A stretch of DNA of 64,000 nucleotides from Tetradesmus obliquus. Its lineage: Eukaryota > Chlorophyta > Chlorophyceae > Sphaeropleales > Scenedesmaceae. Of this stretch, positions 1 through 64,000 are shown piece after piece. The stretch spans positions 2,640,501 to 2,704,500 of the forward strand of contig CP126201.1 in NCBI GenBank assembly GCA_030272155.1, in the 5' to 3' direction. The translations under genes were made by a program, and so were the position numbers. How positions within the stretch are numbered: the stretch's first letter is position 1; each line of letters begins with the position of its first letter. The notes beneath the pieces are model-generated. The model had not been told where the DNA came from. It did no database searches and saw only the letters and a list, made by a program, of their open reading frames with translations.

Positions 1-3000
1 AGCAGCAGCAGCCAGGTCCATCATTGGCACCTCCCTGAACGGCAGCTGCACCAACTTCACTCAGTCTGACTGCCTTGCTTGTGCCCTTGCTGCAGAACCG
101 CCTCCATGTCCTCTGCCTCCCTGGCAGCAGCAGCAACTGGTACTTGCAATTTGAGAGGATAGTTTTTTTCTAAAGCCTACTTTCCTGCTTGTGCTGCAGA
201 ACTGCTTCCATGTCTGCTGCATCCCTGGCAGCAGCAGCAATGTCCTGGTCCGTCACCAACACCTCCCTCAACGGAAGCCGAGCCATTTTCACAGACCGCC
301 TGGAGGGGCGCAACATAACAACCAGCAAGCTGCTCAGCAGGGCTGTAGGGTTCTTTGTGGCGCCCCGGGCTGGGGCGTACAGCTTTGCCATGATTGGTGA
401 CGACCTGTTCCAGCTGCAGGGCACATGGCACAACGTGAGTGGTGTGCATTGCCCCTGCTGTTATGCTTCAAGTATCCTTACCTTTTTCAAATTGCCTGCT
501 GCTTACTCGGGTCCGCTGCTTGGAGTTTTTGCGTTGCAGGATTGGTACGTGTGTTGTGCTTGAGCTACCTGCAAAACCAGCAAGCTGCTCAGCAGGGCTC
601 TAGGGTTCTTTGTTGCGCCATGGGCTGGGGCGTACAGCTTTGGAATGATTGGGGATGACCTGTTTCAGCTGCAGGGCATATAGCACAACGTAAGTGCTGT
701 TCAGCTGCACGTTTGCTGCTGGTTGACACAGGGTTTGCTGCTATGGGAAGGTTTGTAGGGTAGCAAATTTGCGCTGTGCTGCGGCTATGTAAGTAGACAG
801 TAGCGGTTACGTGTCACTGGCCCACCTATAGGTTTGCTGCTGTTATCATAGTGTTGTGTTGCTGCTGGCAGTCTTGCGGATTCTGGCTACTGTTGCGTAC
901 ATATGTATCAACAACTAGAGGTTGTCTCCTGCTGCTGCTGCTGCTGCTGCTCCTGCTCCCTCCCCTGCATCACAATCTCCCTGCAGGGCTTTGGCTAGCA
1001 GCAGTCATATTTCATCACTGCCAAAGGCCCCGCTCTGCAACTGTCACATGCATCTGTTGTAGCATGTTGACGTTAATTTGCTGCTGCTGCTGTTGCTGCT
1101 GCTCTGCAGGGCTGCGGCTGGCAACAGGCAAACCTCATCGGTGCCAAAGGCCCACTCAGCAGCTGGTGTGCTCAGTACGAGTGAAGCTGCAGCAAAAGGC
1201 AGCTGTGGGGACGGGGCTGCTTGCAGCGCCAGCCCTGCAGTACAGCTGCAAGAGGGGCAGCCGCTGCTGCTTGCTGTCAAGCACTGGAATGGTGCAGGAA
1301 TCGGCTCCTGGCAGGTGATTGCCTGTGCTGTCTCCCTTGGGCAGTGGCCCGAACTTTCACACCTAGGGCAGTGACGCAATTATCTTCAGCAATGCACAGC
1401 TGCAGTGCATCACCATCTCTGCATCGCTGCTAACGTGCATTGCACTGGCATCTGATCTCCTGTCCTGCAGGGTTGCTGTGTCAGGCTCCTCTTTCCTTGT
1501 GACGTTGGCATATATGCATCTCACACACTGTCATGCTGTGTTTCTCCACCGACTTTGTTTGCTGCAGGTTGGTGTGCGGGTGCCCAGCAGTGACCCAAGC
1601 TTTTTCAGCATCGCAGAAGTGCAGCGCCTCACCATACCCTACCGCCAGCTGCAGCACCGGCAGCTGCTGAGTGTGCTGTTCAGGCCTCCTGCTGACGCAT
1701 GCATAGAGGTCATTCTCAAAGTGGCCACTGCAGGAACAGCAGATACAGGAAGTGATGCTCAGGGAGCAACAGGTGGCGCAGCAGGGGCTTTGGCTGCTGC
1801 TGCGGGGCCTTCAGCTGCTGCTGCTGGGGCACTAACTGGCGTGCTGGCAAGGCTGAACGACCCTCGGATAGGTGAGTGGGCGTGCCTAGATTCAACAGCT
1901 GTTACGCAGCTGTGCGCTGCGCTTTGTCAGACGAAAAGGCCTTGCAGCAGAAATTCATGTGCAGACAAGCCATGCACTTCAAAGCGTGGTGCATGGCACC
2001 GCATCAACCAGTGCTTGCTGTTGTGCTGCAACTGCTCTGTTACAATGAACATGCTGCTGCTGCTGCGCTGCTGTTGCTGCTGCAGGTGTCAACCTGACCA
2101 TCCGAGGCACTCAGATGCCCACCTTCCCTCCGAACATCAGTGCCACTGCACTACAGGCAGCAGTAGTCAAAGCAGTCAATGGATCAGCAGTTGGAGTTGA
2201 GATCATCCAAAACCCTGCGGTCGGAACGCTGACGTACCGCCTGCTGACCAACCGTACTGCCTTTCCTGATGACCTGTCACCTGCTGGCATCAGCGTCCAG
2301 CTTGTTGTACTGCCTGGCAGCAGCAGTACAAGCGGCAGTACAGCTGGCAGCAGCAGTATGAGTGGCAGTACAATCACAGTCAGCAGCAGTACACCTCCCT
2401 ACACCTGCCTGAAACTTGGCACTGAAGCCTGGATAGTGACCTACCTCAATGCAGATGGCAGCAACAGCAGCATGACAGTGTATGAGGAGGTGTGGCAAAA
2501 CATAACTGTCTCTCCTGATGATGCCGCCACCACCACCAACGCCAGCAGCAGTGATCCTGCAGCCAGTACAACACCTACAAGTCCGCCTGTAGCAGACGGT
2601 ATTGTTGTTGATGTTCCGGCGGCTATTGATGCAGAGTGTCATGCGGAAATGGGGTACACTGCCGAGAAAGGGACACAGGCAGGTGTTGCACTGGACTGGA
2701 CAGGGAGGGATCAGGCGCACTGGATTGGACGCAGTGGCCTCCTTGGTACTCAACACAATCCTAGCAGCAGTGAGGGATATGCAGGCAGAATGCAGCAATG
2801 CAGGATTGCACTGGCTGGTTAGTAACAGAATAACATAACACACAGACAAGACAGGACAAGGAGCTACACCGTAGACAAGAACAAGAGGTAGCGACTGCCA
2901 GATTCACGTAACAAGTTGACAGTACAGCAGCAGACACAGCAGCTGTACTCTACCAGCAAACAGCGCAGATCAAGCGGAGCTGCGCTGCACACTGGGGCAG

Positions 3001-5985
3001 GGTCATAAACAAGCAGTGAAATGCAGGGGCTCTGACTGCACGATACCACTCTAGCAAGGTGACACACTGCAGCAGATCGACTGTAGAGATCTGCCGCAGT
3101 ACCTGACACTGACAATGACACTGAAGAACAAACAAGACTGACGCAGCACTGTCACACCAACCGTGGAGAGAACCAGACAAGAAGAAGCAGTTGACCGAAG
3201 GACCAGAAGACTCGACAAGCCAGACACCACTGAGCACTGCGTGCAGCAGACAACAGTGATGTCAAAAACACACAGAGGGAGAGATCTACTAAGCACAGCA
3301 CAGAACAGGCTGCGGGCAGCACAGCAGAAGATGATCTGCTGCACTCAAGACAAAGGCAATGCAACTAAGCAGGTTTAGACGGTGCTGTGCCTGCAAACTG
3401 GCCTACACAGGGAAGGTATTACGAGCAACCTGTGTGGCAGTAAGATGGTACAAAGATCTGACAGTGCTGGGTCTGGATTAAGCCCAAATTGAGAGAGAGA
3501 CAAGTTGAGAAACAGCAGCTGTGCACTTGCTGACCAAACAGTACGGATAGAAGCATCTGCTGGCTGGCAGTCTGGCTCAGAATAGGCCTTTTGACAGGGA
3601 GGCATTACGAATAACCTGCTGACTGCCGATACAGCTGATGCGAGAGAAATCAAGCTGCACAGCAAGGGCTGTTATGGCGCTTGCCGCACCGTCCAGCTAC
3701 TGGACACAAAAACCCACGTACCGGCCTGCCCAATACCGTAGGCCGAAGCACGCTATCGTAAATGAGGTTGGTACTGCAATATGCAGGAGCATCGATACAC
3801 AGGAGTGGTGTAATTAGTTGTTGGGCCGGGTTGCTGTCTCTCCTTATATAGGCAGCAACCCACCGACATTGAATTACTCGCAGGCCTCCTGTCGGTTCGC
3901 TCTCCAGCTTCCTCTTTGGATTAAGTCAGCTTCCGCGTCCGATAGGCTTAAACCCAAAGACAAGCTTCCGCTACCCATTCCAACTAATTACACCAATCCT
4001 GTGTATCGATGCTCCTGCGTATTGTAGTACCAACCTCTTTTACGCTAGCGTGCTTCGGCCTACGGTATTGTGCAGGCCGGTACGTGGGTTTTTGTGTCCA
4101 GTAGCTGGACGGTGCGGCAAGCGCCATAGTGGTAGCTGAGACGTCCAGCTACTGGACACTGAGACGTCCAGCTACTGGACACAAAAACCCACGTACCGGC
4201 CTGCACAATACCGTAGGCCGAAGCACGCTAGCGTAAAGGAGGTTGGTACTACAATACGCAGGAGCATCGATACACAGGATTGGTGTAATTAGTTGTTGGG
4301 CCGGGTTGCTGTCTCTCCTTATATAGGCAGCAACCCACCGACATTGAATTACTCGCAGGCCTCCTGTCGGTTCGCTTTCCAGCTTCCTCTTTGGATTAAG
4401 TCAGCTTCCGCGTCCGATAGGCTTAAACCCAAAGACAAGCTTCCGCTACCCATTCCTGAGCTGCGTTGACCTCGGTCCAATGTATCCCTTTACTGCCTAG
4501 TCAGACAGTGGTGTGCCACAGGCGGACAGTCTGAGACCAGAAGTTAAGGGAGGGAACACCGTAGAACACGCTGCACACTCTTGCATCCATGCTTCCATGC
4601 ACTGAAGCCCCTACTCTGGGAACAGATGCTGGGTGGAGTGAGTCAGGACTACTGTGACTGTGTCCTCCCAGCGTCTGTCCACGTCAAGTAGAGTGTGCTG
4701 CCTTGGCACTTGCAAGGATGACAATGCTGTCTCTGTCACATGCTGCAGCACCATGACACCCTCCCCTCTCTATCGTCACACGCATGCTCTTGCGGCGGCT
4801 GTTGATAGCACCTGAACCACCGCCTCCCACCCTTGTCCCTCTTGCTTACATGTGCCCAGGAGCAACCTTTGCACTGCCAACTGCATGTACGCTGCATGTA
4901 CTGCCCTGCTGCACTGGCCAGCAGTGCAACAGAGAGGCATGCTTGTGGCGTGCCACTGCTTCACCCATCACACCTGTGCACGTGCATCCAGCAACATGTG
5001 CTCAGCATCCTCCCGTAACGTGCACTTTGACCTGCTGCTGCTGCTGCCCCAATAGCAAGGACACCAGCATGTGGCGTGACGCCTGCCTTGCTGGTGCAAC
5101 TTTGGAGGTGGTAGCCGATCTTGACAATGGCGATGATGTCACGTTTGGCCACCACTTTCAAAGCTGCACCTCCATGCATGCACACAGCATGACACAACAC
5201 ACATTTGCATTGGTATATTGTTTATACATGTGGGTCCTGGCACAATCTTGGATGGTATGAGCTACAACGTTGTTAACAGGTTGAACACAAGGTCTGAGAC
5301 CAGAAAAGGAGAGTGAGCACCGCAAAACACAATGCACACCCTTGAGCACCAATTCTCTCATGTTATATTCAGAGACGTCTTTTCGTTTGTTATAACCAGA
5401 GACGTCTTTTATTGGTATATTGAATCCTTTGCACACATACTGCCATGCTGCCGCTGCTGCTACGGCTGCTGCTGCTGCTGGTGCAGCTGCTGCTGCTGCT
5501 GCTGCTGCTGCTTTGCAGCAAAGAAGCCTACGTGTGGCGGGACGGTTACCTCACTGGCCACTCCTGGATAATCTGCTGGCCAGCAGAGGCCTAGGATGCA
5601 GTGACACATATGCACCGAGCAACAAGTTGACATTTGCAGTCGAATAATTGCATGCACACTGACCTGCTGTTGTTGTCGTTGCTGTTCCTTTGCAGCAAAG
5701 AAGCCTGCCTGTGGCGTGACGGCTACCTCACTGGCCGCTCTTGGGTCATCTCATGGCCAGTAGAGGCCCGAGATGCAGTGACACATTTCACTGCAAACCC
5801 TGAACCTGGCGGCTATGCCCCTGGCTACATGATGACATCAGCTGGGCTGCTCAACCTGGCCAGCCCGCCGCTTTCAGGCGCTGTTGCCGTGGGGTTTGGG
5901 GCTTCCTGCGCCACGGTGGAGCTGCGAGTGATCGAGTCTGCGTATGGGCTGGCTAACAAGCTGAACAGCATGCCGGGCGTCAAAG
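1..5985 (+). CDS. PA14-domain (fibrocystin/PKHD1L1-like) protein, 5' partial, multi-exon
   Basis: Supportable exons are 200-434, one ending about 1312 (start uncertain, 1108-1248), 1568-1871, one starting at 2086 and open to 2820, and 5696-5985. The first carries GFFVAPRAGAYSFAMIGDD, which resembles the core of PA14 domains as found in fibrocystin-like proteins. The exon ending at 1312 contributes a PA14-like closing strand (VQLQEGQPLLLAVKHWNG). Exon 1568 joins it in phase and continues VGVRVPSSD. The exon from 2086 is rich in Ser/Thr/Asn with several N-glycosylation sequons, as in an extracellular protein. The last exon encodes a Trp/Gly-rich domain (about 96 aa) starting KEACLWRDGYLTGRSW. 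The gene begins left of the window, and its 3' end after 5985 was not found. Function is probably cell-surface carbohydrate binding or adhesion (inference). The exon structure between 2500 and 5696 is unresolved because a foldback element and exon echoes lie there. Confidence 0.5.
572..691 (+). repeat. Exon echo of the PA14 exon
   Basis: Direct partial copy of the 3' half of exon 200-434, followed by its own GTAAGT donor at 692. It has diverged and carries an in-frame TAG near its end, so it cannot replace the real exon. A second, 5'-end copy lies at about 94-137 and a further fragment at 1-55. Confidence 0.75.
2840..3672. other. Low-complexity intronic or intergenic stretch
   Basis: CA/GA-rich sequence (repeated ACAAG and CAGCA words) without a convincing exon on either strand. 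Two related words, GGGAAGGTATTACGAGCAAC near 3410 and GGGAGGCATTACGAATAAC near 3598, suggest an old internal duplication. The ORFs here look like products of base composition. Confidence 0.4.
3673..4128. mobile_element. Foldback (MITE-like) element with ~148-bp terminal inverted repeats
   Basis: Left arm 3673-3820 is repeated as an inverted copy at 3981-4128, with only scattered mismatches, around a 160-bp centre (3821-3980). The arm begins TATGGCGCTTGCCGCACC and contains the near palindrome GTCCAGCTACTGGAC. The centre holds a TATATAG motif between short inverted GGGTTGCTG/CAGCAACCC words. No ORF of transposase type is present, so it would be a non-autonomous foldback element. No clear target-site duplication was seen. 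Confidence 0.75.
4143..4456 (+). mobile_element. Second, truncated copy of the foldback element
   Basis: Left arm and centre of the 3673-4128 element repeated in direct orientation with few changes. It lacks the outer TATGGCGC segment and the whole right arm; similarity stops at 4456. It is preceded by two tandem copies of GTCCAGCTACTGGACAC (from 4143 and from 4166, with a GAGAC linker). Confidence 0.75.
4921..5610 (+). repeat. Three decayed echoes of the PA14-gene exon 5696-5985
   Basis: Segments near 4925-4960, 5056-5120 and 5515-5605 repeat the 5' part of the exon at 5696, keeping GCAG acceptor-like sequence and the LWRD...T-type start (for example VWRDGYLTGHSW-like at 5530). They carry frame breaks. 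All lie upstream of the real exon and keep the acceptor side. Confidence 0.6.
5225..5288 (+). repeat. Dispersed ~60-bp repeat, copy a
   Basis: Begins TACATGTGGGTCCTGGCAC and ends with a CAGGTTGAACACA-like tail. The same unit occurs at 26509-26573 (-), 30315-30376 (-), 34039-34090 (+) and 34986-35040 (+). Function is unknown. Confidence 0.65.
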
Positions 5986-6703
5986 GTGAGCAGTGAACAG
6001 AGGTTTAGCAGTGGTCTTACAGTGTATCTGGGGTTTGCTGTAGTTGAGTAGAGCTAGGAGTTTGAAAGTCAGCATATGAACTGCCCAACAGCTCAACATC
6101 TTGCCAGTCATCAGGGGTAAGGGTCAGCGAGGTTTGGGCAATCTTGTTGTGACGAGTTTTGGGGGTGTTTCAGTCCTGGGAGGACAACATGCAGTAGGAT
6201 GTGCAGCAGCATTGTTGAGATCTGTGCGGCCGTCGCTTCCTTTTGTGTGACTACGGTAGATAGACACTCACACTCACAGCAAAGCCCTATCACGCCGTGG
6301 AACAATGCCGAACGCTCACAACAATGAATACTGCTTGTCATTCTTTTGAAAGCGCGAAACTACAGGGCTGCAGGGAGCTCAGGCCGTGGCTGCCAGCCTG
6401 TGCACCAACCAATCGTTTCGTCTTCCCAAGCATCTGACATGCCCGTCAGCCTAGGGTGTGTGAAGACGACTTCAACCTGCTCACTGCTGAGTCGGTGCTG
6501 AGAGGATCAAAGGTTAGCCCATAAAACTCAAGTTGAGGGCATGTTACAACACATTTGGTGTGTTGGAGAGAAGGCTGATACCTGCACGTGCTTCCCATGC
6601 AAGCACTGCTGGCACCTGTTGTGATTTCTGGACAGCGTAGTAGCAGCGAAGCAAAACAGAAACCCACCCCACAAGCCTCCATCTGCCACTTCCTTAAGCG
6701 TCA

Positions 6704-7454
6704 AAAATGACGAATTCTAGACAAAGCCAGGGTCCCGAAGGACGCTGTTAATGCACAGCTGCGCACCTTCATGCAATGCTTGTCCAGACGACCCCCGCCA
6801 AAGTCCCCTGGCACTCCATGGCATACTGTGCTAGCACACGTAGACGTCCCCTGCCATCCTAGAACATGCTTTCCAACATACCAGCACTGTTGAAAGCAAA
6901 CCAATAAGTGTGCTTGTCCAACAACAGGATGCAGCAACTAATGTCATAGGAGATCAAGCAATCCTGTCACTCCGTAGACAGTGTGACTTCATTGTGTGAC
7001 AGTTTGTGTGCAGGTGCAACTGTTCAAGGCGAACACGGGGCAGCCTGTGGTTCCATGCGGCACAGCACATATGCCATTCCTGCTACACACATATTGACAA
7101 AATGACAGCTGGAACAACCCCTACGATGTCAGTACCTTGGTTATAAAAATTGATTGTTGAGTTCACAAAATTGGAGTATGCTGTGGATGCGTGGACTCCA
7201 CAATATCAATCACAAGTGAAAGCACATGGCTGCAGTGCCAACATCCGCACAGCTTGAGCCTGAAGGTTTCGCCCTAGAATATTCAACAACCAGGCCCACT
7301 GCCATTGTGCCCACTGCACATGTGCCCACTATGGCACGTTCGCAAGAACCCACACTGTGCACGTGCAAGCAACTGCAGCTCCACTGACACTGGCAGGCCT
7401 ACAGCTGCACTGCCGCCGCTAGTACACAACGCTTTGTCTAGAATTCGTCATTTT
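6704..7454. mobile_element. Possible short-TIR element (24-bp perfect inverted pair)
   Basis: 6704-6727 and 7431-7454 are exact reverse complements (AAAATGACGAATTCTAGACA then AAGC). A third copy, with one or two changes, is at about 28028-28050. The right copy alone is flanked by TACACAA on both sides, which would also fit a separate tiny insertion. The 700 bp between the pair has no recognisable ORF. Confidence 0.4.
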
Positions 7455-7593
7455 ACACAATCTTTGATGGCCGCAGTCCTCAGTCAACCCACGCTGTGCA
7501 TGTGCAAGCTGAGCAGCAGCTCCGACACTGGCAGGCCTACAGCTGCACTGCCGGCGCTAACACTACACACTTTTTGATGGCCGCAATCCTCAG
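7340..7593 (-). repeat. Tandem echoes of the 3' end of the BTB gene
   Basis: Two extra direct copies of a ~115-bp unit (CCCACGCTGTGCATGTGCAA and following bases) lie downstream of the BTB stop. The third copy is the coding end itself at 7594-7630. The 24-bp TIR-like motif sits at the junction of the outer two copies only. Confidence 0.65.
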
Positions 7594-9296
7594 TCAGCCC
7601 ACGCTGTGCATGTGCAAGCTGAGCAGCAGCTCCCCAGCAGTTGGCAGGCCCTTGGCAGCCCACGCCGCCTCATCCCAGCCGCCAGCAGCAGACATCGTGC
7701 CTACCCTGAAGAAATTACTGGGCCCACACCCATTCACTGAGCCATCATCACATGTTGCTTTTCGACTTCTTGCGCCGCGGCACCCGAACGTAGCCGAAAA
7801 CGCGCGGAAGATGTCATGCGGCGCCTCGCAACTCTCGGCAAGCAGCTCGATTCTGACCCCCGCCGCGCCGTTCCTAGGTTGATGCGGCTTGCAGCGCACC
7901 CCTAGCCTCCACGCAACACCTCCTAAAGGTGGAGTGCTGGCAGGGCTTGTCAGCCTCACCTGCTTGTTTCCTGCAAAGCTCTCCCTGCAGGCAGCTGCTA
8001 GCTGCTCCACTGGCAGCCGCCAGTGCATGCGCACGCCGTCTGTCGCGACCAGCTGCCGGACACCACGGCCCCAGCTGTCTGGCGCTCCACGAATTTGCGC
8101 CAGTGCATCTGCTGTCACGCCGTTGCCGGGTACAATAAGCCTGTATGACACAAGCCGGCTTATCGGTGCAACGAGGCTGTTCATCAGCAGGTTGTGGCCA
8201 GCGCTGAGCACTTGGTTAGCCAATGCCGAGCGCGTCAGGTGAGGCGCACGCACCAGCAGCGCCAAAGCATCCCTGGCTGCCTGCCTGCCCGGCTGAAGGG
8301 CCTTAACATATTTTGTGGCTGTATACAGAACTGTGTCCTCTGACGCCACACGCAAGTCATCTGAGCTCAGCAGCAGCTGCACAGCTGGCAGCGGCAGCTG
8401 CAGCAGCAGCGCCTGCAGCTGCTCGTCCCTCCACACTGCCTCCAGGTCCCCAAGCACTGCCAGCAGCATGCGCTGCACCCTGGTGCCCCTGTCGGCTGCG
8501 AGGATGGCTGCAAGGTCGGTCAAGGCAGCATCACAGCAGCTAGCGTGCTGAACCACAGGCAGCAGCAGCGGCTGCAGGCAGGCTGGCCAGAGTGCCTGGC
8601 TTGCCAATGCTTCCAGTGCTGCTGCTGACAATTGCTGTCCCTCTTCTACTTGTTCTGCAGCCGTTCTCAGAGCATCCACTGCAAACTGAGCAACTCTTGG
8701 TGCACCCAGCCTGTCTGCAATGACAGCAGCATCCACCAGCTGCTGCTGCTGTAAGCTGCTGAGCGCGTCACGCACATTATACAGCGCTGCGATCACTGCC
8801 TCTGCTGCTGGCAGCTGCTCTTCGCTGTCAATAGGCAGATGCAACTTGGGCCGGCTGCTGCCAGCTGCTGCTGCTGCATCACGTCCAGGACTGCTGTTTG
8901 CATCAGTGGCTGCCCATGCTTGCTGCGCCTGTAGTGCAGTGACACAGCGCAAGGTTGAGGCAGGGCAGCTAGCTGCAGATCAGACTGTTTTGTGTACTTG
9001 CCAAGGCCTGGCCTGATTCAGTCCGTGCCCTGCATAACGCTTGTGTACCTCACCTGAGTCTTGAAGTAGTCGGTTCCGAAAAGAACCAGGCGGTGAGCTG
9101 GGAACTGGACTAACACTTTATCTTCTCCTGCTGCTGCTGGCTCTGCTGCATGCCTGGCGCGCTTCGCAGGTCTCTCCGTGTCCTCATCTTCTTGCTCAAG
9201 TTCTTGCTGAGGCTCAGGTTTGTGCAACTTTATTATCAACGTGACATCGGAGAGCTCTTCTTGCCTGTAGTAGCAGTCTAAGTGATCCAGCTGCAT
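7594..9296 (-). CDS. BTB/POZ domain protein
   Basis: Two exons: 9054-9296 and 7594-8928. They join in phase (CAG/GTGAGG donor, CTACAG acceptor) to give 525 aa. Residues ~15-80 form a BTB/POZ start: LSDVTLII, then an acidic insert, then FPAHRLVLFGTDYFKTQ. The middle is alpha-helical and Leu/Ala/Gln-rich, as in the BACK region of BTB adaptors. The C-terminal ~200 residues look like a beta-rich domain (VRMHWRLPVEQL, GVAWRLGVRCKPH). BTB proteins of this build usually recruit substrates to CUL3 ubiquitin ligases (family knowledge); the substrate cannot be told. I chose the ATG at 9296; the frame is open to 9356 but has no earlier ATG. It is divergent from the ViaA-like gene, 374 bp away. Confidence 0.75.
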
Positions 9297-9670
9297 GACT
9301 GAGCTTGCGTACTGATTTGAACGCGTTGTGTTGCAAAAACAAGGTCTTGGACTCAAGAAACAGGGATGTGACCAGGGCTCGTGTTCCTTGTCAGCCTCAT
9401 GGCGATGCCAACACTAACAGCAAAGCCCTACGCTGCCGAATCAAAGCGTGGACGATGCCGTACGCTTAAACATTACCTGCATCGACCTTTCTTCACATAG
9501 TTGTAAATGCGTCAAGGCTGAACAGCTGGCTTACCACGATCTGCTGAACGCTCACTTGGCCAGTGGCACTTGCTCCCTTCGTCACACTGCTGCTGCACGA
9601 ACCTATGGCTGTAATACTGGACACCTAAATCGTTTTTTTAGACAGTTAGGACTGTAGTTCAGCTGTCAGC
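9297..9670. promoter_or_regulatory. Shared divergent upstream region (BTB / ViaA-like)
   Basis: 374 bp between two start codons facing away from each other, so both promoters should lie here. No TATA box was seen. A stretch at 9411-9440 (CAGCAAAGCCCTACGCTGCC) resembles one at 6279-6300. Confidence 0.35.
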
Positions 9671-10962
9671 ATGCTCGTGCGGTGTGGGCAGGGTCGCCCA
9701 AGCAGTGCAGTGCAGCAGCAGCAGCAGCAGCGGCAGCAGCAGCTGTCAAGACCATGCAGGCCACGCTTGTTGCTGCCAAGGCCAGTGAGGAATTTCAGGG
9801 CTGCTGCGAGCCGCAGATCGTTGCTAGTAAGGGCGAACTATGACAACTTTAATACGGAGTGAGTGCACGACTGGCACTCGACCTGCTGCAGCTGTGCACA
9901 CAAATCATATCAGCACCACATCACTCAGTAGTTGCATCAGCACCTGGGGGCTGGCAGCAATGCTGCTGTTTGGAACCACCCAAACTTCACAGGCGTCGCA
10001 GCAGCAGCTACCACTGTGTGCACATGTAGGTTGCGGCGTCACAGCAACTGCCCAATGACAGCTGCACCACTTGAAACCAACTCTTTGCAACTGCTGCTGC
10101 TGCTGCTGCTGCTGGTGGTGTTAAACCCATGTTCAACTCATGTTTGACCCATGTTTGACTCGTTTTTCTGGCAGCCTGCTGGGTCCACACTTCCACAATC
10201 GTGCTCGCATCAGTGAGGAGGTCATGCAGTCGCTCATGGAGCTGCCAGGCACCACCGGCATTGCTGAGCTGCGGCAGAGAGCGGAGGACCTGACAACGTG
10301 GAAGATCAGCCTGCAGCGAGGGTGGGTACATCAATGCATGTGTTGAACTCTACGTAAGCACCCGGACAGTATACTTGGGCTGGTTTGTGTAGCTTGTGGC
10401 ACCAGTTAGCACAAGGAACTGTGTGTAGGCAGCGTGCAAACAGCAGCAGCCGCCATTCAAATTCAGTCCGCAGTCGCTCATGGAGCTGCCGGGCACGACT
10501 GGCATTGCACAGCTGCGGCAGCGAGCAGAGGACTTGACCACTTGGAAGATCAGCCTGCAGCGAGGGTATGTTCCTTTTGTTTGCAGTATGGCTCTTCTCA
10601 GTTTTAAGCAGTATGCTTGAGCTTGGGTGGCAAAGTGTTGCCTGGCACTGCCTGCACAAGCAACTTGTGGTGTGCTGCTTGGGTTTTTTTACAAAGAGCA
10701 GCTGCCAGCGGCATGGAGCTGCCTGCAGGCAGCACGCAGCACCGGCAGCTGTCATATGATCAGCCATTTGATGACTGGCAGCTGTCCCTGGCGTGCTAGT
10801 GTGGCACGCAAGTGCACACATTTGCTTGAGACTCGGGTGTGTGCTGCATCGCTGCTGCTGCTGCTGCTGCTGCCTGCAGGGTGCTCCCTGAGCCCGAGCA
10901 GGTCAACTGGCCAGTGGAGCCCTTCAAGACAAAGTTCATCGTGAGCCATTAGGTGCAAGCAC

Positions 10963-11008
<46 letters not shown>

Positions 11009-12259
11009 CCAGCATTGATAAGGAGTAGCTGGTCCGCCGTGTTGGGCAGGCAGCATGAGCGCTAGCAACAGCGACAGTGGCAGCAGCACGCTCTTGCTGC
11101 AACTCTACTCAGAAGTATTGCCAGCCGTATTGCCACGCCGAGCAGCCGCAGCGGCAGTTGCGGATGGCACAATGCTGAGGAGTAGCCAGGTGCCTTCAGC
11201 AGCTCCTCAACACACTGAGAATCCGTGCTGTGCTGTCATTGCAGGACGCGCTGCGTGCACTTGAGATGCCCCGCTTCACGCGGCGCTACCCTGTGGTGCT
11301 GGAGACGCTCATGAAGCAGATGCTGGCCATGGTGCACGTGAGTGGCGGTGGAATGTTGGTTCAGTGTTTGTAGGCAGGCTGCATACTGTTTGTACCCAAT
11401 GGGTGGTGCTGGAGACGCTGACGCAGCAGATGCTGGCCATGGTGCACGTGAGTGGCGGTGCAATGTTCTGATCGCAGGGCGTTGCGCAAGCAGGCTGCAT
11501 GTGTAGCAAAATCAGCCAGTGATGCTAGAGACGCTGATGAAGCAGATGCTGGCATTGGTGCATGTGTGTGGGCAGCATCTCTTGTGTGAGCTGGCGCGGT
11601 GCTTGCACATCTCATGCTGTTCGGCCATTGTCGTCTGCTTAACAGGATTGGGCCAAGCAGCATGCACAGTCGCGCATGTGTGCACGATGTCACGATGCGC
11701 GCAAGGCGTTTGCAACTTGTCATGTATCTTGCAGGACTTTGAGCTGAAGCTGCTGGAAGCTGAGGCCAAGCAGAAGCAGCAGCAGCGCCCGCCTCCGCAG
11801 CAGCAGGCGCAGCCGTCGCAGCAGGGCCAGCAGCAGGATGAGCCCGGGGACCAGGATCAGGAGCAGCAGGGTGAGGAGGGGCAGGAGGGAGGTGCTGAAC
11901 AGAGCCAGGAGCTGACGCAAGAGATGCTGGAAGAGGTGCGGCGTTCAAACAAGTGCTGTTGTTTGACCAGGTTGACCAATCAGACAAGTTTGACCAATGA
12001 CCAGTGTGACCGTGCTGTATTAAAAGGTAGTTGTGCTCTTAAGTGGACAGCGATTGAATCCTCAGACAAATGTGTGAATGTTAGTTGTGTTTGGAACAGA
12101 TCTACAGGGGTGGAGCGAGCCAGCCTGCTACTGATGCAGCTGGCTCTGCACCTGCCACTGACATACTCCAACACTAAGCAGGACCAGCAGGGGGCCCTGC
12201 CACCTCACATACGCTGCTGCCACTCCATACTCACTGCTGCTGCCGCTTCATACTCACTG

Positions 12260-12296
<37 letters not shown>

Positions 12297-15200
12297 ACTT
12301 GCACCTGCACCAGGCCCTGAAGGACTCCATGAACCAGCAGGGCCAGCAGGGGCAGCAGGGCGGCAAGCAGATCCAGATAGGGCTGGAGCAGATGGAGGGC
12401 AAGCAGGCCGGCAAGGGAGAGTGAGTGGCTTGTAGTTGCTGCTAGACCGATGGTCATTTCAGCACCACACAGCACCTGTAACGCTGACAGCTAGAGACAT
12501 GGGGCAAGCAGGCCAGCAAGGGAGAGTGAGTGGCTTAGTTGCTGCTGAACCGATGGCTCGCCAGTACAACAGCATCTGTAACGCTGACAGCTAGATACAT
12601 CATTCTGCTTCTCGCTCAGAGGAACCTGTCTCGGTAGGTTTAGTTGACACTCTCAAGTCCATTCTAGCCCCTGGTGCCATACAGCAAGGCCGCTACCTGG
12701 CTGGCTGTGGCTCATGTTGCAGCTGAATCTCATTGTCATCATGTCTTTGTTCAGTGCTGTCATTGCTGCTTGTGGGACGCAGCGAGCAGAGGAACCAGGA
12801 CGCTGACGTGACACTTCAATGTCTCCTATGTCATCACCTTCAACTGTTATGTGTCTGCTTTGTACATGTTTGCTGTTCCCACTGACATGACGCAGTGAGC
12901 AGACCAATGAGGAGGCTGACGAGGCGCTGTGTCCCTTGCTTGTGTGCTTTCTCACTCTGCTTATCATCGTGATGTCCTTGTGTTGCTGCTGCTGCTGCTT
13001 GTGTGACTCAGTGAGCAGACCAATGAGGAGGCTGACGAGGCGCTGGCCCAGGAGATTGAGAAGGCTGCTGAGCAGATCGTGAGCGAGTTTGAGCAGGGCA
13101 TGCAGGAGGTGATGGAGAACCTGGAGAAGGCGCAGCTGGCCTTCGACGACCTCTCAGGTGGGGCGGCGTGCTGTGTGCTGTGGTGTGTGCTGTGAGCTGT
13201 GTGCTATGTTTTGCGCTGAGAACCTAGGGAAGGCGCAGCTGGTCTTTGACAACTGCTCAGGTGGGGTGGGGTGCTGTTTGCTGTGTGCTGTGTGACGTGT
13301 GCTGTGCCGTGCTATTTGGTGTGCTGTGCTGTGTGCTGTGCTGAGAACCTGGAGAAGGCGCAGCTGGCCTTCGCCGACCTCGCAGGTGAGGGCTGTGACA
13401 TGTGGAACTGTGCAGGATGATGAGCAGCTGTGTTGTGTGTATGTACTTATGTGCTAGCTGCTCAGTGTGGGGAGATCAGCTGCAACAACAGCTGATCTGT
13501 AATGCATGCCCTAATTTTTATGAATCTCTGCACTGTCGCGCGAGCTGCTGGACGAAAAGAGGATGGCTTTGTGCGGAGTCAGGGCACCTGGCAGCTGGGT
13601 GATTGTGTCAGCTCTGAACGTCTGGGCAATGCGTCATGTGCATGGCAATCTCTGTACTGCTGCTTAACTTAAGAGGTGAAGAGGGCTTTGCCCTCAGCCA
13701 GGACTCTGACAGCAACGCTACGTTTCTGACATTTTCATTCTGGCACCATTGTGCTGCTGTAGAGCTGCTGGAGGGAGAGGAGGGCTTTGCGCTCAGCCAG
13801 GGCACCTGGCAGCGTGACGGTTGGCGCGAGCTGGACGGCCTGCCTTGTTCAACTGATCCGCTGTCTGTCATTGCTGCACCTGTGCTGTTGCAGAGCTGCT
13901 AGAGGGTAAAGGGGGCTTTGCCAGGGCACCTGGCAGCGCGACAGTTGTTTGAGATCCTTGCACTCCATCACCTGACAACTTTCTTATTGCTTACGCATAT
14001 TTTGTACATGCAGAGCTGCTGCAAGGTGAAGAGGGCTGTGCGCTGACCAGGGCACCCGGCAGCGTGACGGCTGGGTGACATTCCTGCACCCCTCATCTGA
14101 CACACTGTGTACTGCTCTACATGCAGAGCTGCTGGAGGGAGAGGAGGGCTTTGCGCTCAGCCAGGGCACCTGGCAGCGGGACGGCTGGCGCGAGCTGGAC
14201 GACCTGCGCAAGAAGCTGGAAAACCTCAAGGAGCTGCGGGAGCTGGTGCGCAGCCTGGGTCGCAGCGGCGGCAAGGGCCCACTGCGCAAAGCACCCGAGG
14301 AGGTGGGTAGGACGACCGTGCAGTTTTGGTCTTGTTGCTTGCTGAAGCATTATGAAATGCTGTAATTCCTATTGTATGACAGCATGTGACAGGTTTATTG
14401 GTTTGGGTTGAGTATTGACCGGCGCATGTTGCCTTGAGATGGCGTCAGGAACGTGCCAAACGTGAATGAGCTGCGGGAGCTGGTGCGCAGCCTGGGCAGA
14501 AGCGGCGGCAAGGGCCCGCTGCGCAAAGCGCCTGAAGAGGTAGGCGCAGCTGAAATGTGGTGTGTTTGTTGCTTTCTTAAGCACTACACCAGGTATGAGA
14601 CTTGCTCTATGGCAGCTTGTGTCAGGAGGCTTTGGCTTTGGGCTGTGTGTTGACCGGCGCAAGCCGTCTTCATATGCCGCCAGGAAAGTGCTAGGTTTAT
14701 ACATTTGAAGGAGCTGCGGGAGCTGGTGCGCAGCCTGGGCAGGAGCGGCGGCAAGGGCCCGCTGCGCAAGGCACCCGAGGAGGTAGGCGCGGCTCCTGGT
14801 AGGGTGCCAGGGGGCGATGTGTGCAGTTGTGGGGTGCTGCGGTTGAACGCACAGAGGTCGGACGAGGTTAGGCTTGGTTTTGCTCAATTGCTCTAACTCG
14901 ATCGCGAGCTGGACGACCTGCGCAAGAAGCTGGAGAACTTGAAAGAGCTGCGGGAGCTGGTGCGCAGCTTAGGAAGGAGCGGCGGCAAGGGCCCGCTGCG
15001 CAAAGCACCTGAACAGGTAGGCACTTGGATGCAGCACAGATGCAGCCGCACCAGCGGCTTGTGTTGCTTGTGGTGGTAAGGTGCATGCGCCGCGCGCAGC
15101 CTGTTTTGGGGTGTGCCAGTCCGTAACATCGCAAACAGGCGTGAGTTGGTGTGGCCCTGCTTTGCACGGATTCACCCAGCTCATCGCCATCCCTACTGCG

Positions 15201-15389
15201 TCTAGCTTTTTGCGGTGACCTCCACTGTGCATGTGGGGTTCGTCGGCCGCTGCTGCTGCGCCTGTTGCTGTAGCTGGGGTCTACCAGGCACCCACCTGGT
15301 GTTATGCGCTCCCCGCTACAAACAGAAGAATTCCGGGGCGTAGCGCGCAGCTGCCCCAGACCTTTGTTGTGTATCTGATTCGCAACGTG

Positions 15390-15422
<33 letters not shown>

Positions 15423-18167
15423 AGCTCGAGTCCACCAGGCACCCGCCCGGCGTCGTGCGCTCCCCGCTGCAACCAGAAGAAGTCAGGGGCCTGGCTCGAA
15501 GTGGCGACCTGTCACGCATGCTGCCCAGTGAGATGGCGCTGCTGGCACATGGCTGGCCTCGCAAAGTGAAGGTGCCGGCAGCAGGGCAGGATGCAGCAGC
15601 AGCCGCAGCAGCAGTGGGTCAAGCTGGCGGTGGCGTTGCTACAGCCAGCACTGAGGATGCGCAGTTAATTGAAGAGGAGTACTTCCTGCCAGGTGGGGCT
15701 GTGGTGATATCTTGTGGTATCTTTTGCTGTGTGCAACAGCAGGGTCGGCGCTGTCTGCGAACCTGAGCGCCCGCTGATTGCCTTGTTGCTTCGCTCGTGT
15801 TAAAAACGCTGCTGTTCGCTTTACAAAGCTGCGCTGCATGACATCTGAGCATATGCTTCATGTTGTGTATGCTCATGTCTGCGCGCAGGCGCGCATGCGG
15901 CGCGCATGCTGCACCGCGTGCGCCGTGCGGAGCGCATGCTGCTGAGCTACGAGCGCTGCGGCTGGCTGGACGACACACCCAGCAGGCTGACTGGGCGGCA
16001 GGTGGGCGGGGCTGACATGTGCTTCTAAAGGAAAGGGATGGTTTGATTGAGCGCCTGAAGCAAGATCCCTGGCGGATAACAGTTTGAATCACTATCAACA
16101 ATAGCAATTTCTGGCGCCAAAGGCCGTTAGTGCTGCAGCACCGGCACCGAGCGCTGCGGCTGGCTGGACGACAAACCCAGCAGGCTCACCGGGCGGCAGG
16201 TGGGTGCGCCTGTGCGATTTCATTGGACATGTTGGTTCAGTGCGTGCTCAGCGTGACAAGCGTCGTGGACAAGCAGGTTGGGGCCTTATCTCTTGTTTGG
16301 TAGCGTGACATGAAAGCGTCCTCTAGCGCAGCATGGCAGTGAGGTGCGTGGCGTCTCGGGTTCCCTCCTTATAAACATTGGTTCTCAATCATCTCTGCTG
16401 CTGTGGCTTGCAGGAAATTCGCCCTGCAGCAGAAATGGGCCCCATCATCCTGTGCCTGGACACCAGCGGCAGCATGCGGGGCGCGCGTGAGGTGGTGGCA
16501 AAAGCGCTGGCGCTGGAGTGCATGCGTGGCGCGCACCGGCAGCAGCGGCCGTGCTACCTATACGCGTTCAGCGGGCCAGGTGGGTTGTCGCAACGGGCTG
16601 GTTGATGAATTAAATCGTGAAATTGTTGATCAATGCTTTGTCAGTTGGGTTGTGGCTTAGTTTTGCAGCTGCTTATTGACGGCTGCTCTGTGGCTAGCTG
16701 CAGCTTGTTGCGCTATTGGGTGCTGTGGCCGCGGGATGAGGGCTGGGGCTGGAGTGCATGGGGGGTGCATACCGGCAGCAGCGGCCGTGTTACTTGTACA
16801 CATTCAGCGGGCCAGGTGGGTCGGGATGTGGGGCTTGGGTCTGGCTGCTTGCAAACTCCCTTTATACCAGGTGCCTGTGGTGGCGTATGCCGCATGAACA
16901 CACCGTGTAACCCCTCTATCCCTTGGGTGGGGCTTGGGCCTGGCTGCGCTGCCACTGGGTGCTGACAGAAGCGCAGCATCTGCACAGCCAAGGCTACAGT
17001 GCACGCAGCCTGCTTTGCTCTGCATGTTGAGGGTCTGGTCGCCGTGCGTACGCAGCCTGCTCTGCATGTTTGGGGTCAAGTCGTGCATACCTGTTGCCGG
17101 CCTGGCTGTTAGATGCCGTGCCTACACCCTGTGGTGCCTTGCCAAACATCATTATTTGCTACCCACAGGCCCAGCCGTGGTCAAACCCTCCCTGCAGCTT
17201 CTCACCATAAGTTTCGCTGATACTGGATGTGTGTGTGTGTGCCTTGCTGCTTGGCTTGGTTTTGTTTGCGCAGACCAAGTGCAGGAGCTGGAGCTGTCTG
17301 TGGACCTGCCCAGCCTTGAGAAGCTGCTGGAGTTCCTCAGCTGCTCCTTCCAGGGCGGCACTGATGTGGACAAGCCGCTGCAGCTGAGTTTAGAGCGGCT
17401 CCAGAAGGACGAGTGGGCCAAGGTGAGGAGAATGGAGTTGATGGCTGTTAGTAACAGCTGATTACTTTTTGAATTGGGTTTTCTGAAATGTAAAATGGGG
17501 CGGCACGGATGTGGACAAGCCGCTGCAGCTCAGCCTGGAGCGGCTGCAGAAGGACGAGTGGGCAAAGGTGAGGGGGTTGTTACATTGTCAGTAACATTGT
17601 GAGGAGGTGGCGTGAGTTCGATGTGCAGTCATGCAGCTGTGCAGTGCAGGCGCTGCTGTCTGCTGCACAGCAGACGCGGCTGTGCATGCGCACCGCAGCT
17701 GCTTGTATATTAAGCAACTGAACGATTGCGTGCACCGCTGCTGCTGCTGCCGCTGCATGCATCAGGCGGACATCCTCATGGTTACTGACGGACAGATTGC
17801 ACCACCAAATGAGAAGCTGCTGGCCGACATTGCTGCTCCGGCAGACCACGTCGAGCGTGTCGCCCTGGTTGCTCATGACGAGCTAGCCGGATCTCATGTG
17901 TCACCGCTCCCACTTCCTCCTCCTGCTGCTGCTGCTGCTGCCGCTGCATGCATGCAGGCGGACATCCTCATGGTGACTGATGGCGAGATTGCACCACCAA
18001 ATGAGAAGCTGCTAGCTGACATTGCTGCTGCTCATGATGAGCTGGGCCTGGAAGTGCATGGGCTGCTGGTCAGCAGCCAAGTCAGTGACAGCATGGAGAA
18101 GCTGTGCACGCACCTGCACGTGTTCAAGTCCTGGAGCGCTGTTGGCGCCGAGAGCTGGATGTACTGA
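9671..18167 (+). CDS. ViaA-like von Willebrand factor A domain protein, probably plastid-targeted
   Basis: Thirteen exons in phase give 674 aa: 9671-9858, 10175-10321, 10880-10940, 11245-11337, 11735-11935, 12314-12420, 13012-13157, 14127-14302, 15425-15692, 15889-16001, 16414-16579, 17274-17422, 17958-18167. The N-terminus is Arg/Ser/Gln-rich without acids up to about residue 58, like a chloroplast transit peptide. A charged helical middle with Q/E runs follows. The C-terminus is a VWA domain with MIDAS motif LCLDTSGSM, the later FQGGTDVDKPL (MIDAS Thr) and DILMVTDGEI. The string YERCGWLDD before the VWA and the Gly-Gly-Thr-Asp block resemble bacterial ViaA, partner of the MoxR-type AAA ATPase RavA. 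A role with a MoxR-like ATPase in metal insertion or protein remodelling is inference. Nearly every exon has intronic echoes; the terminal exon exists in five copies, so the stop at 18165 is one of several possible ends. Confidence 0.8.
10474..10566 (+). repeat. Echo of ViaA-like exon 2 with donor
   Basis: Near-complete copy of the 3' part of exon 10175-10321 (SLMELPGTTGIAQLRQRAED and on) with its own GTATGT donor and an upstream CCGCAG. The sequence is open, but use from CCGCAG would join out of phase with exon 1 or exon 2. A more decayed trace follows at 10712-10790. Confidence 0.75.
11401..11560 (+). repeat. Two echoes of ViaA-like exon 4
   Basis: 11401-11448 and about 11517-11560 repeat the 3' end of exon 11245-11337 (VVLETLMKQMLAMVH) with donors GTGAGTGG and GTGTGTGG. 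Confidence 0.7.
13216..14075 (+). repeat. Echo cluster of ViaA-like exons 7 and 8
   Basis: 13216-13260 and 13345-13387 repeat the end of exon 7 (ENLEKAQLAFDDLSG) plus donor. Segments at about 13541-13605, 13665-13720, 13757-13845, 13893-13945 and 14013-14072 repeat the start of exon 8 (ELLEGEEGFALSQGTWQRDG), most with a pyrimidine tract and GCAG or an AG before them. The copy at 13757 also holds the following WRELDGL. Confidence 0.75.
14456..15016 (+). repeat. Three echoes of the 3' half of ViaA-like exon 8
   Basis: 14466-14540, 14708-14783 and 14904-15016 each repeat ELRELVRSLGRSGGKGPLRK and the following APEE/APEQ, then a GTAGGC donor. The open frame is kept in all three. The third copy also includes the preceding LDDLRKKLENLK. 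Confidence 0.8.
15274..15351 (+). repeat. Upstream echo of ViaA-like exon 9
   Basis: Decayed copy of the start of exon 15425-15692 (STRHPPGVVRSPLQPEEVRG) just upstream of the real exon; the frame is broken. Confidence 0.65.
16146..16815 (+). repeat. Echoes of ViaA-like exons 10 and 11
   Basis: 16146-16200 repeats the end of exon 10 (ERCGWLDDKPSRLTGRQ) with donor GTGGGT. 16744-16815 repeats the end of exon 11 (CMRGAHRQQRPCYLYAFSGP, diverged) with donor GTGGGT. Confidence 0.7.
17497..17571 (+). repeat. Echo of ViaA-like exon 12
   Basis: Copy of GGTDVDKPLQLSLERLQKDE and WAK with a GTGAGG donor, directly downstream of the real exon 17274-17422. Confidence 0.8.
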
Positions 18168-19304
18168 GGCGCTGCAGTTTCTGTGACATTTTGTTGCAAG
18201 CCTGGCGCCGTGTGGAGTCCAATGGAATCACTCCCTTGAACGGTTCAGTCGTACATGCATATGTGCTGTATGGCCATACAGCAAGCCAAGCAAGCTGTTG
18301 CTGTTGACAATGGGATTTGCACGGGCTGCTGGTCAGCAGCCAGGTCAGCGACAGCATGGAGAAGCTGTGCACACACCTGCACGTGTTCAAGTCCTGGAGC
18401 GCTGTCGGCGCAGAAAGCTGGATGTACTGAGGTGCTGCAGTATTGTGACAGTGTGTTGCAAGCCTTGCGCCATGTGGAGTCAAGGGAGCTCAGCCGAACA
18501 TGTGTAGTTGCTGCATGGCCGTTACAGCAAGCCAAGAGAAGCTGTTGCTGTTGACAATGGGAAGTGCACGGGCCGCTGGGTCAGCAGCCAGGTCAGTGAC
18601 AGCATGGAGAAGCTGTGCACACACCTGCACGTGTTCAAGTCCTGGAGCGCGGTCGGCGCAGAAAGCTGGATGTACTGAGGTGCTGCAGCATTGTGACAGT
18701 GTGTTGCAAGCCTTGCGCCATGTGGAGTCAAGGGAGCTCAGCCGAACATGTGTAGTTGCTGCATGGCCGTTACAGCAAGCCAAGCAAGCTGTTGCTGTTG
18801 ACAATGGGATTTGCACGGGCTGCTGGTCAGCAGCCAGGTCAGCGACAGCATGGAGAAGCTGTGCACGCACCTGCACGTGTTCAAGTCCTGGAGCGCTGTC
18901 GGCGCAGAAAGCTGGATGTACTGAGGTGCTGCAGTATTGTGACAGTGTGTTGCAAGCCTTGCGCCATGTGGAGTCAAGGGAGCTCAGCCGAACATGTGTA
19001 GTTGCTGCATGGCCGTTACAGCAAGCCAAGAGAAGCCGTTGCTGTTGACAATGGGAAGTGCACGGGCCGCTGGGTCAGCAGCCAGGTCAGTGACAGCATG
19101 GAGAAGCTGTGCACACACCTGCACGTGTTCAAGTCCTGGAGCGCGGTCGGCGCGGAGAGCTGGATGTACCGAGGCGCTGAGCTGCGACAGTGGCTTGCAG
19201 CCCTGCGCTGTGCCATGTATGAGGGCATCCAGCTCTATAATTCAGTTGTACACGCGAGTAAGCCCTACAGCAAGCGAGGCAAGTGGTTGATGCTAACGGC
19301 GTGA
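17764..19304 (+). repeat. Array of ViaA-like terminal exon copies
   Basis: One upstream acceptor-side echo (about 17764-17880, decayed after AADIAAP-like sequence) is followed by the real exon 17958-18167. Four further copies of its last ~110 bp start near 18326, 18572, 18820 and 19067. Spacing is about 246-248 bp, except 265 bp between the first two. Copies 2 and 4 are nearly identical, as are 3 and 5, so a ~494-bp two-copy block was itself duplicated. Copies 1-4 end WMY then TGA. Copy 5 has CGA instead and reads on for ~45 residues (RGAELRQWLAALRCAMYEG and on) to a TGA at 19302-19304. Confidence 0.85.
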
Positions 19305-19971
19305 AGTGCTGCTAGGGTCGGTTGAAGTGCTGCACCATGCCACGAGCATGCCAGCCACTTGCATGCCAGTGCAGGCTTTTACTGCCAGTTGCTGTTGTGA
19401 GGGCTTGCATTGCCAGTGTGGTGTCACTGCAAAGTGGCTGCATACTTGTCATGTATGAGAGCTGCAAATTGGTTGAGCGAGCTCCCATCAGCACATGTAA
19501 TAGGGCACTGTCACAGCCTGGTGTGCAGCATGGGCAACCTTGGAGTGTTTGCCGTGTGCGCTAGTGGTGATGTACATGTTCGCTGCTTATGATCGAGAAC
19601 ATCGTGACACCTTTTCATCATGGCACTTGTTGCTGCATCTGAAGGAAAAGCAAAGTTGAGCATGCACCTGTACTGGGTACTGTCCTGCCTATTGTGCGCA
19701 GCACGTACTGGTGCAGCAGCTGCTGCATGCTGTCGTGAGCGTGAAACGAATGTAAATGAGTAGCAAAATCAGACGGTAACCACCGCAAAGGTTCAAATTT
19801 GTTCTGCAGGTTTAGCTTCTGGTTTGGCGGCCTGGCGTTCCTATCCCCAGGTGCCGGACGGTGCTGGTAATCGCATTGATCGGCTGTCTACATCAAGTCC
19901 AATACGCTACGGTCAGCCGAGTAGTGCTTCAAAGTAGTTTCACACAGAGCCTGTTGGCAGCTGGGGCCAAC
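19305..19971. other. Intergenic region upstream of eIF3L
   Basis: No exon could be supported. It should contain the 3' UTR of the ViaA-like gene and the eIF3L promoter. No TATA box is evident. Confidence 0.35.
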
Positions 19972-22900
19972 ATGGCGTTCAGGGACTATGATCCATACGA
20001 GAGGGACTATGGCATAGTTCCAGACATCGTAAAACAGTTTGTGGTCTACCTGTACAGGCACATCAGGTCAGCAGCAGCGTAGAAGTGCCAGTCATGGCAG
20101 CACAGGCCGCTCTGGATCTGCATTACAGCTTCACCTTATACTATTCCAACATCTGGCAGCTGCTGAGATTCAGTGCGGGCTCGGCACTGGTGCACAGGCA
20201 GTGGCTGCTCGTTGATGGCAGTGGGCGGGACAGGCACACAGGCAAGCTGTGTGCACCGATCCAACATCACGAACATAACGGTTCATCATGTTTCATTCTT
20301 CAGGGAGCGCAACATTCCTGAGATCGAGTCTATGTACGAGGTGTCTTTCCCCAAGCTCAGTGACAGATACTTCAAGCAGGGCCCATGGCCTCCAGTAGAT
20401 GCCATCTCAGACCTAGTGGACCAGGACCACGTGTTCTGCCTGCTGTACAAGGTAAGAGGGCAGCAGCAACAGCAGCAGCAGCATGCTAGGCTGGCTACAG
20501 CAGTGCGAAGCAGTGTACAGCAGCAGCGGCAGTAGCAGTAGCAGCAGCATGGTAGGCTGGCTACAGCAGCGCGGAGCAGTGCACAGCAGCAGCAGCGGCA
20601 GCAGCAGCATGCTGGGCTGGCTGCAGCAGCAGCATGGTGCAGTGCACAGCAGCAGCAGCAGCAGCAGCAGCGGCGGCGGCGGCGGCGGCGCTGCTGGGGG
20701 CATGCCATTATCGCTGCCATCATTGGCTGTTTTGAAGGGTTTCAACCGACATTGGCTGGAACTGCAAGCATTCCGTGGGCAGCTCAGCATGCAGCTGTTA
20801 CAGTGGCAGCGGCAGCAGCAGCTGCAGTGTGCGAAAGACGACAGCAGCAGGCTGCTGCCTTTCAGCAGCAGGCGGCTGCCTATACGTCGTGTGCGCCAGC
20901 TGCAGGCTATTGGTGCAAACACACGCAGTGTAGCAGCAGGCTTCGTAGGGCTGCGGCTCTGCGTTGCGCCGTAGCACATCAGCAGTGTTCAGCCCACAGC
21001 AGAGCAGGCTCATGCCGTTTTATTGTAGACGACCATGCCTGTGTGTCTGCACGCAACTGTCCATGTTGCTGGCCCATGCTCACGCTGTGAAACGCTGCAT
21101 GTGTGCTTTCTGTCTGCAGGAGCTGTACTTCCGGCACCTGTATGCCAAGACGCAGCCGTCGCTGCGCGCCCGCTGCGAGAGCTGGGACAACTACTGCGAC
21201 CTGTTCGGCGTCATCCTGCACGGTGCGCGGCAGCAGCAGCAGCAGTGGTGTATGCAGCAGCAGCAGCAGCTGTGATGTGCAGCAGCAACAGGAATGCGCA
21301 GCAGGCGGTGGTCTGAGGACACAGAGGAGCATCAGCAGGGGCGGCTGCAGCAGCAGCACCAGATGGCGGCAGCTGGCAATGCTGGTGCAGCGGCCAATAA
21401 AGCAAAGCATAGCTGCTGCATGTGCAGGACCAGCTGCGGCAGCAGCAGTGGAGGCAATAGTAGCATGACAACTGATACTCTGCTGGAGCAGCAACCAAAG
21501 CCTAGCTTGCAATGTAATGCACGTGGCAGGCAATCGGCACTAACGTCGGCTCCATGTGTCGTTTGCAGCTGCTGACATTCTTTTATAGGAAACTGATGTA
21601 ATTGCTGCTGCTGCTGCGTCCACAGGCAACGTGAACATGCTGCTGCCCAACAGCTGGCTGTGGGCCATGGTGGACGAGTTCCTGTACCAGTTCCAGAGCT
21701 TTGCGCAGTACCGCACCAAGCTGGCAGGCAAGAGCGCGGAGGAGGTCGAGCTGCTGAAGAAGTGCGACAAGGTGCGACTGAGTTTTGTTTATTGAATCGG
21801 TAGTGTCGATGACCAGCGCCAAACAGCAGGGTGTTGGATCAGGACGCAGGGAGCCTTGCACTGTTGTGTGTTTCTGGCAACGATATCTGGCAGTTGACTG
21901 CGGGGTAGGCGCAGCTTCATATCACTGCTGTGGTTGCTGCTGCTGCTGCTGCTGCGGGTGTGGAACAATCAAGATGAGCTGAACTTGCTGCAGCCACTAA
22001 CATCTTTCTGCCGCTGCTGCTGCTGCTGCTGCTGCAGGTGTGGAACATCCTGGACGTGCTCAACGTGCTGCAGGCGCTCATCGACAAGAGCGGCATCGTG
22101 GCCGAGCTGTCCCGTGACGGCGGCGCTGAGCTGGCAGCACACGACGGCTACATCCCGGGGCAGAGCAACGTGCTGCGCATGCTGGGCTACTTCAGCCTGG
22201 TCGGGCAGCTGCGGGTGAGCGTTATGTAACATGTTACAGTATGTTACTTTGTGAGCCGTAAGCATCCTGCACACAATTATGCAGGAGACGCTGCAGCTCT
22301 CCAGCAGGGTGCTCTGCTTGGTTGGCCATCATTAGGTGCAGTGCCTGATTGGGGACTACAGCACACGCCCACAGCTTTTGTACCCATTTGGTACGCCGTC
22401 ACTCATTAGTAACATCTGTCTTTGCCGTTTCTGTAGGTGCACTGCCTGATCGGCGACTACAGCACGGGCCTGCAGAGCCTGTTCCCGCTCAACCTGTTTG
22501 AGCGCGGCAAGCTGTACACGCAGCTGCTGTCGGGCTGCCACATCACGCTCTTCTACTACTCCAGCTTCGCCTACCTCATGCTGCAGCGCTACACAGACGC
22601 CGGCAGGTGCGGATACAGCTGATATCAAGTTCATGCTGAATCCATCTTACAACATCTGCACGCTGTTGTACTACTCCAGCTTTGCGTACCTCATGCTGCA
22701 GCGCTACACGTACGCCACCAAGTCAGGCAGCACACATGCTGTGACTTTTGATATGCTTATCATCAAGCACTGCACCATTGTCTGTGTTGGGGTTGCAAGT
22801 TTGCGTCCCAAATTTCGTATCAAAGATTACATGTAAACAAGGTTACAATGAGCAGAAGTCCCTGCGGTCTGGACGTGATGCCCATGAAATCACACAATGC

Positions 22901-25900
22901 TTTGTCCCGAAAGTCATTCAATGGCCCATGTGGGAACTTTTACGCTGATCCAGGACATTCAAGGGGACTTCTTTTTTGTAAGCAGCGCGCTGCAGCGTGC
23001 AATGGTGTATATGATACAAGTGCATCGCTTTGGTGCTGCTGTGTGCCTCCAAGCATCATCATCATGTTTCAATGCTGCGCGTGCATCATGCTTACTGCAG
23101 CACATCAGTGGTTAGCACAATGCCAGGATGTGATGCCCATGAAATCACACAATGCTTTGTCCCGAAAGCTGTCAAGGCTCATGTGGGAACTTAAACGCTG
23201 ATCCCGGCTTAGTCAGTTGTTTTGTTGCATCTAGCGATGCTGTATCCGCAGTTGGCAAACGCGTTTTGCCACCAACCTTGAAAGAAACCAGCCCTGCTTT
23301 GAGCAGTGCAGGCTCTTTCACAGTCGGTGGCAAAATTGTTTTTCCAAATGCTGGCCGCAGTGTGCATTCCTCTGGCTGCTGCACTGGGAGGTGATGCTCA
23401 TGAAATCACACAATGCTTTGTCCCGAAAGCCTCCATGGCCCATGTGGGAACTTTTACGCTGATCCCTGCTCGCGCGCCCTTAAAGCATCCAGGCCTTTGG
23501 TACCATCAATCTCTTTCCACCTCTGCGTTGCTGTTGGTTCTTCCCTTACTCATTGCACACGCAAGCCCCATCCGTTCATCTCGCGATGGTCCTGTCATAC
23601 ATCCATTGTGTGAAGCAGCCCACCACGCTCCGGCCTCGTCTGATGTCACTGTCCACACAACGCACACAACACATATGTGCCACCCCCGCAGGTGCCTCAA
23701 CGCCATCCTGTCGTACATCCACCGCGTGAAGCAGCTGCACGCGCGCAACGCAGCCTACGACCAGATCCTCAAGAAGAACGAGCAGATGTACGCGCTGCTG
23801 GCGCTGGTGGTGGGGCTGTGCCCCGCGGTGCAGTCCACGCTGGATGAGCACGTGCTGGTTGCACTCAAGGACAAGTTCGGGGAGAAGCTGCAGGTAACTG
23901 TTATTATCATGTTACTTTGGTTGTTACTGGTTTTACATTGGTGGTGGGGCTGTGCCCCGCGGTGCAGTCCACGTTGGACGAGCACGTGCTGGTGGCACTC
24001 AAGGACAAGTTCGGGGAGAAGCTGCAGGTATGTAACTGTTATGTAACATGTTGTTTTGATGTATTTGATGTGTGTGAGGTGTGTTGCGCTGGTGGTGGGG
24101 CTGTGCCCCGCGGTGCAGTCTACGCTAGACGAGCACGTGCTGGTTGCCCTCAAGGACAAGTTTGGGGAGAAGCTGCAGGTGAATAGCTTTTTTGTAACAT
24201 GTTATGTTGTTGTTACTTTGTGTGTGGGTGGTGTTACATGCGGTGGTGGGGCTGTGCCTGCAGTGCAGTCCTTGCTGGACGAGCACGTGCTGGTTGCGGT
24301 CAAGGACATGTTCAGGGAGAAGCTTCAAGTGATCTGATGTTTCAACAGTATATTGTGTTTTCATATGGTGTTGTGTGTGTAATATTAGTCACTCACTGCG
24401 TGGGTGTCCATATGATAGGCGACATTGAGCACAGGATAGATGTGAAGCTGGCTTAGGTCTCGCGGCGCTGTGTGGGCTGCTGCTGGGAAGTGATGCCTTG
24501 AAATCACACAATGCTTTGTCCCGAAAGTCGTTCTACGGCCCATGTGGGAACTTTTTCGCTGATCCCAGCAGTACACCGCCCTGTGCATTTTCTGTGCACT
24601 TGCCTCATCCTCCGGCCGCGCGTGTGCAGTATATGTGGCCTCACCAGTGGTGGTGCCACAGCGGCACAGAGCATTGCCCTTGTTGCTTCAAACCTGCTCT
24701 GGCTACGTTCAGATTCCACCAACCCCACGGGTTCTGCAGCCTCTGCAGTTTCCTGCTGCTGCTCATGTTTTGGCGCTGACAACAGCCTGTTTGGTTACCC
24801 TGAGGCTACATCAACCTTGCTCAAGGTTGCATGCTTCCCCTACTCTTGCATCTCTTCTGCTGCATGCCTGCTGCATCTGTGCTTTGCAGCGCATGTTCCG
24901 CTGCATGCTCACCTGTTATTGCATGTGTTTACAATGTCTGCTGCTGCTGCAGCGCATGTTCCGCGGCGACGAGGGCCTGTTTGATGAGGCCTTCATGTAC
25001 GGCTGCCCCAAGTTCATCACAGCAGCACCGCCAGCATATGACAACCCCTCAGCAGCAGGCCCACAGGAGGTGAGTAGTGTGGCTTTGCAGCAGGACTGCA
25101 GCGCAGTGGGAGCTGCATAAGAGGGTGAAGAGCTGTACAAATGGCACACCTAGTAATGTGCTTGATGCACAGTCACAGCATGGGCAACATGTAGAGCTTA
25201 TCAACAACGAAAGCAGGCAGCTGGACAAGGATACAGGTTATGCCTGTGTGGAGCAGAAAGGCAGCACCGACTCGCGCCAGCCATCCCTGCACGTCCAAGT
25301 TACTGCTGCAGCCTGCTGCCATCGTGTCGCCTGTTTGTCCGACATATCTCGTAATGTATCTTTTGAGTCGCCATTTGATTCGCTGCACTGGCAGGCCTAC
25401 CTGCGCCAGCGCAGCCTGTTTCCAACACCTCCTCAAGTCACTGAAGTCACTTCCTACTCTTTAAAGCTGTGTGTTGCTGTTGCGCTTTCCTGCAGGCCTA
25501 CCTGCGCCAGCGCAGCCTGTTCCTGCGCCAGGTGGGCGGCGTGTCGCGGCTGCCGCTGCTGAAGCAGTACCTTCTGCTGTACAGCAGCATCAGCCTGCCC
25601 AAGCTGGCGGGGCTGCTGGAGACGGATGAGGCCACGCTGCGCACAGCACTGGCATGCCTCAAGAAGTCCAACTACTGGTGCGCATTATGGGGTGGTGATG
25701 TATTGAGGCCATGTTGAGTGCCGTGAACCAGCCTGACCTGGGCGTGTTGAGTGCCGTGAACCAGCCTGACCTGGGCGTGTTGAGTGCCGTGAGCCAGCCT
25801 GACCTGGGCGTGTTGAGTGCCGTGAACCAGCCTGACCTGGGCGTGCTGCATCTCATATAGCCCATTCGCTGATGGTGGCGCGGTTGGTTCAAGGTTTGAG

Positions 25901-26819
25901 GGTTTTCCAAATCTGTGTTCATGGCAGCATCAGCCTGCCCAAGCTGGCGGGGCTGCTGGAAACAGATGAGGCCACGCTGCGCACAGCACTGGCATGCCTG
26001 AAGAAGTCCAACTACTGGTGCGTTGTATGAGCTTCTTATGATGTGTTGAGGCTTATGAGTGTGTCGTTGATTACTTGTTTGTTCTTCTTTGGGCAACGTC
26101 CTCCTGCGTGTGTAGCATGACCAAACAGTCCATTCTCACACAGCTGGACATACTCTGCTGTCTGCCTGCCGTCATGCGTGCTGTTATTTTCCGTCCTTGC
26201 TGCTTCATTCTGCAGCCTGCAGTGGGATGGTGGCCGCGACATGACCAGCGGCAGCTTCACCTCAACAGCAGACATCGACTTCTACATTGATGTGGACACA
26301 GCAACGGGAGCAGAGCTGGTCATGCTCAGCGACAACATCACCACACGCCACCAGGTGCGCTGCTGCTGCTTCTGTTGCAGCATAGCAACCCTGCTAGTAA
26401 CCTCTGTTGCAGGTGCTAGCACTGCGTACGCAGCCTTTCAGGCTAGCATGCCATTGTGGGCTTTGTGTTCTATGGTGTCCACTCTCTTTTCTGGTCCTTG
26501 ACCATGCGTTCACTCTTTTGTGGCTCATTACCATGTATGATGGTGCCAGGACCCACATTAAGCTTCCTCTCTCATCATGCTGTTCTGCTGAGTGTGCGAT
26601 TTTTCAGCAAATCAAGCGCTTGCTATGCTTGCCTCAGCCATGTTAGCCATGTCACGGCTAGATTGAGAACAGAGCTCTAAGTTTGCTATCATGCCTGCTC
26701 TGCTGCTGCTGCTGCAGGCTGAGCTGCTGAGCCGGCATATCGTCAAGTTTGAGGCGATCGTGCGGGACCTGGAGGCACCCCCCGTGGCAGTGGCAGCACC
26801 AGCGCAGGCCGCATACTGA
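19972..26819 (+). CDS. EIF3L: Eukaryotic translation initiation factor 3 subunit L
   Basis: Eleven exons in phase give 526 aa: 19972-20066, 20304-20451, 21120-21222, 21626-21771, 22038-22214, 22437-22606, 23692-23893, 24953-25069, 25496-25677, 26216-26354, 26718-26819. The protein follows the eIF3L pattern throughout: VPDIVKQFVVYLYRHIR, ELYFRHLYAKTQPSLRARCE, SWDNYCDLFGVIL, VWNILDVLNVLQALID, LGYFSLVGQL, LLSGCHITLFYYSSFAYLML, and a C-terminal PCI domain with YLLLYSSISLPKLAGLL. Length matches the family (about 520-565 aa). eIF3L is a subunit of the 40S-binding eIF3 complex in the cytosol. Introns contain four snoRNA-like units and many echoes of exons 6, 7 and 9. The final residues are Ala/Pro-rich. 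Confidence 0.93.
22320..22706 (+). repeat. Echoes on both sides of eIF3L exon 6
   Basis: Around 22325-22370 an acceptor-side copy (TTAG then GTGCAGTGCCTGATTGGGGA) precedes the real exon 22437-22606. At about 22655-22706 a donor-side copy of LFYYSSFAYLMLQRYT follows it. The two together show the rule that echoes copy the nearer exon border. Confidence 0.7.
22869..22953 (+). ncRNA. Candidate intronic box C/D snoRNA, copy 1
   Basis: Terminal stem CTGGA (22869-22873) pairs with TCCAG (22949-22953). Box C-like GTGATGC starts at 22875 (consensus RTGATGA) and box D CTGA is at 22945-22948. It lies in eIF3L intron 6 on the sense strand, the usual home of such RNAs. Between the boxes, ATCACACAATGCTTTGTCCC and CATGTGGGAACTTTT are shared by all four copies. 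Confidence 0.55.
23122..23208 (+). ncRNA. Candidate intronic box C/D snoRNA, copy 2
   Basis: GCCAGGA (23122-23128) pairs with TCCCGGC (23202-23208) except for one mismatch. Box C-like GTGATGC is at 23130, box D CTGA at 23198-23201. Same two conserved inner segments, different linker. eIF3L intron 6, sense strand. Confidence 0.5.
23386..23466 (+). ncRNA. Candidate intronic box C/D snoRNA, copy 3
   Basis: GGGA (23386-23389) pairs with TCCC (23463-23466). Box C-like GTGATGC at 23391, box D CTGA at 23459-23462. Conserved inner segments as in copies 1, 2 and 4. eIF3L intron 6, sense strand. Confidence 0.5.
23938..24335 (+). repeat. Three downstream echoes of eIF3L exon 7
   Basis: 23938-24028, 24091-24179 and about 24240-24330 repeat the 3' half of exon 23692-23893 (VVGLCPAVQSTLDEHVLVAL, KDKFGEKLQ). 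The first two keep CTGCAG/GTATGT and CTGCAG/GTGAAT donors. The third is diverged and its donor region reads CTTCAAGTGAT. The first two copies are almost identical to the exon. Confidence 0.85.
24480..24571 (+). ncRNA. Candidate intronic box C/D snoRNA, copy 4
   Basis: The best copy. A perfect 9-bp terminal stem, CTGCTGGGA (24480-24488) with TCCCAGCAG (24563-24571), brackets box C-like GTGATGC at 24490 and box D CTGA at 24559-24562. It lies in eIF3L intron 7 on the sense strand. Confidence 0.6.
25393..26017 (+). repeat. Echoes around eIF3L exon 9
   Basis: At 25393-25432 an acceptor-side copy (CAG then GCCTACCTGCGCCAGCGCAG) precedes the real exon 25496-25677. At 25928-26017 a 90-nt donor-side copy, almost identical to the exon's 3' half, has both a GGCAG acceptor and a GTGCG donor. 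It is in phase, so inclusion would insert 30 residues without a stop. Confidence 0.8.
25711..25842 (+). repeat. 33-bp tandem repeat, four units
   Basis: Units at 25711, 25744, 25777 and 25810 (GTGTTGAGTGCCGTGAACCA and on) with only single-base differences. They lie in eIF3L intron 9 between the exon and its echo. Confidence 0.9.
26509..26573 (-). repeat. Dispersed ~60-bp repeat, copy e
   Basis: Antisense copy of the TACATGTGGGTCCTGGCACC family in eIF3L intron 10. Confidence 0.55.
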
Positions 26820-27306
26820 GCAGCTGCTGGGCAGGCAGCATTCTGAGCAGCTTGGGAGCAGCTTTTGCGGCACCACGTCATGCTGAATACTAAGCGGCTG
26901 ACTGGGCAAGAGGTGCCACGAATTGTAGTGGCAGCACCAGGCCAGGCTTTTTACTGCGGCAGCAGCAGCAGCGGTTGCGGCAGCAGCTGCAGGAGGCGGC
27001 ATTGCAGCGTGCTGCAGCGGTTCGTAGCAAACACGTGAGGTTGCAACAGTGGCAGCAGCGGCGGTGGCAGCAGCAGCAGCAGAAGCAGTGTAAGCGGCAG
27101 CTGCCGGCATTTGACTTGCATGGTGCTGAGATATTGTCAGCTCGCATGCTTCTGTTCATGCTGCCAGCTTCATCGTCGAGTGTGGTTGTGTTTGCAGACA
27201 GCAGGCATTGTGTGTGGGACGCAGTAAAGGTGGACCAGAAAGCAGGTTGTGTTGTTGTTGGTGTGGAAGGCTTTTACAGTGGCTCAGCGTTGCCAGGCGC
27301 AGGACA

Positions 27307-27411
27307 TGCCCAACAGCAGCAGCATATGCAGCAGCAGGGCATGGCCAACAGCAGCAGGATATGCAGCAGCAGGGCATGCCCAACAGCAGCAGGATATGCA
27401 GCAGCAGGGCA
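27307..27411 (+). repeat. 35-bp tandem repeat, three units
   Basis: Three consecutive units of ATGCCCAACAGCAGCAGCAT and on, differing at a few positions. Built of CAG words plus GGGCATG; not in a supportable exon. Confidence 0.75.
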
Positions 27412-27797
27412 TGGCCTTCCTTGTCTGACTTTGGTGACTGGTGATGCACATCATAATGTGTCAGGGGATGAGCGTAAGCGGTTCCTGATCTCCACAGAAT
27501 CAAGGTAGTCACATACGTTTGCTCAGACGGCAGGGAGGCAATCGTGTTGCCTGTGTAACCGCTACGTATGTGAGTCACATGTGACAGACTTTTGGTGCCG
27601 GCTCATGAGTGCACGTGCCGTCTTGGCGGTGGAATTCTCAGGCGACTCGACAGCTGGTGGACTTCTGAAGCCTTGCTGGTGGACTTCTAAATTCTTCAAC
27701 AGTCTGCCCAGGCAGGCTTCTGTTGCATTGTGCTTGTATTTGCAACAAATGCAACCGGCAACTTCCTTTATAAGGCACGCCTGCGGCTGAGGTCCTG

Positions 27798-27986
27798 GGC
27801 CTTCAAAGAGGCCAGCACCTGCAGTGCCGCCATGAGCTGGAGCTGCGCCCCTGTGAGAACAACAATGGGACAGCGGCGATCACTTTCGAATGCTGTCTCT
27901 GCTCATACTCTTCACACCTCAAGTCTGAACTGGATATGCACTTCATGTTCGTGCTTATGGCAACCCATACAACACCCATTGCTTGA
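27798..27986 (+). pseudogene. Possible C2H2 zinc-finger-like gene fragment
   Basis: One frame reads CRHELELRPCENNNGTAAIT followed by FECCLCSYSSHLKSELDMHF and stops at 27984-27986. The Cys-x2-Cys ... His spacing resembles a degenerate zinc finger of the kind seen in transposase DNA-binding ends. No neighbouring exon could be attached, and the TIR-like 24-mer lies just downstream. A relic or an isolated exon are both possible. Confidence 0.3.
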
Positions 27987-28309
27987 AGGTGCGCAGCTGT
28001 GCATGACCAGCGTGCTTCGGCATCATGGCTATGTCTAGAATTCGTCATTTCACGCCCCTGTCGCGGCTAAGAGCCAATCCCAACAGTGTTGTTACAAAAG
28101 CAACAAATGCCTCCGCCCACTTCAGTGCAGCACACCCTTCTTGACGCCTCAGGGCCTGCTACCTACGGCGCATGCTGCCTGCACTGGCCGCCAAGAGCGC
28201 AGCAACAACGCAATGCAACTCGCTACATCGCTTCCCAAAACTCCCTCCAGACCGTGGGCAGCAACATATGTAAGGTGCAGTCATCCAGATGGATTCTGAT
28301 CAAGCACCT

Positions 28310-28310
<1 letters not shown>

Positions 28311-28365
<55 letters not shown>
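28311..28365 (+). repeat. Uninterrupted (CAG)n tract, ~18 units
   Basis: Pure CAG trinucleotide run between the convergent eIF3L and MYND genes. Confidence 0.95.
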
Positions 28366-28366
<1 letters not shown>

Positions 28367-28737
28367 CAGCCAGAAAGACAGAACCGGAAGTGTCATCCTC
28401 AAAAGCGCCACAATAAGTCAAGACGTTGCAACTTTTGCAACAGCACCCACTACATTTGATCACAGAAGCAAACCACAACCACACAGTAATACTTTTGAGC
28501 TGCCAGAGTCCAGGCTCACCTAATGCAGCTGGTTGCGTGTGTAGTTGCTGTGTGCGCCACAAGCTTGCCAACACCCGATGTGGTGCTGCTTCCGTCACCG
28601 CTGCTGCTGCTGCCTGGCTGCAGCTGCTGCTGTTCATGCTGCATATGTCTGTGACATCAACGCTGCAACTGGAACCGGCTGGCCACCTGGCTGAACCTGC
28701 TGCCGCTGCAACAGCAGCTGCGCTCGCATTCTATCGT

Positions 28738-28994
28738 TCAGCGCTCAACCCTCATCCCGCATGCTGCCATGCGCCTGCAGCCCTTCTTGTGGCTCCTCCA
28801 GCCAGCAGCCTGGCAGGCAGCGCTGCAGTAGCGGCAGCCGCAGCCCGCACATACGTGGCGCGCAGCTGCCGCCTCCGACACACCACGCAGCTCTGCGCAC
28901 CCGGGGTTGTTGCACACCACAGGCAGCGGCGCAACAGCTGTCAGCACCTTGCTGCGAGACAGCGCATCCTCATACAGCTCCTGCAGGCGCTGTG

Positions 28995-29049
<55 letters not shown>

Positions 29050-30815
29050 TGCTGCTGCTGCTGCCGGTGGTTGTGCAGGGGTGGCAGCAGCCTCCTTATC
29101 TGCCTCAACATTGCCCTTGAGCACAGGAATGACAAGTCCGCTCCACTGCATGTGATCAGCAGCTGCAGCCGCCAGCTTGCGCGACTCATGCAGCCGCAGC
29201 AGGTGGCGCCACCGCACAGCTTGGCTGCTGCTGCTGCTGCTGCTGCTGTTACGTCCCAGCAGCGCATCAGGTGCCGATTGGGCTGTGGGGGCTGCTGGTG
29301 CTGGTGCTGCTGCTGCTGCTGCTGCTGCTGCTGCGGGGCCAGCGTCCTTGTTAGCTGCTGGCGGCTGATCCTGCAGCTGCTGCACAATGAGCCACAACTC
29401 GAAGATCAGCGGAGCACCCAGCTGCAAGTATGTCCGCGTCATGCCACCTGCCGCTGCAACTGCAGCACGCAAGCCTGGAAGGAACCTGATAATCAGCACT
29501 GCAAGGAACACAGCGCTTGCTTTGGCCTGCTGCCTGCTGCTGCTGCTGCTGCTGTTGCTGCTGCCGCTGCTGCTGCAGCTGTGAGCCGTTTGTTTCGTTG
29601 CTGCCTTCAATGCAATGACCATGCTCTGCAGGAAGTTGATCACACCGGCAGGCCACACCCCACTGACATTTTCAGCAGATGCTGCGCTGATCACGTCGTT
29701 GCACTGCGCGCCAGGTGCTGTCCACAGCTTCAGTGTACTGCACAGCGCTGAGCCTAATGCTGCTGTTGCTGCTGAGTCGCCCAGCAGATCTGCCAGTCCT
29801 TTAGTGCCGATCTTGGCTGCTGCATGTGTCACTAGTGACACAAGGCTTATAGCAGTGACTGCATCGAGCTGCCCTGACCTCGCGCAGATGTCCAGGAACT
29901 GAAACAAGGGCACTGGGTGCTTGCGTGCCAGCTGGCTGACGAACAGATCTCTTTGGGTAGCGGAGGCGTCTGGTTTGTCATCTGTGTGATGTGGAAACAC
30001 CACAGCAGGGAGGTGCAGGAGCCGACTTTGAATATACGACCAGCTACTGAGTTGTGCATCCGCTGTTTGAGCAGGTGCAGCTACAGCAGGCAGCCAACAA
30101 CTGCACAGTCAGATATTGATTCATTGTGCAAAGGACTGTGTTGCTGACGAGTGCCACAGGGTGCTCGCTGACTGGTGCTAAGATGCCAATTATGCATGGC
30201 ATCTGACAGAGGAGGCATCAAACCCTGTCACAGTTTAGTACGAGAGTCATGCGAAGCGACAGCACGGCCGTCAATGTCTGTATATGACAGCTGCAAAATG
30301 TGTTCGGCCCATGTGTTCACCCCGTTGTGGCTCAAATCATCAAAGATGGTGCCAGGAACCACATGTAACTATCCTCCCTCAAAACAGATAAGCCACCCAC
30401 CCCCAGGCGTCCGCAGCACAGCCAGCAGCTCGCGTGCTGTCACTCCGTCTGTCAGCCGCAGCTGGCTGTCCAGGCTGCCGCAGTGCACAGCCAGCGTCAT
30501 CGCCTGCAGCAGCACCAGCCCGCCACCCTGCTGCAGCAGCTGCATCGGCTGCTGCCACGCCCCACACGCCCAGACTTGGGACATCTGCGCCTGCAGCAGC
30601 TGGCAGCACCTGGAAATGAGGGCCTCTGCTGGCATCAGCTGCGTGCGCGCCTGCTGCAAGGAGGCAGCAGCCTCTCCTGTTACTGACTCTGCAGCTGCCT
30701 GCAGCAAGGTCTGCTGCTCAGCTGGCAGCAGCAGATACTGCCGCTGCCACTCCCCAGCTGCCTGCAGCAGCAGCTCTGCTGTCAGCTGCAGCGCTGCGGC
30801 AGACAGCACAAGCGA

Positions 30816-30874
<59 letters not shown>

Positions 30875-31150
30875 AGCAGCCGCATTGTGTGTGCCCCTCC
30901 ACATGCAACAGCAGCAGTGAGGTCATTGCTTGTGCTGAACGGAACAGCAAACCGCACTGCCTCTCAGGGTACTCTGCATACTCCTCACAAGCCTGTGCAA
31001 CGGCTTCAGATTGCGCCTCTAGCATGACTGTTGACGGCAGCAGCTGCTGCCCAGCCTGTGGGTCAGGCAGCAGCAGCAGGTCGCCACGCATGCGCCTGCC
31101 CAGCTGCTGCGACAGCCGTCGCCCCTGCTGCTGCTGCGACAGCCGTCGCC

Positions 31151-31184
<34 letters not shown>

Positions 31185-32749
31185 GTTTATCTGCAAGCAG
31201 CGCAATGCAAGAAGCTGCAGTGTAGCTTCTGCTACGGCTGCATTCAACGCGAATGCGCTGCAATCGACGCCTTTGTAGACGCGCATGGATGCTGCAACAC
31301 CGACCAGGCCATCTGCCAGCGAGGTGATGTCATCCGCAATCACGCGCAGATACTTGTGACTACCTGCATCACTGCTGCTGCTGCTGCTGCTGCTGCTGGC
31401 GCTTCTACCCCTGCCGCTGCTGCTGCTGCTGCTGTTCATCCGGTGGATAGCCACTGCTGCACCTGCCACGCCGCCGCCCGGCAGAGCTTGCATCAGGCCT
31501 GCACCCACTGCATAATTCAGCAGCTGCCGCAGCAGCTCAGCTGTCCATGGCCAGTCCATGCCAGCATGGCTGGCCCAGCTGTCACTTGTAACAATGGCTG
31601 CTGTGGATCTGCACAGCCTGACCATTGCAAAATCGCTGCTGCCTCCCAGCGGCCGCCCAGCTACTGCAAGCAGCGTTGTGGTCTGCCAAAGGAAGTCAGG
31701 CAGCTCCTGCGGCAGGTCTGCAGCAGAAACGAATGCAGTGGCAGCAGTGGTGGTATGCTGCAACAGGTAGTGTATCAGCCCAGCGGACCTTTGACAGTGA
31801 GCCAAGCAGTTGGTGCCCACTGAAACACAGTGTCGTGTAGCCAAAGAGTCTGCATTGTCTCATCTTCTGTTTGATGTGCAGATGAGCGACAAGTCAAACA
31901 TAGCAGTACATATTGGACATGCCCTCAGTCTTAGTGAGTTGTTTCTCCTTGCGGCAGTTGAAGAAGTCACCCTGCTTCTCCTCACAGCAAAGGCTGCGTA
32001 ACGTTGGCATGGTCGCACCACCCTGTTGCTAGCAGCCAGCAGAGTGCTGACATGCACCTTTTGCGCATTGCGCTGGAGACAGCAGTCACAGGATGAGCTG
32101 TAATGCTGTAATGCTCACAGGCCTGGCTGCTTCCGGTGGCCAAACATCGTAGCTCACCAGCATTGACCAGCTCACAGGCTGCTGGTGCTGCTGCTGCTGC
32201 TGGTGCTGCTGCTGCTGCTGCTGGTCAAACATTGTAGCTCACCAGCATTGATCAGCTCCTCTGCGGCTTGCACCCACAGCTTTGCATTGCTGCAGCGCTG
32301 GGACACCAGCTGCAGCAAGGCACCCAGTGCTGCACGCAGCACAGATCAGAGAGCACACAGCACAGATCAGGTCAGATCAGATCAGATCAGATCAGAGAGC
32401 ACACAGCACACAGCACAGATTAGAGAGCACACAAAGCACAGCAGCGCCAGCATCAGTTGACAGCTCTATCAGCAGAGCGCAGCATGCAATGTCCAGGGCA
32501 GCAGCGGGCGAGGCTCCAACCATCAGCTGTAAGCAGCAGGTTTGTGTGCAAGCGACGCTCTGGAGATGCATGCACTGCCGTGGCAGCAGGTGTGTCAAAC
32601 AGCCTGGAGCTATTAAACTCTTGCAGCGGGCACTGCACACTGGTCGTGTACGCTGGGTGCTGGTCACAGCCCCTGTTATATGCTTATGCTCGCTTCTCAT
32701 GCCTACTGCTGCTGGTGAACAAGCAACAGCCGCTGTCAGCTGATAACAC

Positions 32750-32790
<41 letters not shown>

Positions 32791-33468
32791 CCCTGCGCAC
32801 CTTGGCTGCATGCTAGCCACAGTGCGCCATAGCTCACGCTGTGTGCAAAACCCGGCTGCTGTGCTGCCTGTTCATGCAGGTGCAGCAGCTTTGGCCGCTG
32901 CTGCAGCCACACCAGCAGCCGAGCAAGCGTTGACACTGCCCGCGCAGCAAGCACAGCGTCCAGGAACTGCTCTGTTTGCCCAGCAGTCTCCTCTCCATGT
33001 ATGTCAAGCACATCATCTAAACAAAGCTTGAGCACCGCAACCTCGCCGCTTGTTTGCTTGAACACTGCTGCTTGTTTGGCAGTGATGCGGTCTGATGGTG
33101 GCCGCTGCAGCAGCTTGACTTGTGCTGACTGCTTCCAGAAGCGGCTCAGGAGGGACGCTGCAGCAGCACCATTTCTGCACAGCTGCGTATAAAAGCAGAA
33201 CACAGCAACGGTGAATTATCACTTTGCACGGTCCAATGCGCTTCACGAGGCGCCACAGCAATATGCTACTGCTACCACTGCTACTGCTCAGGCTGCTGCT
33301 GCGAGATTGTGGTTGCATGTCAGGCATTGCGCTAGCTAGTCGCGCAAAGAAACCCCGCAATGTTCCACCCGTAAGCTTCTTCTTTATCTTTACCTCAGCA
33401 AACAGCTCGGAAACGGGCAGGCGCCCTGCATCATACTCCACCAACAAGTGTTCCAGATGGCTATCCAT
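28738..33468 (-). CDS. MYND-type zinc-finger protein
   Basis: Five exons in phase give 1125 aa: 33223-33468, 32801-33182, 32243-32329, 30401-31819, 28738-29981. The C-terminus has the MYND zinc ligands: CNNPGCAELRG, then HVCAGCGCRYCSAACQAAGW, then HKKGC. MYND fingers bind proline-rich peptides in partner proteins. The rest is helical and Ala/Leu/Ser/Gln-rich with no other domain I recognise. It is full of CAG/CTG runs that are read in different frames as poly-Ser, poly-Ala or poly-Gln. The ATG at 33468 starts MDSHLEHLLVEYDAGRLPV. An additional exon near 32450-32640 is possible, but the phases already fit without it. Unlike its neighbours, this gene shows no clear exon echoes. Confidence 0.75.
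28997..29063 (+). repeat. (CAG)17(CTG)5 tract
   Basis: CAG run turning directly into a CTG run (AGCAGCAGCTGCTGCTG), able to fold as a hairpin. It lies inside the last MYND exon, where it encodes poly-Ala on the minus strand. Confidence 0.9.
30315..30376 (-). repeat. Dispersed ~60-bp repeat, copy d
   Basis: Copy of the TACATGTGG...CCTGGCACCATC family, sense to the MYND gene, in its last intron. Confidence 0.6.
30816..30874 (+). repeat. (CTG)n tract in MYND exon 4
   Basis: About 18 CTG units, then CAGCAG. On the coding minus strand it gives poly-Ser. Confidence 0.95.
32362..32395 (+). repeat. AGATC pentanucleotide repeat
   Basis: Short run of GATCA units flanked by repeated GAGAGCACACAGCACA words, in a MYND intron. 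Confidence 0.8.
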
Positions 33469-34712
33469 GGCGATGTCAGCTCGCTGATTTACTTCCCTGT
33501 CAGATTCTCGTTTATATCTCGGTTTGTTCATCAGTTTTTCACTGACGCAGTTGCTGAGATTGCGGAGATTGCTGCAGGTGTGTTCCCGTGTGCTCCCTTG
33601 TGCTTCTACTCAACATACATTGCAGGAATGTTATCTGCGCCAAAGTTGCAGAACTGCTCTCGAAAAGCATGCTGTTGTACCAAGCATCTTCTGAACTGCG
33701 ATGACCTACAAGAACAAGCACAAGCTATTCAGCGGGTTACTGACACGGTCAGTGACACCGCTCAGGGTTAAACCCACTCTCAACTGCCAACTCTGCCCTT
33801 GACCTGAGCCTCATTGCAGCTTGGCTACATAGCCGAACATCATGCTGCATCACCAAGCTTGGTGGGCGTAAAGGGCCACCAGCAGACAGTCGAGTACGTC
33901 ACTGGCCCAACCCTAAAATACCACAGCCAGCGCTGCTAGCATGCCAGTGGTTGGATGCAGTACAGCTGAGCAGCTAGCAGCTGCACTTCCGTCATGCATG
34001 TCCGTGCAAGCAGCCACATGGTTTTGAGAGAGGATAGATACATGTGGGTCCTGGCACCATCTTGATGTGAGCCACAACAGGTTGAACACATGGCTTTGCA
34101 TCCCTGCCCCGGGCCGTCACATTCCAGACCCACCTTGCTGCTGCTTTGCCACGTGGCAACGTCAGTGCACTAACGTCAATGGCATAAGTGTGGTGATGGG
34201 AGACAACACAGCAACTACGTGCAGCGCGCACATGCACACACAGAGTGCACAGCCCTAGGCAGAGCAGCCGCTGCTCTCGTGCGGCAGCAGCACAACTGTG
34301 CGCTGCCGCAGATGCTTTAGCAACTTGATGACGCAAAACAGCCGTCGAAACCACCAAGCCGGTGCAATTGAACTGTACAAAGCCCGCATTTGGAAAAAAT
34401 GGTACTTCTGCGGCAGCCTTAGCAACAGCCTGCTCTTGCTGGTGGCCCGGGTCATGCCTCCTGTATTGCCCACAACACATATTCTGTTGATAGCGCACCT
34501 ACGCATTACACTACATGACACACAAGCCCTAAGCCAGCAGCTGTGCTTGCAGGCGTTGAGCAGCACATATCAACAAACCAGCTGCTGCACCGCCAAACTG
34601 CCCTGCCTGGTGCTTTCACCACAAACTAGCACCTGCAGTGCCTACGCCAGCTGCTGCACAGCGCCAGCACTGCAGTGCATTGCCATGCTTCTCCTGCTGC
34701 TGCCGCCACCGC

Positions 34713-34751
<39 letters not shown>
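33469..34751. other. Region between the MYND start and the FolD end
   Basis: No exon could be supported. It should hold the MYND promoter and FolD 3' sequences. It contains dispersed repeat copy b and a CTG run at 34717-34752. Confidence 0.35.
34039..34090 (+). repeat. Dispersed ~60-bp repeat, copy b
   Basis: TACATGTGGGTCCTGGCACC, ATCTTGATGTGAGCCACAAC, then AGGTTGAACACA; preceded by GGATAGA as in copies c and d. Confidence 0.65.
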
Positions 34752-34753
<2 letters not shown>

Positions 34754-34902
34754 AGCTCCTGCCCCTGCTGGGTGTCCTGCTCCAGGCCTTCACTGCTGCC
34801 TGCAGTGCAGTAGCTGTGGCCAGGGTGCCGAGGGCCAGTGTGCTCCAGGAGGGCAGTGCTGCTGCTGCTGCTGCAGAAGCCTGCTGTTGAGCTGCTGGGT
34901 GC
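34752..34902 (-). other. Candidate sixth FolD exon (hydrophobic tail)
   Basis: FolD exon 5 contains a GTGAGT donor at 35160, directly before its TGA. An acceptor CTACAG ends at 34903. The join is in phase and adds ~50 residues ending at a TGA (34752-34754). The tail includes WSTLALGTLATATALQAAV followed by basic KAWSRTPSRGRS, which looks like a C-terminal membrane or targeting tail. Splicing would give 353 aa instead of 304. Confidence 0.4.
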
Positions 34903-34985
34903 CTGTAGGTAAGAAACATGAACTTTTAGTATTTGCGCACACCTTGAGCACTGCTGGGATGCATGAAAGGTTTTGACAGGATAGC

Positions 34986-35040
34986 TACATGTGGGTCCTG
35001 GCACCATCTTACATGTATGAGCCACAGCAGGGTTTAACCT
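34986..35040 (+). repeat. Dispersed ~60-bp repeat, copy c
   Basis: TACATGTGGGTCCTGGCACC family, ending GAGCCACAGCAGGGTTTAAC. It lies in the putative intron between FolD exons 5 and 6. Confidence 0.65.
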
Positions 35041-35156
35041 GTCACAGCTGGCCACACCCACAGCAGACATCCACAGCTGCGGCAGTGCACCAAACTCAAC
35101 GCGTGTAAGACGTCCACTGCATGCACCAACAAAAACCAGCAGCTGCAGCTACTCAC

Positions 35157-35856
35157 TCACGTGCATGTACCGTCAAAGAAGCGCGCAGCGCTGTTCACTG
35201 TGTTCTTGAGCAGCATCGCAATTGTCATGGGCCCCACCCCTCCGGGCACTGGCGTGATGGCTGCTGCATTTTCTTTGCACTCCTCGAATGCACAGTCGCC
35301 CACAAGCCTGTAGCCTGCCTTCTTTGTGGCGTCATCTACTGGGTTGGTGCCCACATCAATGACAACTGCCCCCGCCTTGATCCAGGAGCCCTGCAGGAGA
35401 GGTTTGCAAAGTAGGGCGGCTGATAAGCAAGAGGTGATGAGAAGCTGAACATGGGGCCTCCTCTATTGTGAGGGCGTCATCCACTGGGTTGGTGCCCACG
35501 TCAATGACAACAGCTCCCGGCTTGATCCAGGAGCACTGCAGGCAAGATAATGAGCAATACATGTGTTCACCAAACGTGATGGCACATGAGTAACATGTTG
35601 GGTTGCTGTTGCTCATGCCCTGCAGCTGTTGTGGCGTCATCCACTGGCTTGGTGCCCACATCGATGACAACAGCTCCCGGCTTGATCCAAGAGGGGATGT
35701 AGTAACACGCGGCAGCATTTGCTGTCTACAACAGCATGCATTGCACCTGTATACATATGGTGTGGCGCCTGCTGCACATCTCGATCCTGACGGCAGCAGC
35801 AGGATAACACCACGCATAGACTATTCTCGCACATGTTATTGCATCCACTGCAGCCT

Positions 35857-35891
<35 letters not shown>

Positions 35892-37624
35892 GCCCACCTT
35901 GATCATCTCTGCCTGGCCAGCTGCTGCGATCACAATGTCCGCCTCCCGCACCACCTGCTCCATATTCTGCGTGGCGCTGTGGCACAGCGTCACTGTTGCG
36001 TTGCGCTTGATCAGCAGCAGCGCGACAGGCATGCCCACGATGTTGCTGCGGCCGATGACTGCTGCGCGGCGCCCGGAGATCTGGGTGTTGGTGCGGTCGA
36101 GCAGCTCGATGCAGCCCAATGGCGTGCAGGGCACAAACAGCGGCTCGCGGCCCTGCAAAAAGTGCAGCCAAGGTGCTTATCAACACTAGGCAGTAGGCAT
36201 CATCGGCAGAATCGGAAGACTTGTTGTGATCTAGCTTGGTGCTTTGCCAAGGCCGGCGTGCGCCGCCAGCTGACGTTGCAACTTTATCACTGTCTGGGTA
36301 TTATATGGGTGTGTATGTGTATGCAGGTCCATGAATATGATGTAAAACGTTACATGACAACTGGTACTATGTCTGCCTGTCACGCGCACCTTCATGCACA
36401 GCCGCCCCATGTTGAGTGGGTGGAAGCCGTCCACGTCCTTGTCCACGCTGATTGCCGCCAGCACCAGCTGCTCATCAATGTGCTTGGGCAGCTGCATCCA
36501 CGCATTTGCAGTTCAGAAACAATATTGCTTCAGATGTAAGCGGTGACAATGAACAGCAAGTGTACGCTGACTGCCACCAGCACCAGCTGCTCATCAATGT
36601 CCTTGGGCAGCTGCATGGACACATATGCAGTTCAGAAACAATATTGCTTCAAATGTAAGCAGTGACAATGAACAGCAAGTGTACAATGATTGGTGCCAGC
36701 ACCAGCTGCTCATCGATGTGCTTGGGCAGCTGCACAGCACATCAGCAAACATCGTGCAGTTCAAGTAGATGTGTCTATTGAGTATGAACAGCAAGTGTGC
36801 GCTGATCGCCGCCAGCACAAGCTGCTCATCAATGTGCTTGGGCAGCTGCGCAGTGCATGCAGTTGCAGACAGCGTCAATGCAGAGGTAAAGGGTTGGTGT
36901 TGAGTTGTGGCAGCCTGAGTGAACAGCAAATGTGCACACCACTGAACTTGGGTTACGCAGAAAGGCGTGCGCTGCAAGGGCTGGATGCACTACGTTTATA
37001 TCCTGCTGCGCTGCATTCACACAATGTGCTTTTTTGCTGTGGCTTCTGAAACAGCTTATTTCTGTCTCCTTGCATGTACAGCTGCTGCAGCCCTGGCCCT
37101 GCTGCTGCAGCTGGAATGCAGCGCCCCAACAGCCTCACTCACCGGCAGCTGCACCAGGATGCCGTGCACATTGGGGTCTGCATTGAGCTGCGCTACAGTG
37201 TCCAGCACCTCCTGCTGCGTTGCTGTCTCTGGCAGGTCTGCTCCAAAAGAGGCTATGCCAACTTCCTCGCAAGCCTTTTTTTTCATGCGCACGTACGTCT
37301 GCGAGTCCTTGCGCTCTCCAACAATCACAACAGCTAGACCAGGAGCCTGCATTGGTAAAGGATGATGAATGTTTGAGCAAGTTAGCCAGCAAATAGTTGT
37401 GAATGTGCAGTTGTTGCCAGGCGCTGTGCAGGAAGGCAGTACCCACTGCTGCTGGTGGTGCTGCTGCTGCTGCTGCTGCTGGTGATGGTAGTGCTGGGGC
37501 GCACCTTGCCATGCTTCTCCTTCAGCAGATTAACTGTGGCTGCCACCTCTGCACGTATTTGAGCTGCTACTGCCTTGCCATCTAGGATCTTGTCGCTCAC
37601 GAATGGCGTGCTGCTGTCTGCCAT
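35157..37624 (-). CDS. FOLD: Bifunctional methylenetetrahydrofolate dehydrogenase / methenyltetrahydrofolate cyclohydrolase
   Basis: Exons 37505-37624, 37143-37346, 36390-36491, 35898-36152 and 35157-35390, all phase 0, give 304 aa; bacterial FolD is about 290. The enzyme interconverts 5,10-methylene-THF, methenyl-THF and 10-formyl-THF with NAD(P). Diagnostic stretches: [17 protein letters not shown] with the catalytic Tyr-x3-Lys, [25 protein letters not shown], the nucleotide-binding [14 protein letters not shown], and [16 protein letters not shown] near the C-terminus. No clear targeting peptide is present before [14 protein letters not shown], so a cytosolic form is likely. It diverges from CCDC40 with 352 bp between starts. 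Introns hold echoes of exons 3 and 5, and an alternative tail exon may exist at 34752-34902. Confidence 0.92.
35464..35692 (-). repeat. Two echoes of FolD exon 5
   Basis: 35464-35537 and about 35630-35692 repeat the 5' border of exon 5 ([24 protein letters not shown]). The first has CTGCAG next to it; the second has lost its acceptor. Both lie upstream of exon 5 in gene sense. Confidence 0.8.
36566..36848 (-). repeat. Three echoes of FolD exon 3
   Basis: About 36566-36615, 36693-36735 and 36800-36848 repeat the 5' border of exon 3 ([15 protein letters not shown]) with GCAG acceptors. They are spaced ~115 bp and also share the following AGCAAGTGT...TGA sequence. Confidence 0.8.
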
Positions 37625-37976
37625 GGTAGTGCTGGCGGGTTAGTGGCGGTGAAGCGGGTGGATAGGCTTGACAGACCACCGCTGTTCGGCAAAAGGTTCA
37701 ATGCCTGTGTTTCACCACTCAAAAATGGCGTTAGCACCTGAATTATTCCGACGTAATCGATGGAAGTGTTACTAGGGCTCTGCTGTGCAATGTAAAGAGT
37801 GTGCAACACCCTCAAAGCTGTAAAGTATTATATAAACAGCCGTGAATGAGTGCAGTGCTTCTTTAGTAATTCATCAGGTGCAGCGAGCAGATGAGTTTGA
37901 ACAGTCAACAGGCACATCTTTGAAACTCTTCGTGTTCCGCACATCTGCCTACGAGCTTAGACAGAAGTAAATTGCA
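37625..37976. promoter_or_regulatory. Divergent promoter region, FolD / CCDC40
   Basis: 352 bp between opposing ATGs. A TATA-like ATTATATAAAC at 37827-37837, about 140 bp before the CCDC40 ATG, faces CCDC40. Confidence 0.5.
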
Positions 37977-40900
37977 ATGGACGAGACGAACCAGAAGGAC
38001 ACGATGCAACAGAAGCAGGAGGAAGAGCAGGAGCTTTCTGCTCCCAATCCAGCACTGATGGCGATGGACCCAGACCATCCCATGCTGCAGCGGGCACAGC
38101 AGGCCCTGGCAAGGCAGCTGAATGCTAAGCGCATGCGCGTAGAAGGGGAGCTTCGAGAGAACCAGACAGCCCTGGCGGTGAGTGTGCTACACTCACATGC
38201 CAAATTGCCATCATCCGTGTGTGCTACTCCCCAGGCTGCATGTGCTGCTGCAGTTGGCGCGTATCACCACGGACCGTCAGTATACTGTTGATACTCAACT
38301 GAATGCAGCAGGTGTCCTAACTTGCATGCCTTGTCTTGCGTTTGGTTCTGCAGAGGGCTAAGAAGCAGCGTGAGGATGTTGGTGTGGAGCTGTATGGCTT
38401 CCAGCAGAACCTGGCCCAGCTGCAGATGTCCCTGGAAAAGGCACAGGAAAACTATCAAGCCCTCAGCTCCATGCGTGTTCAGGTGGGTGACCTCACTGTC
38501 TTTGCAACCAAAGGTGCAGATGCATCTGGTCACCACAGCCATGCTGTGCATTGCATGCATCTTCCCTGCAGCAGCAGAAACAATGACGCCGCCTGTGTAC
38601 TGTCTGTAGTTGCTCTAAGGTTGTTACCTGTGACGTAGCAGCAGCTGCGCATGGCTGATGGTGGTTTGTTCTGTTGCATCCTGCAGGCGGAGCAGGAGCT
38701 TGGGCAGCTGCGCGGCAACTTGCAGGACCAGCAGTCGCTCACAAAGCAGGAGGCGCAGCGGGTGAGCAGCCGCTGTTGGAATTCAGCAAGCTGCAGCATG
38801 GTGCTACTTGTTGGCGGCTATCACAACAGCAACTTGATGCAGCTAGGCCGTAGGGCCCCTTGCCACAAGCACCGGCTGTCATTATTGCGCATTACAAACT
38901 CCGCTTGTTCATCTTGCACGCATGCCTCCATATGTACGACAGTAGCTGCAGCAACAATGTGTGGCATCTCGCTACTTTTTATAACCTTCAATCTGCATCA
39001 ATGCCTGTCTTTTGTCGTGAACAGGCTGAAGCAGTACAGCGTGAGCTGGACCGCCTAGGGTCCACTCTGCGGCAGATCGAGGCCTACAATGAGTCCATGA
39101 AGAGTGAGATAGCAGTGACAAGGCGCGCAGCATATGCAGCTGAGGAGGCTATGCAGAAGCTTGAGAAGGAGAAGCAGCACCAAGACTACATAATCGACGA
39201 CATGCAGGTAGGTGTCGCTGCAGAACAGCCATGTCTACAGACATATCGGGCCGTGATCTGCTGCGCAGATGATATTATATGTCTATCATTGCGGGCAATT
39301 GGTGCTAGAGGACCAGCATTGCACATCACATGCAGGACAAGCATGCATGTCAGCAGCACTGACCATGCATGTCAGCCAGCACGTGCCCGCAGTGCATGGC
39401 GCTGAAAGGATATGCACATGCATTTCTGTTGCATTGACGCTTGCAGGAAAACATCAAGTCCTTGCAGCAGCAGTCGGCCCTGTACACAGCACAGCTGACA
39501 GCTCAGCAGCGTGAGACGCGTGCAGCCAAGGAGACTCTTGCAGAGGCTGAGCGCGAGATGGAGGGCGTACATTTTGAGAAGAAGCAGCTGCTGGCACAGT
39601 GGAAAGGCAGCCTGAACGCAATCCAGCGGTGAGCAGCAGCTCTGTAGCGCCATGTCTCCTGCTGGTCCAAGTTGGGCCTTGCCGGCTGCACGTTGTGCTT
39701 GCAAGCAATACTGTATGCTGCAGGATGGAGGTTCGGCATGTGTGACGTCTGAATGGTGCTGTGACTGGCTGCATCTGCTGCAGGCGTGATGAGGCATTGG
39801 CAGCCATGCAGGACTCCATCCGCGCCCAGCAGCAGCAGGAGCTTGCCATAGACACTGAGATCCAGGGGTACAAGAAGGACATCAACAAGGAGCAGGTCGG
39901 CATTGTTCAAAAGAAATTTGCTTACAGTATCCCAGCAGCTGCCAAGGTCATAACTGCAGTATACAAGCATGACAGCGTGCCGCTGCAGCAATGTACACAA
40001 ACAAACACAAACAAGCTGCAGAGCATGTGTTATAGCAGTGGCTGATCACATCTCTACCACATCCTGTGTTGCTGACCACGACTCTGCTGGTCTTGGCTGC
40101 TGCAACCCTGGCTGCCACTGCCGCCCACCTGCAGATCAAGAATGAGCAACTCAGCGGCATTTTGCGCAAGGTGCAGGGCGAGAGCGAGTATGTGCTGAAG
40201 CAGGCAGCTGCATCTGTTGAGAAGCAGGAGCGGCTGGCTGCCCAGCTGGCCAAGCTCAGCAAGAGCCTGGGGCAGACTGAGGAGCGGATCAGGCGCAGTT
40301 TGTTGGAGGGCAAGGTGGGCTGCAGCCTTATGGGTTGTGATGGCAGTACGAGGCAGCAGTGGCTGTCAACAACCTTGAATTTTTACTGCATCAGCTGACT
40401 GCCTGCAGAGTCTGGTGCGCTTACTACCAACCTCACCTTGGTGCGTTGTCAAGACCTGCCGCCCACCAATGCTTTCTCATGACTTCTGATTCTGAAGGTG
40501 TGCTACTTTGTGGGGTTCTCCTGCAGGCTGTGACCTCTGAGGCAGAGTCTGTGGAGCGCGCCACGCAGCGCGTGTTTGCTGAGCTGCGTGCACTGGAGTC
40601 TGACATGCTGCACACGCTCAGCGAGCAGACCAGCGCAGAGAAGAGCAGCTCCAAGACAGCAGCAGACATCCGCGCGCTGCGCGCTGCATCTGAAGCAGAG
40701 GAGCTGCGCATTGCAGGTGTGCGCAAGGTGGCGGCTTCTGCTGTTGCTCTTGTTGTTGTATGCTTCGTGTGTCATGCTGGTATCCACCTGCATGCATAGC
40801 AGACACTTTGAATATTGCGCCTAGTGTTGCCTGCTCACAAGTCCTGCTGCCGTATGCTATGGTTTTGCATCCTGCAGAGGTCCAGAACGAGCTGGCGCGG

Positions 40901-43900
40901 CTGGACGTGGATGTGCTCAACACGCAGGGCCACAACGAGCGGTTGCAGCAGGCACTGGACATGCTGGATGGCGAGCTTAAGGACAAGGTGCGAGCCTTGC
41001 GACGCAGCTGCCGCCATGAAGCCGGCGTCACGTTGCTGCTGCCGGCTGGTCGCTGTGCATGGATCTATGTCCAGCAATGCATACATCTGTCGGTGGCCAC
41101 CACACTTGTCAACACAAGAGCTCGCGGCAGCACACGGTTGCTTGCAAAAGGAAAAATGGTTGCAGTGGCGTGGCAGTCAGCTGCAATGCTGCTGCTTTCA
41201 ATCACCACTAGTAAGTGCTGCTGCTGCTGCTGCTGCCTCCTGCAGGATGCCTCCATCGCTAAGTACGAAGTGGAGCTCAAGCGGCGCACCGATGAGATTG
41301 AGCGCAAGACGCGCGAGACGGATTCACTCAACAGGAAGCTGGAGAAGCTGCTGGCTGCACAGCCAGGTGAGCCCATGTGCTGGGGAAGCTTGCATCACCC
41401 AGCTATACAGAAGCAGCACTCATGCGCATGCACTACGTCACGAGACATCATGGCCAGCATGTATTACAGCCCCACACACCCTGCGCTGCACACTGCTGCT
41501 GCCGCTGCCGGCTGTTGTGGCTGCAGAGGCCATCAACACTGGGCCGCTTGAGGCCACCATCCACAACCTGGGCAAGGACATCGAGTCCAAGGGCCGCGAG
41601 GGCCAGGAGCTGCAGCGGCGCTGGATCAACAGGCAGACGGAGCTGGTGGCGCTGCAGGTGCGTGCAGCTGCACGCTTGCATATATCCATCACAGTCCTCG
41701 CTTTGCAGACTTGCTGGCTTTTGTGGGCTGATGGCTGATCAGTGTGGTGTCCAGCATCTGCCAGTATGCGGATTCTGCTTCAAGTGCAGTTGTGTGCGTG
41801 CTTGCAACACCCACTCACCTGCCTGCTGTGCGCTTGTTGCGTGCAACTGTGTTGTGCAGGCTGAGAACAACACGCTCACAGAGGCACTGGCTCGCCACAA
41901 GGCCGAAGTAACAGTCCTCACCCAGAAGCGCAGCAGGGCGGAGCGCGCGCTGGCAGGCCAGCTGACAGAGGCCAAGGCGCTGCGCACAGCAGCAGCACGG
42001 CTGCAGGTGGACCTGGGGCGCGTGAACGCGCTGATCGCGCAGCACGCGGGGCTCAAGGCGCTGCTGCAGGAGGAGCAGCTGCAGCTGGAGGTGAGCTGGC
42101 GGTCATGTGTTTGAGGTTGCAGTGCTTTGTGGAGCAGTGCAGGCTGTTGGGAAGCGGCCCCGTTTGCTGGGATCAAGGCGCTGCTGCCGGAGGAACAGCT
42201 GCAGCTGGAGGTGAGCTGGTGGTGTGGCAGAGTGTCAAGTGCACTGTTGAGGTTCACAGCACTTTGCAGGGTGATACTTGCAGCCAATGTCGTGACCGCT
42301 GGCAGCATGTAGCGGCGTTATGCTTGGCGAGACATTCTTAGCATGTGTCCCTATCCATACATGCCAAACTGCAGGGCCGTGCGCTGTGTGAGCTGCGCAG
42401 CCTGGAGGAGACGTCTGCGGCGCTGTCCAGCGCCATCCAGGAGGGGCAGCTGGCCAAGCAGCAGCTGCTGGACGACATGGTGGAGGCAGAGCGCCAGATC
42501 ATGCTGGCGGAGCGCAAGATCCAGCTGGAGAAGGAGATGCAGGTGCGGCCTGGTAGGCACTACTTTTCCAGCCATGCGAGCCTTGGCGTAGGCAGCACAG
42601 CAAGGAGTGAACCAGGATTAGTTCTCGGCGCTGCAGTGTTGCAGCTCGCATACAGAACCAACCGCAACACCGTTGTTGAAAGATGTTTCTGTTGCTGGTG
42701 GCTGCTGTAGGAAATGCTGGACCCCACAGTCGGCGAGGGTGTTGTGGCGGCCATGAAGCGCGAGGTGCACCGCATGGAGCTGCGGCATGCGGAGCTGCTG
42801 CGCACCCAGGAGCGCCTCATGCAGGTGCGGCAGCAGCTGCAGCTGGGCATGCCCTGACAGCCCATATGCTTGGAAATATCACGTGTGTTCTGCGCGAGCA
42901 CCGCGTCACCGGTAATGGGTCTCCAGAGAAGCCTGTTGTATCACATTGCTGATGTTGATTCTGCTTTCATGAGTGCTGTCCCTGATGAGCATGGTCTATG
43001 ATGTGGCTGCTGCAACAGGAGCTTGAGAAGGCCCTCAGCAAGCATGAGATCATCGGAGTAAAGGCCCTGGCCCAGAAGACCAAGGCCAGCCCCAGCAGCA
43101 GCAGCAGTGGCAGCCCAGGGCGCAACTCCCCAGCTGCCCGCAGCTCCACCTGCAGCAGCCCTGGCGGCAGCAGCAGCACTTCTAGCAGGGCCATTGCGGA
43201 GTTCAAGCGCGGCATAAGAGAGACTGAGGCCGAGGCAGCAGCAACGCAGCAGCGGCTGCAGCAGCTGCGGGACAGCAAGGCGCAGCTGGAGGCGGCGACA
43301 GGCAGTGCTGCTGCTGCGTGGCGGCAGCTGCAGCAGGAGCAGGCGCAGCTGCGGGAAGAGACGGCGCAGACGCAGGCAGACAGGTGGGTGTTGCAGGCAT
43401 CCTGCAAAGGTGGCTGGAACAAGCAGCATCAACAGGACAAGCGGAGTACGGATGTGGATGTGGGACGCCCTGGTTTTCTGCTGTGCAGACCAGGTGAATT
43501 GTCCGTTGATGTACATCTTCCCCACACAATGCACTGTTGATTGCTGTTACAGCAGCAACTGCAAGTGCTGCTGCGGCTGTCAATGAAAGTATAGGTGATC
43601 AACTGACCTGTCCCGTGCGGCTTTCTGGCTGCGTTGCATCATCTGCAGGCACAAACTGCTGCTGGCAACAAGCCAGCTGCAGCGCATTGCCAAGGGCCTG
43701 GAAGATGCAGCAGCCGGGCGCTACAAGAGGCAAATAGACCCCAGCACCGCAGTGCAGCACCAGCAAGGCAGCAGTGCAGAAGCAGCCAGCAGCAGCGCCC
43801 AGGTGCAAGCTGCTCTGGCCAAAGCAGCAGACAGGCAATTGCAGCTAGTGGCTGTGCTGCAGCAGCTGCGGCACCAAGCGCCAGAGCTGCAGGAGCAGCT

Positions 43901-43982
43901 TGAGGGGGTGCTGGCACACGCAGCAGCAGCTGAGGTGTGGCTGGGAAGCGACGGAGGTGCAGCTGATGTCACTGCGCATTGA
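37977..43982 (+). CDS. CCDC40: CCDC40-like ciliary 96-nm ruler coiled-coil protein
   Basis: Sixteen exons in phase give 941 aa: 37977-38177, 38354-38482, 38687-38761, 39025-39207, 39447-39628, 39784-39895, 40135-40314, 40527-40716, 40878-40987, 41246-41366, 41527-41657, 41860-42090, 42375-42542, 42711-42824, 43019-43383, 43649-43982. The start MDPDHPMLQRAQQALARQL matches the conserved N-terminal block of CCDC40 (Chlamydomonas FAP172). Almost the whole protein is coiled coil, including ENIKSLQQQSALYTAQL and LDVDVLNTQGHNERLQQALD. CCDC40 with CCDC39 sets the 96-nm repeat of axonemal doublets and docks inner dynein arms and the N-DRC. A Ser-rich insert (43085-43185) interrupts the coil. Only one echo was noticed (42140-42211, of the end of exon 12). 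The assignment rests on the N-terminal block plus coiled-coil layout; other coiled-coil proteins are less likely. Confidence 0.8.
42140..42211 (+). repeat. Echo of CCDC40 exon 12 end
   Basis: GATCAAGGCGCTGCTGCCGG and on repeats the last codons of exon 41860-42090 (LKALLQEEQLQLE) with the same GTGAGC donor. Confidence 0.75.
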
Positions 43983-44510
43983 CCATATATTGTGGTATTT
44001 ACAAGATCCATTCCTTGAGCAGGCTCAGTCCTGGGTTTTCTCCTGCTTTCACAGCTCAGCTTTGGATGGCATGTGGGTAGCGGTCACAAGCCAAGCATAT
44101 TGCATGATATGCCAATCGTATGTTGACACAGTGATTGCATTTGGATACATGCAAGCTTCATGTGCTAAACGTGCCGCAACACAACTGAGACCATGTCATG
44201 CTGTGCATCTGCACTGCTCAGCAGTTGCGATGCAAACACTTGGTGATGCGCAGGCAGCAGCAGCTATGCAGAAGATCATGGTGCTGCGTAACTAGTTACA
44301 CAGGTTTATGCACTGCAGTTGTGTGTGTGTGCCTCGCATGCTGAGGTTCAGCTGAGTGTGCCGCAGAAGAAGAGGTGTTACACGGTGTGCACGGGCAACT
44401 ACGTTGCAACAAACACCCGAAAACCTGGAACGTGAGAGAGAGAGAGGGGTTACACTGGTGTACTCACGCGGCATGGCCTGGAACGTGCCATGCTTACTGA
44501 TGTGGGTATG
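43983..44510. other. CCDC40 3' flank
   Basis: No exon supported. Contains a short AGAGAGAGAGG run at 44434-44446. Confidence 0.35.
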
Positions 44511-44813
44511 TTACATGCAATATAGGTCCACACTCCGACCTATGCAGCATGTCTCCAGCTGCACGCCCGGCGACGGTGTTTGCTCACAGGTCCCCACCCT
44601 CAGGGTGTACACCCTGAGGACCAGGCTGGCCAGAGCAACATCCTCCCGGATGCGCAGAACAATCTTTTGCTTCGGAGACCCAGGTTCGCATCCTAAAATA
44701 ACCGCCCGTGCACGGGCCACGTGGCTGAACACAAAAACTTTGGCATGTGCAGATCCTTGCAGGTAGCGCTGCAGCAGTCCTGCTGGTGCTGGTGCTACCT
44801 CATAAAAATACAA
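44511..44813 (-). CDS. Small unknown ORF
   Basis: 100-aa open frame starting MYFYEVAPAPAGLLQRYLQG, downstream of another minus-strand ORF and 24 bp from its stop. I recognise no family. It could be 3' UTR of the upstream ORF or a separate exon. Codon use is not decisive. Confidence 0.2.
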   Translation of the reverse strand: MYFYEVAPAPAGLLQRYLQGSAHAKVFVFSHVARARAVILGCEPGSPKQKIVLRIREDVALASLVLRVYTLRVGTCEQTPSPGVQLETCCIGRSVDLYCM

Positions 44814-44837
44814 ATGACTTTACTGTACTGATATCAG

Positions 44838-45125
44838 CTATGCACGAAAGCGTATCTGCCGACGGAAGCCCAAAATGCCACCTTTGCAGCCAGCGACGCG
44901 ATACAATCCAAGGGTTTTGAGCACGTATGCCATGAAGCGCACAGCAGCAACCTCAACCATTTTCACTTCATCAGCATGTAACTGCTCCGTTTCTACAGCG
45001 GAGCTGGGCAACACGCGGGTAGGAGGTGAAACGCCAACGGATGGGGTTTGCCGCGATCCGTCTTGACCTACAGCTGCATGCTGTATGACTTGAACGATTC
45101 CAAGGTTTTTTGAATTGCAAGTCAT
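44838..45125 (-). CDS. Small unknown protein (95 aa)
   Basis: ATG-started ORF, divergent from the FMO gene. The C-terminal half (VKMVEVAAVRFMAYVLKTLG, LYRVAGCKGGILGF) is amphipathic and basic at the end (RRQIRFRA), as in small mitochondrial or membrane-associated proteins, but no family is recognisable. The region has a different base texture from the CAG-rich introns, which favours a real gene. Confidence 0.4.
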   Translation of the reverse strand: MTCNSKNLGIVQVIQHAAVGQDGSRQTPSVGVSPPTRVLPSSAVETEQLHADEVKMVEVAAVRFMAYVLKTLGLYRVAGCKGGILGFRRQIRFRA

Positions 45126-45338
45126 AGTTCGGCTTCATCGGCACGGAGTAAATGCGCCAGCGTGTGCTGATGGCGCCACGTAGGGCGAGTGTGGTACGTT
45201 AGCTTTCATCGTTCAAGCTTTATTGCAACCATCCAGAGTCTTCAGTTGCTATTGAGCATTTTTGTTAGCACCAGCAGCAGCGGCACGACGCAGGGTGGAG
45301 CAGAAAGCGGCAGCAGCAGCACTGGTTAGCAGTAGCAA

Positions 45339-45339
<1 letters not shown>

Positions 45340-45389
<50 letters not shown>
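45340..45389 (+). repeat. (GCA)n tract, ~17 units
   Basis: Pure run upstream of the first supported FMO exon; possibly 5' UTR or first-exon sequence (poly-Ala in one frame). Confidence 0.9.
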
Positions 45390-45390
<1 letters not shown>

Positions 45391-45531
45391 ACAATTCGCC
45401 ACATTGCTGCAATTGGTTGCAACATGCATTGCTATCTACTCACATGTCTCTCTAAAAACGCTGATATATACAACGCCTGCCCTGTAATCCATGTATGTGC
45501 GCAGCATGCATGAGCAGCAACCGTGCTTGCC

Positions 45532-47255
45532 ATGCCCCAACCCAAGTTTGCGTCCTTTTCCTCAACACTGACAGTGCTGCCAATTCATGCCACACATGCT
45601 ATACCAACCACACGTGTGTGCGCTTTGCATTGGCCTCATGCACTGCAGGCTGTCATCGGAGCAGGCCCTGCAGGCCTTGCTGTAGCACAGCAGCTGCTGC
45701 AGGAGGGCCACACTGTGGTGCTGTTTGAATCAGGGCCTGCATTGGGAGGGGCTTGGGCCTTTGACAGCAGCACAGACAGCGACCCATTGGGGCTGGACCC
45801 TGCAAGGCTCAAAGTACACAGCAGCATGTGAGTATTGGGGCGGTGGGCCATCTTCCATCTTTCAAGTAATGTGTGCGGCTGTGCATGCAGTGGTTGGTGG
45901 CGGGTAGCTGTGCATGTGGTGCCCGATGTGCAGCTGACGCGTAATGCACCATTGTGTGGTGCCGTTTGAGTCGGGCCTTGCAGTGGGCGGGCCTGGGCCT
46001 TTGACAGCAGCAGTGACAGCGACCTACTTGGGCTAGACCCTGCAAGGGTCAAAGTGCACAGCAGCATGTGAGTGCCAATCGCAGCAGCAGTGCGGCGGGG
46101 GCATGCAGTGGTGATCAGCTGCAGTGGGTGGGGCCTGGGCCTTTGACAGCAGCAGAGGCAGCGACCCATTAGGCTTGGACCCTGCAAGGGTCAAAGTGCA
46201 CAGCAGGCGATGTGATTGCTATGGCAGTCAGCTGTGCATGTGCATGGCTGTTGTGCGCAGCAGTGGATGCAGGCAGCTGTACGTGTAAGTGTTAGCTGCG
46301 GATTTTAAGCACTCAGCAGCACCCCACCACTATGGCAGTCGCACGAAGTATGTGGATGGTGCAAGCAACAGTGGATCACAGGCAGCGGTGCATACATACG
46401 TGCAGTTCAGCAATTGCACATCGGCATACAACAGTAGGTTGCGCACAGCTTGCACTGTGTGCATGTGTCTCAGGTCAATGTTGTGTGTTGCTGTGCAGGT
46501 ATGCCTCGCTGCGCACCAACCTGCCCCGGGCGCTGATGACGTTCGTCGACTTCCCCTTTATCCCAGCAGCAACAGCGGGGCGCTCATCAGACCCCCGCAT
46601 GTACCCACTGCACACAGAGGTGCGAATGTGGCCATTCAATCTATGGTGCTGCATTTGTGTTCGAGGTGGCATCTGCGGAGCTAGTTGCACGTCTTGCAAG
46701 TCGTGTGGGAGCTCAACCGACCCCCGCATGTACCCACTGCACACTGAGGTGGGCATGCACAGCCACATAAGGGGCAATTGCAAGATCAACTTGTCTTTTA
46801 GCGTGTCATGTTGCCCTGTTTGTGAGTTATGCGGCTGTGCACTGAGGTGGGCATGCATGGCCTTGACATACGGCGTGTGTCTGTGTGTGCCATGTAATTG
46901 TGCATGTCTGGAGCTAGCCCGTTGCAACTTTTGCAAGCCACGTGGCTGCTGCTGCTGCTGCTACTGCGATGCGTGCTTTGACAGCTGCTGCAATCAGCAC
47001 ATGCAGGTTCAGCTGAGTAGTAAGCAAAGCTACTAAGGGCCACCCATGTGTCCTGCTGCAGGTGCTGGCGTACCTGCAGGCCTTTGCAGAAGCCTTTGAC
47101 CTGAACAGACACATCCAGCTCAACACAACTGTGATGCGCATCGACCCAATGCTAGCCCAGCCAGCAGCAGCAACAGCTGCAGCAGCGTGTGTCACACAAC
47201 ACGGAGAAGCTTGCAGCACACCATGCATGGCAGGTGCTGGGTTCTCTGCTGGAAA

Positions 47256-47299
<44 letters not shown>

Positions 47300-49513
47300 T
47301 CTTCCCCTTGGCGCCGGGGCAGGAAGTGAAGTGGAGGGTAGTGACAACAAGCAGCATAGCCAGCAGCAGCTGCAGCAGCCAAGGTGGTAGCGTGCCCTCA
47401 GCAGCTGCTGGCACACATGAAAGCACCGCCACGCAATCAATGCAGGACCAGCAGCAGGAGCAGCAGCAGGAGCAGCAGCAGGAGCAGCAGCAAGAACAGC
47501 AGCGAGAACAGCAACATCAGCAGCAGGAGTGGCTGTTTGATGCAGTGGCTGTCTGTGTGAGCATCTTCAGTGAACCAAACCTGCCTCAGGTCAGTCAATG
47601 CAGGCATCCCTGTACAATTGCGTCCCATTACACTCAAAGTGGTGCTGTTTCTGCTGCAAGTCTGCAATGCTTTCAAAGTTGTGGCTGCTGCAGCGCATAA
47701 CATGTTTAGTATCCTTGCACTGCAACACACTGCACTGCATTATACTCTGCCGCGGCCGGTGTGCTGAACTTGCTGGGGTACAGCTGCACAGCCACAAGCT
47801 GTGCTGAAGTAAGCAGCAGGTGCTGTTTCAAGCAGCCAGCCAACTCACTGATCAACTGCCCACATTCGCTTCTGCAGGTGCCTGGCATGGCCGGCTGGGC
47901 TGGCTTTGCAGCTGCACAGCCACAAGCTGTTTTAAAGTAGGGTTATTCACCTATCAACAGCAACCAACGGCTTCCTTACTCCGTGACCTCTGCTTGGTTC
48001 TGCAGGTGCCTGGCATGGCTGGCTGGCCCGGCAAACAGCTGCACAGCCACAAGCTATGCTGTTCCAAACTAGGGTGCAAAACACCATTTCAAGCAACCAA
48101 CTGGCAACCTCCTTACTTCCGTAACCTGTCCTCTGCTCTGCAGGTGCCTGGCATGGCCAGCTGGCCTGGCCTGCAGCTGCACAGCCACAAGCTATGCTAA
48201 AGTGCAGTTGCACGCAACCGTCTCAGTAACTTTGATGCATACGTATTGTTCAAATTTTGCTGGTTTGCAGGTGCCTGGCATGGCCAGCTGGCCTGGCCTG
48301 CAGCTGCACAGCCACAACTACCGCAGCCCTGAGGGCTTTGCAGGGCAGCGCGTGATGGTGGTGGGCGCATCCTTCTCAGGTGGGCTTGCCAGGGGTGCAT
48401 GTGTTGTGTATCCCAGAGTTGATGATGTGTATGTTCTGTGTGATGCAACCCTGGACGCGTTGTGTTGCAGCACGCACAACAGCCCAGACCAGTTGTTTGC
48501 ATGCATGCTGTGCAAGCTCCAGAGATATGGTGCCGTCAGCTGTACCTCAGGTCTCAGAGTATTGAATAAAACCGGTTTCGTGTGGAACTGTTGAACGGGT
48601 GCTGTCCATGGCTGCAGGCGAGGAGATTGCACGTGCAATCGCGTCACATGCGCAGCACGTCTACCACTGCGCACGCACCTTCACAGGACCTGGCACAGCT
48701 AGAGAGCAACCAGGAGCACCCCAAGACATCGACAACATCAGCAGCAGCGGCAGCAGTGGCCTGGTACATCAAACTGCACTTAGTCCGGAGCAAGAAAAGA
48801 TGTGCCAGCAACAGCAGCTCGGCTCTCAACAGAGCGGCACTCTGCAGCAGCCAGAAGAATGGAATCCACATGACCAAGCAACAGCAGCTGCAGCAGCAGC
48901 AGCAGGGGTGCCGCCAGCTCCCGAGCCCCGCAGCAACATGCAGCGGCTGCCAATGCTGCAGCAGCTGCTGCCTGACGGGGCAGCTGTGCTGCAAGGTGGG
49001 CAGGTGCTGCGGGGGCTGGATGCAATCGTGTACTGCACCGGATACAGGCACACCTATCCTTGGCTGGAGCACCTGGGCCTTGTAAAGACAAGTGAGTGGA
49101 GTACAAGTGCTGTACATGGGCAGTGATTTGCGCCTTAGGATATGCCGGCTGCCTGGATGCTGTTGTGTACTGCACTGGCTACAGGCACAGCTATCCTTGG
49201 CTGGAGCATCTGGGCCTTGTTGAAACCCCATGAGCCTTGTCTGGCTCCTTAGTGGGTGGGCTTGTGGCCCTACTTTGGTAACTGGAAACAAGTGAGTGTG
49301 GTACACATGTTGTGCATGGGCAGTGTTTTGCGAGCTGGTATAAGCCTGGTGCCTGCCAAGCTTGTCTTTTGCTGCAACTGCTGCTGTTGTATGCAGAAGT
49401 CGGCGCTTTTGCTTGTACGGCAACGTATATTTCTTACATGCCGCTGCTGTATCAGCACACCTGTTGCTGCGGGCTGTTGGTCTTGTCCTAGTCCGCGTGC
49501 ATAAGCCAACAAC

Positions 49514-49567
<54 letters not shown>

Positions 49568-50190
49568 GTCCTGCTCGCGCAGGTGATTGCCATGTGCGGC
49601 CGCTGTTCCAGCACATGTTTGCTCCGTCAGTGGGCCCCAGCCTGTCTTTTGTAGGCCTGCCATGGCGCTGCGCAAAGATGCCTCAGTTTCAGCTGCAAGG
49701 GCAGCTGCTGGCACGGCTGCTGTCTGGCAGGGCGCAGCTGCCCTCAGCGCAGCAGATGATGCAGGTGGGGATGAAGGACAATTGCCCGCCACTGCATGAA
49801 AGAGTGACGGCCTCATGCTCACTACAGTGCATAAATGCGTAGAGCTGGCTGCCGCCGGCGACTTTGCACAGCCACATACAACTTGGCTTGAGCAGCTCAG
49901 AGTCCAATCAATTACTCTACATAACCAAGCGTATGTGTGCACATGTGTGTACATATGTACTGCCACCCGCTGGCCTGCCGCAGGCGCAACAGCAAGCTTT
50001 TGAAGTCATGGCGGCAGCTGGCATCCCTCGCCGCTACACACACTGCATGGCCAAGTTCATGCCACAGGATGAATGGGCTTATGCTGAGGCGCTGCGCCAG
50101 CTGGCAGCAGGTGATACAGAGGACCGGCAGCAGCAGCAGCGGCGGCAGCAGCAGCAGCAGCACCAGCAGCGGCAGCAGCAGCAGCACCAC

Positions 50191-50221
<31 letters not shown>

Positions 50222-51010
50222 GCCAGCAGTGCCAGCATGCTGGGGTGGTTGGCAGCAGCATAACCTGCAGCAATGGCCCGCACAGTAGTGTGCAGCCTGA
50301 CACAGCCTGTAGGCATCCAGCAGCAGATACGATGCATGCAGGCGTGCTTCGGGACTTGCAACAAGGTGATGCAGCAGTAGGAGAAGTGCAGCAGCAGCAG
50401 CAGCAGCGGGATGGTCTGCTGGCAATGCCTTGGTGGCTGCGGGCGCTGGCTGCTGAAGTGGCGGGTGACATCCTCAGCAGGCCAGACAGCTTCAGGTGAG
50501 GTCGTGTTATTTTGGGTGCTTGTTAATAACGTTGTCCTGAGCTGTGCGCCTGCCAGACTGGCTGTGCTCATGTAATGCAGCGGCAGACACACAGTGGATT
50601 GCGCCTCTGTGCAGCATGCATTGAGTGGCTTGAAGCAGCAGGCACTGCATGCTGTTGCAGTCCCCCTCTCTGATAGTAATGCTCAAGCGCACTGCTCTCC
50701 TGCAGTACAGTCACCGTCTCTGTACGGCGGCGAAGCTGGCCAAGTTGGCCAAGCTGCCCAAGCTGGCCAGGTTGGCGGCGAACGCTGGCTGTCTATTCAA
50801 CACTCCCTTTCACCTTTTTGTGTTCCCATTCCCATTCAATGTTGGCGGCTGCCCAGTGTCTCACACTTGCTGGCATTGGTGCTGGCTGGCTGCAGGGACA
50901 GCTGGAGCGATGCTGTTGAGCAGCGCATGCAGCAGGCGGACCAGGAGATGGCACACTTGTGGCATGAACTGTGCAGTGCTGTTCCAGCCTTGGAGAGAGC
51001 CACAGAGTAG
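45532..51010 (+). CDS. Flavin-containing monooxygenase
   Basis: Exons 45649-45827, 46499-46619, 47062-47589, 48271-48379, 48618-49091, 49583-49764, 49984-50495 and 50896-51010 join in phase (739 aa). The frame is open upstream to an ATG at 45532, but a CACTGCAG acceptor just before 45649 suggests a separate first exon I could not place. FAD-binding GxGxxG: VIGAGPAGLAVAQQLLQEGH. NADPH-binding: VMVVGASFSGEEIARAIA. FMO-type motifs: FPGxxxHSxxY-like VPGMASWPGLQLHSHNYR and the YCTGYRHTYPW block. These enzymes oxygenate N- or S-nucleophiles or, in related groups, other substrates; the substrate here is unknown. Low-complexity Q/E, Q/S and Ala runs (47230-47525, 48740-48910, 50130-50225) enlarge it beyond the ~450-550 aa usual for the family. 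Introns are rich in echoes. Confidence 0.85.
45940..46205 (+). repeat. Two echoes of the first FMO exon
   Basis: About 45945-46073 and 46110-46205 repeat the end of exon 45649-45827 (TVVLFESGPALGGAWAFDSS, DSDPLGLDPARLKVHSS). The first copy keeps AGCAT/GTGAGT. Frames are broken. Confidence 0.8.
46705..46750 (+). repeat. Echo of the second FMO exon
   Basis: Repeats SSTDPRMYPLHTE plus a GTGGGC donor just downstream of exon 46499-46619. Confidence 0.75.
47765..48198 (+). repeat. Echo series of the FMO exon starting at 48271
   Basis: Copies at about 47878-47935, 48004-48057 and 48142-48198, with a fainter one near 47765-47805. Each has a pyrimidine tract plus CTGCAG, then GTGCCTGGCATGGCC... to CACAGCCACAA. 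They repeat at ~125-bp intervals up to the real exon. In the copies the real NYR is replaced by KLC or a stop. Confidence 0.85.
49138..49210 (+). repeat. Echo of the FMO YCTGY exon
   Basis: Diverged copy of LDAVVYCTGYRHSYPWLEHL downstream of exon 48618-49091. Confidence 0.75.
49515..49567 (+). repeat. (CTG)n tract, ~17 units
   Basis: Pure CTG run in an FMO intron, immediately before the acceptor of exon 49583, where it forms part of the pyrimidine-rich stretch. Confidence 0.95.
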
Positions 51011-51729
51011 GCTGCACATTTTTGTGGATAGTCATCATCATCACTACTGCTAGGCATTGCAGAGTATAGCTTGAGCAGCTGCTTTTGCACAGAGAATGCT
51101 CCTTGTGAAAGTGGTAACACACAGGCCTTGGCCAGTTACCATCATAGTTGGTGTGAGCGCTGCCCCGAGTGTTGCATGCTGAAGGCAACATGTTGGCTCG
51201 GCTCTACTAAAAAGAATTGGTGCCCATTTTCGCAAGCCCAATACGTGGGGAGGTCACAACATCGTCAAGGCAGATGCATGAAGCTGGTTGGTCAGCTGCA
51301 GCTACGTATTGTCCCAAACATGTCGTCTGGAGAACATGTTACACCTGTTACTCCCCCACCTATCCACCAAGTCACACCCCGTGGGCCAGCCCGTACTCGA
51401 AAAGAAAACGTAGAGTTTAAAAAGCGCATATGAAGTGTAGCTAACCCGCCACTGAGCTGCAGTATCAGTGAAGCAGCAGCTGTGCTGCTACTGTCTGTTG
51501 CGGCTGTTGCTACCCTCTGCACTTCAGCCACTTGCGCCTCCTGATGTTGGACCGGCATCACCAACGCTGATATCGTTGCCAGTGGTTGTCGTCATCTGCA
51601 GCAGGCAGGCGAGCAGCAGCAAGAGGGCACGGGAACGTCAAAAAGCAGCAGCACCAGCCGTATCTGTGCAGCAACTGTCAGGGTCCCCGCTGGCTCACAG
51701 CTGTGCACAGCGACCACCTCATGGGGTCA

Positions 51730-51766
<37 letters not shown>

Positions 51767-52427
51767 AATGTCGTCAGAAAAGTTTGCAGCCCTCACTATG
51801 CTGCGTAAGCACTGTACCCATGTCTGCTGTTACTAGGCCGGGACGGCCTGCACATGCAGAGTTCATGAGCAGAGCATGCACTGCAACCTGAGCAGCAGCT
51901 CAAAACTGCTTACAAGCAGAAGCAGCTGATGTGTGCAGTCAACAGTGCCAGACTTTCTTCCCGCTTACCCCTGAAAGTGTTACCAGCTGCTGGCTGCCAG
52001 CATAATCTGACAACCGTTGCTGCATGCACTTGGCGTCTTGCACGCAAGCGGATGATCTGGCAGCACTCTTCTCTGATGCACAGCTGCTGACCCCGTTCAG
52101 CAGCTGCTACTGGCGTGAACACACGGCCACTCACCTAAAGTCACAGCCATCGCGCATCTCCTCAGTTTGCCCATCTTAAAATATGTTGCTGCTGCTGCTG
52201 CTGCTGCTGTCAGCAGGCTGCTGCCAGCAGTGCTGCTTGGGCAGCTGCCTTGCTCAAAGATTTAGGAGTGCCTGGGTGGTGAGCGTGTTCGCTGCACCTG
52301 CTAGGCTAATGTTCTGCGCACACAGCTGCATCTGCGAGGGCTGGGTGGCTGCGGCTGCTGCCATGCTGCAGGGACAACCCTAGCAGGCTGTATTGCATAT
52401 GAGACTGCGGTTGCAGTATCAGCTCTG
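51011..52427. other. Convergent intergenic region (FMO / RbfA)
   Basis: No exon supported on either strand. CTG runs at 51730-51766 and 52183-52210; otherwise unremarkable 3' flanks. Confidence 0.4.
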
Positions 52428-53216
52428 TCAGTGCCAGGCTCGCACTGGCTTTGTCACTTCCTCCAAACGTGCAATTGCTGCTTCTACATCTTCAGCTGCA
52501 GGCCCTGCAGCAGCTGCTGCGTCTCCATTGCTGCCGTCCTGCCCCGCTGCCGCTGCTGCTGCTTCAGCTGCTGCCTCTGCCTCTACTAACTCCATGGTTG
52601 CTGCCACTGCGGCCTTCAGCGGGGGCAGGTGATTATGTCGAAACTCCAGAAAGGGAGTATGCTTGCTCTTCATGTTCTTGGCCAAGTCTCGCCGCAGCCT
52701 GAAGGCGTGCTTCTCCAGGGCCTGCTCACAAGCCTTAGCCTTGCCTTGGTGAGCGTCCCATAGGATGAATACGGTGCGCCTATCTTTCGCGAGTTCTATA
52801 CGATGAATCGTAAGGCCATAACGCTCCACTAAGTGCTCCCTAATAGCTGCGTCCCCGAGCATGACTGACTCGATGGCGGTCTCCAGCCTGCCCGCTGCCC
52901 TGCGCTGTGCAACGCTGGCAGGCGTGAAGGCATCGGGATCGTGTGGAACCCAGTAGTAGGAGTCGGAATCAGCAGGCAGCTGATCCGGAGCTGAGGGGTC
53001 AGGCACAGCCTGGGAGTTACTGCTGCTGCTGGTACTGCTGCTGCCACCATAGCTGCTACTGCTGCTGCTGCTGCTGCTGCTGCTGACAGTGCTGCTGCTA
53101 TTGCTCCTGCCCCATGCACCGAGAGTTGGCAACAAGTGGCTTTGCAGACACAGTTGCGATGATGCAGCCAACCCCAGCAAACTGCGCATGAAACTTGTAC
53201 TTGCAGTAGGCAGCAT
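52428..53216 (-). CDS. RBFA: RbfA-like ribosome-binding factor, organellar
   Basis: Single-exon frame of 262 aa from the ATG at 53216 (the frame extends further but without an ATG). The N-terminus (MLPTASTSFMRSLLGLAASS) is basic/hydroxylated and suits organelle import; a Ser-rich linker follows. Residues ~95-205 fit RbfA: ESVMLGDAAIREHLVERYGL, TIHRIELAKDRRTVFILWDA, LEKHAFRLRRDLAKNM and a TPFLEFRHN end, the KH-like fold that binds the small-subunit rRNA neck during maturation. The family's usual A-x-V/I strand pattern is present. Ala/Glu-rich C-terminal extension. Plastid or mitochondrial location cannot be separated from sequence alone. Confidence 0.72.
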   Translation of the reverse strand: MLPTASTSFMRSLLGLAASSQLCLQSHLLPTLGAWGRSNSSSTVSSSSSSSSSSSYGGSSSTSSSSNSQAVPDPSAPDQLPADSDSYYWVPHDPDAFTPASVAQRRAAGRLETAIESVMLGDAAIREHLVERYGLTIHRIELAKDRRTVFILWDAHQGKAKACEQALEKHAFRLRRDLAKNMKSKHTPFLEFRHNHLPPLKAAVAATMELVEAEAAAEAAAAAAGQDGSNGDAAAAAGPAAEDVEAAIARLEEVTKPVRAWH

Positions 53217-53608
53217 CGTCTGCAGTGACAGCTCTGCTGGGTGACAAAAGACGTGTGAAAGGCAAGTGCTGTGTCCGAAATCACTGTGCTGTGTGCATGT
53301 CACCAGGAAAACACGCCCTTGGTGTTACAAGAGTGTTAGGAAGTAGTGTGTTTCTGGCAAGCGGTCCTGGGCATCCACTAGGCTGCTGAATCCTGCAGGG
53401 AGCCTAGAAACACACATTTTCATTATCTGCAGTTTTATATTAAGTGCAACAGTTGCTGCGTGCCGGTGGAGAAGACGCAAGGGTTATGGCATACCGGTGA
53501 CCACGTGATTGCACGACAAACAATCATCAATGGAATTTGTTGCCTCTTTTTAAGAACGGATCAGCGCGTGATAGGTGCAGGGAGGTCTCCCCAAGGAAGG
53601 GCGGGGAA
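53217..53608. promoter_or_regulatory. Divergent upstream region, RbfA / GH79
   Basis: 392 bp between opposing start codons. An AT-rich spot TTTTATATTAAG at 53430-53441 is the only TATA-like candidate. Confidence 0.35.
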
Positions 53609-55125
53609 ATGAGCTGCCCAAAGATGCATCGCAGGATCTCACATGCAGCCTGGATTGTACTGCTAGGTGAGTTAAGCTTACACTGCAGGCATCGGGCTTG
53701 TGATCAGCAGCTTGTCGCCTGTTCTTGACCACCAAGCTGCGCTGTCAGCATACCTTCGGCCACATCACTGCTTCAAAAACATACAATTGACTATTCTTAT
53801 CTTGTTAATACGCAATTCGGTTGGGTTGCTGCAGGACTCAGCGCATATGCAGTCGCCCTAGCCAACGCAGACCCTCTAGGCCTCAGGCTGCTTCTTTCCA
53901 GCGATCCTGTGAGTTTGTTTTACAATTTGTTGCGGTTAGCTTTGCGACTAGAGCATGCCTGCTGTCAAGTACACTCGTCGCTGCCTGGCAGTGACACGCC
54001 CTTCTTGGCTGCCTGCAGGAATCTGTGCACAATTTGCATTGCTGTTGCCCTCAGTCCCAGGTGTCCCTGCTGCCTCGGTATCACTCCTTGAGCTTGGTTT
54101 GTGCAATAAAATCCACGCAGTCTTGCATGCTGCCCTTCAGCCTTGCACTTTGCTGCCAACCACCTGCCTCGTTACCTGCTGCAGGTGCCGGACCATGTGC
54201 TCGCACATATGCAGCAGCACGGCAGCAGCAGCTGGCACGCAACCCAAGCAGACAGCAGCAGCAGCAGCAGCAGCAGCCAGGCCGCAGGCCAGCGGCGGCA
54301 GTTGCAGCAGGCAATACCAATCCGGGCAAACGCACTCAATGTGCGACCTGGCTTGCAGGCTTCAGCGGCTCGTCCTGCAAGCTGGGCCACTGCCAGCATA
54401 ACACCCAGCATCCGTGGTTTTGGCATCCCTAAAACCTTCCTGGGCATATCTCACGAGTGGACAAATGTGGAGGAGCTAAATCAGCCTGGCTCTTATCTGC
54501 AGCTGATACAGGACTTGACAGCGTATGGTGGAGGGCCCTTGGTGGTTCGAATTGGCGGCGGCAGCACTGACCAGCAGACAGCGCCTGCCCCTGCCTCCAC
54601 TTGGAACGAGCTGCGGCAGCTGCAGTACAAGACAGGTGAGCAGCTATGCAGTAGTTGGCTGGTGTGTATCCTTGGTGCAGCAGCAACAGCTCACTGTGCA
54701 TGCCCAGGCTAGGCATGTGGTAGTGCTTGGAGTTTGAGTGAGGGCCACGGCCTGCACTGTCAGCATATTTGGTACAAAGCGGGAAGCTGAGGTGATGTAA
54801 TGCAGTTGCAGCAAGCGTACGTGTGCCTCCCTTGCACAGGCACAACATGCAACAACAGCAGCGCTGCGCTGGACTGATGATTGTTGCATGTATGCCTTTC
54901 TAAGGCACCCGCTCTCCTCTTGCTAGTGATCACAACAAACTTTGCACACTGTACTGCAGGTGTGATGTACATATTTGGGCTGAACTTCAAAAAGGGTGAC
55001 GTGGCACTTGCTAAGAGCCAGATGGACACCATCTTCAAAGAGATCCCTTACTACTCCATCATGTCATTTGAGCTGGGCAATGAGGTGGGCAGCAACAATG
55101 AGCAAGGCCCGACTGCCAGGCTCTG

Positions 55126-55188
<63 letters not shown>

Positions 55189-58118
55189 CACTTTCATGTC
55201 AGCCGAGCTGGGCAACGAGGTGGGCAGCAGCACTGCGGTAGGCCTGACTGTTAGGTGCTGACAGCAGCAGCACATAAGCACAGCAGCAACAGTGGCAGCA
55301 GCAGCAGCAGTGCGGCAGACGCGCCCGCATCCACATCCGCAGTTGCAGGAGCAGCCTCAGCTGCAGCGCCCGACACAGCAGCCATAACAGCAGCAACAGC
55401 AGCAGCATCACATCACTTGTGGCAGCGGCTGCTGGGCAGTTGGTGGCCCGCACGTCTTGTTGCCAGCCTTGTGCACACTGCACATCATATATGACTTGCT
55501 TCCTGTCCTGTCCCCCCAACCTGACATGCACAATGCATTTGAAACTGAAACATCTGCAGCCCAACTTCTACGAGGGCATCTACGGCAAGAGCAGCAAGGA
55601 TTACATCGCCTGCTGCTTCGTGAACGACTGGGAGCGCTTCGTCAAGGCGCTGTCCTGCAAGAACCCAGCGCAGTTCTCCACATGCACGCCCGGCCAGTTT
55701 GCAGGTGCGCAGGCACACAAGCAGCAAATGTGAAATTATGTCCGCTGCGGATGGTGCGAGGCAGCCAGCTTTCGCCGGTTGATTAGTTGTGAAGTGGCTC
55801 AAGTCCAGACACCGTGCTGCTCTGCAAGCGACAGCACCGCTGCGGCAGCAGTCAGCAGCAGCAGCAGCAGCTGCAGCACTGCATTGCCACTTGCTTTGTA
55901 CTTCAGCAGAGTGGCATAATTGGATCACCTGCTTGCTGCATTGCTGCCCGCTGCAGGTCCCGTGTGGGGTCACGTCAACATGTTCCCTCGCACCATGGAG
56001 TGGTTCCTCAAGTGAGCAGCTGCGCTGGCGTTTGGCACTGCACCTGTACTGCCTGTTGCTTTTGGTTGTTGAATGCTGTGCTGTGTACACATGCGTGCTC
56101 AGCAATCCCTGCGGAAACCTAGCTATTATGATGTGAATCACAGCACAGCACAACACCAGCCTTGCGGCACTGCGGGCTCATCACATCTGCTTGCGTCACT
56201 GCACCATTGCAGGGTGAACCACCCCTATATGAACCTGGTGACTGTGCACTGGTACAAGGCACATCTTCCTGAACTTGTGGCAGCACTGCGACTGACACTG
56301 CGAACATGCCTGCTTGCCTCTTCTGCACCTTGCAGGGTGAACTATCCCTACATGAACCTGGTGACCGTGCACTGCTCTTCTCAACGCCTCTTGCCAATGC
56401 TGCGTCTCCTTCACTTTGTGCTGCAGGGTGAACTACCCCTACTTGAACCTGGTGACGGTTCACTGGTACAAGGCGCGTACTCACCCAAGTTAAGGCAGCG
56501 TCCGACTGACACTGTGATTGTGCCTGCTTGCCTGTGCTGCGTCTCTCACAACCCCTCAGGGTTAACTACCCCTACATGAACCTGGTGACGGTGCACTGGT
56601 ACAAGGCACATCTTCCTGAACTTGTGGCAGCACTGCGACTGACACTGCGAACATGCCTGCTTGCCTCTGCTGCGCTTGGCACGGTGAACTACCCGTACAT
56701 GAACCTGGTGACTGTGCACTGGTACAAGGCACATCTTCCGAACTTGTGGCAGTACTGCGATTGACACCGTAAACATGCCTGCTTGCTTCTGCTACACCTG
56801 GCAGGGTGAACTACCCTTACATGAACCTGGTGACGGTGCACTGGTACAAGGCGCGGCGCGAGGACCAGAACACGGTGCAGTCCCTGCTGGCGGAGGGCCC
56901 GGTGCGCACTGAGATGGCCAACCTGCGCAAGCTTGTTGAGATCAGCAGGCGGTGAGTTGCGGTTGATTGTTACTGCTGGTGTCAGGGGATGGTGCAATGG
57001 GTTAGCCAGGTGCAGCGGGTCGCACTGAGATGGCCAACCTGCGCAAGCTTGTTGAGATCAGCAGGCGGTGAGTTGTTCAGCGAGGCTGCGGGATGTCATT
57101 TCACGTTGTTGTTTGGGTGTGGTGTTCATGAATGTGGCCCACATGCCAGCACTGGAAGCGCTCTGTGTGTCTTCTGGCAAGGCTGCAAGCACATCTGGCA
57201 GTGTTGCTGTCACTCCATGGTCCACTGCTTTGTTAAATGTGGCGGCCGGCAACCTTGCTTCACTGCAGGAAGGTTGCATTGGTGAGCTGCATTACACGCT
57301 GCCCGCACCCTGCTGTCGCTTGCGCCCTCGCTGCCTTGCTTGTGCTTACAATGCATGTGTTGCCGCCCTCACGCTGCAGGTATGGCAAGGACCTGCGAGT
57401 GGCAGAGATGAACACCATCAGCAACAGCGGCCGCGAAGGCCTCAGCGACAGCCTGGCAGCAGCACTCTGGACCCTGGATGGAGCCCTAGAGGTTGCCAAC
57501 ACCGGAGCAGTCGGTATCAACCTGCATTGGGGAGACGGCTTGGCCCTGTATGCTGCATTACTGCGGCAGAAGACCGGCGCCGCATACGTCAAGCCTACGT
57601 ATTATGCATACCTCCTGCTGCAGATGGCGCTGGGATCGGGTGCGCAGCTGGTAAAGCTTGATTTGCAGGCGCTGCCGGGAGCCAAGCTAAAAGTGTGGCC
57701 GCTGCTTGATACAAAGAGCGGCGCAATGCGCATTGTGCTGATCAACAAGCACGCTACAGCAGCCGCCGGCATGTCTGTTCGGCTGCCAGATGACGGCTAC
57801 GCAGATGGGAAGCTGCTGCGGCTGCTGGGCAAGCGGGGGTTGGAAGATGAGTGGGGTGTTAGTTTGGGAAATATGACATATAACCTTGGCGGCCAGGTGT
57901 TTGGTGATCCTGCTGGAGAGATCATTGCTAGGGAGGAGGCAGCTGCAGCTGCGGGGCCTGCGGCTGGTGCGAATGCAGGGGCAGTGGTGACGGAGGCCGG
58001 CAGCAGCAGCAGCAGCGGGGCAGCAGCAGCAGCGGCTGGCAAGCCAGGCGTGAAGTACACGGTGATCATGCCGGCTGGATCTGCTGCGTTGCTGGTGATC
58101 CCTAAGCAGCCCAAGTGA
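53609..58118 (+). CDS. Glycoside hydrolase family 79 (heparanase-like)
   Basis: Eight exons in phase give 597 aa: 53609-53666, 53835-53908, 54185-54635, 54960-55084, 55560-55704, 55957-56011, 56805-56951, 57380-58118. The N-terminal HAAWIVLLGLSAYAVALANA is a plausible signal peptide, so the enzyme is likely secreted or vacuolar. GH79 signatures: KTFLGISHEW at the first barrel strand, GGPLVVRIGGGSTDQ, the acid/base Glu in FELGNE, continuing across the intron as PNFYEG, and the nucleophile Glu expected in RVAEMNTIS. The C-terminal beta-sandwich (VWPLLDTKSGAMRIVLINKH) follows. Members cleave heparan sulfate or plant glucuronides; the algal substrate is unknown. An Ala/Gly/Ser insert (57935-58045) splits the last beta region. 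The last part of the gene is duplicated downstream. Confidence 0.87.
55127..55235 (+). repeat. (CAG)n tract followed by an echo of GH79 exon 4
   Basis: A ~20-unit CAG run (55127-55188), then 55196-55235 repeating the end of exon 54960-55084 (MSAELGNE) with the same GTGGGC donor. Confidence 0.85.
56213..56735 (+). repeat. Five upstream echoes of GH79 exon 7
   Basis: Copies start near 56214, 56335, 56427, 56561 and 56684, and the real exon at 56805. Each begins with G-GTGAACTACCC (or CACCCC) and encodes VNYPYMNLVTVHWYKA, after a pyrimidine tract and, in most, an AG (GCAG/TCAG; the fifth reads GGCACG). Between copies the intron also repeats (GACACTGCGAACATGCCTGC). None has the exon's 3' end or donor. 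Confidence 0.9.
57018..57069 (+). repeat. Downstream echo of GH79 exon 7
   Basis: Near-identical copy of the exon's last codons (RTEMANLRKLVEISRR) with the same GTGAGT donor. Confidence 0.9.
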
Positions 58119-58182
58119 GGCGCTGCAGTTGCTGGGTGGACTCGGCCATGCTGCCTTTTGCCTAGCAGCTGCAGCAGCAGCT

Positions 58183-58356
58183 GCAGCAGCAGCAGGGCCT
58201 GCGGCTGGTGCGAATACAGGCGCAGTGGTGACGGAGGCCGGCAGCAGCAGCAGCGGGGCAGCAGCAGCAGCAGCTGGCAAGCTGGGTGTGAAGTACACGG
58301 TGATCATGCCGGCTGGCTCAGCTGTGCTGCTGGTGATCCCTAAGCAGCCCAAGTGA
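58183..58356 (+). repeat. Duplicate of the GH79 C-terminal coding end
   Basis: Copy of 57945-58118 with about 85-90% identity by eye, open and ending in the same IPKQPK plus TGA. A third faint trace follows at about 58357-58410 (CTTGG, CTCGTGCTGCCTTCTGCCT). It is outside the main frame because of the stop at 58116-58118. Confidence 0.85.
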
Positions 58357-60933
58357 CGCTTGAAGCTTGGCTGACTCGTGCTGCCTTCTGCCTGGCAGCT
58401 GCAGCAGCAGAAGCAGTAGTGATGCTGTTGACTGACAAGCCATGTGTTGGGCCGAGCGAGTAGCATTCACTTGCGTTCGCAGTGCTTGTGGTGTTGCTGC
58501 AGGCCCTTGCCAATCCCCATGCAGCAGCAGCGGTGAAAATGGGTTGAACCTGTGTGTCAGGGTGTGTGGGCCACGCAGGTGTTGTGTCAGCTTGACTGTG
58601 GGCGTTGGTTGTGGTGTTTTGTTGTTGCTGCTGCTGCTGTCATACTGACTGCACACTACCTATGGGCAACACGCTGTCAGCAATGCGGGTGCAGCGCTGC
58701 AGAGTGGGGCTTTGAGTTAGCAGGCAGGCACAACACATCCACTGCAGCAATGCTTTCTGCTGTGATCCAGCCGCTTGTTACTGCAGACTGTGACCTAGTT
58801 GGAATATTTTAGGTTGTTGGTTGGGCAATAACAGTGTTGAGAGCACCATGACCCTTGTGGTGCGTTGATGTGTGTATATGTGTGCATTAGTCAAAGGTGC
58901 ATCGAAGCACCTGCATCAGCTTGCCATCCCTTGTATGTACTGTGTTAACACTGGGATTTGATGCGCTGCATGGATGCGGTTTGCTTGGGGTGCAAGTGCG
59001 GTGCTTGGATGGCAGCAGCGGCGCAGTGGTAGGGCTTCAGGCTCAGATGCCGCCGGCCCCTGCTGTACTGACCACCAAACACAAGTCAGAAACAGCCAAC
59101 TCACTGGCACCAAACCAGCATGCATGTGCTGTTACTGCTTATTACAGGTATTACACAGGCCAAGTGTGTGGGTGTGTCTCTGTGGGCACTTTCCTTAGCA
59201 AAGTTTGCTGAGGTGCATGCCTTGTGTGGCTTTACACAAAAGCTGCGGTGGGCACACCAGAGGGCAAACAGCTGCAGTGGCGCAGCTGTGTGTATGCCTT
59301 ATGAGTGTGCGCGTGTGTTTTGTGTGGGGTTGTGGTTTCTGACTATGAGTTTGGCAGGTGGTATGTAGCATATTGTGTTGTGCGTGCTCTGCCAGTAAGG
59401 ACACGTTGCAACCCAGATCACCAGCGTGCTTAGCATGTCTAGTTATATATATGAGTTGCAGTGACATAGGCTACTCAAATTGTGGTGGTTTGGCTGAGGC
59501 TGCACACATACTGTGAGCACTGCTAATAGCGGTGCATCATCCCTGCGTGTGCGGCTTGCGTGTGCTGGCATTGCATGCACAGCGCTGAACAGTAGCAGCT
59601 TGCCTGTGCTGGCTGCACCTGCATCAGCGTATGTGTTGAAGAGCAGGCTGAGTTTCAGCACCCATTGGTGCACCAGCTGCCTGCCTGCCACACAGGCCTG
59701 GGTATATGCTAGGTTCCTTGGATTGTTGTTGTGTTATTACAACGTGATGCTCGGTTTCACAGCTGTGAAGCACTGCAGTTGCTTAGCGTGATCAGGGTTG
59801 TGCATGTACCGTAGTGCAGACAGTACGGTATCTGAAGTGCACACAGCTGTGCACAGATTATTGCCAGGGTTGCTATGAAGTACGACATGCTGTAGAGCAT
59901 GCAGTTGCAAGGTTGTAGTTGCCAGGGCATACTTTAATGTGCAGTGTTGGCTGCAAATGCCACACCATGGCTGCCACCGTTTTAAATCTAGTTTGTGTAT
60001 AGCTAGCTAGCGAAGCAGCATTGTTTGCCAGGCCAACGTACGTCAGGTGCATGCTAAGCTGAGCAGAAGCACAGCCACAACTGCCGCAGAGGCAGTTTGT
60101 TGCCGGAGTTAGGTTTGGTGCTGATGCATGAGCAGCGCATTCGCATTTGGAGCTGACACATCTTTGCAAATTGGCTTGCGACATGTGTGTCGGCAGGGCT
60201 GCGCGGTGTGACAGCGGCACTGTTGTGTAAACACCAACACCGTGTGACAGGCAATTGAAGGCCCTGCAAAAGTCTGCATTCAGACCAACAGTGGTGCGGC
60301 AACACACGAGCTGCTGCACCACATGACTGTTGTGACTGCCAGTCACCCAGTGGGATCTGCAGGTGCTGTTAGGGTTTGTTGCCGTACATGTGTCAGCTAG
60401 ACACGCACGCTGCAGTACTGCAAGGACGAGAACAGGGAGTATCAGCGAGCTTCATGGTATGGGCAGCAACTGCCGTGCATGCACCATCGCAGGTGGCAGC
60501 GACAGCAGTGACTTTTCGTGGTGCTGCAACAGCCAGCCTCAGGCTGCAGCTACAGCAGGTTGCTAACACTGTCCGTGGTGTGGTCTGCTACTCACTTCCA
60601 CTTCTGCTTGTTAACTTTAATAAATTTCTTGATTTTGTGTGTTTAAACCCGTTCCCCAATCCCTTTCCGAAGCGATGCGACAATCGCGTTCCCACACTTG
60701 CCACCTTCTGTCAGCATCCTGACAACTGACAGGCGACCTGAACTCTGTGCATCTCGCTGCTCAGTACATATACGGTTGATAGAGAGCATACGCATTACCC
60801 CTACAGCTTGCCATCGTTGTGAAGCCGCTTTAGGCGCCTTTTTTGGCTGCGCGCTTTTCGTCAGAAACACTGCTCGCCAACTTGACCGCGAATTTATTGA
60901 AAATAAAATACAATACTAAGCTACAAAACAAAC
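58357..60933. other. Intergenic region after GH79
   Basis: 2.6 kb with no exon I can support. ORFs at 58897-59211 and 60376-60729 have no recognisable motif. The base texture becomes AT-richer just before 60934. Confidence 0.4.
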
Positions 60934-61876
60934 ATGAGGCCCTTTGCCACTATCATTCTGGTTGTTCTTGGCCTGACTGCAGTGCATGCCCGTGACTTCC
61001 AGCAGACCACGCCAGCATCACAAATCACGCCAAAGAAAGGAACTATATCAATCGTAGGCCGACCACGGGATCCGCTCATCGATCAGCAGCTGGCTGGCCT
61101 TACTGCTGCAGCATTGACACCAGAGCCGATGACAGCAGTCAGCAGCATCAATGCCTTGGCGCCAGCAGCTGCCGCTGTTCCTGCAGCAACAGCCACCATC
61201 AAGCGCATCTTCTTCAAGAACAACTGCACCTGCAGGAGCACCAAGGCCTACCCTGTCATCGCCATATCATACAAGCCCGTTGCTGCTGCTGACTTCTTGA
61301 CTGTTGGGTGAGTGTTGCGGTGTGCTGCGGACGGCATGCGACCCCTGGCGCATACATCAGGACTGCACGGCTGCATGCACACATCCGCCTCTTCAATTAT
61401 CTCGCCCAAACACCATCCGGTTAAGTTGTGCTTCCAGGTAGTTTTTTGTCTGTTCAAGCACGCCAAGCAATAGGCAGCAACAGGCTCAGGCGGTTCAAAC
61501 CCAGGATGCTTGAACCTAGGATTGTCACCAGCCACTGAGCATGCAGCAGCAGCATGCAGCCTTCACTGCACAGTCTGCTGTAGCTACCCATCCAGTGTAA
61601 GTTTCTCAAAATGCCTCACCCTGTGTTCTGCTGCACTGCTGCGATCGCAGCTACTGGTCCCTGCAAGGCTGCAAGGACAGGTACCTCATCGCCACCACAC
61701 ATGCCACAATTGGGCTCTGGGGCAGGATGGAAGGCGGCACAACAACATGGGAGGGTGACGTGCCGCTGCGTGTGTATGTGCCTGCTGAAGACAAGTGCGA
61801 TGCGCGCAAGAGCTTTGTGGGATATGACATGCCTCAAGACTGGAACGACTACACTGTGGTGCTGAACTGCAACTAG
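60934..61876 (+). CDS. Small secreted cysteine-containing protein (possibly DUF1036-like)
   Basis: Exons 60934-61308 and 61651-61876 join in phase, giving 199 aa plus stop. MRPFATIILVVLGLTAVHA is a clear signal peptide with an A-x-A-type site. The mature part has an Ala/Pro linker, then FFKNNCTCRSTKAYPVIAIS, YKPVAAADFLTVGYWSLQGC and KDRYLIATTHATIGLWGRME, ending in a Cys-containing VVLNCN. The pattern of a Cys-rich strand, AISYKP, then GYWSLQGC recalls DUF1036-type domains (CN.t...v.vAigy...gWW.l..G.C); this is a weak suggestion. An extracellular or wall role is inference. The gene starts in an AT-rich context (AATAAAATACAATAC). Confidence 0.75.
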
Positions 61877-61894
61877 CATGTTTTTTTGTTGTTT

Positions 61895-61921
61895 GGCCAG
61901 CGCTGGCTGGCCAGCGCTGGC
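61895..61921. terminator. Palindromic 3'-end element
   Basis: Two adjacent copies of the perfect palindrome GCCAGCGCTGGC, 19 bp after the stop codon and preceded by a T run (61881-61887). It could form a 3' UTR hairpin; a role in 3'-end formation is a guess. Confidence 0.4.
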
Positions 61922-62880
61922 TAGTGAAAGGCAATGGTGTGATTCGGAATCATGCAGCTGTTTTGCAAAGCCTGTGTGATAGAAGATACATGTGGCGGAG
62001 TGACGCTGAGGTCGGTGTTGGTTGCATGCAGAAACGGCATAACGCGGTGTCAAGCACGTTGCACTTGCACATGAAGAGGCACATGCTGCACTGTTCTGAG
62101 GCCAGCACCTTGCAAATGCCATGTAGGGACAATAGGGCAACAAATGGTTTTTAATGGCCTGGTGGTGAATGCACAGCACAGCTGCAACATGCTGTTGAAA
62201 TGCACTGCCTTGTGCGGCACCAGCGGTTGGGTTGCAGCTGGGCCGGCAGCTTCTGCTATGTCACGTGATCTGCTTGCTAGCAACCACCATGCAGATCCTA
62301 CATTTGATTCGTGTGGCTTTTGCTACGATGTTTGTTAGTGTCATGGTGCTATGTTTGGATTTTGTTAAGCAAGCTCTACATACATCGCCTGCTATCATAC
62401 TATGAAGCTATGATAGCATGCATGATGCAACTGATGTGGCATATCAGTGCCAGCCTTTTGTTATGAAGTGCATGGCCATCCCTGGTCAAGGGGTTTAAGT
62501 TCTCACAAGCAGTTCCAGGTCACGGTTGCACTGATATTATTTGAGTGCTTGTGGCACTCATAGTTGTCGCCGCAGCTGTCAGGGCCTTGGCTGAACCACC
62601 AGGGTTTCGCTGTAACGTGTCGTGTTTCTGTCCACTGGACAGTGTCCAGTGCTCTACTTGCATGGCTTGCAAGAGGGAGCAGCATCTCTGTTCTGCGAAT
62701 GGTCAACTGGCAGCCTGCACCAGCATTTGACAGCGCATGCTGTGGAGTAGCCTGTTCCACCTCACCAACGTGCTGAGCTGGACTCACCAACCTCTGCACC
62801 GACCTCTGCTTTCATCTCCACAGAGCTACTGAACCATTTCGTTCAATTTAATTAGCCTAATAGCTATCACATCAACGCAG
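61922..62880. other. Intergenic region before the M48 gene
   Basis: Contains an 8-bp hairpin (GCTATCAT 62391-62398 / ATGATAGC 62410-62417) and a cysteine-rich open stretch at 62545-62730. Confidence 0.35.
62545..62730 (+). CDS. Possible small Cys-rich secreted peptide or exon
   Basis: Open frame reading LVALIVVAAAVRALAEPPGF, then RCNVSCFCPLDSVQCSTCMA, with eight Cys in ~40 residues after a signal-peptide-like hydrophobic run. It begins with GTG, not ATG, so a first exon or another start would be needed. It may be chance. Confidence 0.25.
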   Translation: MLVALIVVAAAVRALAEPPGFRCNVSCFCPLDSVQCSTCMACKREQHLCSANGQLAACTSI

Positions 62881-64000
62881 ATGCAGCGAATGTCTGGGCT
62901 GTTGAGGCCTGTGGACAGGACAGGCTTGCGACGAGCTGGTCATGCCGCGCGAGGCTTGCAGTCGCAACATCACATGCGTTCAGCTCTGCCACGATACAAC
63001 AGCGCAAGTCACGGGCGGCAGAGCTTGCTGCAGTGCCCGCATGCAGTGCAGCCCAGCCAGTCTCTGCACAGCACTGCTGGGAACGGCAAGGAGCAGCGGA
63101 TCAAGCGCTATGCAGGCCTTACTGCGGATGATTTCAGGTGCAGAAACGTGTTGGGAGTTGACTGGGCTCCTCCTAGCCAAGCACTGTACCACGCAACTGC
63201 AGTTGTTCCGTACCTTTCATCTTGCTGTGCTTCTGCTACTGCTGCTTTTGCCGTTTGCTTGCGTGCTTGCTTGCTGGTGTGCTTGATGTTGCGGTGCTGC
63301 TGCTGATGTTCCTGCAGGCATCCTCTAGACCAGCATAACACCAGCCTCATACAGGCGCTGCCTGGCATGGACTTTGTGGCAAAGACTCTCATGGGTGAGG
63401 GCAGCAGCAGAGAGCCAGTGCAGCTGCGGCGGCAGCAGCAGGGGCAGGATCACCATGAACCAGCTTTGGAGCCATTTTCAAGTTGAACGCCAGCAGGGTG
63501 ACAGCAGCCGATCCAGCCCGCTTGGCGCATGGCAGCTCACAGCAGCATCAGCATGTGGCGCGGCAAGGCGCCATCGTGCGTCTATGCTTGCAGCGGCTCT
63601 TGCACCAGACAACCATGCTCCGCCTTCACATGCCGCTTTGCCCTGAAGCAACTCCCACGCATACCTTCAAACAATCAACCAGCAGCCGGCTGTGGTGTGT
63701 CTGCGCTGTGGTGCAGGCCCTGTTGCTGAGCAGGTGCTGCTGCTGGAAAACATCGCCACGTCCATCAAGACTGGCCCGGACCAGCTGCCCACAGTGCACA
63801 ACCTGCTGCTGGAAGCTGTGAGTGCACTGCTAGCTGACAGCCAGCTTCTGTGTGCTAGCTATCTACTGCACCAACTATCAAGCTGTTGGAAGTGGCAGTG
63901 GCAGCAGCAGCAGCATCTGCGTACACAGCACAACCTGCTGCTGGAAGCTGTGAGTGCACTGCCGGTTTATACCTATATACTACAACTACTGTAGAGCATT
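62881..64000 (+). CDS. M48-family metallopeptidase, 3' partial
   Basis: Exons 62881-63137, 63318-63394 and 63717-63817 join in phase; the gene runs off the window. The basic, Ser/His/Gln-rich N-terminus up to residue ~75 looks like an organelle transit peptide. Then KRYAGLTADDFRHPLDQHNT, SLIQALPGMDFVAKTLMGPV, EQVLLLENIATSIKTGPDQL and PTVHNLLLEA match the N-terminal part of M48 (Ste24/HtpX-related) peptidases of plants and cyanobacteria (LD...T..L..lPG.......). The HExxH catalytic motif would lie beyond the window, so the call is from the N-terminus only. Confidence 0.6.
63917..63951 (+). repeat. Echo of the M48 exon end
   Basis: CACAGCACAACCTGCTGCTG then GAAGCT with donor GTGAGT repeats the end of exon 63717-63817 (VHNLLLEA), 134 bp downstream. 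Confidence 0.85.

What the first reader, a model, noticed from the sequence alone, without database searches (positions are those of the whole stretch)
1..64000. Exon echoes: introns across the window are filled with partial direct copies of their own neighbouring exons
About 60 partial exon copies lie in the introns or immediate flanks of nine genes with unrelated functions. They follow a simple rule: copies downstream of an exon keep its 3' end plus the GT donor, and copies upstream keep the AG acceptor plus its 5' end. All are in direct orientation, often in series at ~90-250 bp spacing, from near identity to decay. This fits repeated local tandem duplication across exon-intron borders. Such decoys should challenge the splicing machinery, feed alternative isoforms, and confuse gene prediction. 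The MYND gene has none and CCDC40 only one, so the process is uneven.
Basis: partly seen in the sequence, partly recalled or inferred. Interest (0 to 1): 0.9.

Follow-up and report, generated by a model that had tools for sequence, protein, structure and literature searches.

The report
Introns carrying copies of exon ends
In a green alga, very probably Tetradesmus obliquus, introns contain partial, same-direction copies of the ends of their neighbouring exons, splice signals included, and the exon-derived part of a copy often stays similar to the exon after the flanking intron DNA has drifted apart.

Summary
Confirmed, and found beyond the window. The window is very probably Tetradesmus obliquus. 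Local repeats under 600 bp apart are almost all direct: 73 to 1 inverted in the window, 161 to 0 in 200 kb of unseen genome. The border association exceeds chance: 36 exon-anchored copies against 2.8 after shifting, 21 against 1.7 in unseen loci.

Plain tandem duplication plus decay does not suffice. At 88% identity or more, homology stops within 10 bp of the splice site in 25 of 35 pairs; simulated neutral duplicates give 1-4%. Copies keep exon parts more alike (86%) than intron parts (69%); neutral simulation gives 88% and 87%. Best reading: old tandem duplications whose exon part is re-homogenised, probably by gene conversion from the constrained exon; copying limited by the splice site is the main rival. 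Most copies keep GT/AG (80 of 96); using one would nearly always break the protein (76 of 80).

The parts
10164..10322 (+). viaA/VWA-like exon (P0241 residues 23-75)
   Evidence: tblastn of P0241
10471..10575 (+). donor-side copy of exon 10164-10322; DNA pair 10226-10323/10470-10567, 90%
11403..11571 (+). donor-side copies of exon 11245-11337: 11403-11447 (protein hit) and 11516-11571 (DNA pair, 86%)
13013..13156 (+). viaA exon (230-277); acceptor-side copy 12897-12929, donor-side copies 13218-13259 and 13343-13384
13559..14051 (+). array of acceptor-side copies of exon 14127-14302 (13559-13594 matches an internal part)
14127..14302 (+). viaA exon (277-337)
14447..15019 (+). three donor-side copies (14447-14542, 14702-14827, 14903-15019) of exon 14127-14302
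15274..15351 (+). acceptor-side copy of exon 15422-15694
16149..16199 (+). donor-side copy of exon 15888-16001 (447-463)
16743..16814 (+). donor-side copy of exon 16405-16578 (495-518)
17499..17567 (+). donor-side copy of exon 17273-17422 (546-568)
17758..17837 (+). acceptor-side copy of exon 17955-18164, 91% identical
   Evidence: protein hit 17763-17903 with P0242 only
18314..19169 (+). four copies of the 3' end of the last viaA exon (600-637), spacing about 248 bp
22318..22386 (+). EIF3L acceptor-side copy of exon 22437-22606; donor-side copy of the same exon at 22660-22716
23692..23893 (+). EIF3L exon (P0002 residues 239-306)
23938..24328 (+). three donor-side copies of exon 23692-23893; their peptide occurs as an extra repeat in P0001
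25359..25421 (+). EIF3L acceptor-side copy of exon 25496-25677 (30 bp at 100%)
25924..26052 (+). EIF3L donor-side copy of exon 25496-25677, 89%, seen by DNA only
36390..36491 (-). FolD exon (P0122 residues 106-143)
36563..36845 (-). three acceptor-side copies of exon 36390-36491 (36563-36622, 36682-36729, 36801-36845), spacing 116-119 bp
35476..35692 (-). two acceptor-side copies of FolD exon 35161-35390
42166..42223 (+). the single copy in the CCDC40 gene (exon 41860-42090)
   Evidence: gene named
45955..46237 (+). two donor-side copies of FMO exon 45674-45827
   Evidence: gene named
46707..46757 (+). donor-side copy of FMO exon 46499-46619
47870..48190 (+). three acceptor-side copies of FMO exon 48271-48379
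49153..49220 (+). copy of the 3' end of FMO exon 48894-49091, ending 8 bp short of the border
56209..56733 (+). five acceptor-side copies of GH79-like exon 56805-56951
   Evidence: gene named
57021..57075 (+). donor-side copy of exon 56805-56951: 47 exon bases plus 8 intron bases, 55 of 55 identical, 61-bp spacer without similarity to the other flank
   Evidence: spacer found once in the genome search
575..703 (+). donor-side copy of exon 200-441 of the first, unnamed gene, 89%

Best explanation
Short local tandem duplications (unit mostly about 100-140 bp) are frequent in this genome. Inside intron-dense genes the ones that survive leave the exon body intact, so what stays in the intron is a copy of an exon's 3' end plus donor, or acceptor plus 5' end (pattern shown; the selection step inferred). 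The copy is not maintained as coding sequence: indels and the codon-position pattern fit neutral drift (shown). Its intron flank drifts away, but the exon-derived part is periodically rewritten from the real exon, most likely by short-tract gene conversion or template switching between repeats 100-300 bp apart. Selection holds the real exon and its splice signal constant, so homology survives there and its edge falls at the splice site (edge shown; conversion inferred). The process may lengthen introns and fills them with strong decoy splice sites whose use would mostly be unproductive.
For: Direct local repeats only or almost only. Adjacent pairs exist (53 of 241), and the 43 pairs reaching at least 30 bp into the intron follow the neutral clock: mismatch 0.071, 0.064 and 0.143 at codon positions 1, 2, 3 and 0.137 in the intron. 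Border association beyond circular shifts, also in unseen loci. Match profile of gapped pairs: donors above background to about +8, background at +9; acceptors clearly above to about 7 bp, weakly beyond. Copy-copy comparisons, neither partner constrained: exon part 0.856, intron part 0.689, exon higher in 61 of 69, against 0.880, 0.867 and 53-55% in a neutral simulation with the same detection filter. Residual flank similarity shows shared ancestry: main-copy 0.680 in arrays, 0.640 in two-copy pairs, background 0.585-0.598; 8 of 41 border-bounded pairs at p<0.05. 31 of 115 copies carry an indel in the exon part. Introns with a copy: 61 of 496, median 468 vs 209 bp.
Against: No conversion event was seen; one genome gives no haplotypes. 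In 33 of 41 border-bounded pairs the flanks are not significantly more alike than unrelated introns at p<0.05, including pairs with 100% exon identity, which border-limited copying explains as well. The codon ratio in bounded pairs (57 pairs, 2.58, 95% CI 2.00-3.36; 3.34 in the 23 pairs at 90% or more) leaves room for some constraint on copies. Eight of 69 copy-copy comparisons go the other way, and comparisons within an array are not independent. Gene models are mostly from my own unsupervised HMM. Longer introns also have more room for copies.
Confidence: 0.55

Rival explanations
1. Border-limited copying: a DNA- or RNA-templated repair event copies an exon end up to the splice site and inserts it nearby with unrelated filler DNA; the intron was never duplicated.
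For: Several 95-100% identical pairs have intron flanks without similarity, e.g. 55 of 55 bases around a 61-bp spacer at 56905-57075; homology ends within 10 bp of the splice site in 25 of 30 gapped pairs at 88% or more.
Against: Donor homology runs to about +8 above consensus level, more than an exon-only template would give; main-copy intron flanks are above background on average; the two spacers searched gave only themselves in the genome, so no source was found.
Confidence: 0.22
2. Plain neutral local tandem duplication with decay; exon parts look better kept only because one partner is constrained.
Against: Simulation: 1.4-4.4% bounded at 88% identity or more vs 25 of 35 observed; copy-copy exon parts exceed intron parts in 61 of 69 vs 53-55% simulated.
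Confidence: 0.12
3. Copies are kept by selection as functional elements (alternative exons or poison splice sites).
For: 80 of 96 keep the core GT/AG, and 23 of 45 donor copies score at least as high as the real site; P0001 includes one copied peptide.
Against: 76 of 80 would frameshift or add a stop; indels in the exon part of 31 of 115 pairs; the FolD sequence P0121, on contigs of at most 1219 bp, lacks the copies.
Confidence: 0.06
4. Intron gain by tandem duplication of an AGGT-containing exon segment.
For: Known route to direct exon-intron similarity (PMC3443670, passages).
Against: It predicts a repeat offset equal to the intron length across both borders; no border-spanning pair met this among 496 predicted introns.
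Confidence: 0.03

Closest known systems
Intron gain by tandem genomic duplication (review PMC3443670 and Drosophila cases PMC2891723; passages read)
   Same: Local tandem duplication of exonic sequence next to splice signals; direct repeats across exon borders.
   Different: There a new intron arises as long as the duplicated unit. Here existing introns carry extra exon ends and no intron passed the offset test.
Tandem exon duplication (recalled)
   Same: Extra exon sequence in introns, same orientation.
   Different: Here the copies are partial exons with one splice site, often several per gene, and mostly unusable.
Concerted evolution by gene conversion between duplicates (listings and abstract starts of PMC2720389, PMC3924837, PMC3966223)
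   Same: Duplicated parts stay alike longer than expected.
   Different: Here it would act inside one gene, on short tracts between an exon and its intronic copy; conversion itself is inferred.
Intronic minisatellites / tandem repeats (recalled)
   Same: Tandem units of about 100-250 bp, arrays in introns.
   Different: Exon-anchored: 36 vs 2.8 expected after shifting, while the mirror class (intron-anchored) is 2 vs 3.0.

Membership tests
Local tandem duplication | Direct orientation, short separation | tested here: met
   73:1 in the window, 161:0 in 200 kb
Local tandem duplication | Whole unit, intron part included, is shared between copies | tested here: inconclusive
   Met in 18 adjacent border-spanning pairs and on average in arrays; 33 of 41 border-bounded pairs show no significant flank similarity
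Intron gain by tandem genomic duplication | Repeat offset equals intron length, spanning both splice sites | tested here: not met
   None among the border-spanning pairs at 992 borders of 496 predicted introns
Concerted evolution by gene conversion | One part of the duplicates far less diverged than the flanks of the same duplicates | tested here: met
   Copy-copy exon part 0.856 vs intron part 0.689; neutral simulation 0.880/0.867
Concerted evolution by gene conversion | Copies within a genome more alike than orthologous copies between genomes | not testable with these tools
Functional alternative exons | Copies can be spliced productively | tested here: not met
   76 of 80 copies with a core site would frameshift or add a stop
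Functional alternative exons | Copies occur in transcripts | not tested
   No RNA reads; only P0121 (FolD) on short contigs, which lacks them
Introner or transposon insertions | Same sequence at unrelated genes | tested here: not met
   Two of the spacers were searched in the genome and found once each (that search skips very common words); nonlocal repeats cover 784 of 64000 window bases in the 314 kb compared

The most novel reading that the evidence does not exclude
A splice-site-delimited copying process: exon ends are recurrently re-copied into the adjacent intron, up to and including the splice signal, with filler DNA between. Introns would then grow by exon-templated insertion rather than by transposons or plain slippage, possibly through transcription- or splicing-linked repair.
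Probability: 0.2. Interest if true: 0.92.

Novelty: new variant of a known kind. Interest (0 to 1): 0.72.

Why it matters
It points to a source of intron sequence in one alga: copies of the gene's own exon ends, found in 61 of 496 predicted introns. It offers a natural test bed for how splicing picks the right site among near-identical neighbours, and a countable system for short-range duplication and gene conversion. It also warns annotators: one public EIF3L record of this species carries a copied peptide. If general, it may bear on why T. obliquus has the longest mean intron (462 bp) of the five algae in a table of PMC5966456 (passage).

Tried and rejected
Intron gain by AGGT duplication: no repeat with offset equal to intron length. 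Transposon or introner origin: few nonlocal repeats; two spacers found once each. Structured-RNA or tRNA origin: Rfam 0 matches at gathering thresholds, ARAGORN 0. Assembly artefact: mostly 70-98% identities and an outside record with a copied peptide. Intron density alone: circular shifts reject it. Fast intron indels: measured indel/substitution ratio 0.10 in 22 non-exonic pairs, the low end of the 0.1-0.6 simulated. A first flank test against base shuffles gave p<0.05 in 12 of 24 chosen cases; I use the stricter one against real introns, 8 of 41. FMO and CCDC40 were confirmed; the first and last gene have no Pfam match.

What was dropped or set by hand. Pairs: at least 40 bits, under 600 bp, STRs masked. 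Border counts leave out pairs whose partner was predicted exonic (over 5%), which omits real copies such as most of EIF3L's. Early gene-finder rounds over-split exons and kept copies as exons. In one search the window's 12 candidate borders were listed by hand (10 gave arrays; the other 16 arrays came from the HMM). The simulations assume uniform ages, random breakpoints and neutral third positions. One search's output was cut; I used only what was visible.

Literature: 10 searches showed no title or abstract start describing such copies in an alga; 300-paper ranking and the open-licence library limit this. Passages were read of PMC3443670, PMC5966456 and PMC2891723; a term search of PMC7590803 (intron, exon, tandem repeat, repetitive) found none; the rest were seen as listings and abstract starts.
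Full report
What the window is. It lies at G000:C11:2640501-2704500 in a 104.66 Mb, 17-contig assembly. Its EIF3L is 96% identical to a Tetradesmus obliquus record (P0001) and its VWA protein 99% identical to OEZ85_005847 of T. obliquus (P0241), both over the whole query. Residue differences and another contig length suggest a different strain or assembly. A published table for T. obliquus UTEX 393 gives 57% GC and a mean intron of 462 bp, the longest of five algae (PMC5966456, passages); the window has 56% GC.

Is it there? After masking microsatellites, pairs under 600 bp apart and of at least 40 bits are 73 direct and 1 inverted in the window, and 161 direct and 0 inverted in 20 stretches of 10 kb, at least one from each of the 17 contigs. 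Over 314 kb (window plus 250 kb) there are 241 direct pairs, 53 adjacent (gap of at most 3 bp) and 186 with a gap over 20 bp; separations peak at 100-140 and again at 220-260 bp. They are uneven: 5 of the first 20 loci had at most one pair and L003, L008 and L018 none.

Gene models. I trained a small HMM on the 314 kb: 561 exons, 496 introns, donors mostly AG|GTG, acceptors GCAG|. It chained neighbouring genes, kept some copies as exons and added low-complexity exons. With those removed by hand, EIF3L and FolD align almost end to end with solved homologues (471-residue query 1-469, 300-residue query 10-295). FolD also matches P0121, on contigs of at most 1219 bp, shorter than the gene and so probably cDNA; it lacks the copies. 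Aligning P0241 and P0242 to the window marks 13 exons and 21 extra partial hits, 18 of them within one residue of an exon edge. This does not use my HMM. Gene names rest.

More than chance. With repeat pairs circularly shifted against the exon map, gapped pairs that span one border and have a non-exonic partner on the intron side number 69 against 19.1 (max 31 of 300). Those reaching at most 10 bp into the intron but at least 18 bp into the exon number 36 against 2.8 (max 9); the mirror class is 2 against 3.0; partners on the exon side are 5 against 13.2. So the border rule is an excess, not a by-product of dense introns.

Two populations. Of 92 border-spanning pairs, 87 point into the intron. 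Eighteen adjacent ones reach 80-407 bp into it; of 30 gapped ones at 88% identity or more, 25 reach at most 10 bp, against a median of 42 bp into the exon; the 38 gapped ones below 88% have a median of 20 bp. The 43 pairs reaching at least 30 bp behave as neutral duplicates: mismatch 0.071, 0.064, 0.143 at codon positions 1, 2, 3 and 0.137 in the intron, as expected if the copy drifts and the exon changes only at third positions. The 42 border-bounded pairs have a similar exon clock (0.074, 0.054, 0.170) with little or no intron homology.

Why decay is not enough. I simulated tandem duplications on real borders with the exon's first two codon positions and six splice-site bases frozen. At 88% identity or more, 1.4%, 1.9% and 4.4% end within 10 bp of the border for indel/substitution ratios 0.1, 0.3 and 0.6; observed 25 of 35, window 11 of 11 and sample 14 of 24. 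The measured ratio in non-exonic repeats is 0.10. In 26 arrays, 69 copy-copy comparisons, where neither partner is constrained, give exon part 0.856 and intron part 0.689, exon higher in 61; a neutral simulation with a similar detection filter gives 0.880 and 0.867, exon higher in 53-55%. Comparisons within one array are not independent.

What keeps the exon part. Position by position, gapped donor pairs (30) match above consensus level to about +8 and are at background at +9, with slightly raised values further in; acceptor pairs (24) to about 7 bp and weakly beyond. That is where the real exon and its splice signal are constrained. Intron flanks keep some shared ancestry: 0.680 in arrays and 0.640 in two-copy pairs, against 0.585-0.598 for unrelated introns; 8 of 41 bounded pairs are significant at 0.05. 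Hence my reading: old tandem duplicates whose exon part is refreshed from the exon, most simply by gene conversion. For the other 33 of 41, copying that stopped at the border is not excluded; the 55-of-55 pair at 56905-57075 around a 61-bp spacer found once in the genome is the clearest such case. Conversion is inferred, not seen.

Consequences. I find 96 copies at 61 of 992 predicted borders; 80 keep GT or AG; donor copies score 5.7 against 6.1 for their real donors, acceptor copies 3.8 against 5.6; 76 of 80 would frameshift or meet a stop if used. A stricter match rule gives 55 borders. Introns with copies: 61 of 496, median 468 vs 209 bp; density varies among loci (chi-square 60.1, 22 df, p 2e-5). 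P0001 carries one copied peptide.

Limits. One assembly, no RNA reads, no DNA of relatives; an unsupervised gene finder; stretches of 10-20 kb; copies predicted as exons were left out of the border counts. Whether other algae show this was not tested.

Noticed in passing
5225-5381, 26456-26583, 30309-30388, 34012-34093, 34970-35033 (also L019:6690-6859, L014:9295-9373): A short dispersed repeat family, about 45-160 bp, 74-95% identical, both orientations; looks SINE- or MITE-like. ARAGORN and Rfam found nothing in the window.
   Followed up: partly
3673-4456: Two 292-bp direct copies (98%) and a 148-bp inverted pair (96%) in a stretch without predicted exons; perhaps a small mobile-element fragment.
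   Followed up: no
49225-49285: 61 bp identical to L016:1419-1479 on another contig (100%), just beyond an exon copy.
   Followed up: no
whole window: Very many CAG/CTG runs, and acceptors preceded by a TGC/CTG-rich tract in the trained acceptor profile.
   Followed up: no
25712-25845: 33-bp unit repeated about 4 times at 98% inside an EIF3L intron, between an exon and its copy.
   Followed up: no
L015:5798-6157: Donor-spanning array with units of about 40 bp, exon end plus GTGAGT repeated near-identically: many donor sites in a row.
   Followed up: no
all 314 kb: Repeat separations cluster near 120 bp with a second mode near 240 bp; the reason for this unit size is unknown.
   Followed up: partly
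L017: 5910 of 10000 bases covered by only 3 local direct pairs, a large tandem array.
   Followed up: no
54.2-58.1 kb: The gene with the longest copy array matches glycoside hydrolase family 79 (Pfam Glyco_hydro_79n, 4.1e-06; beta-glucuronidase structures, 3.9e-24), unusual enough in an alga to be worth a look.
   Followed up: no
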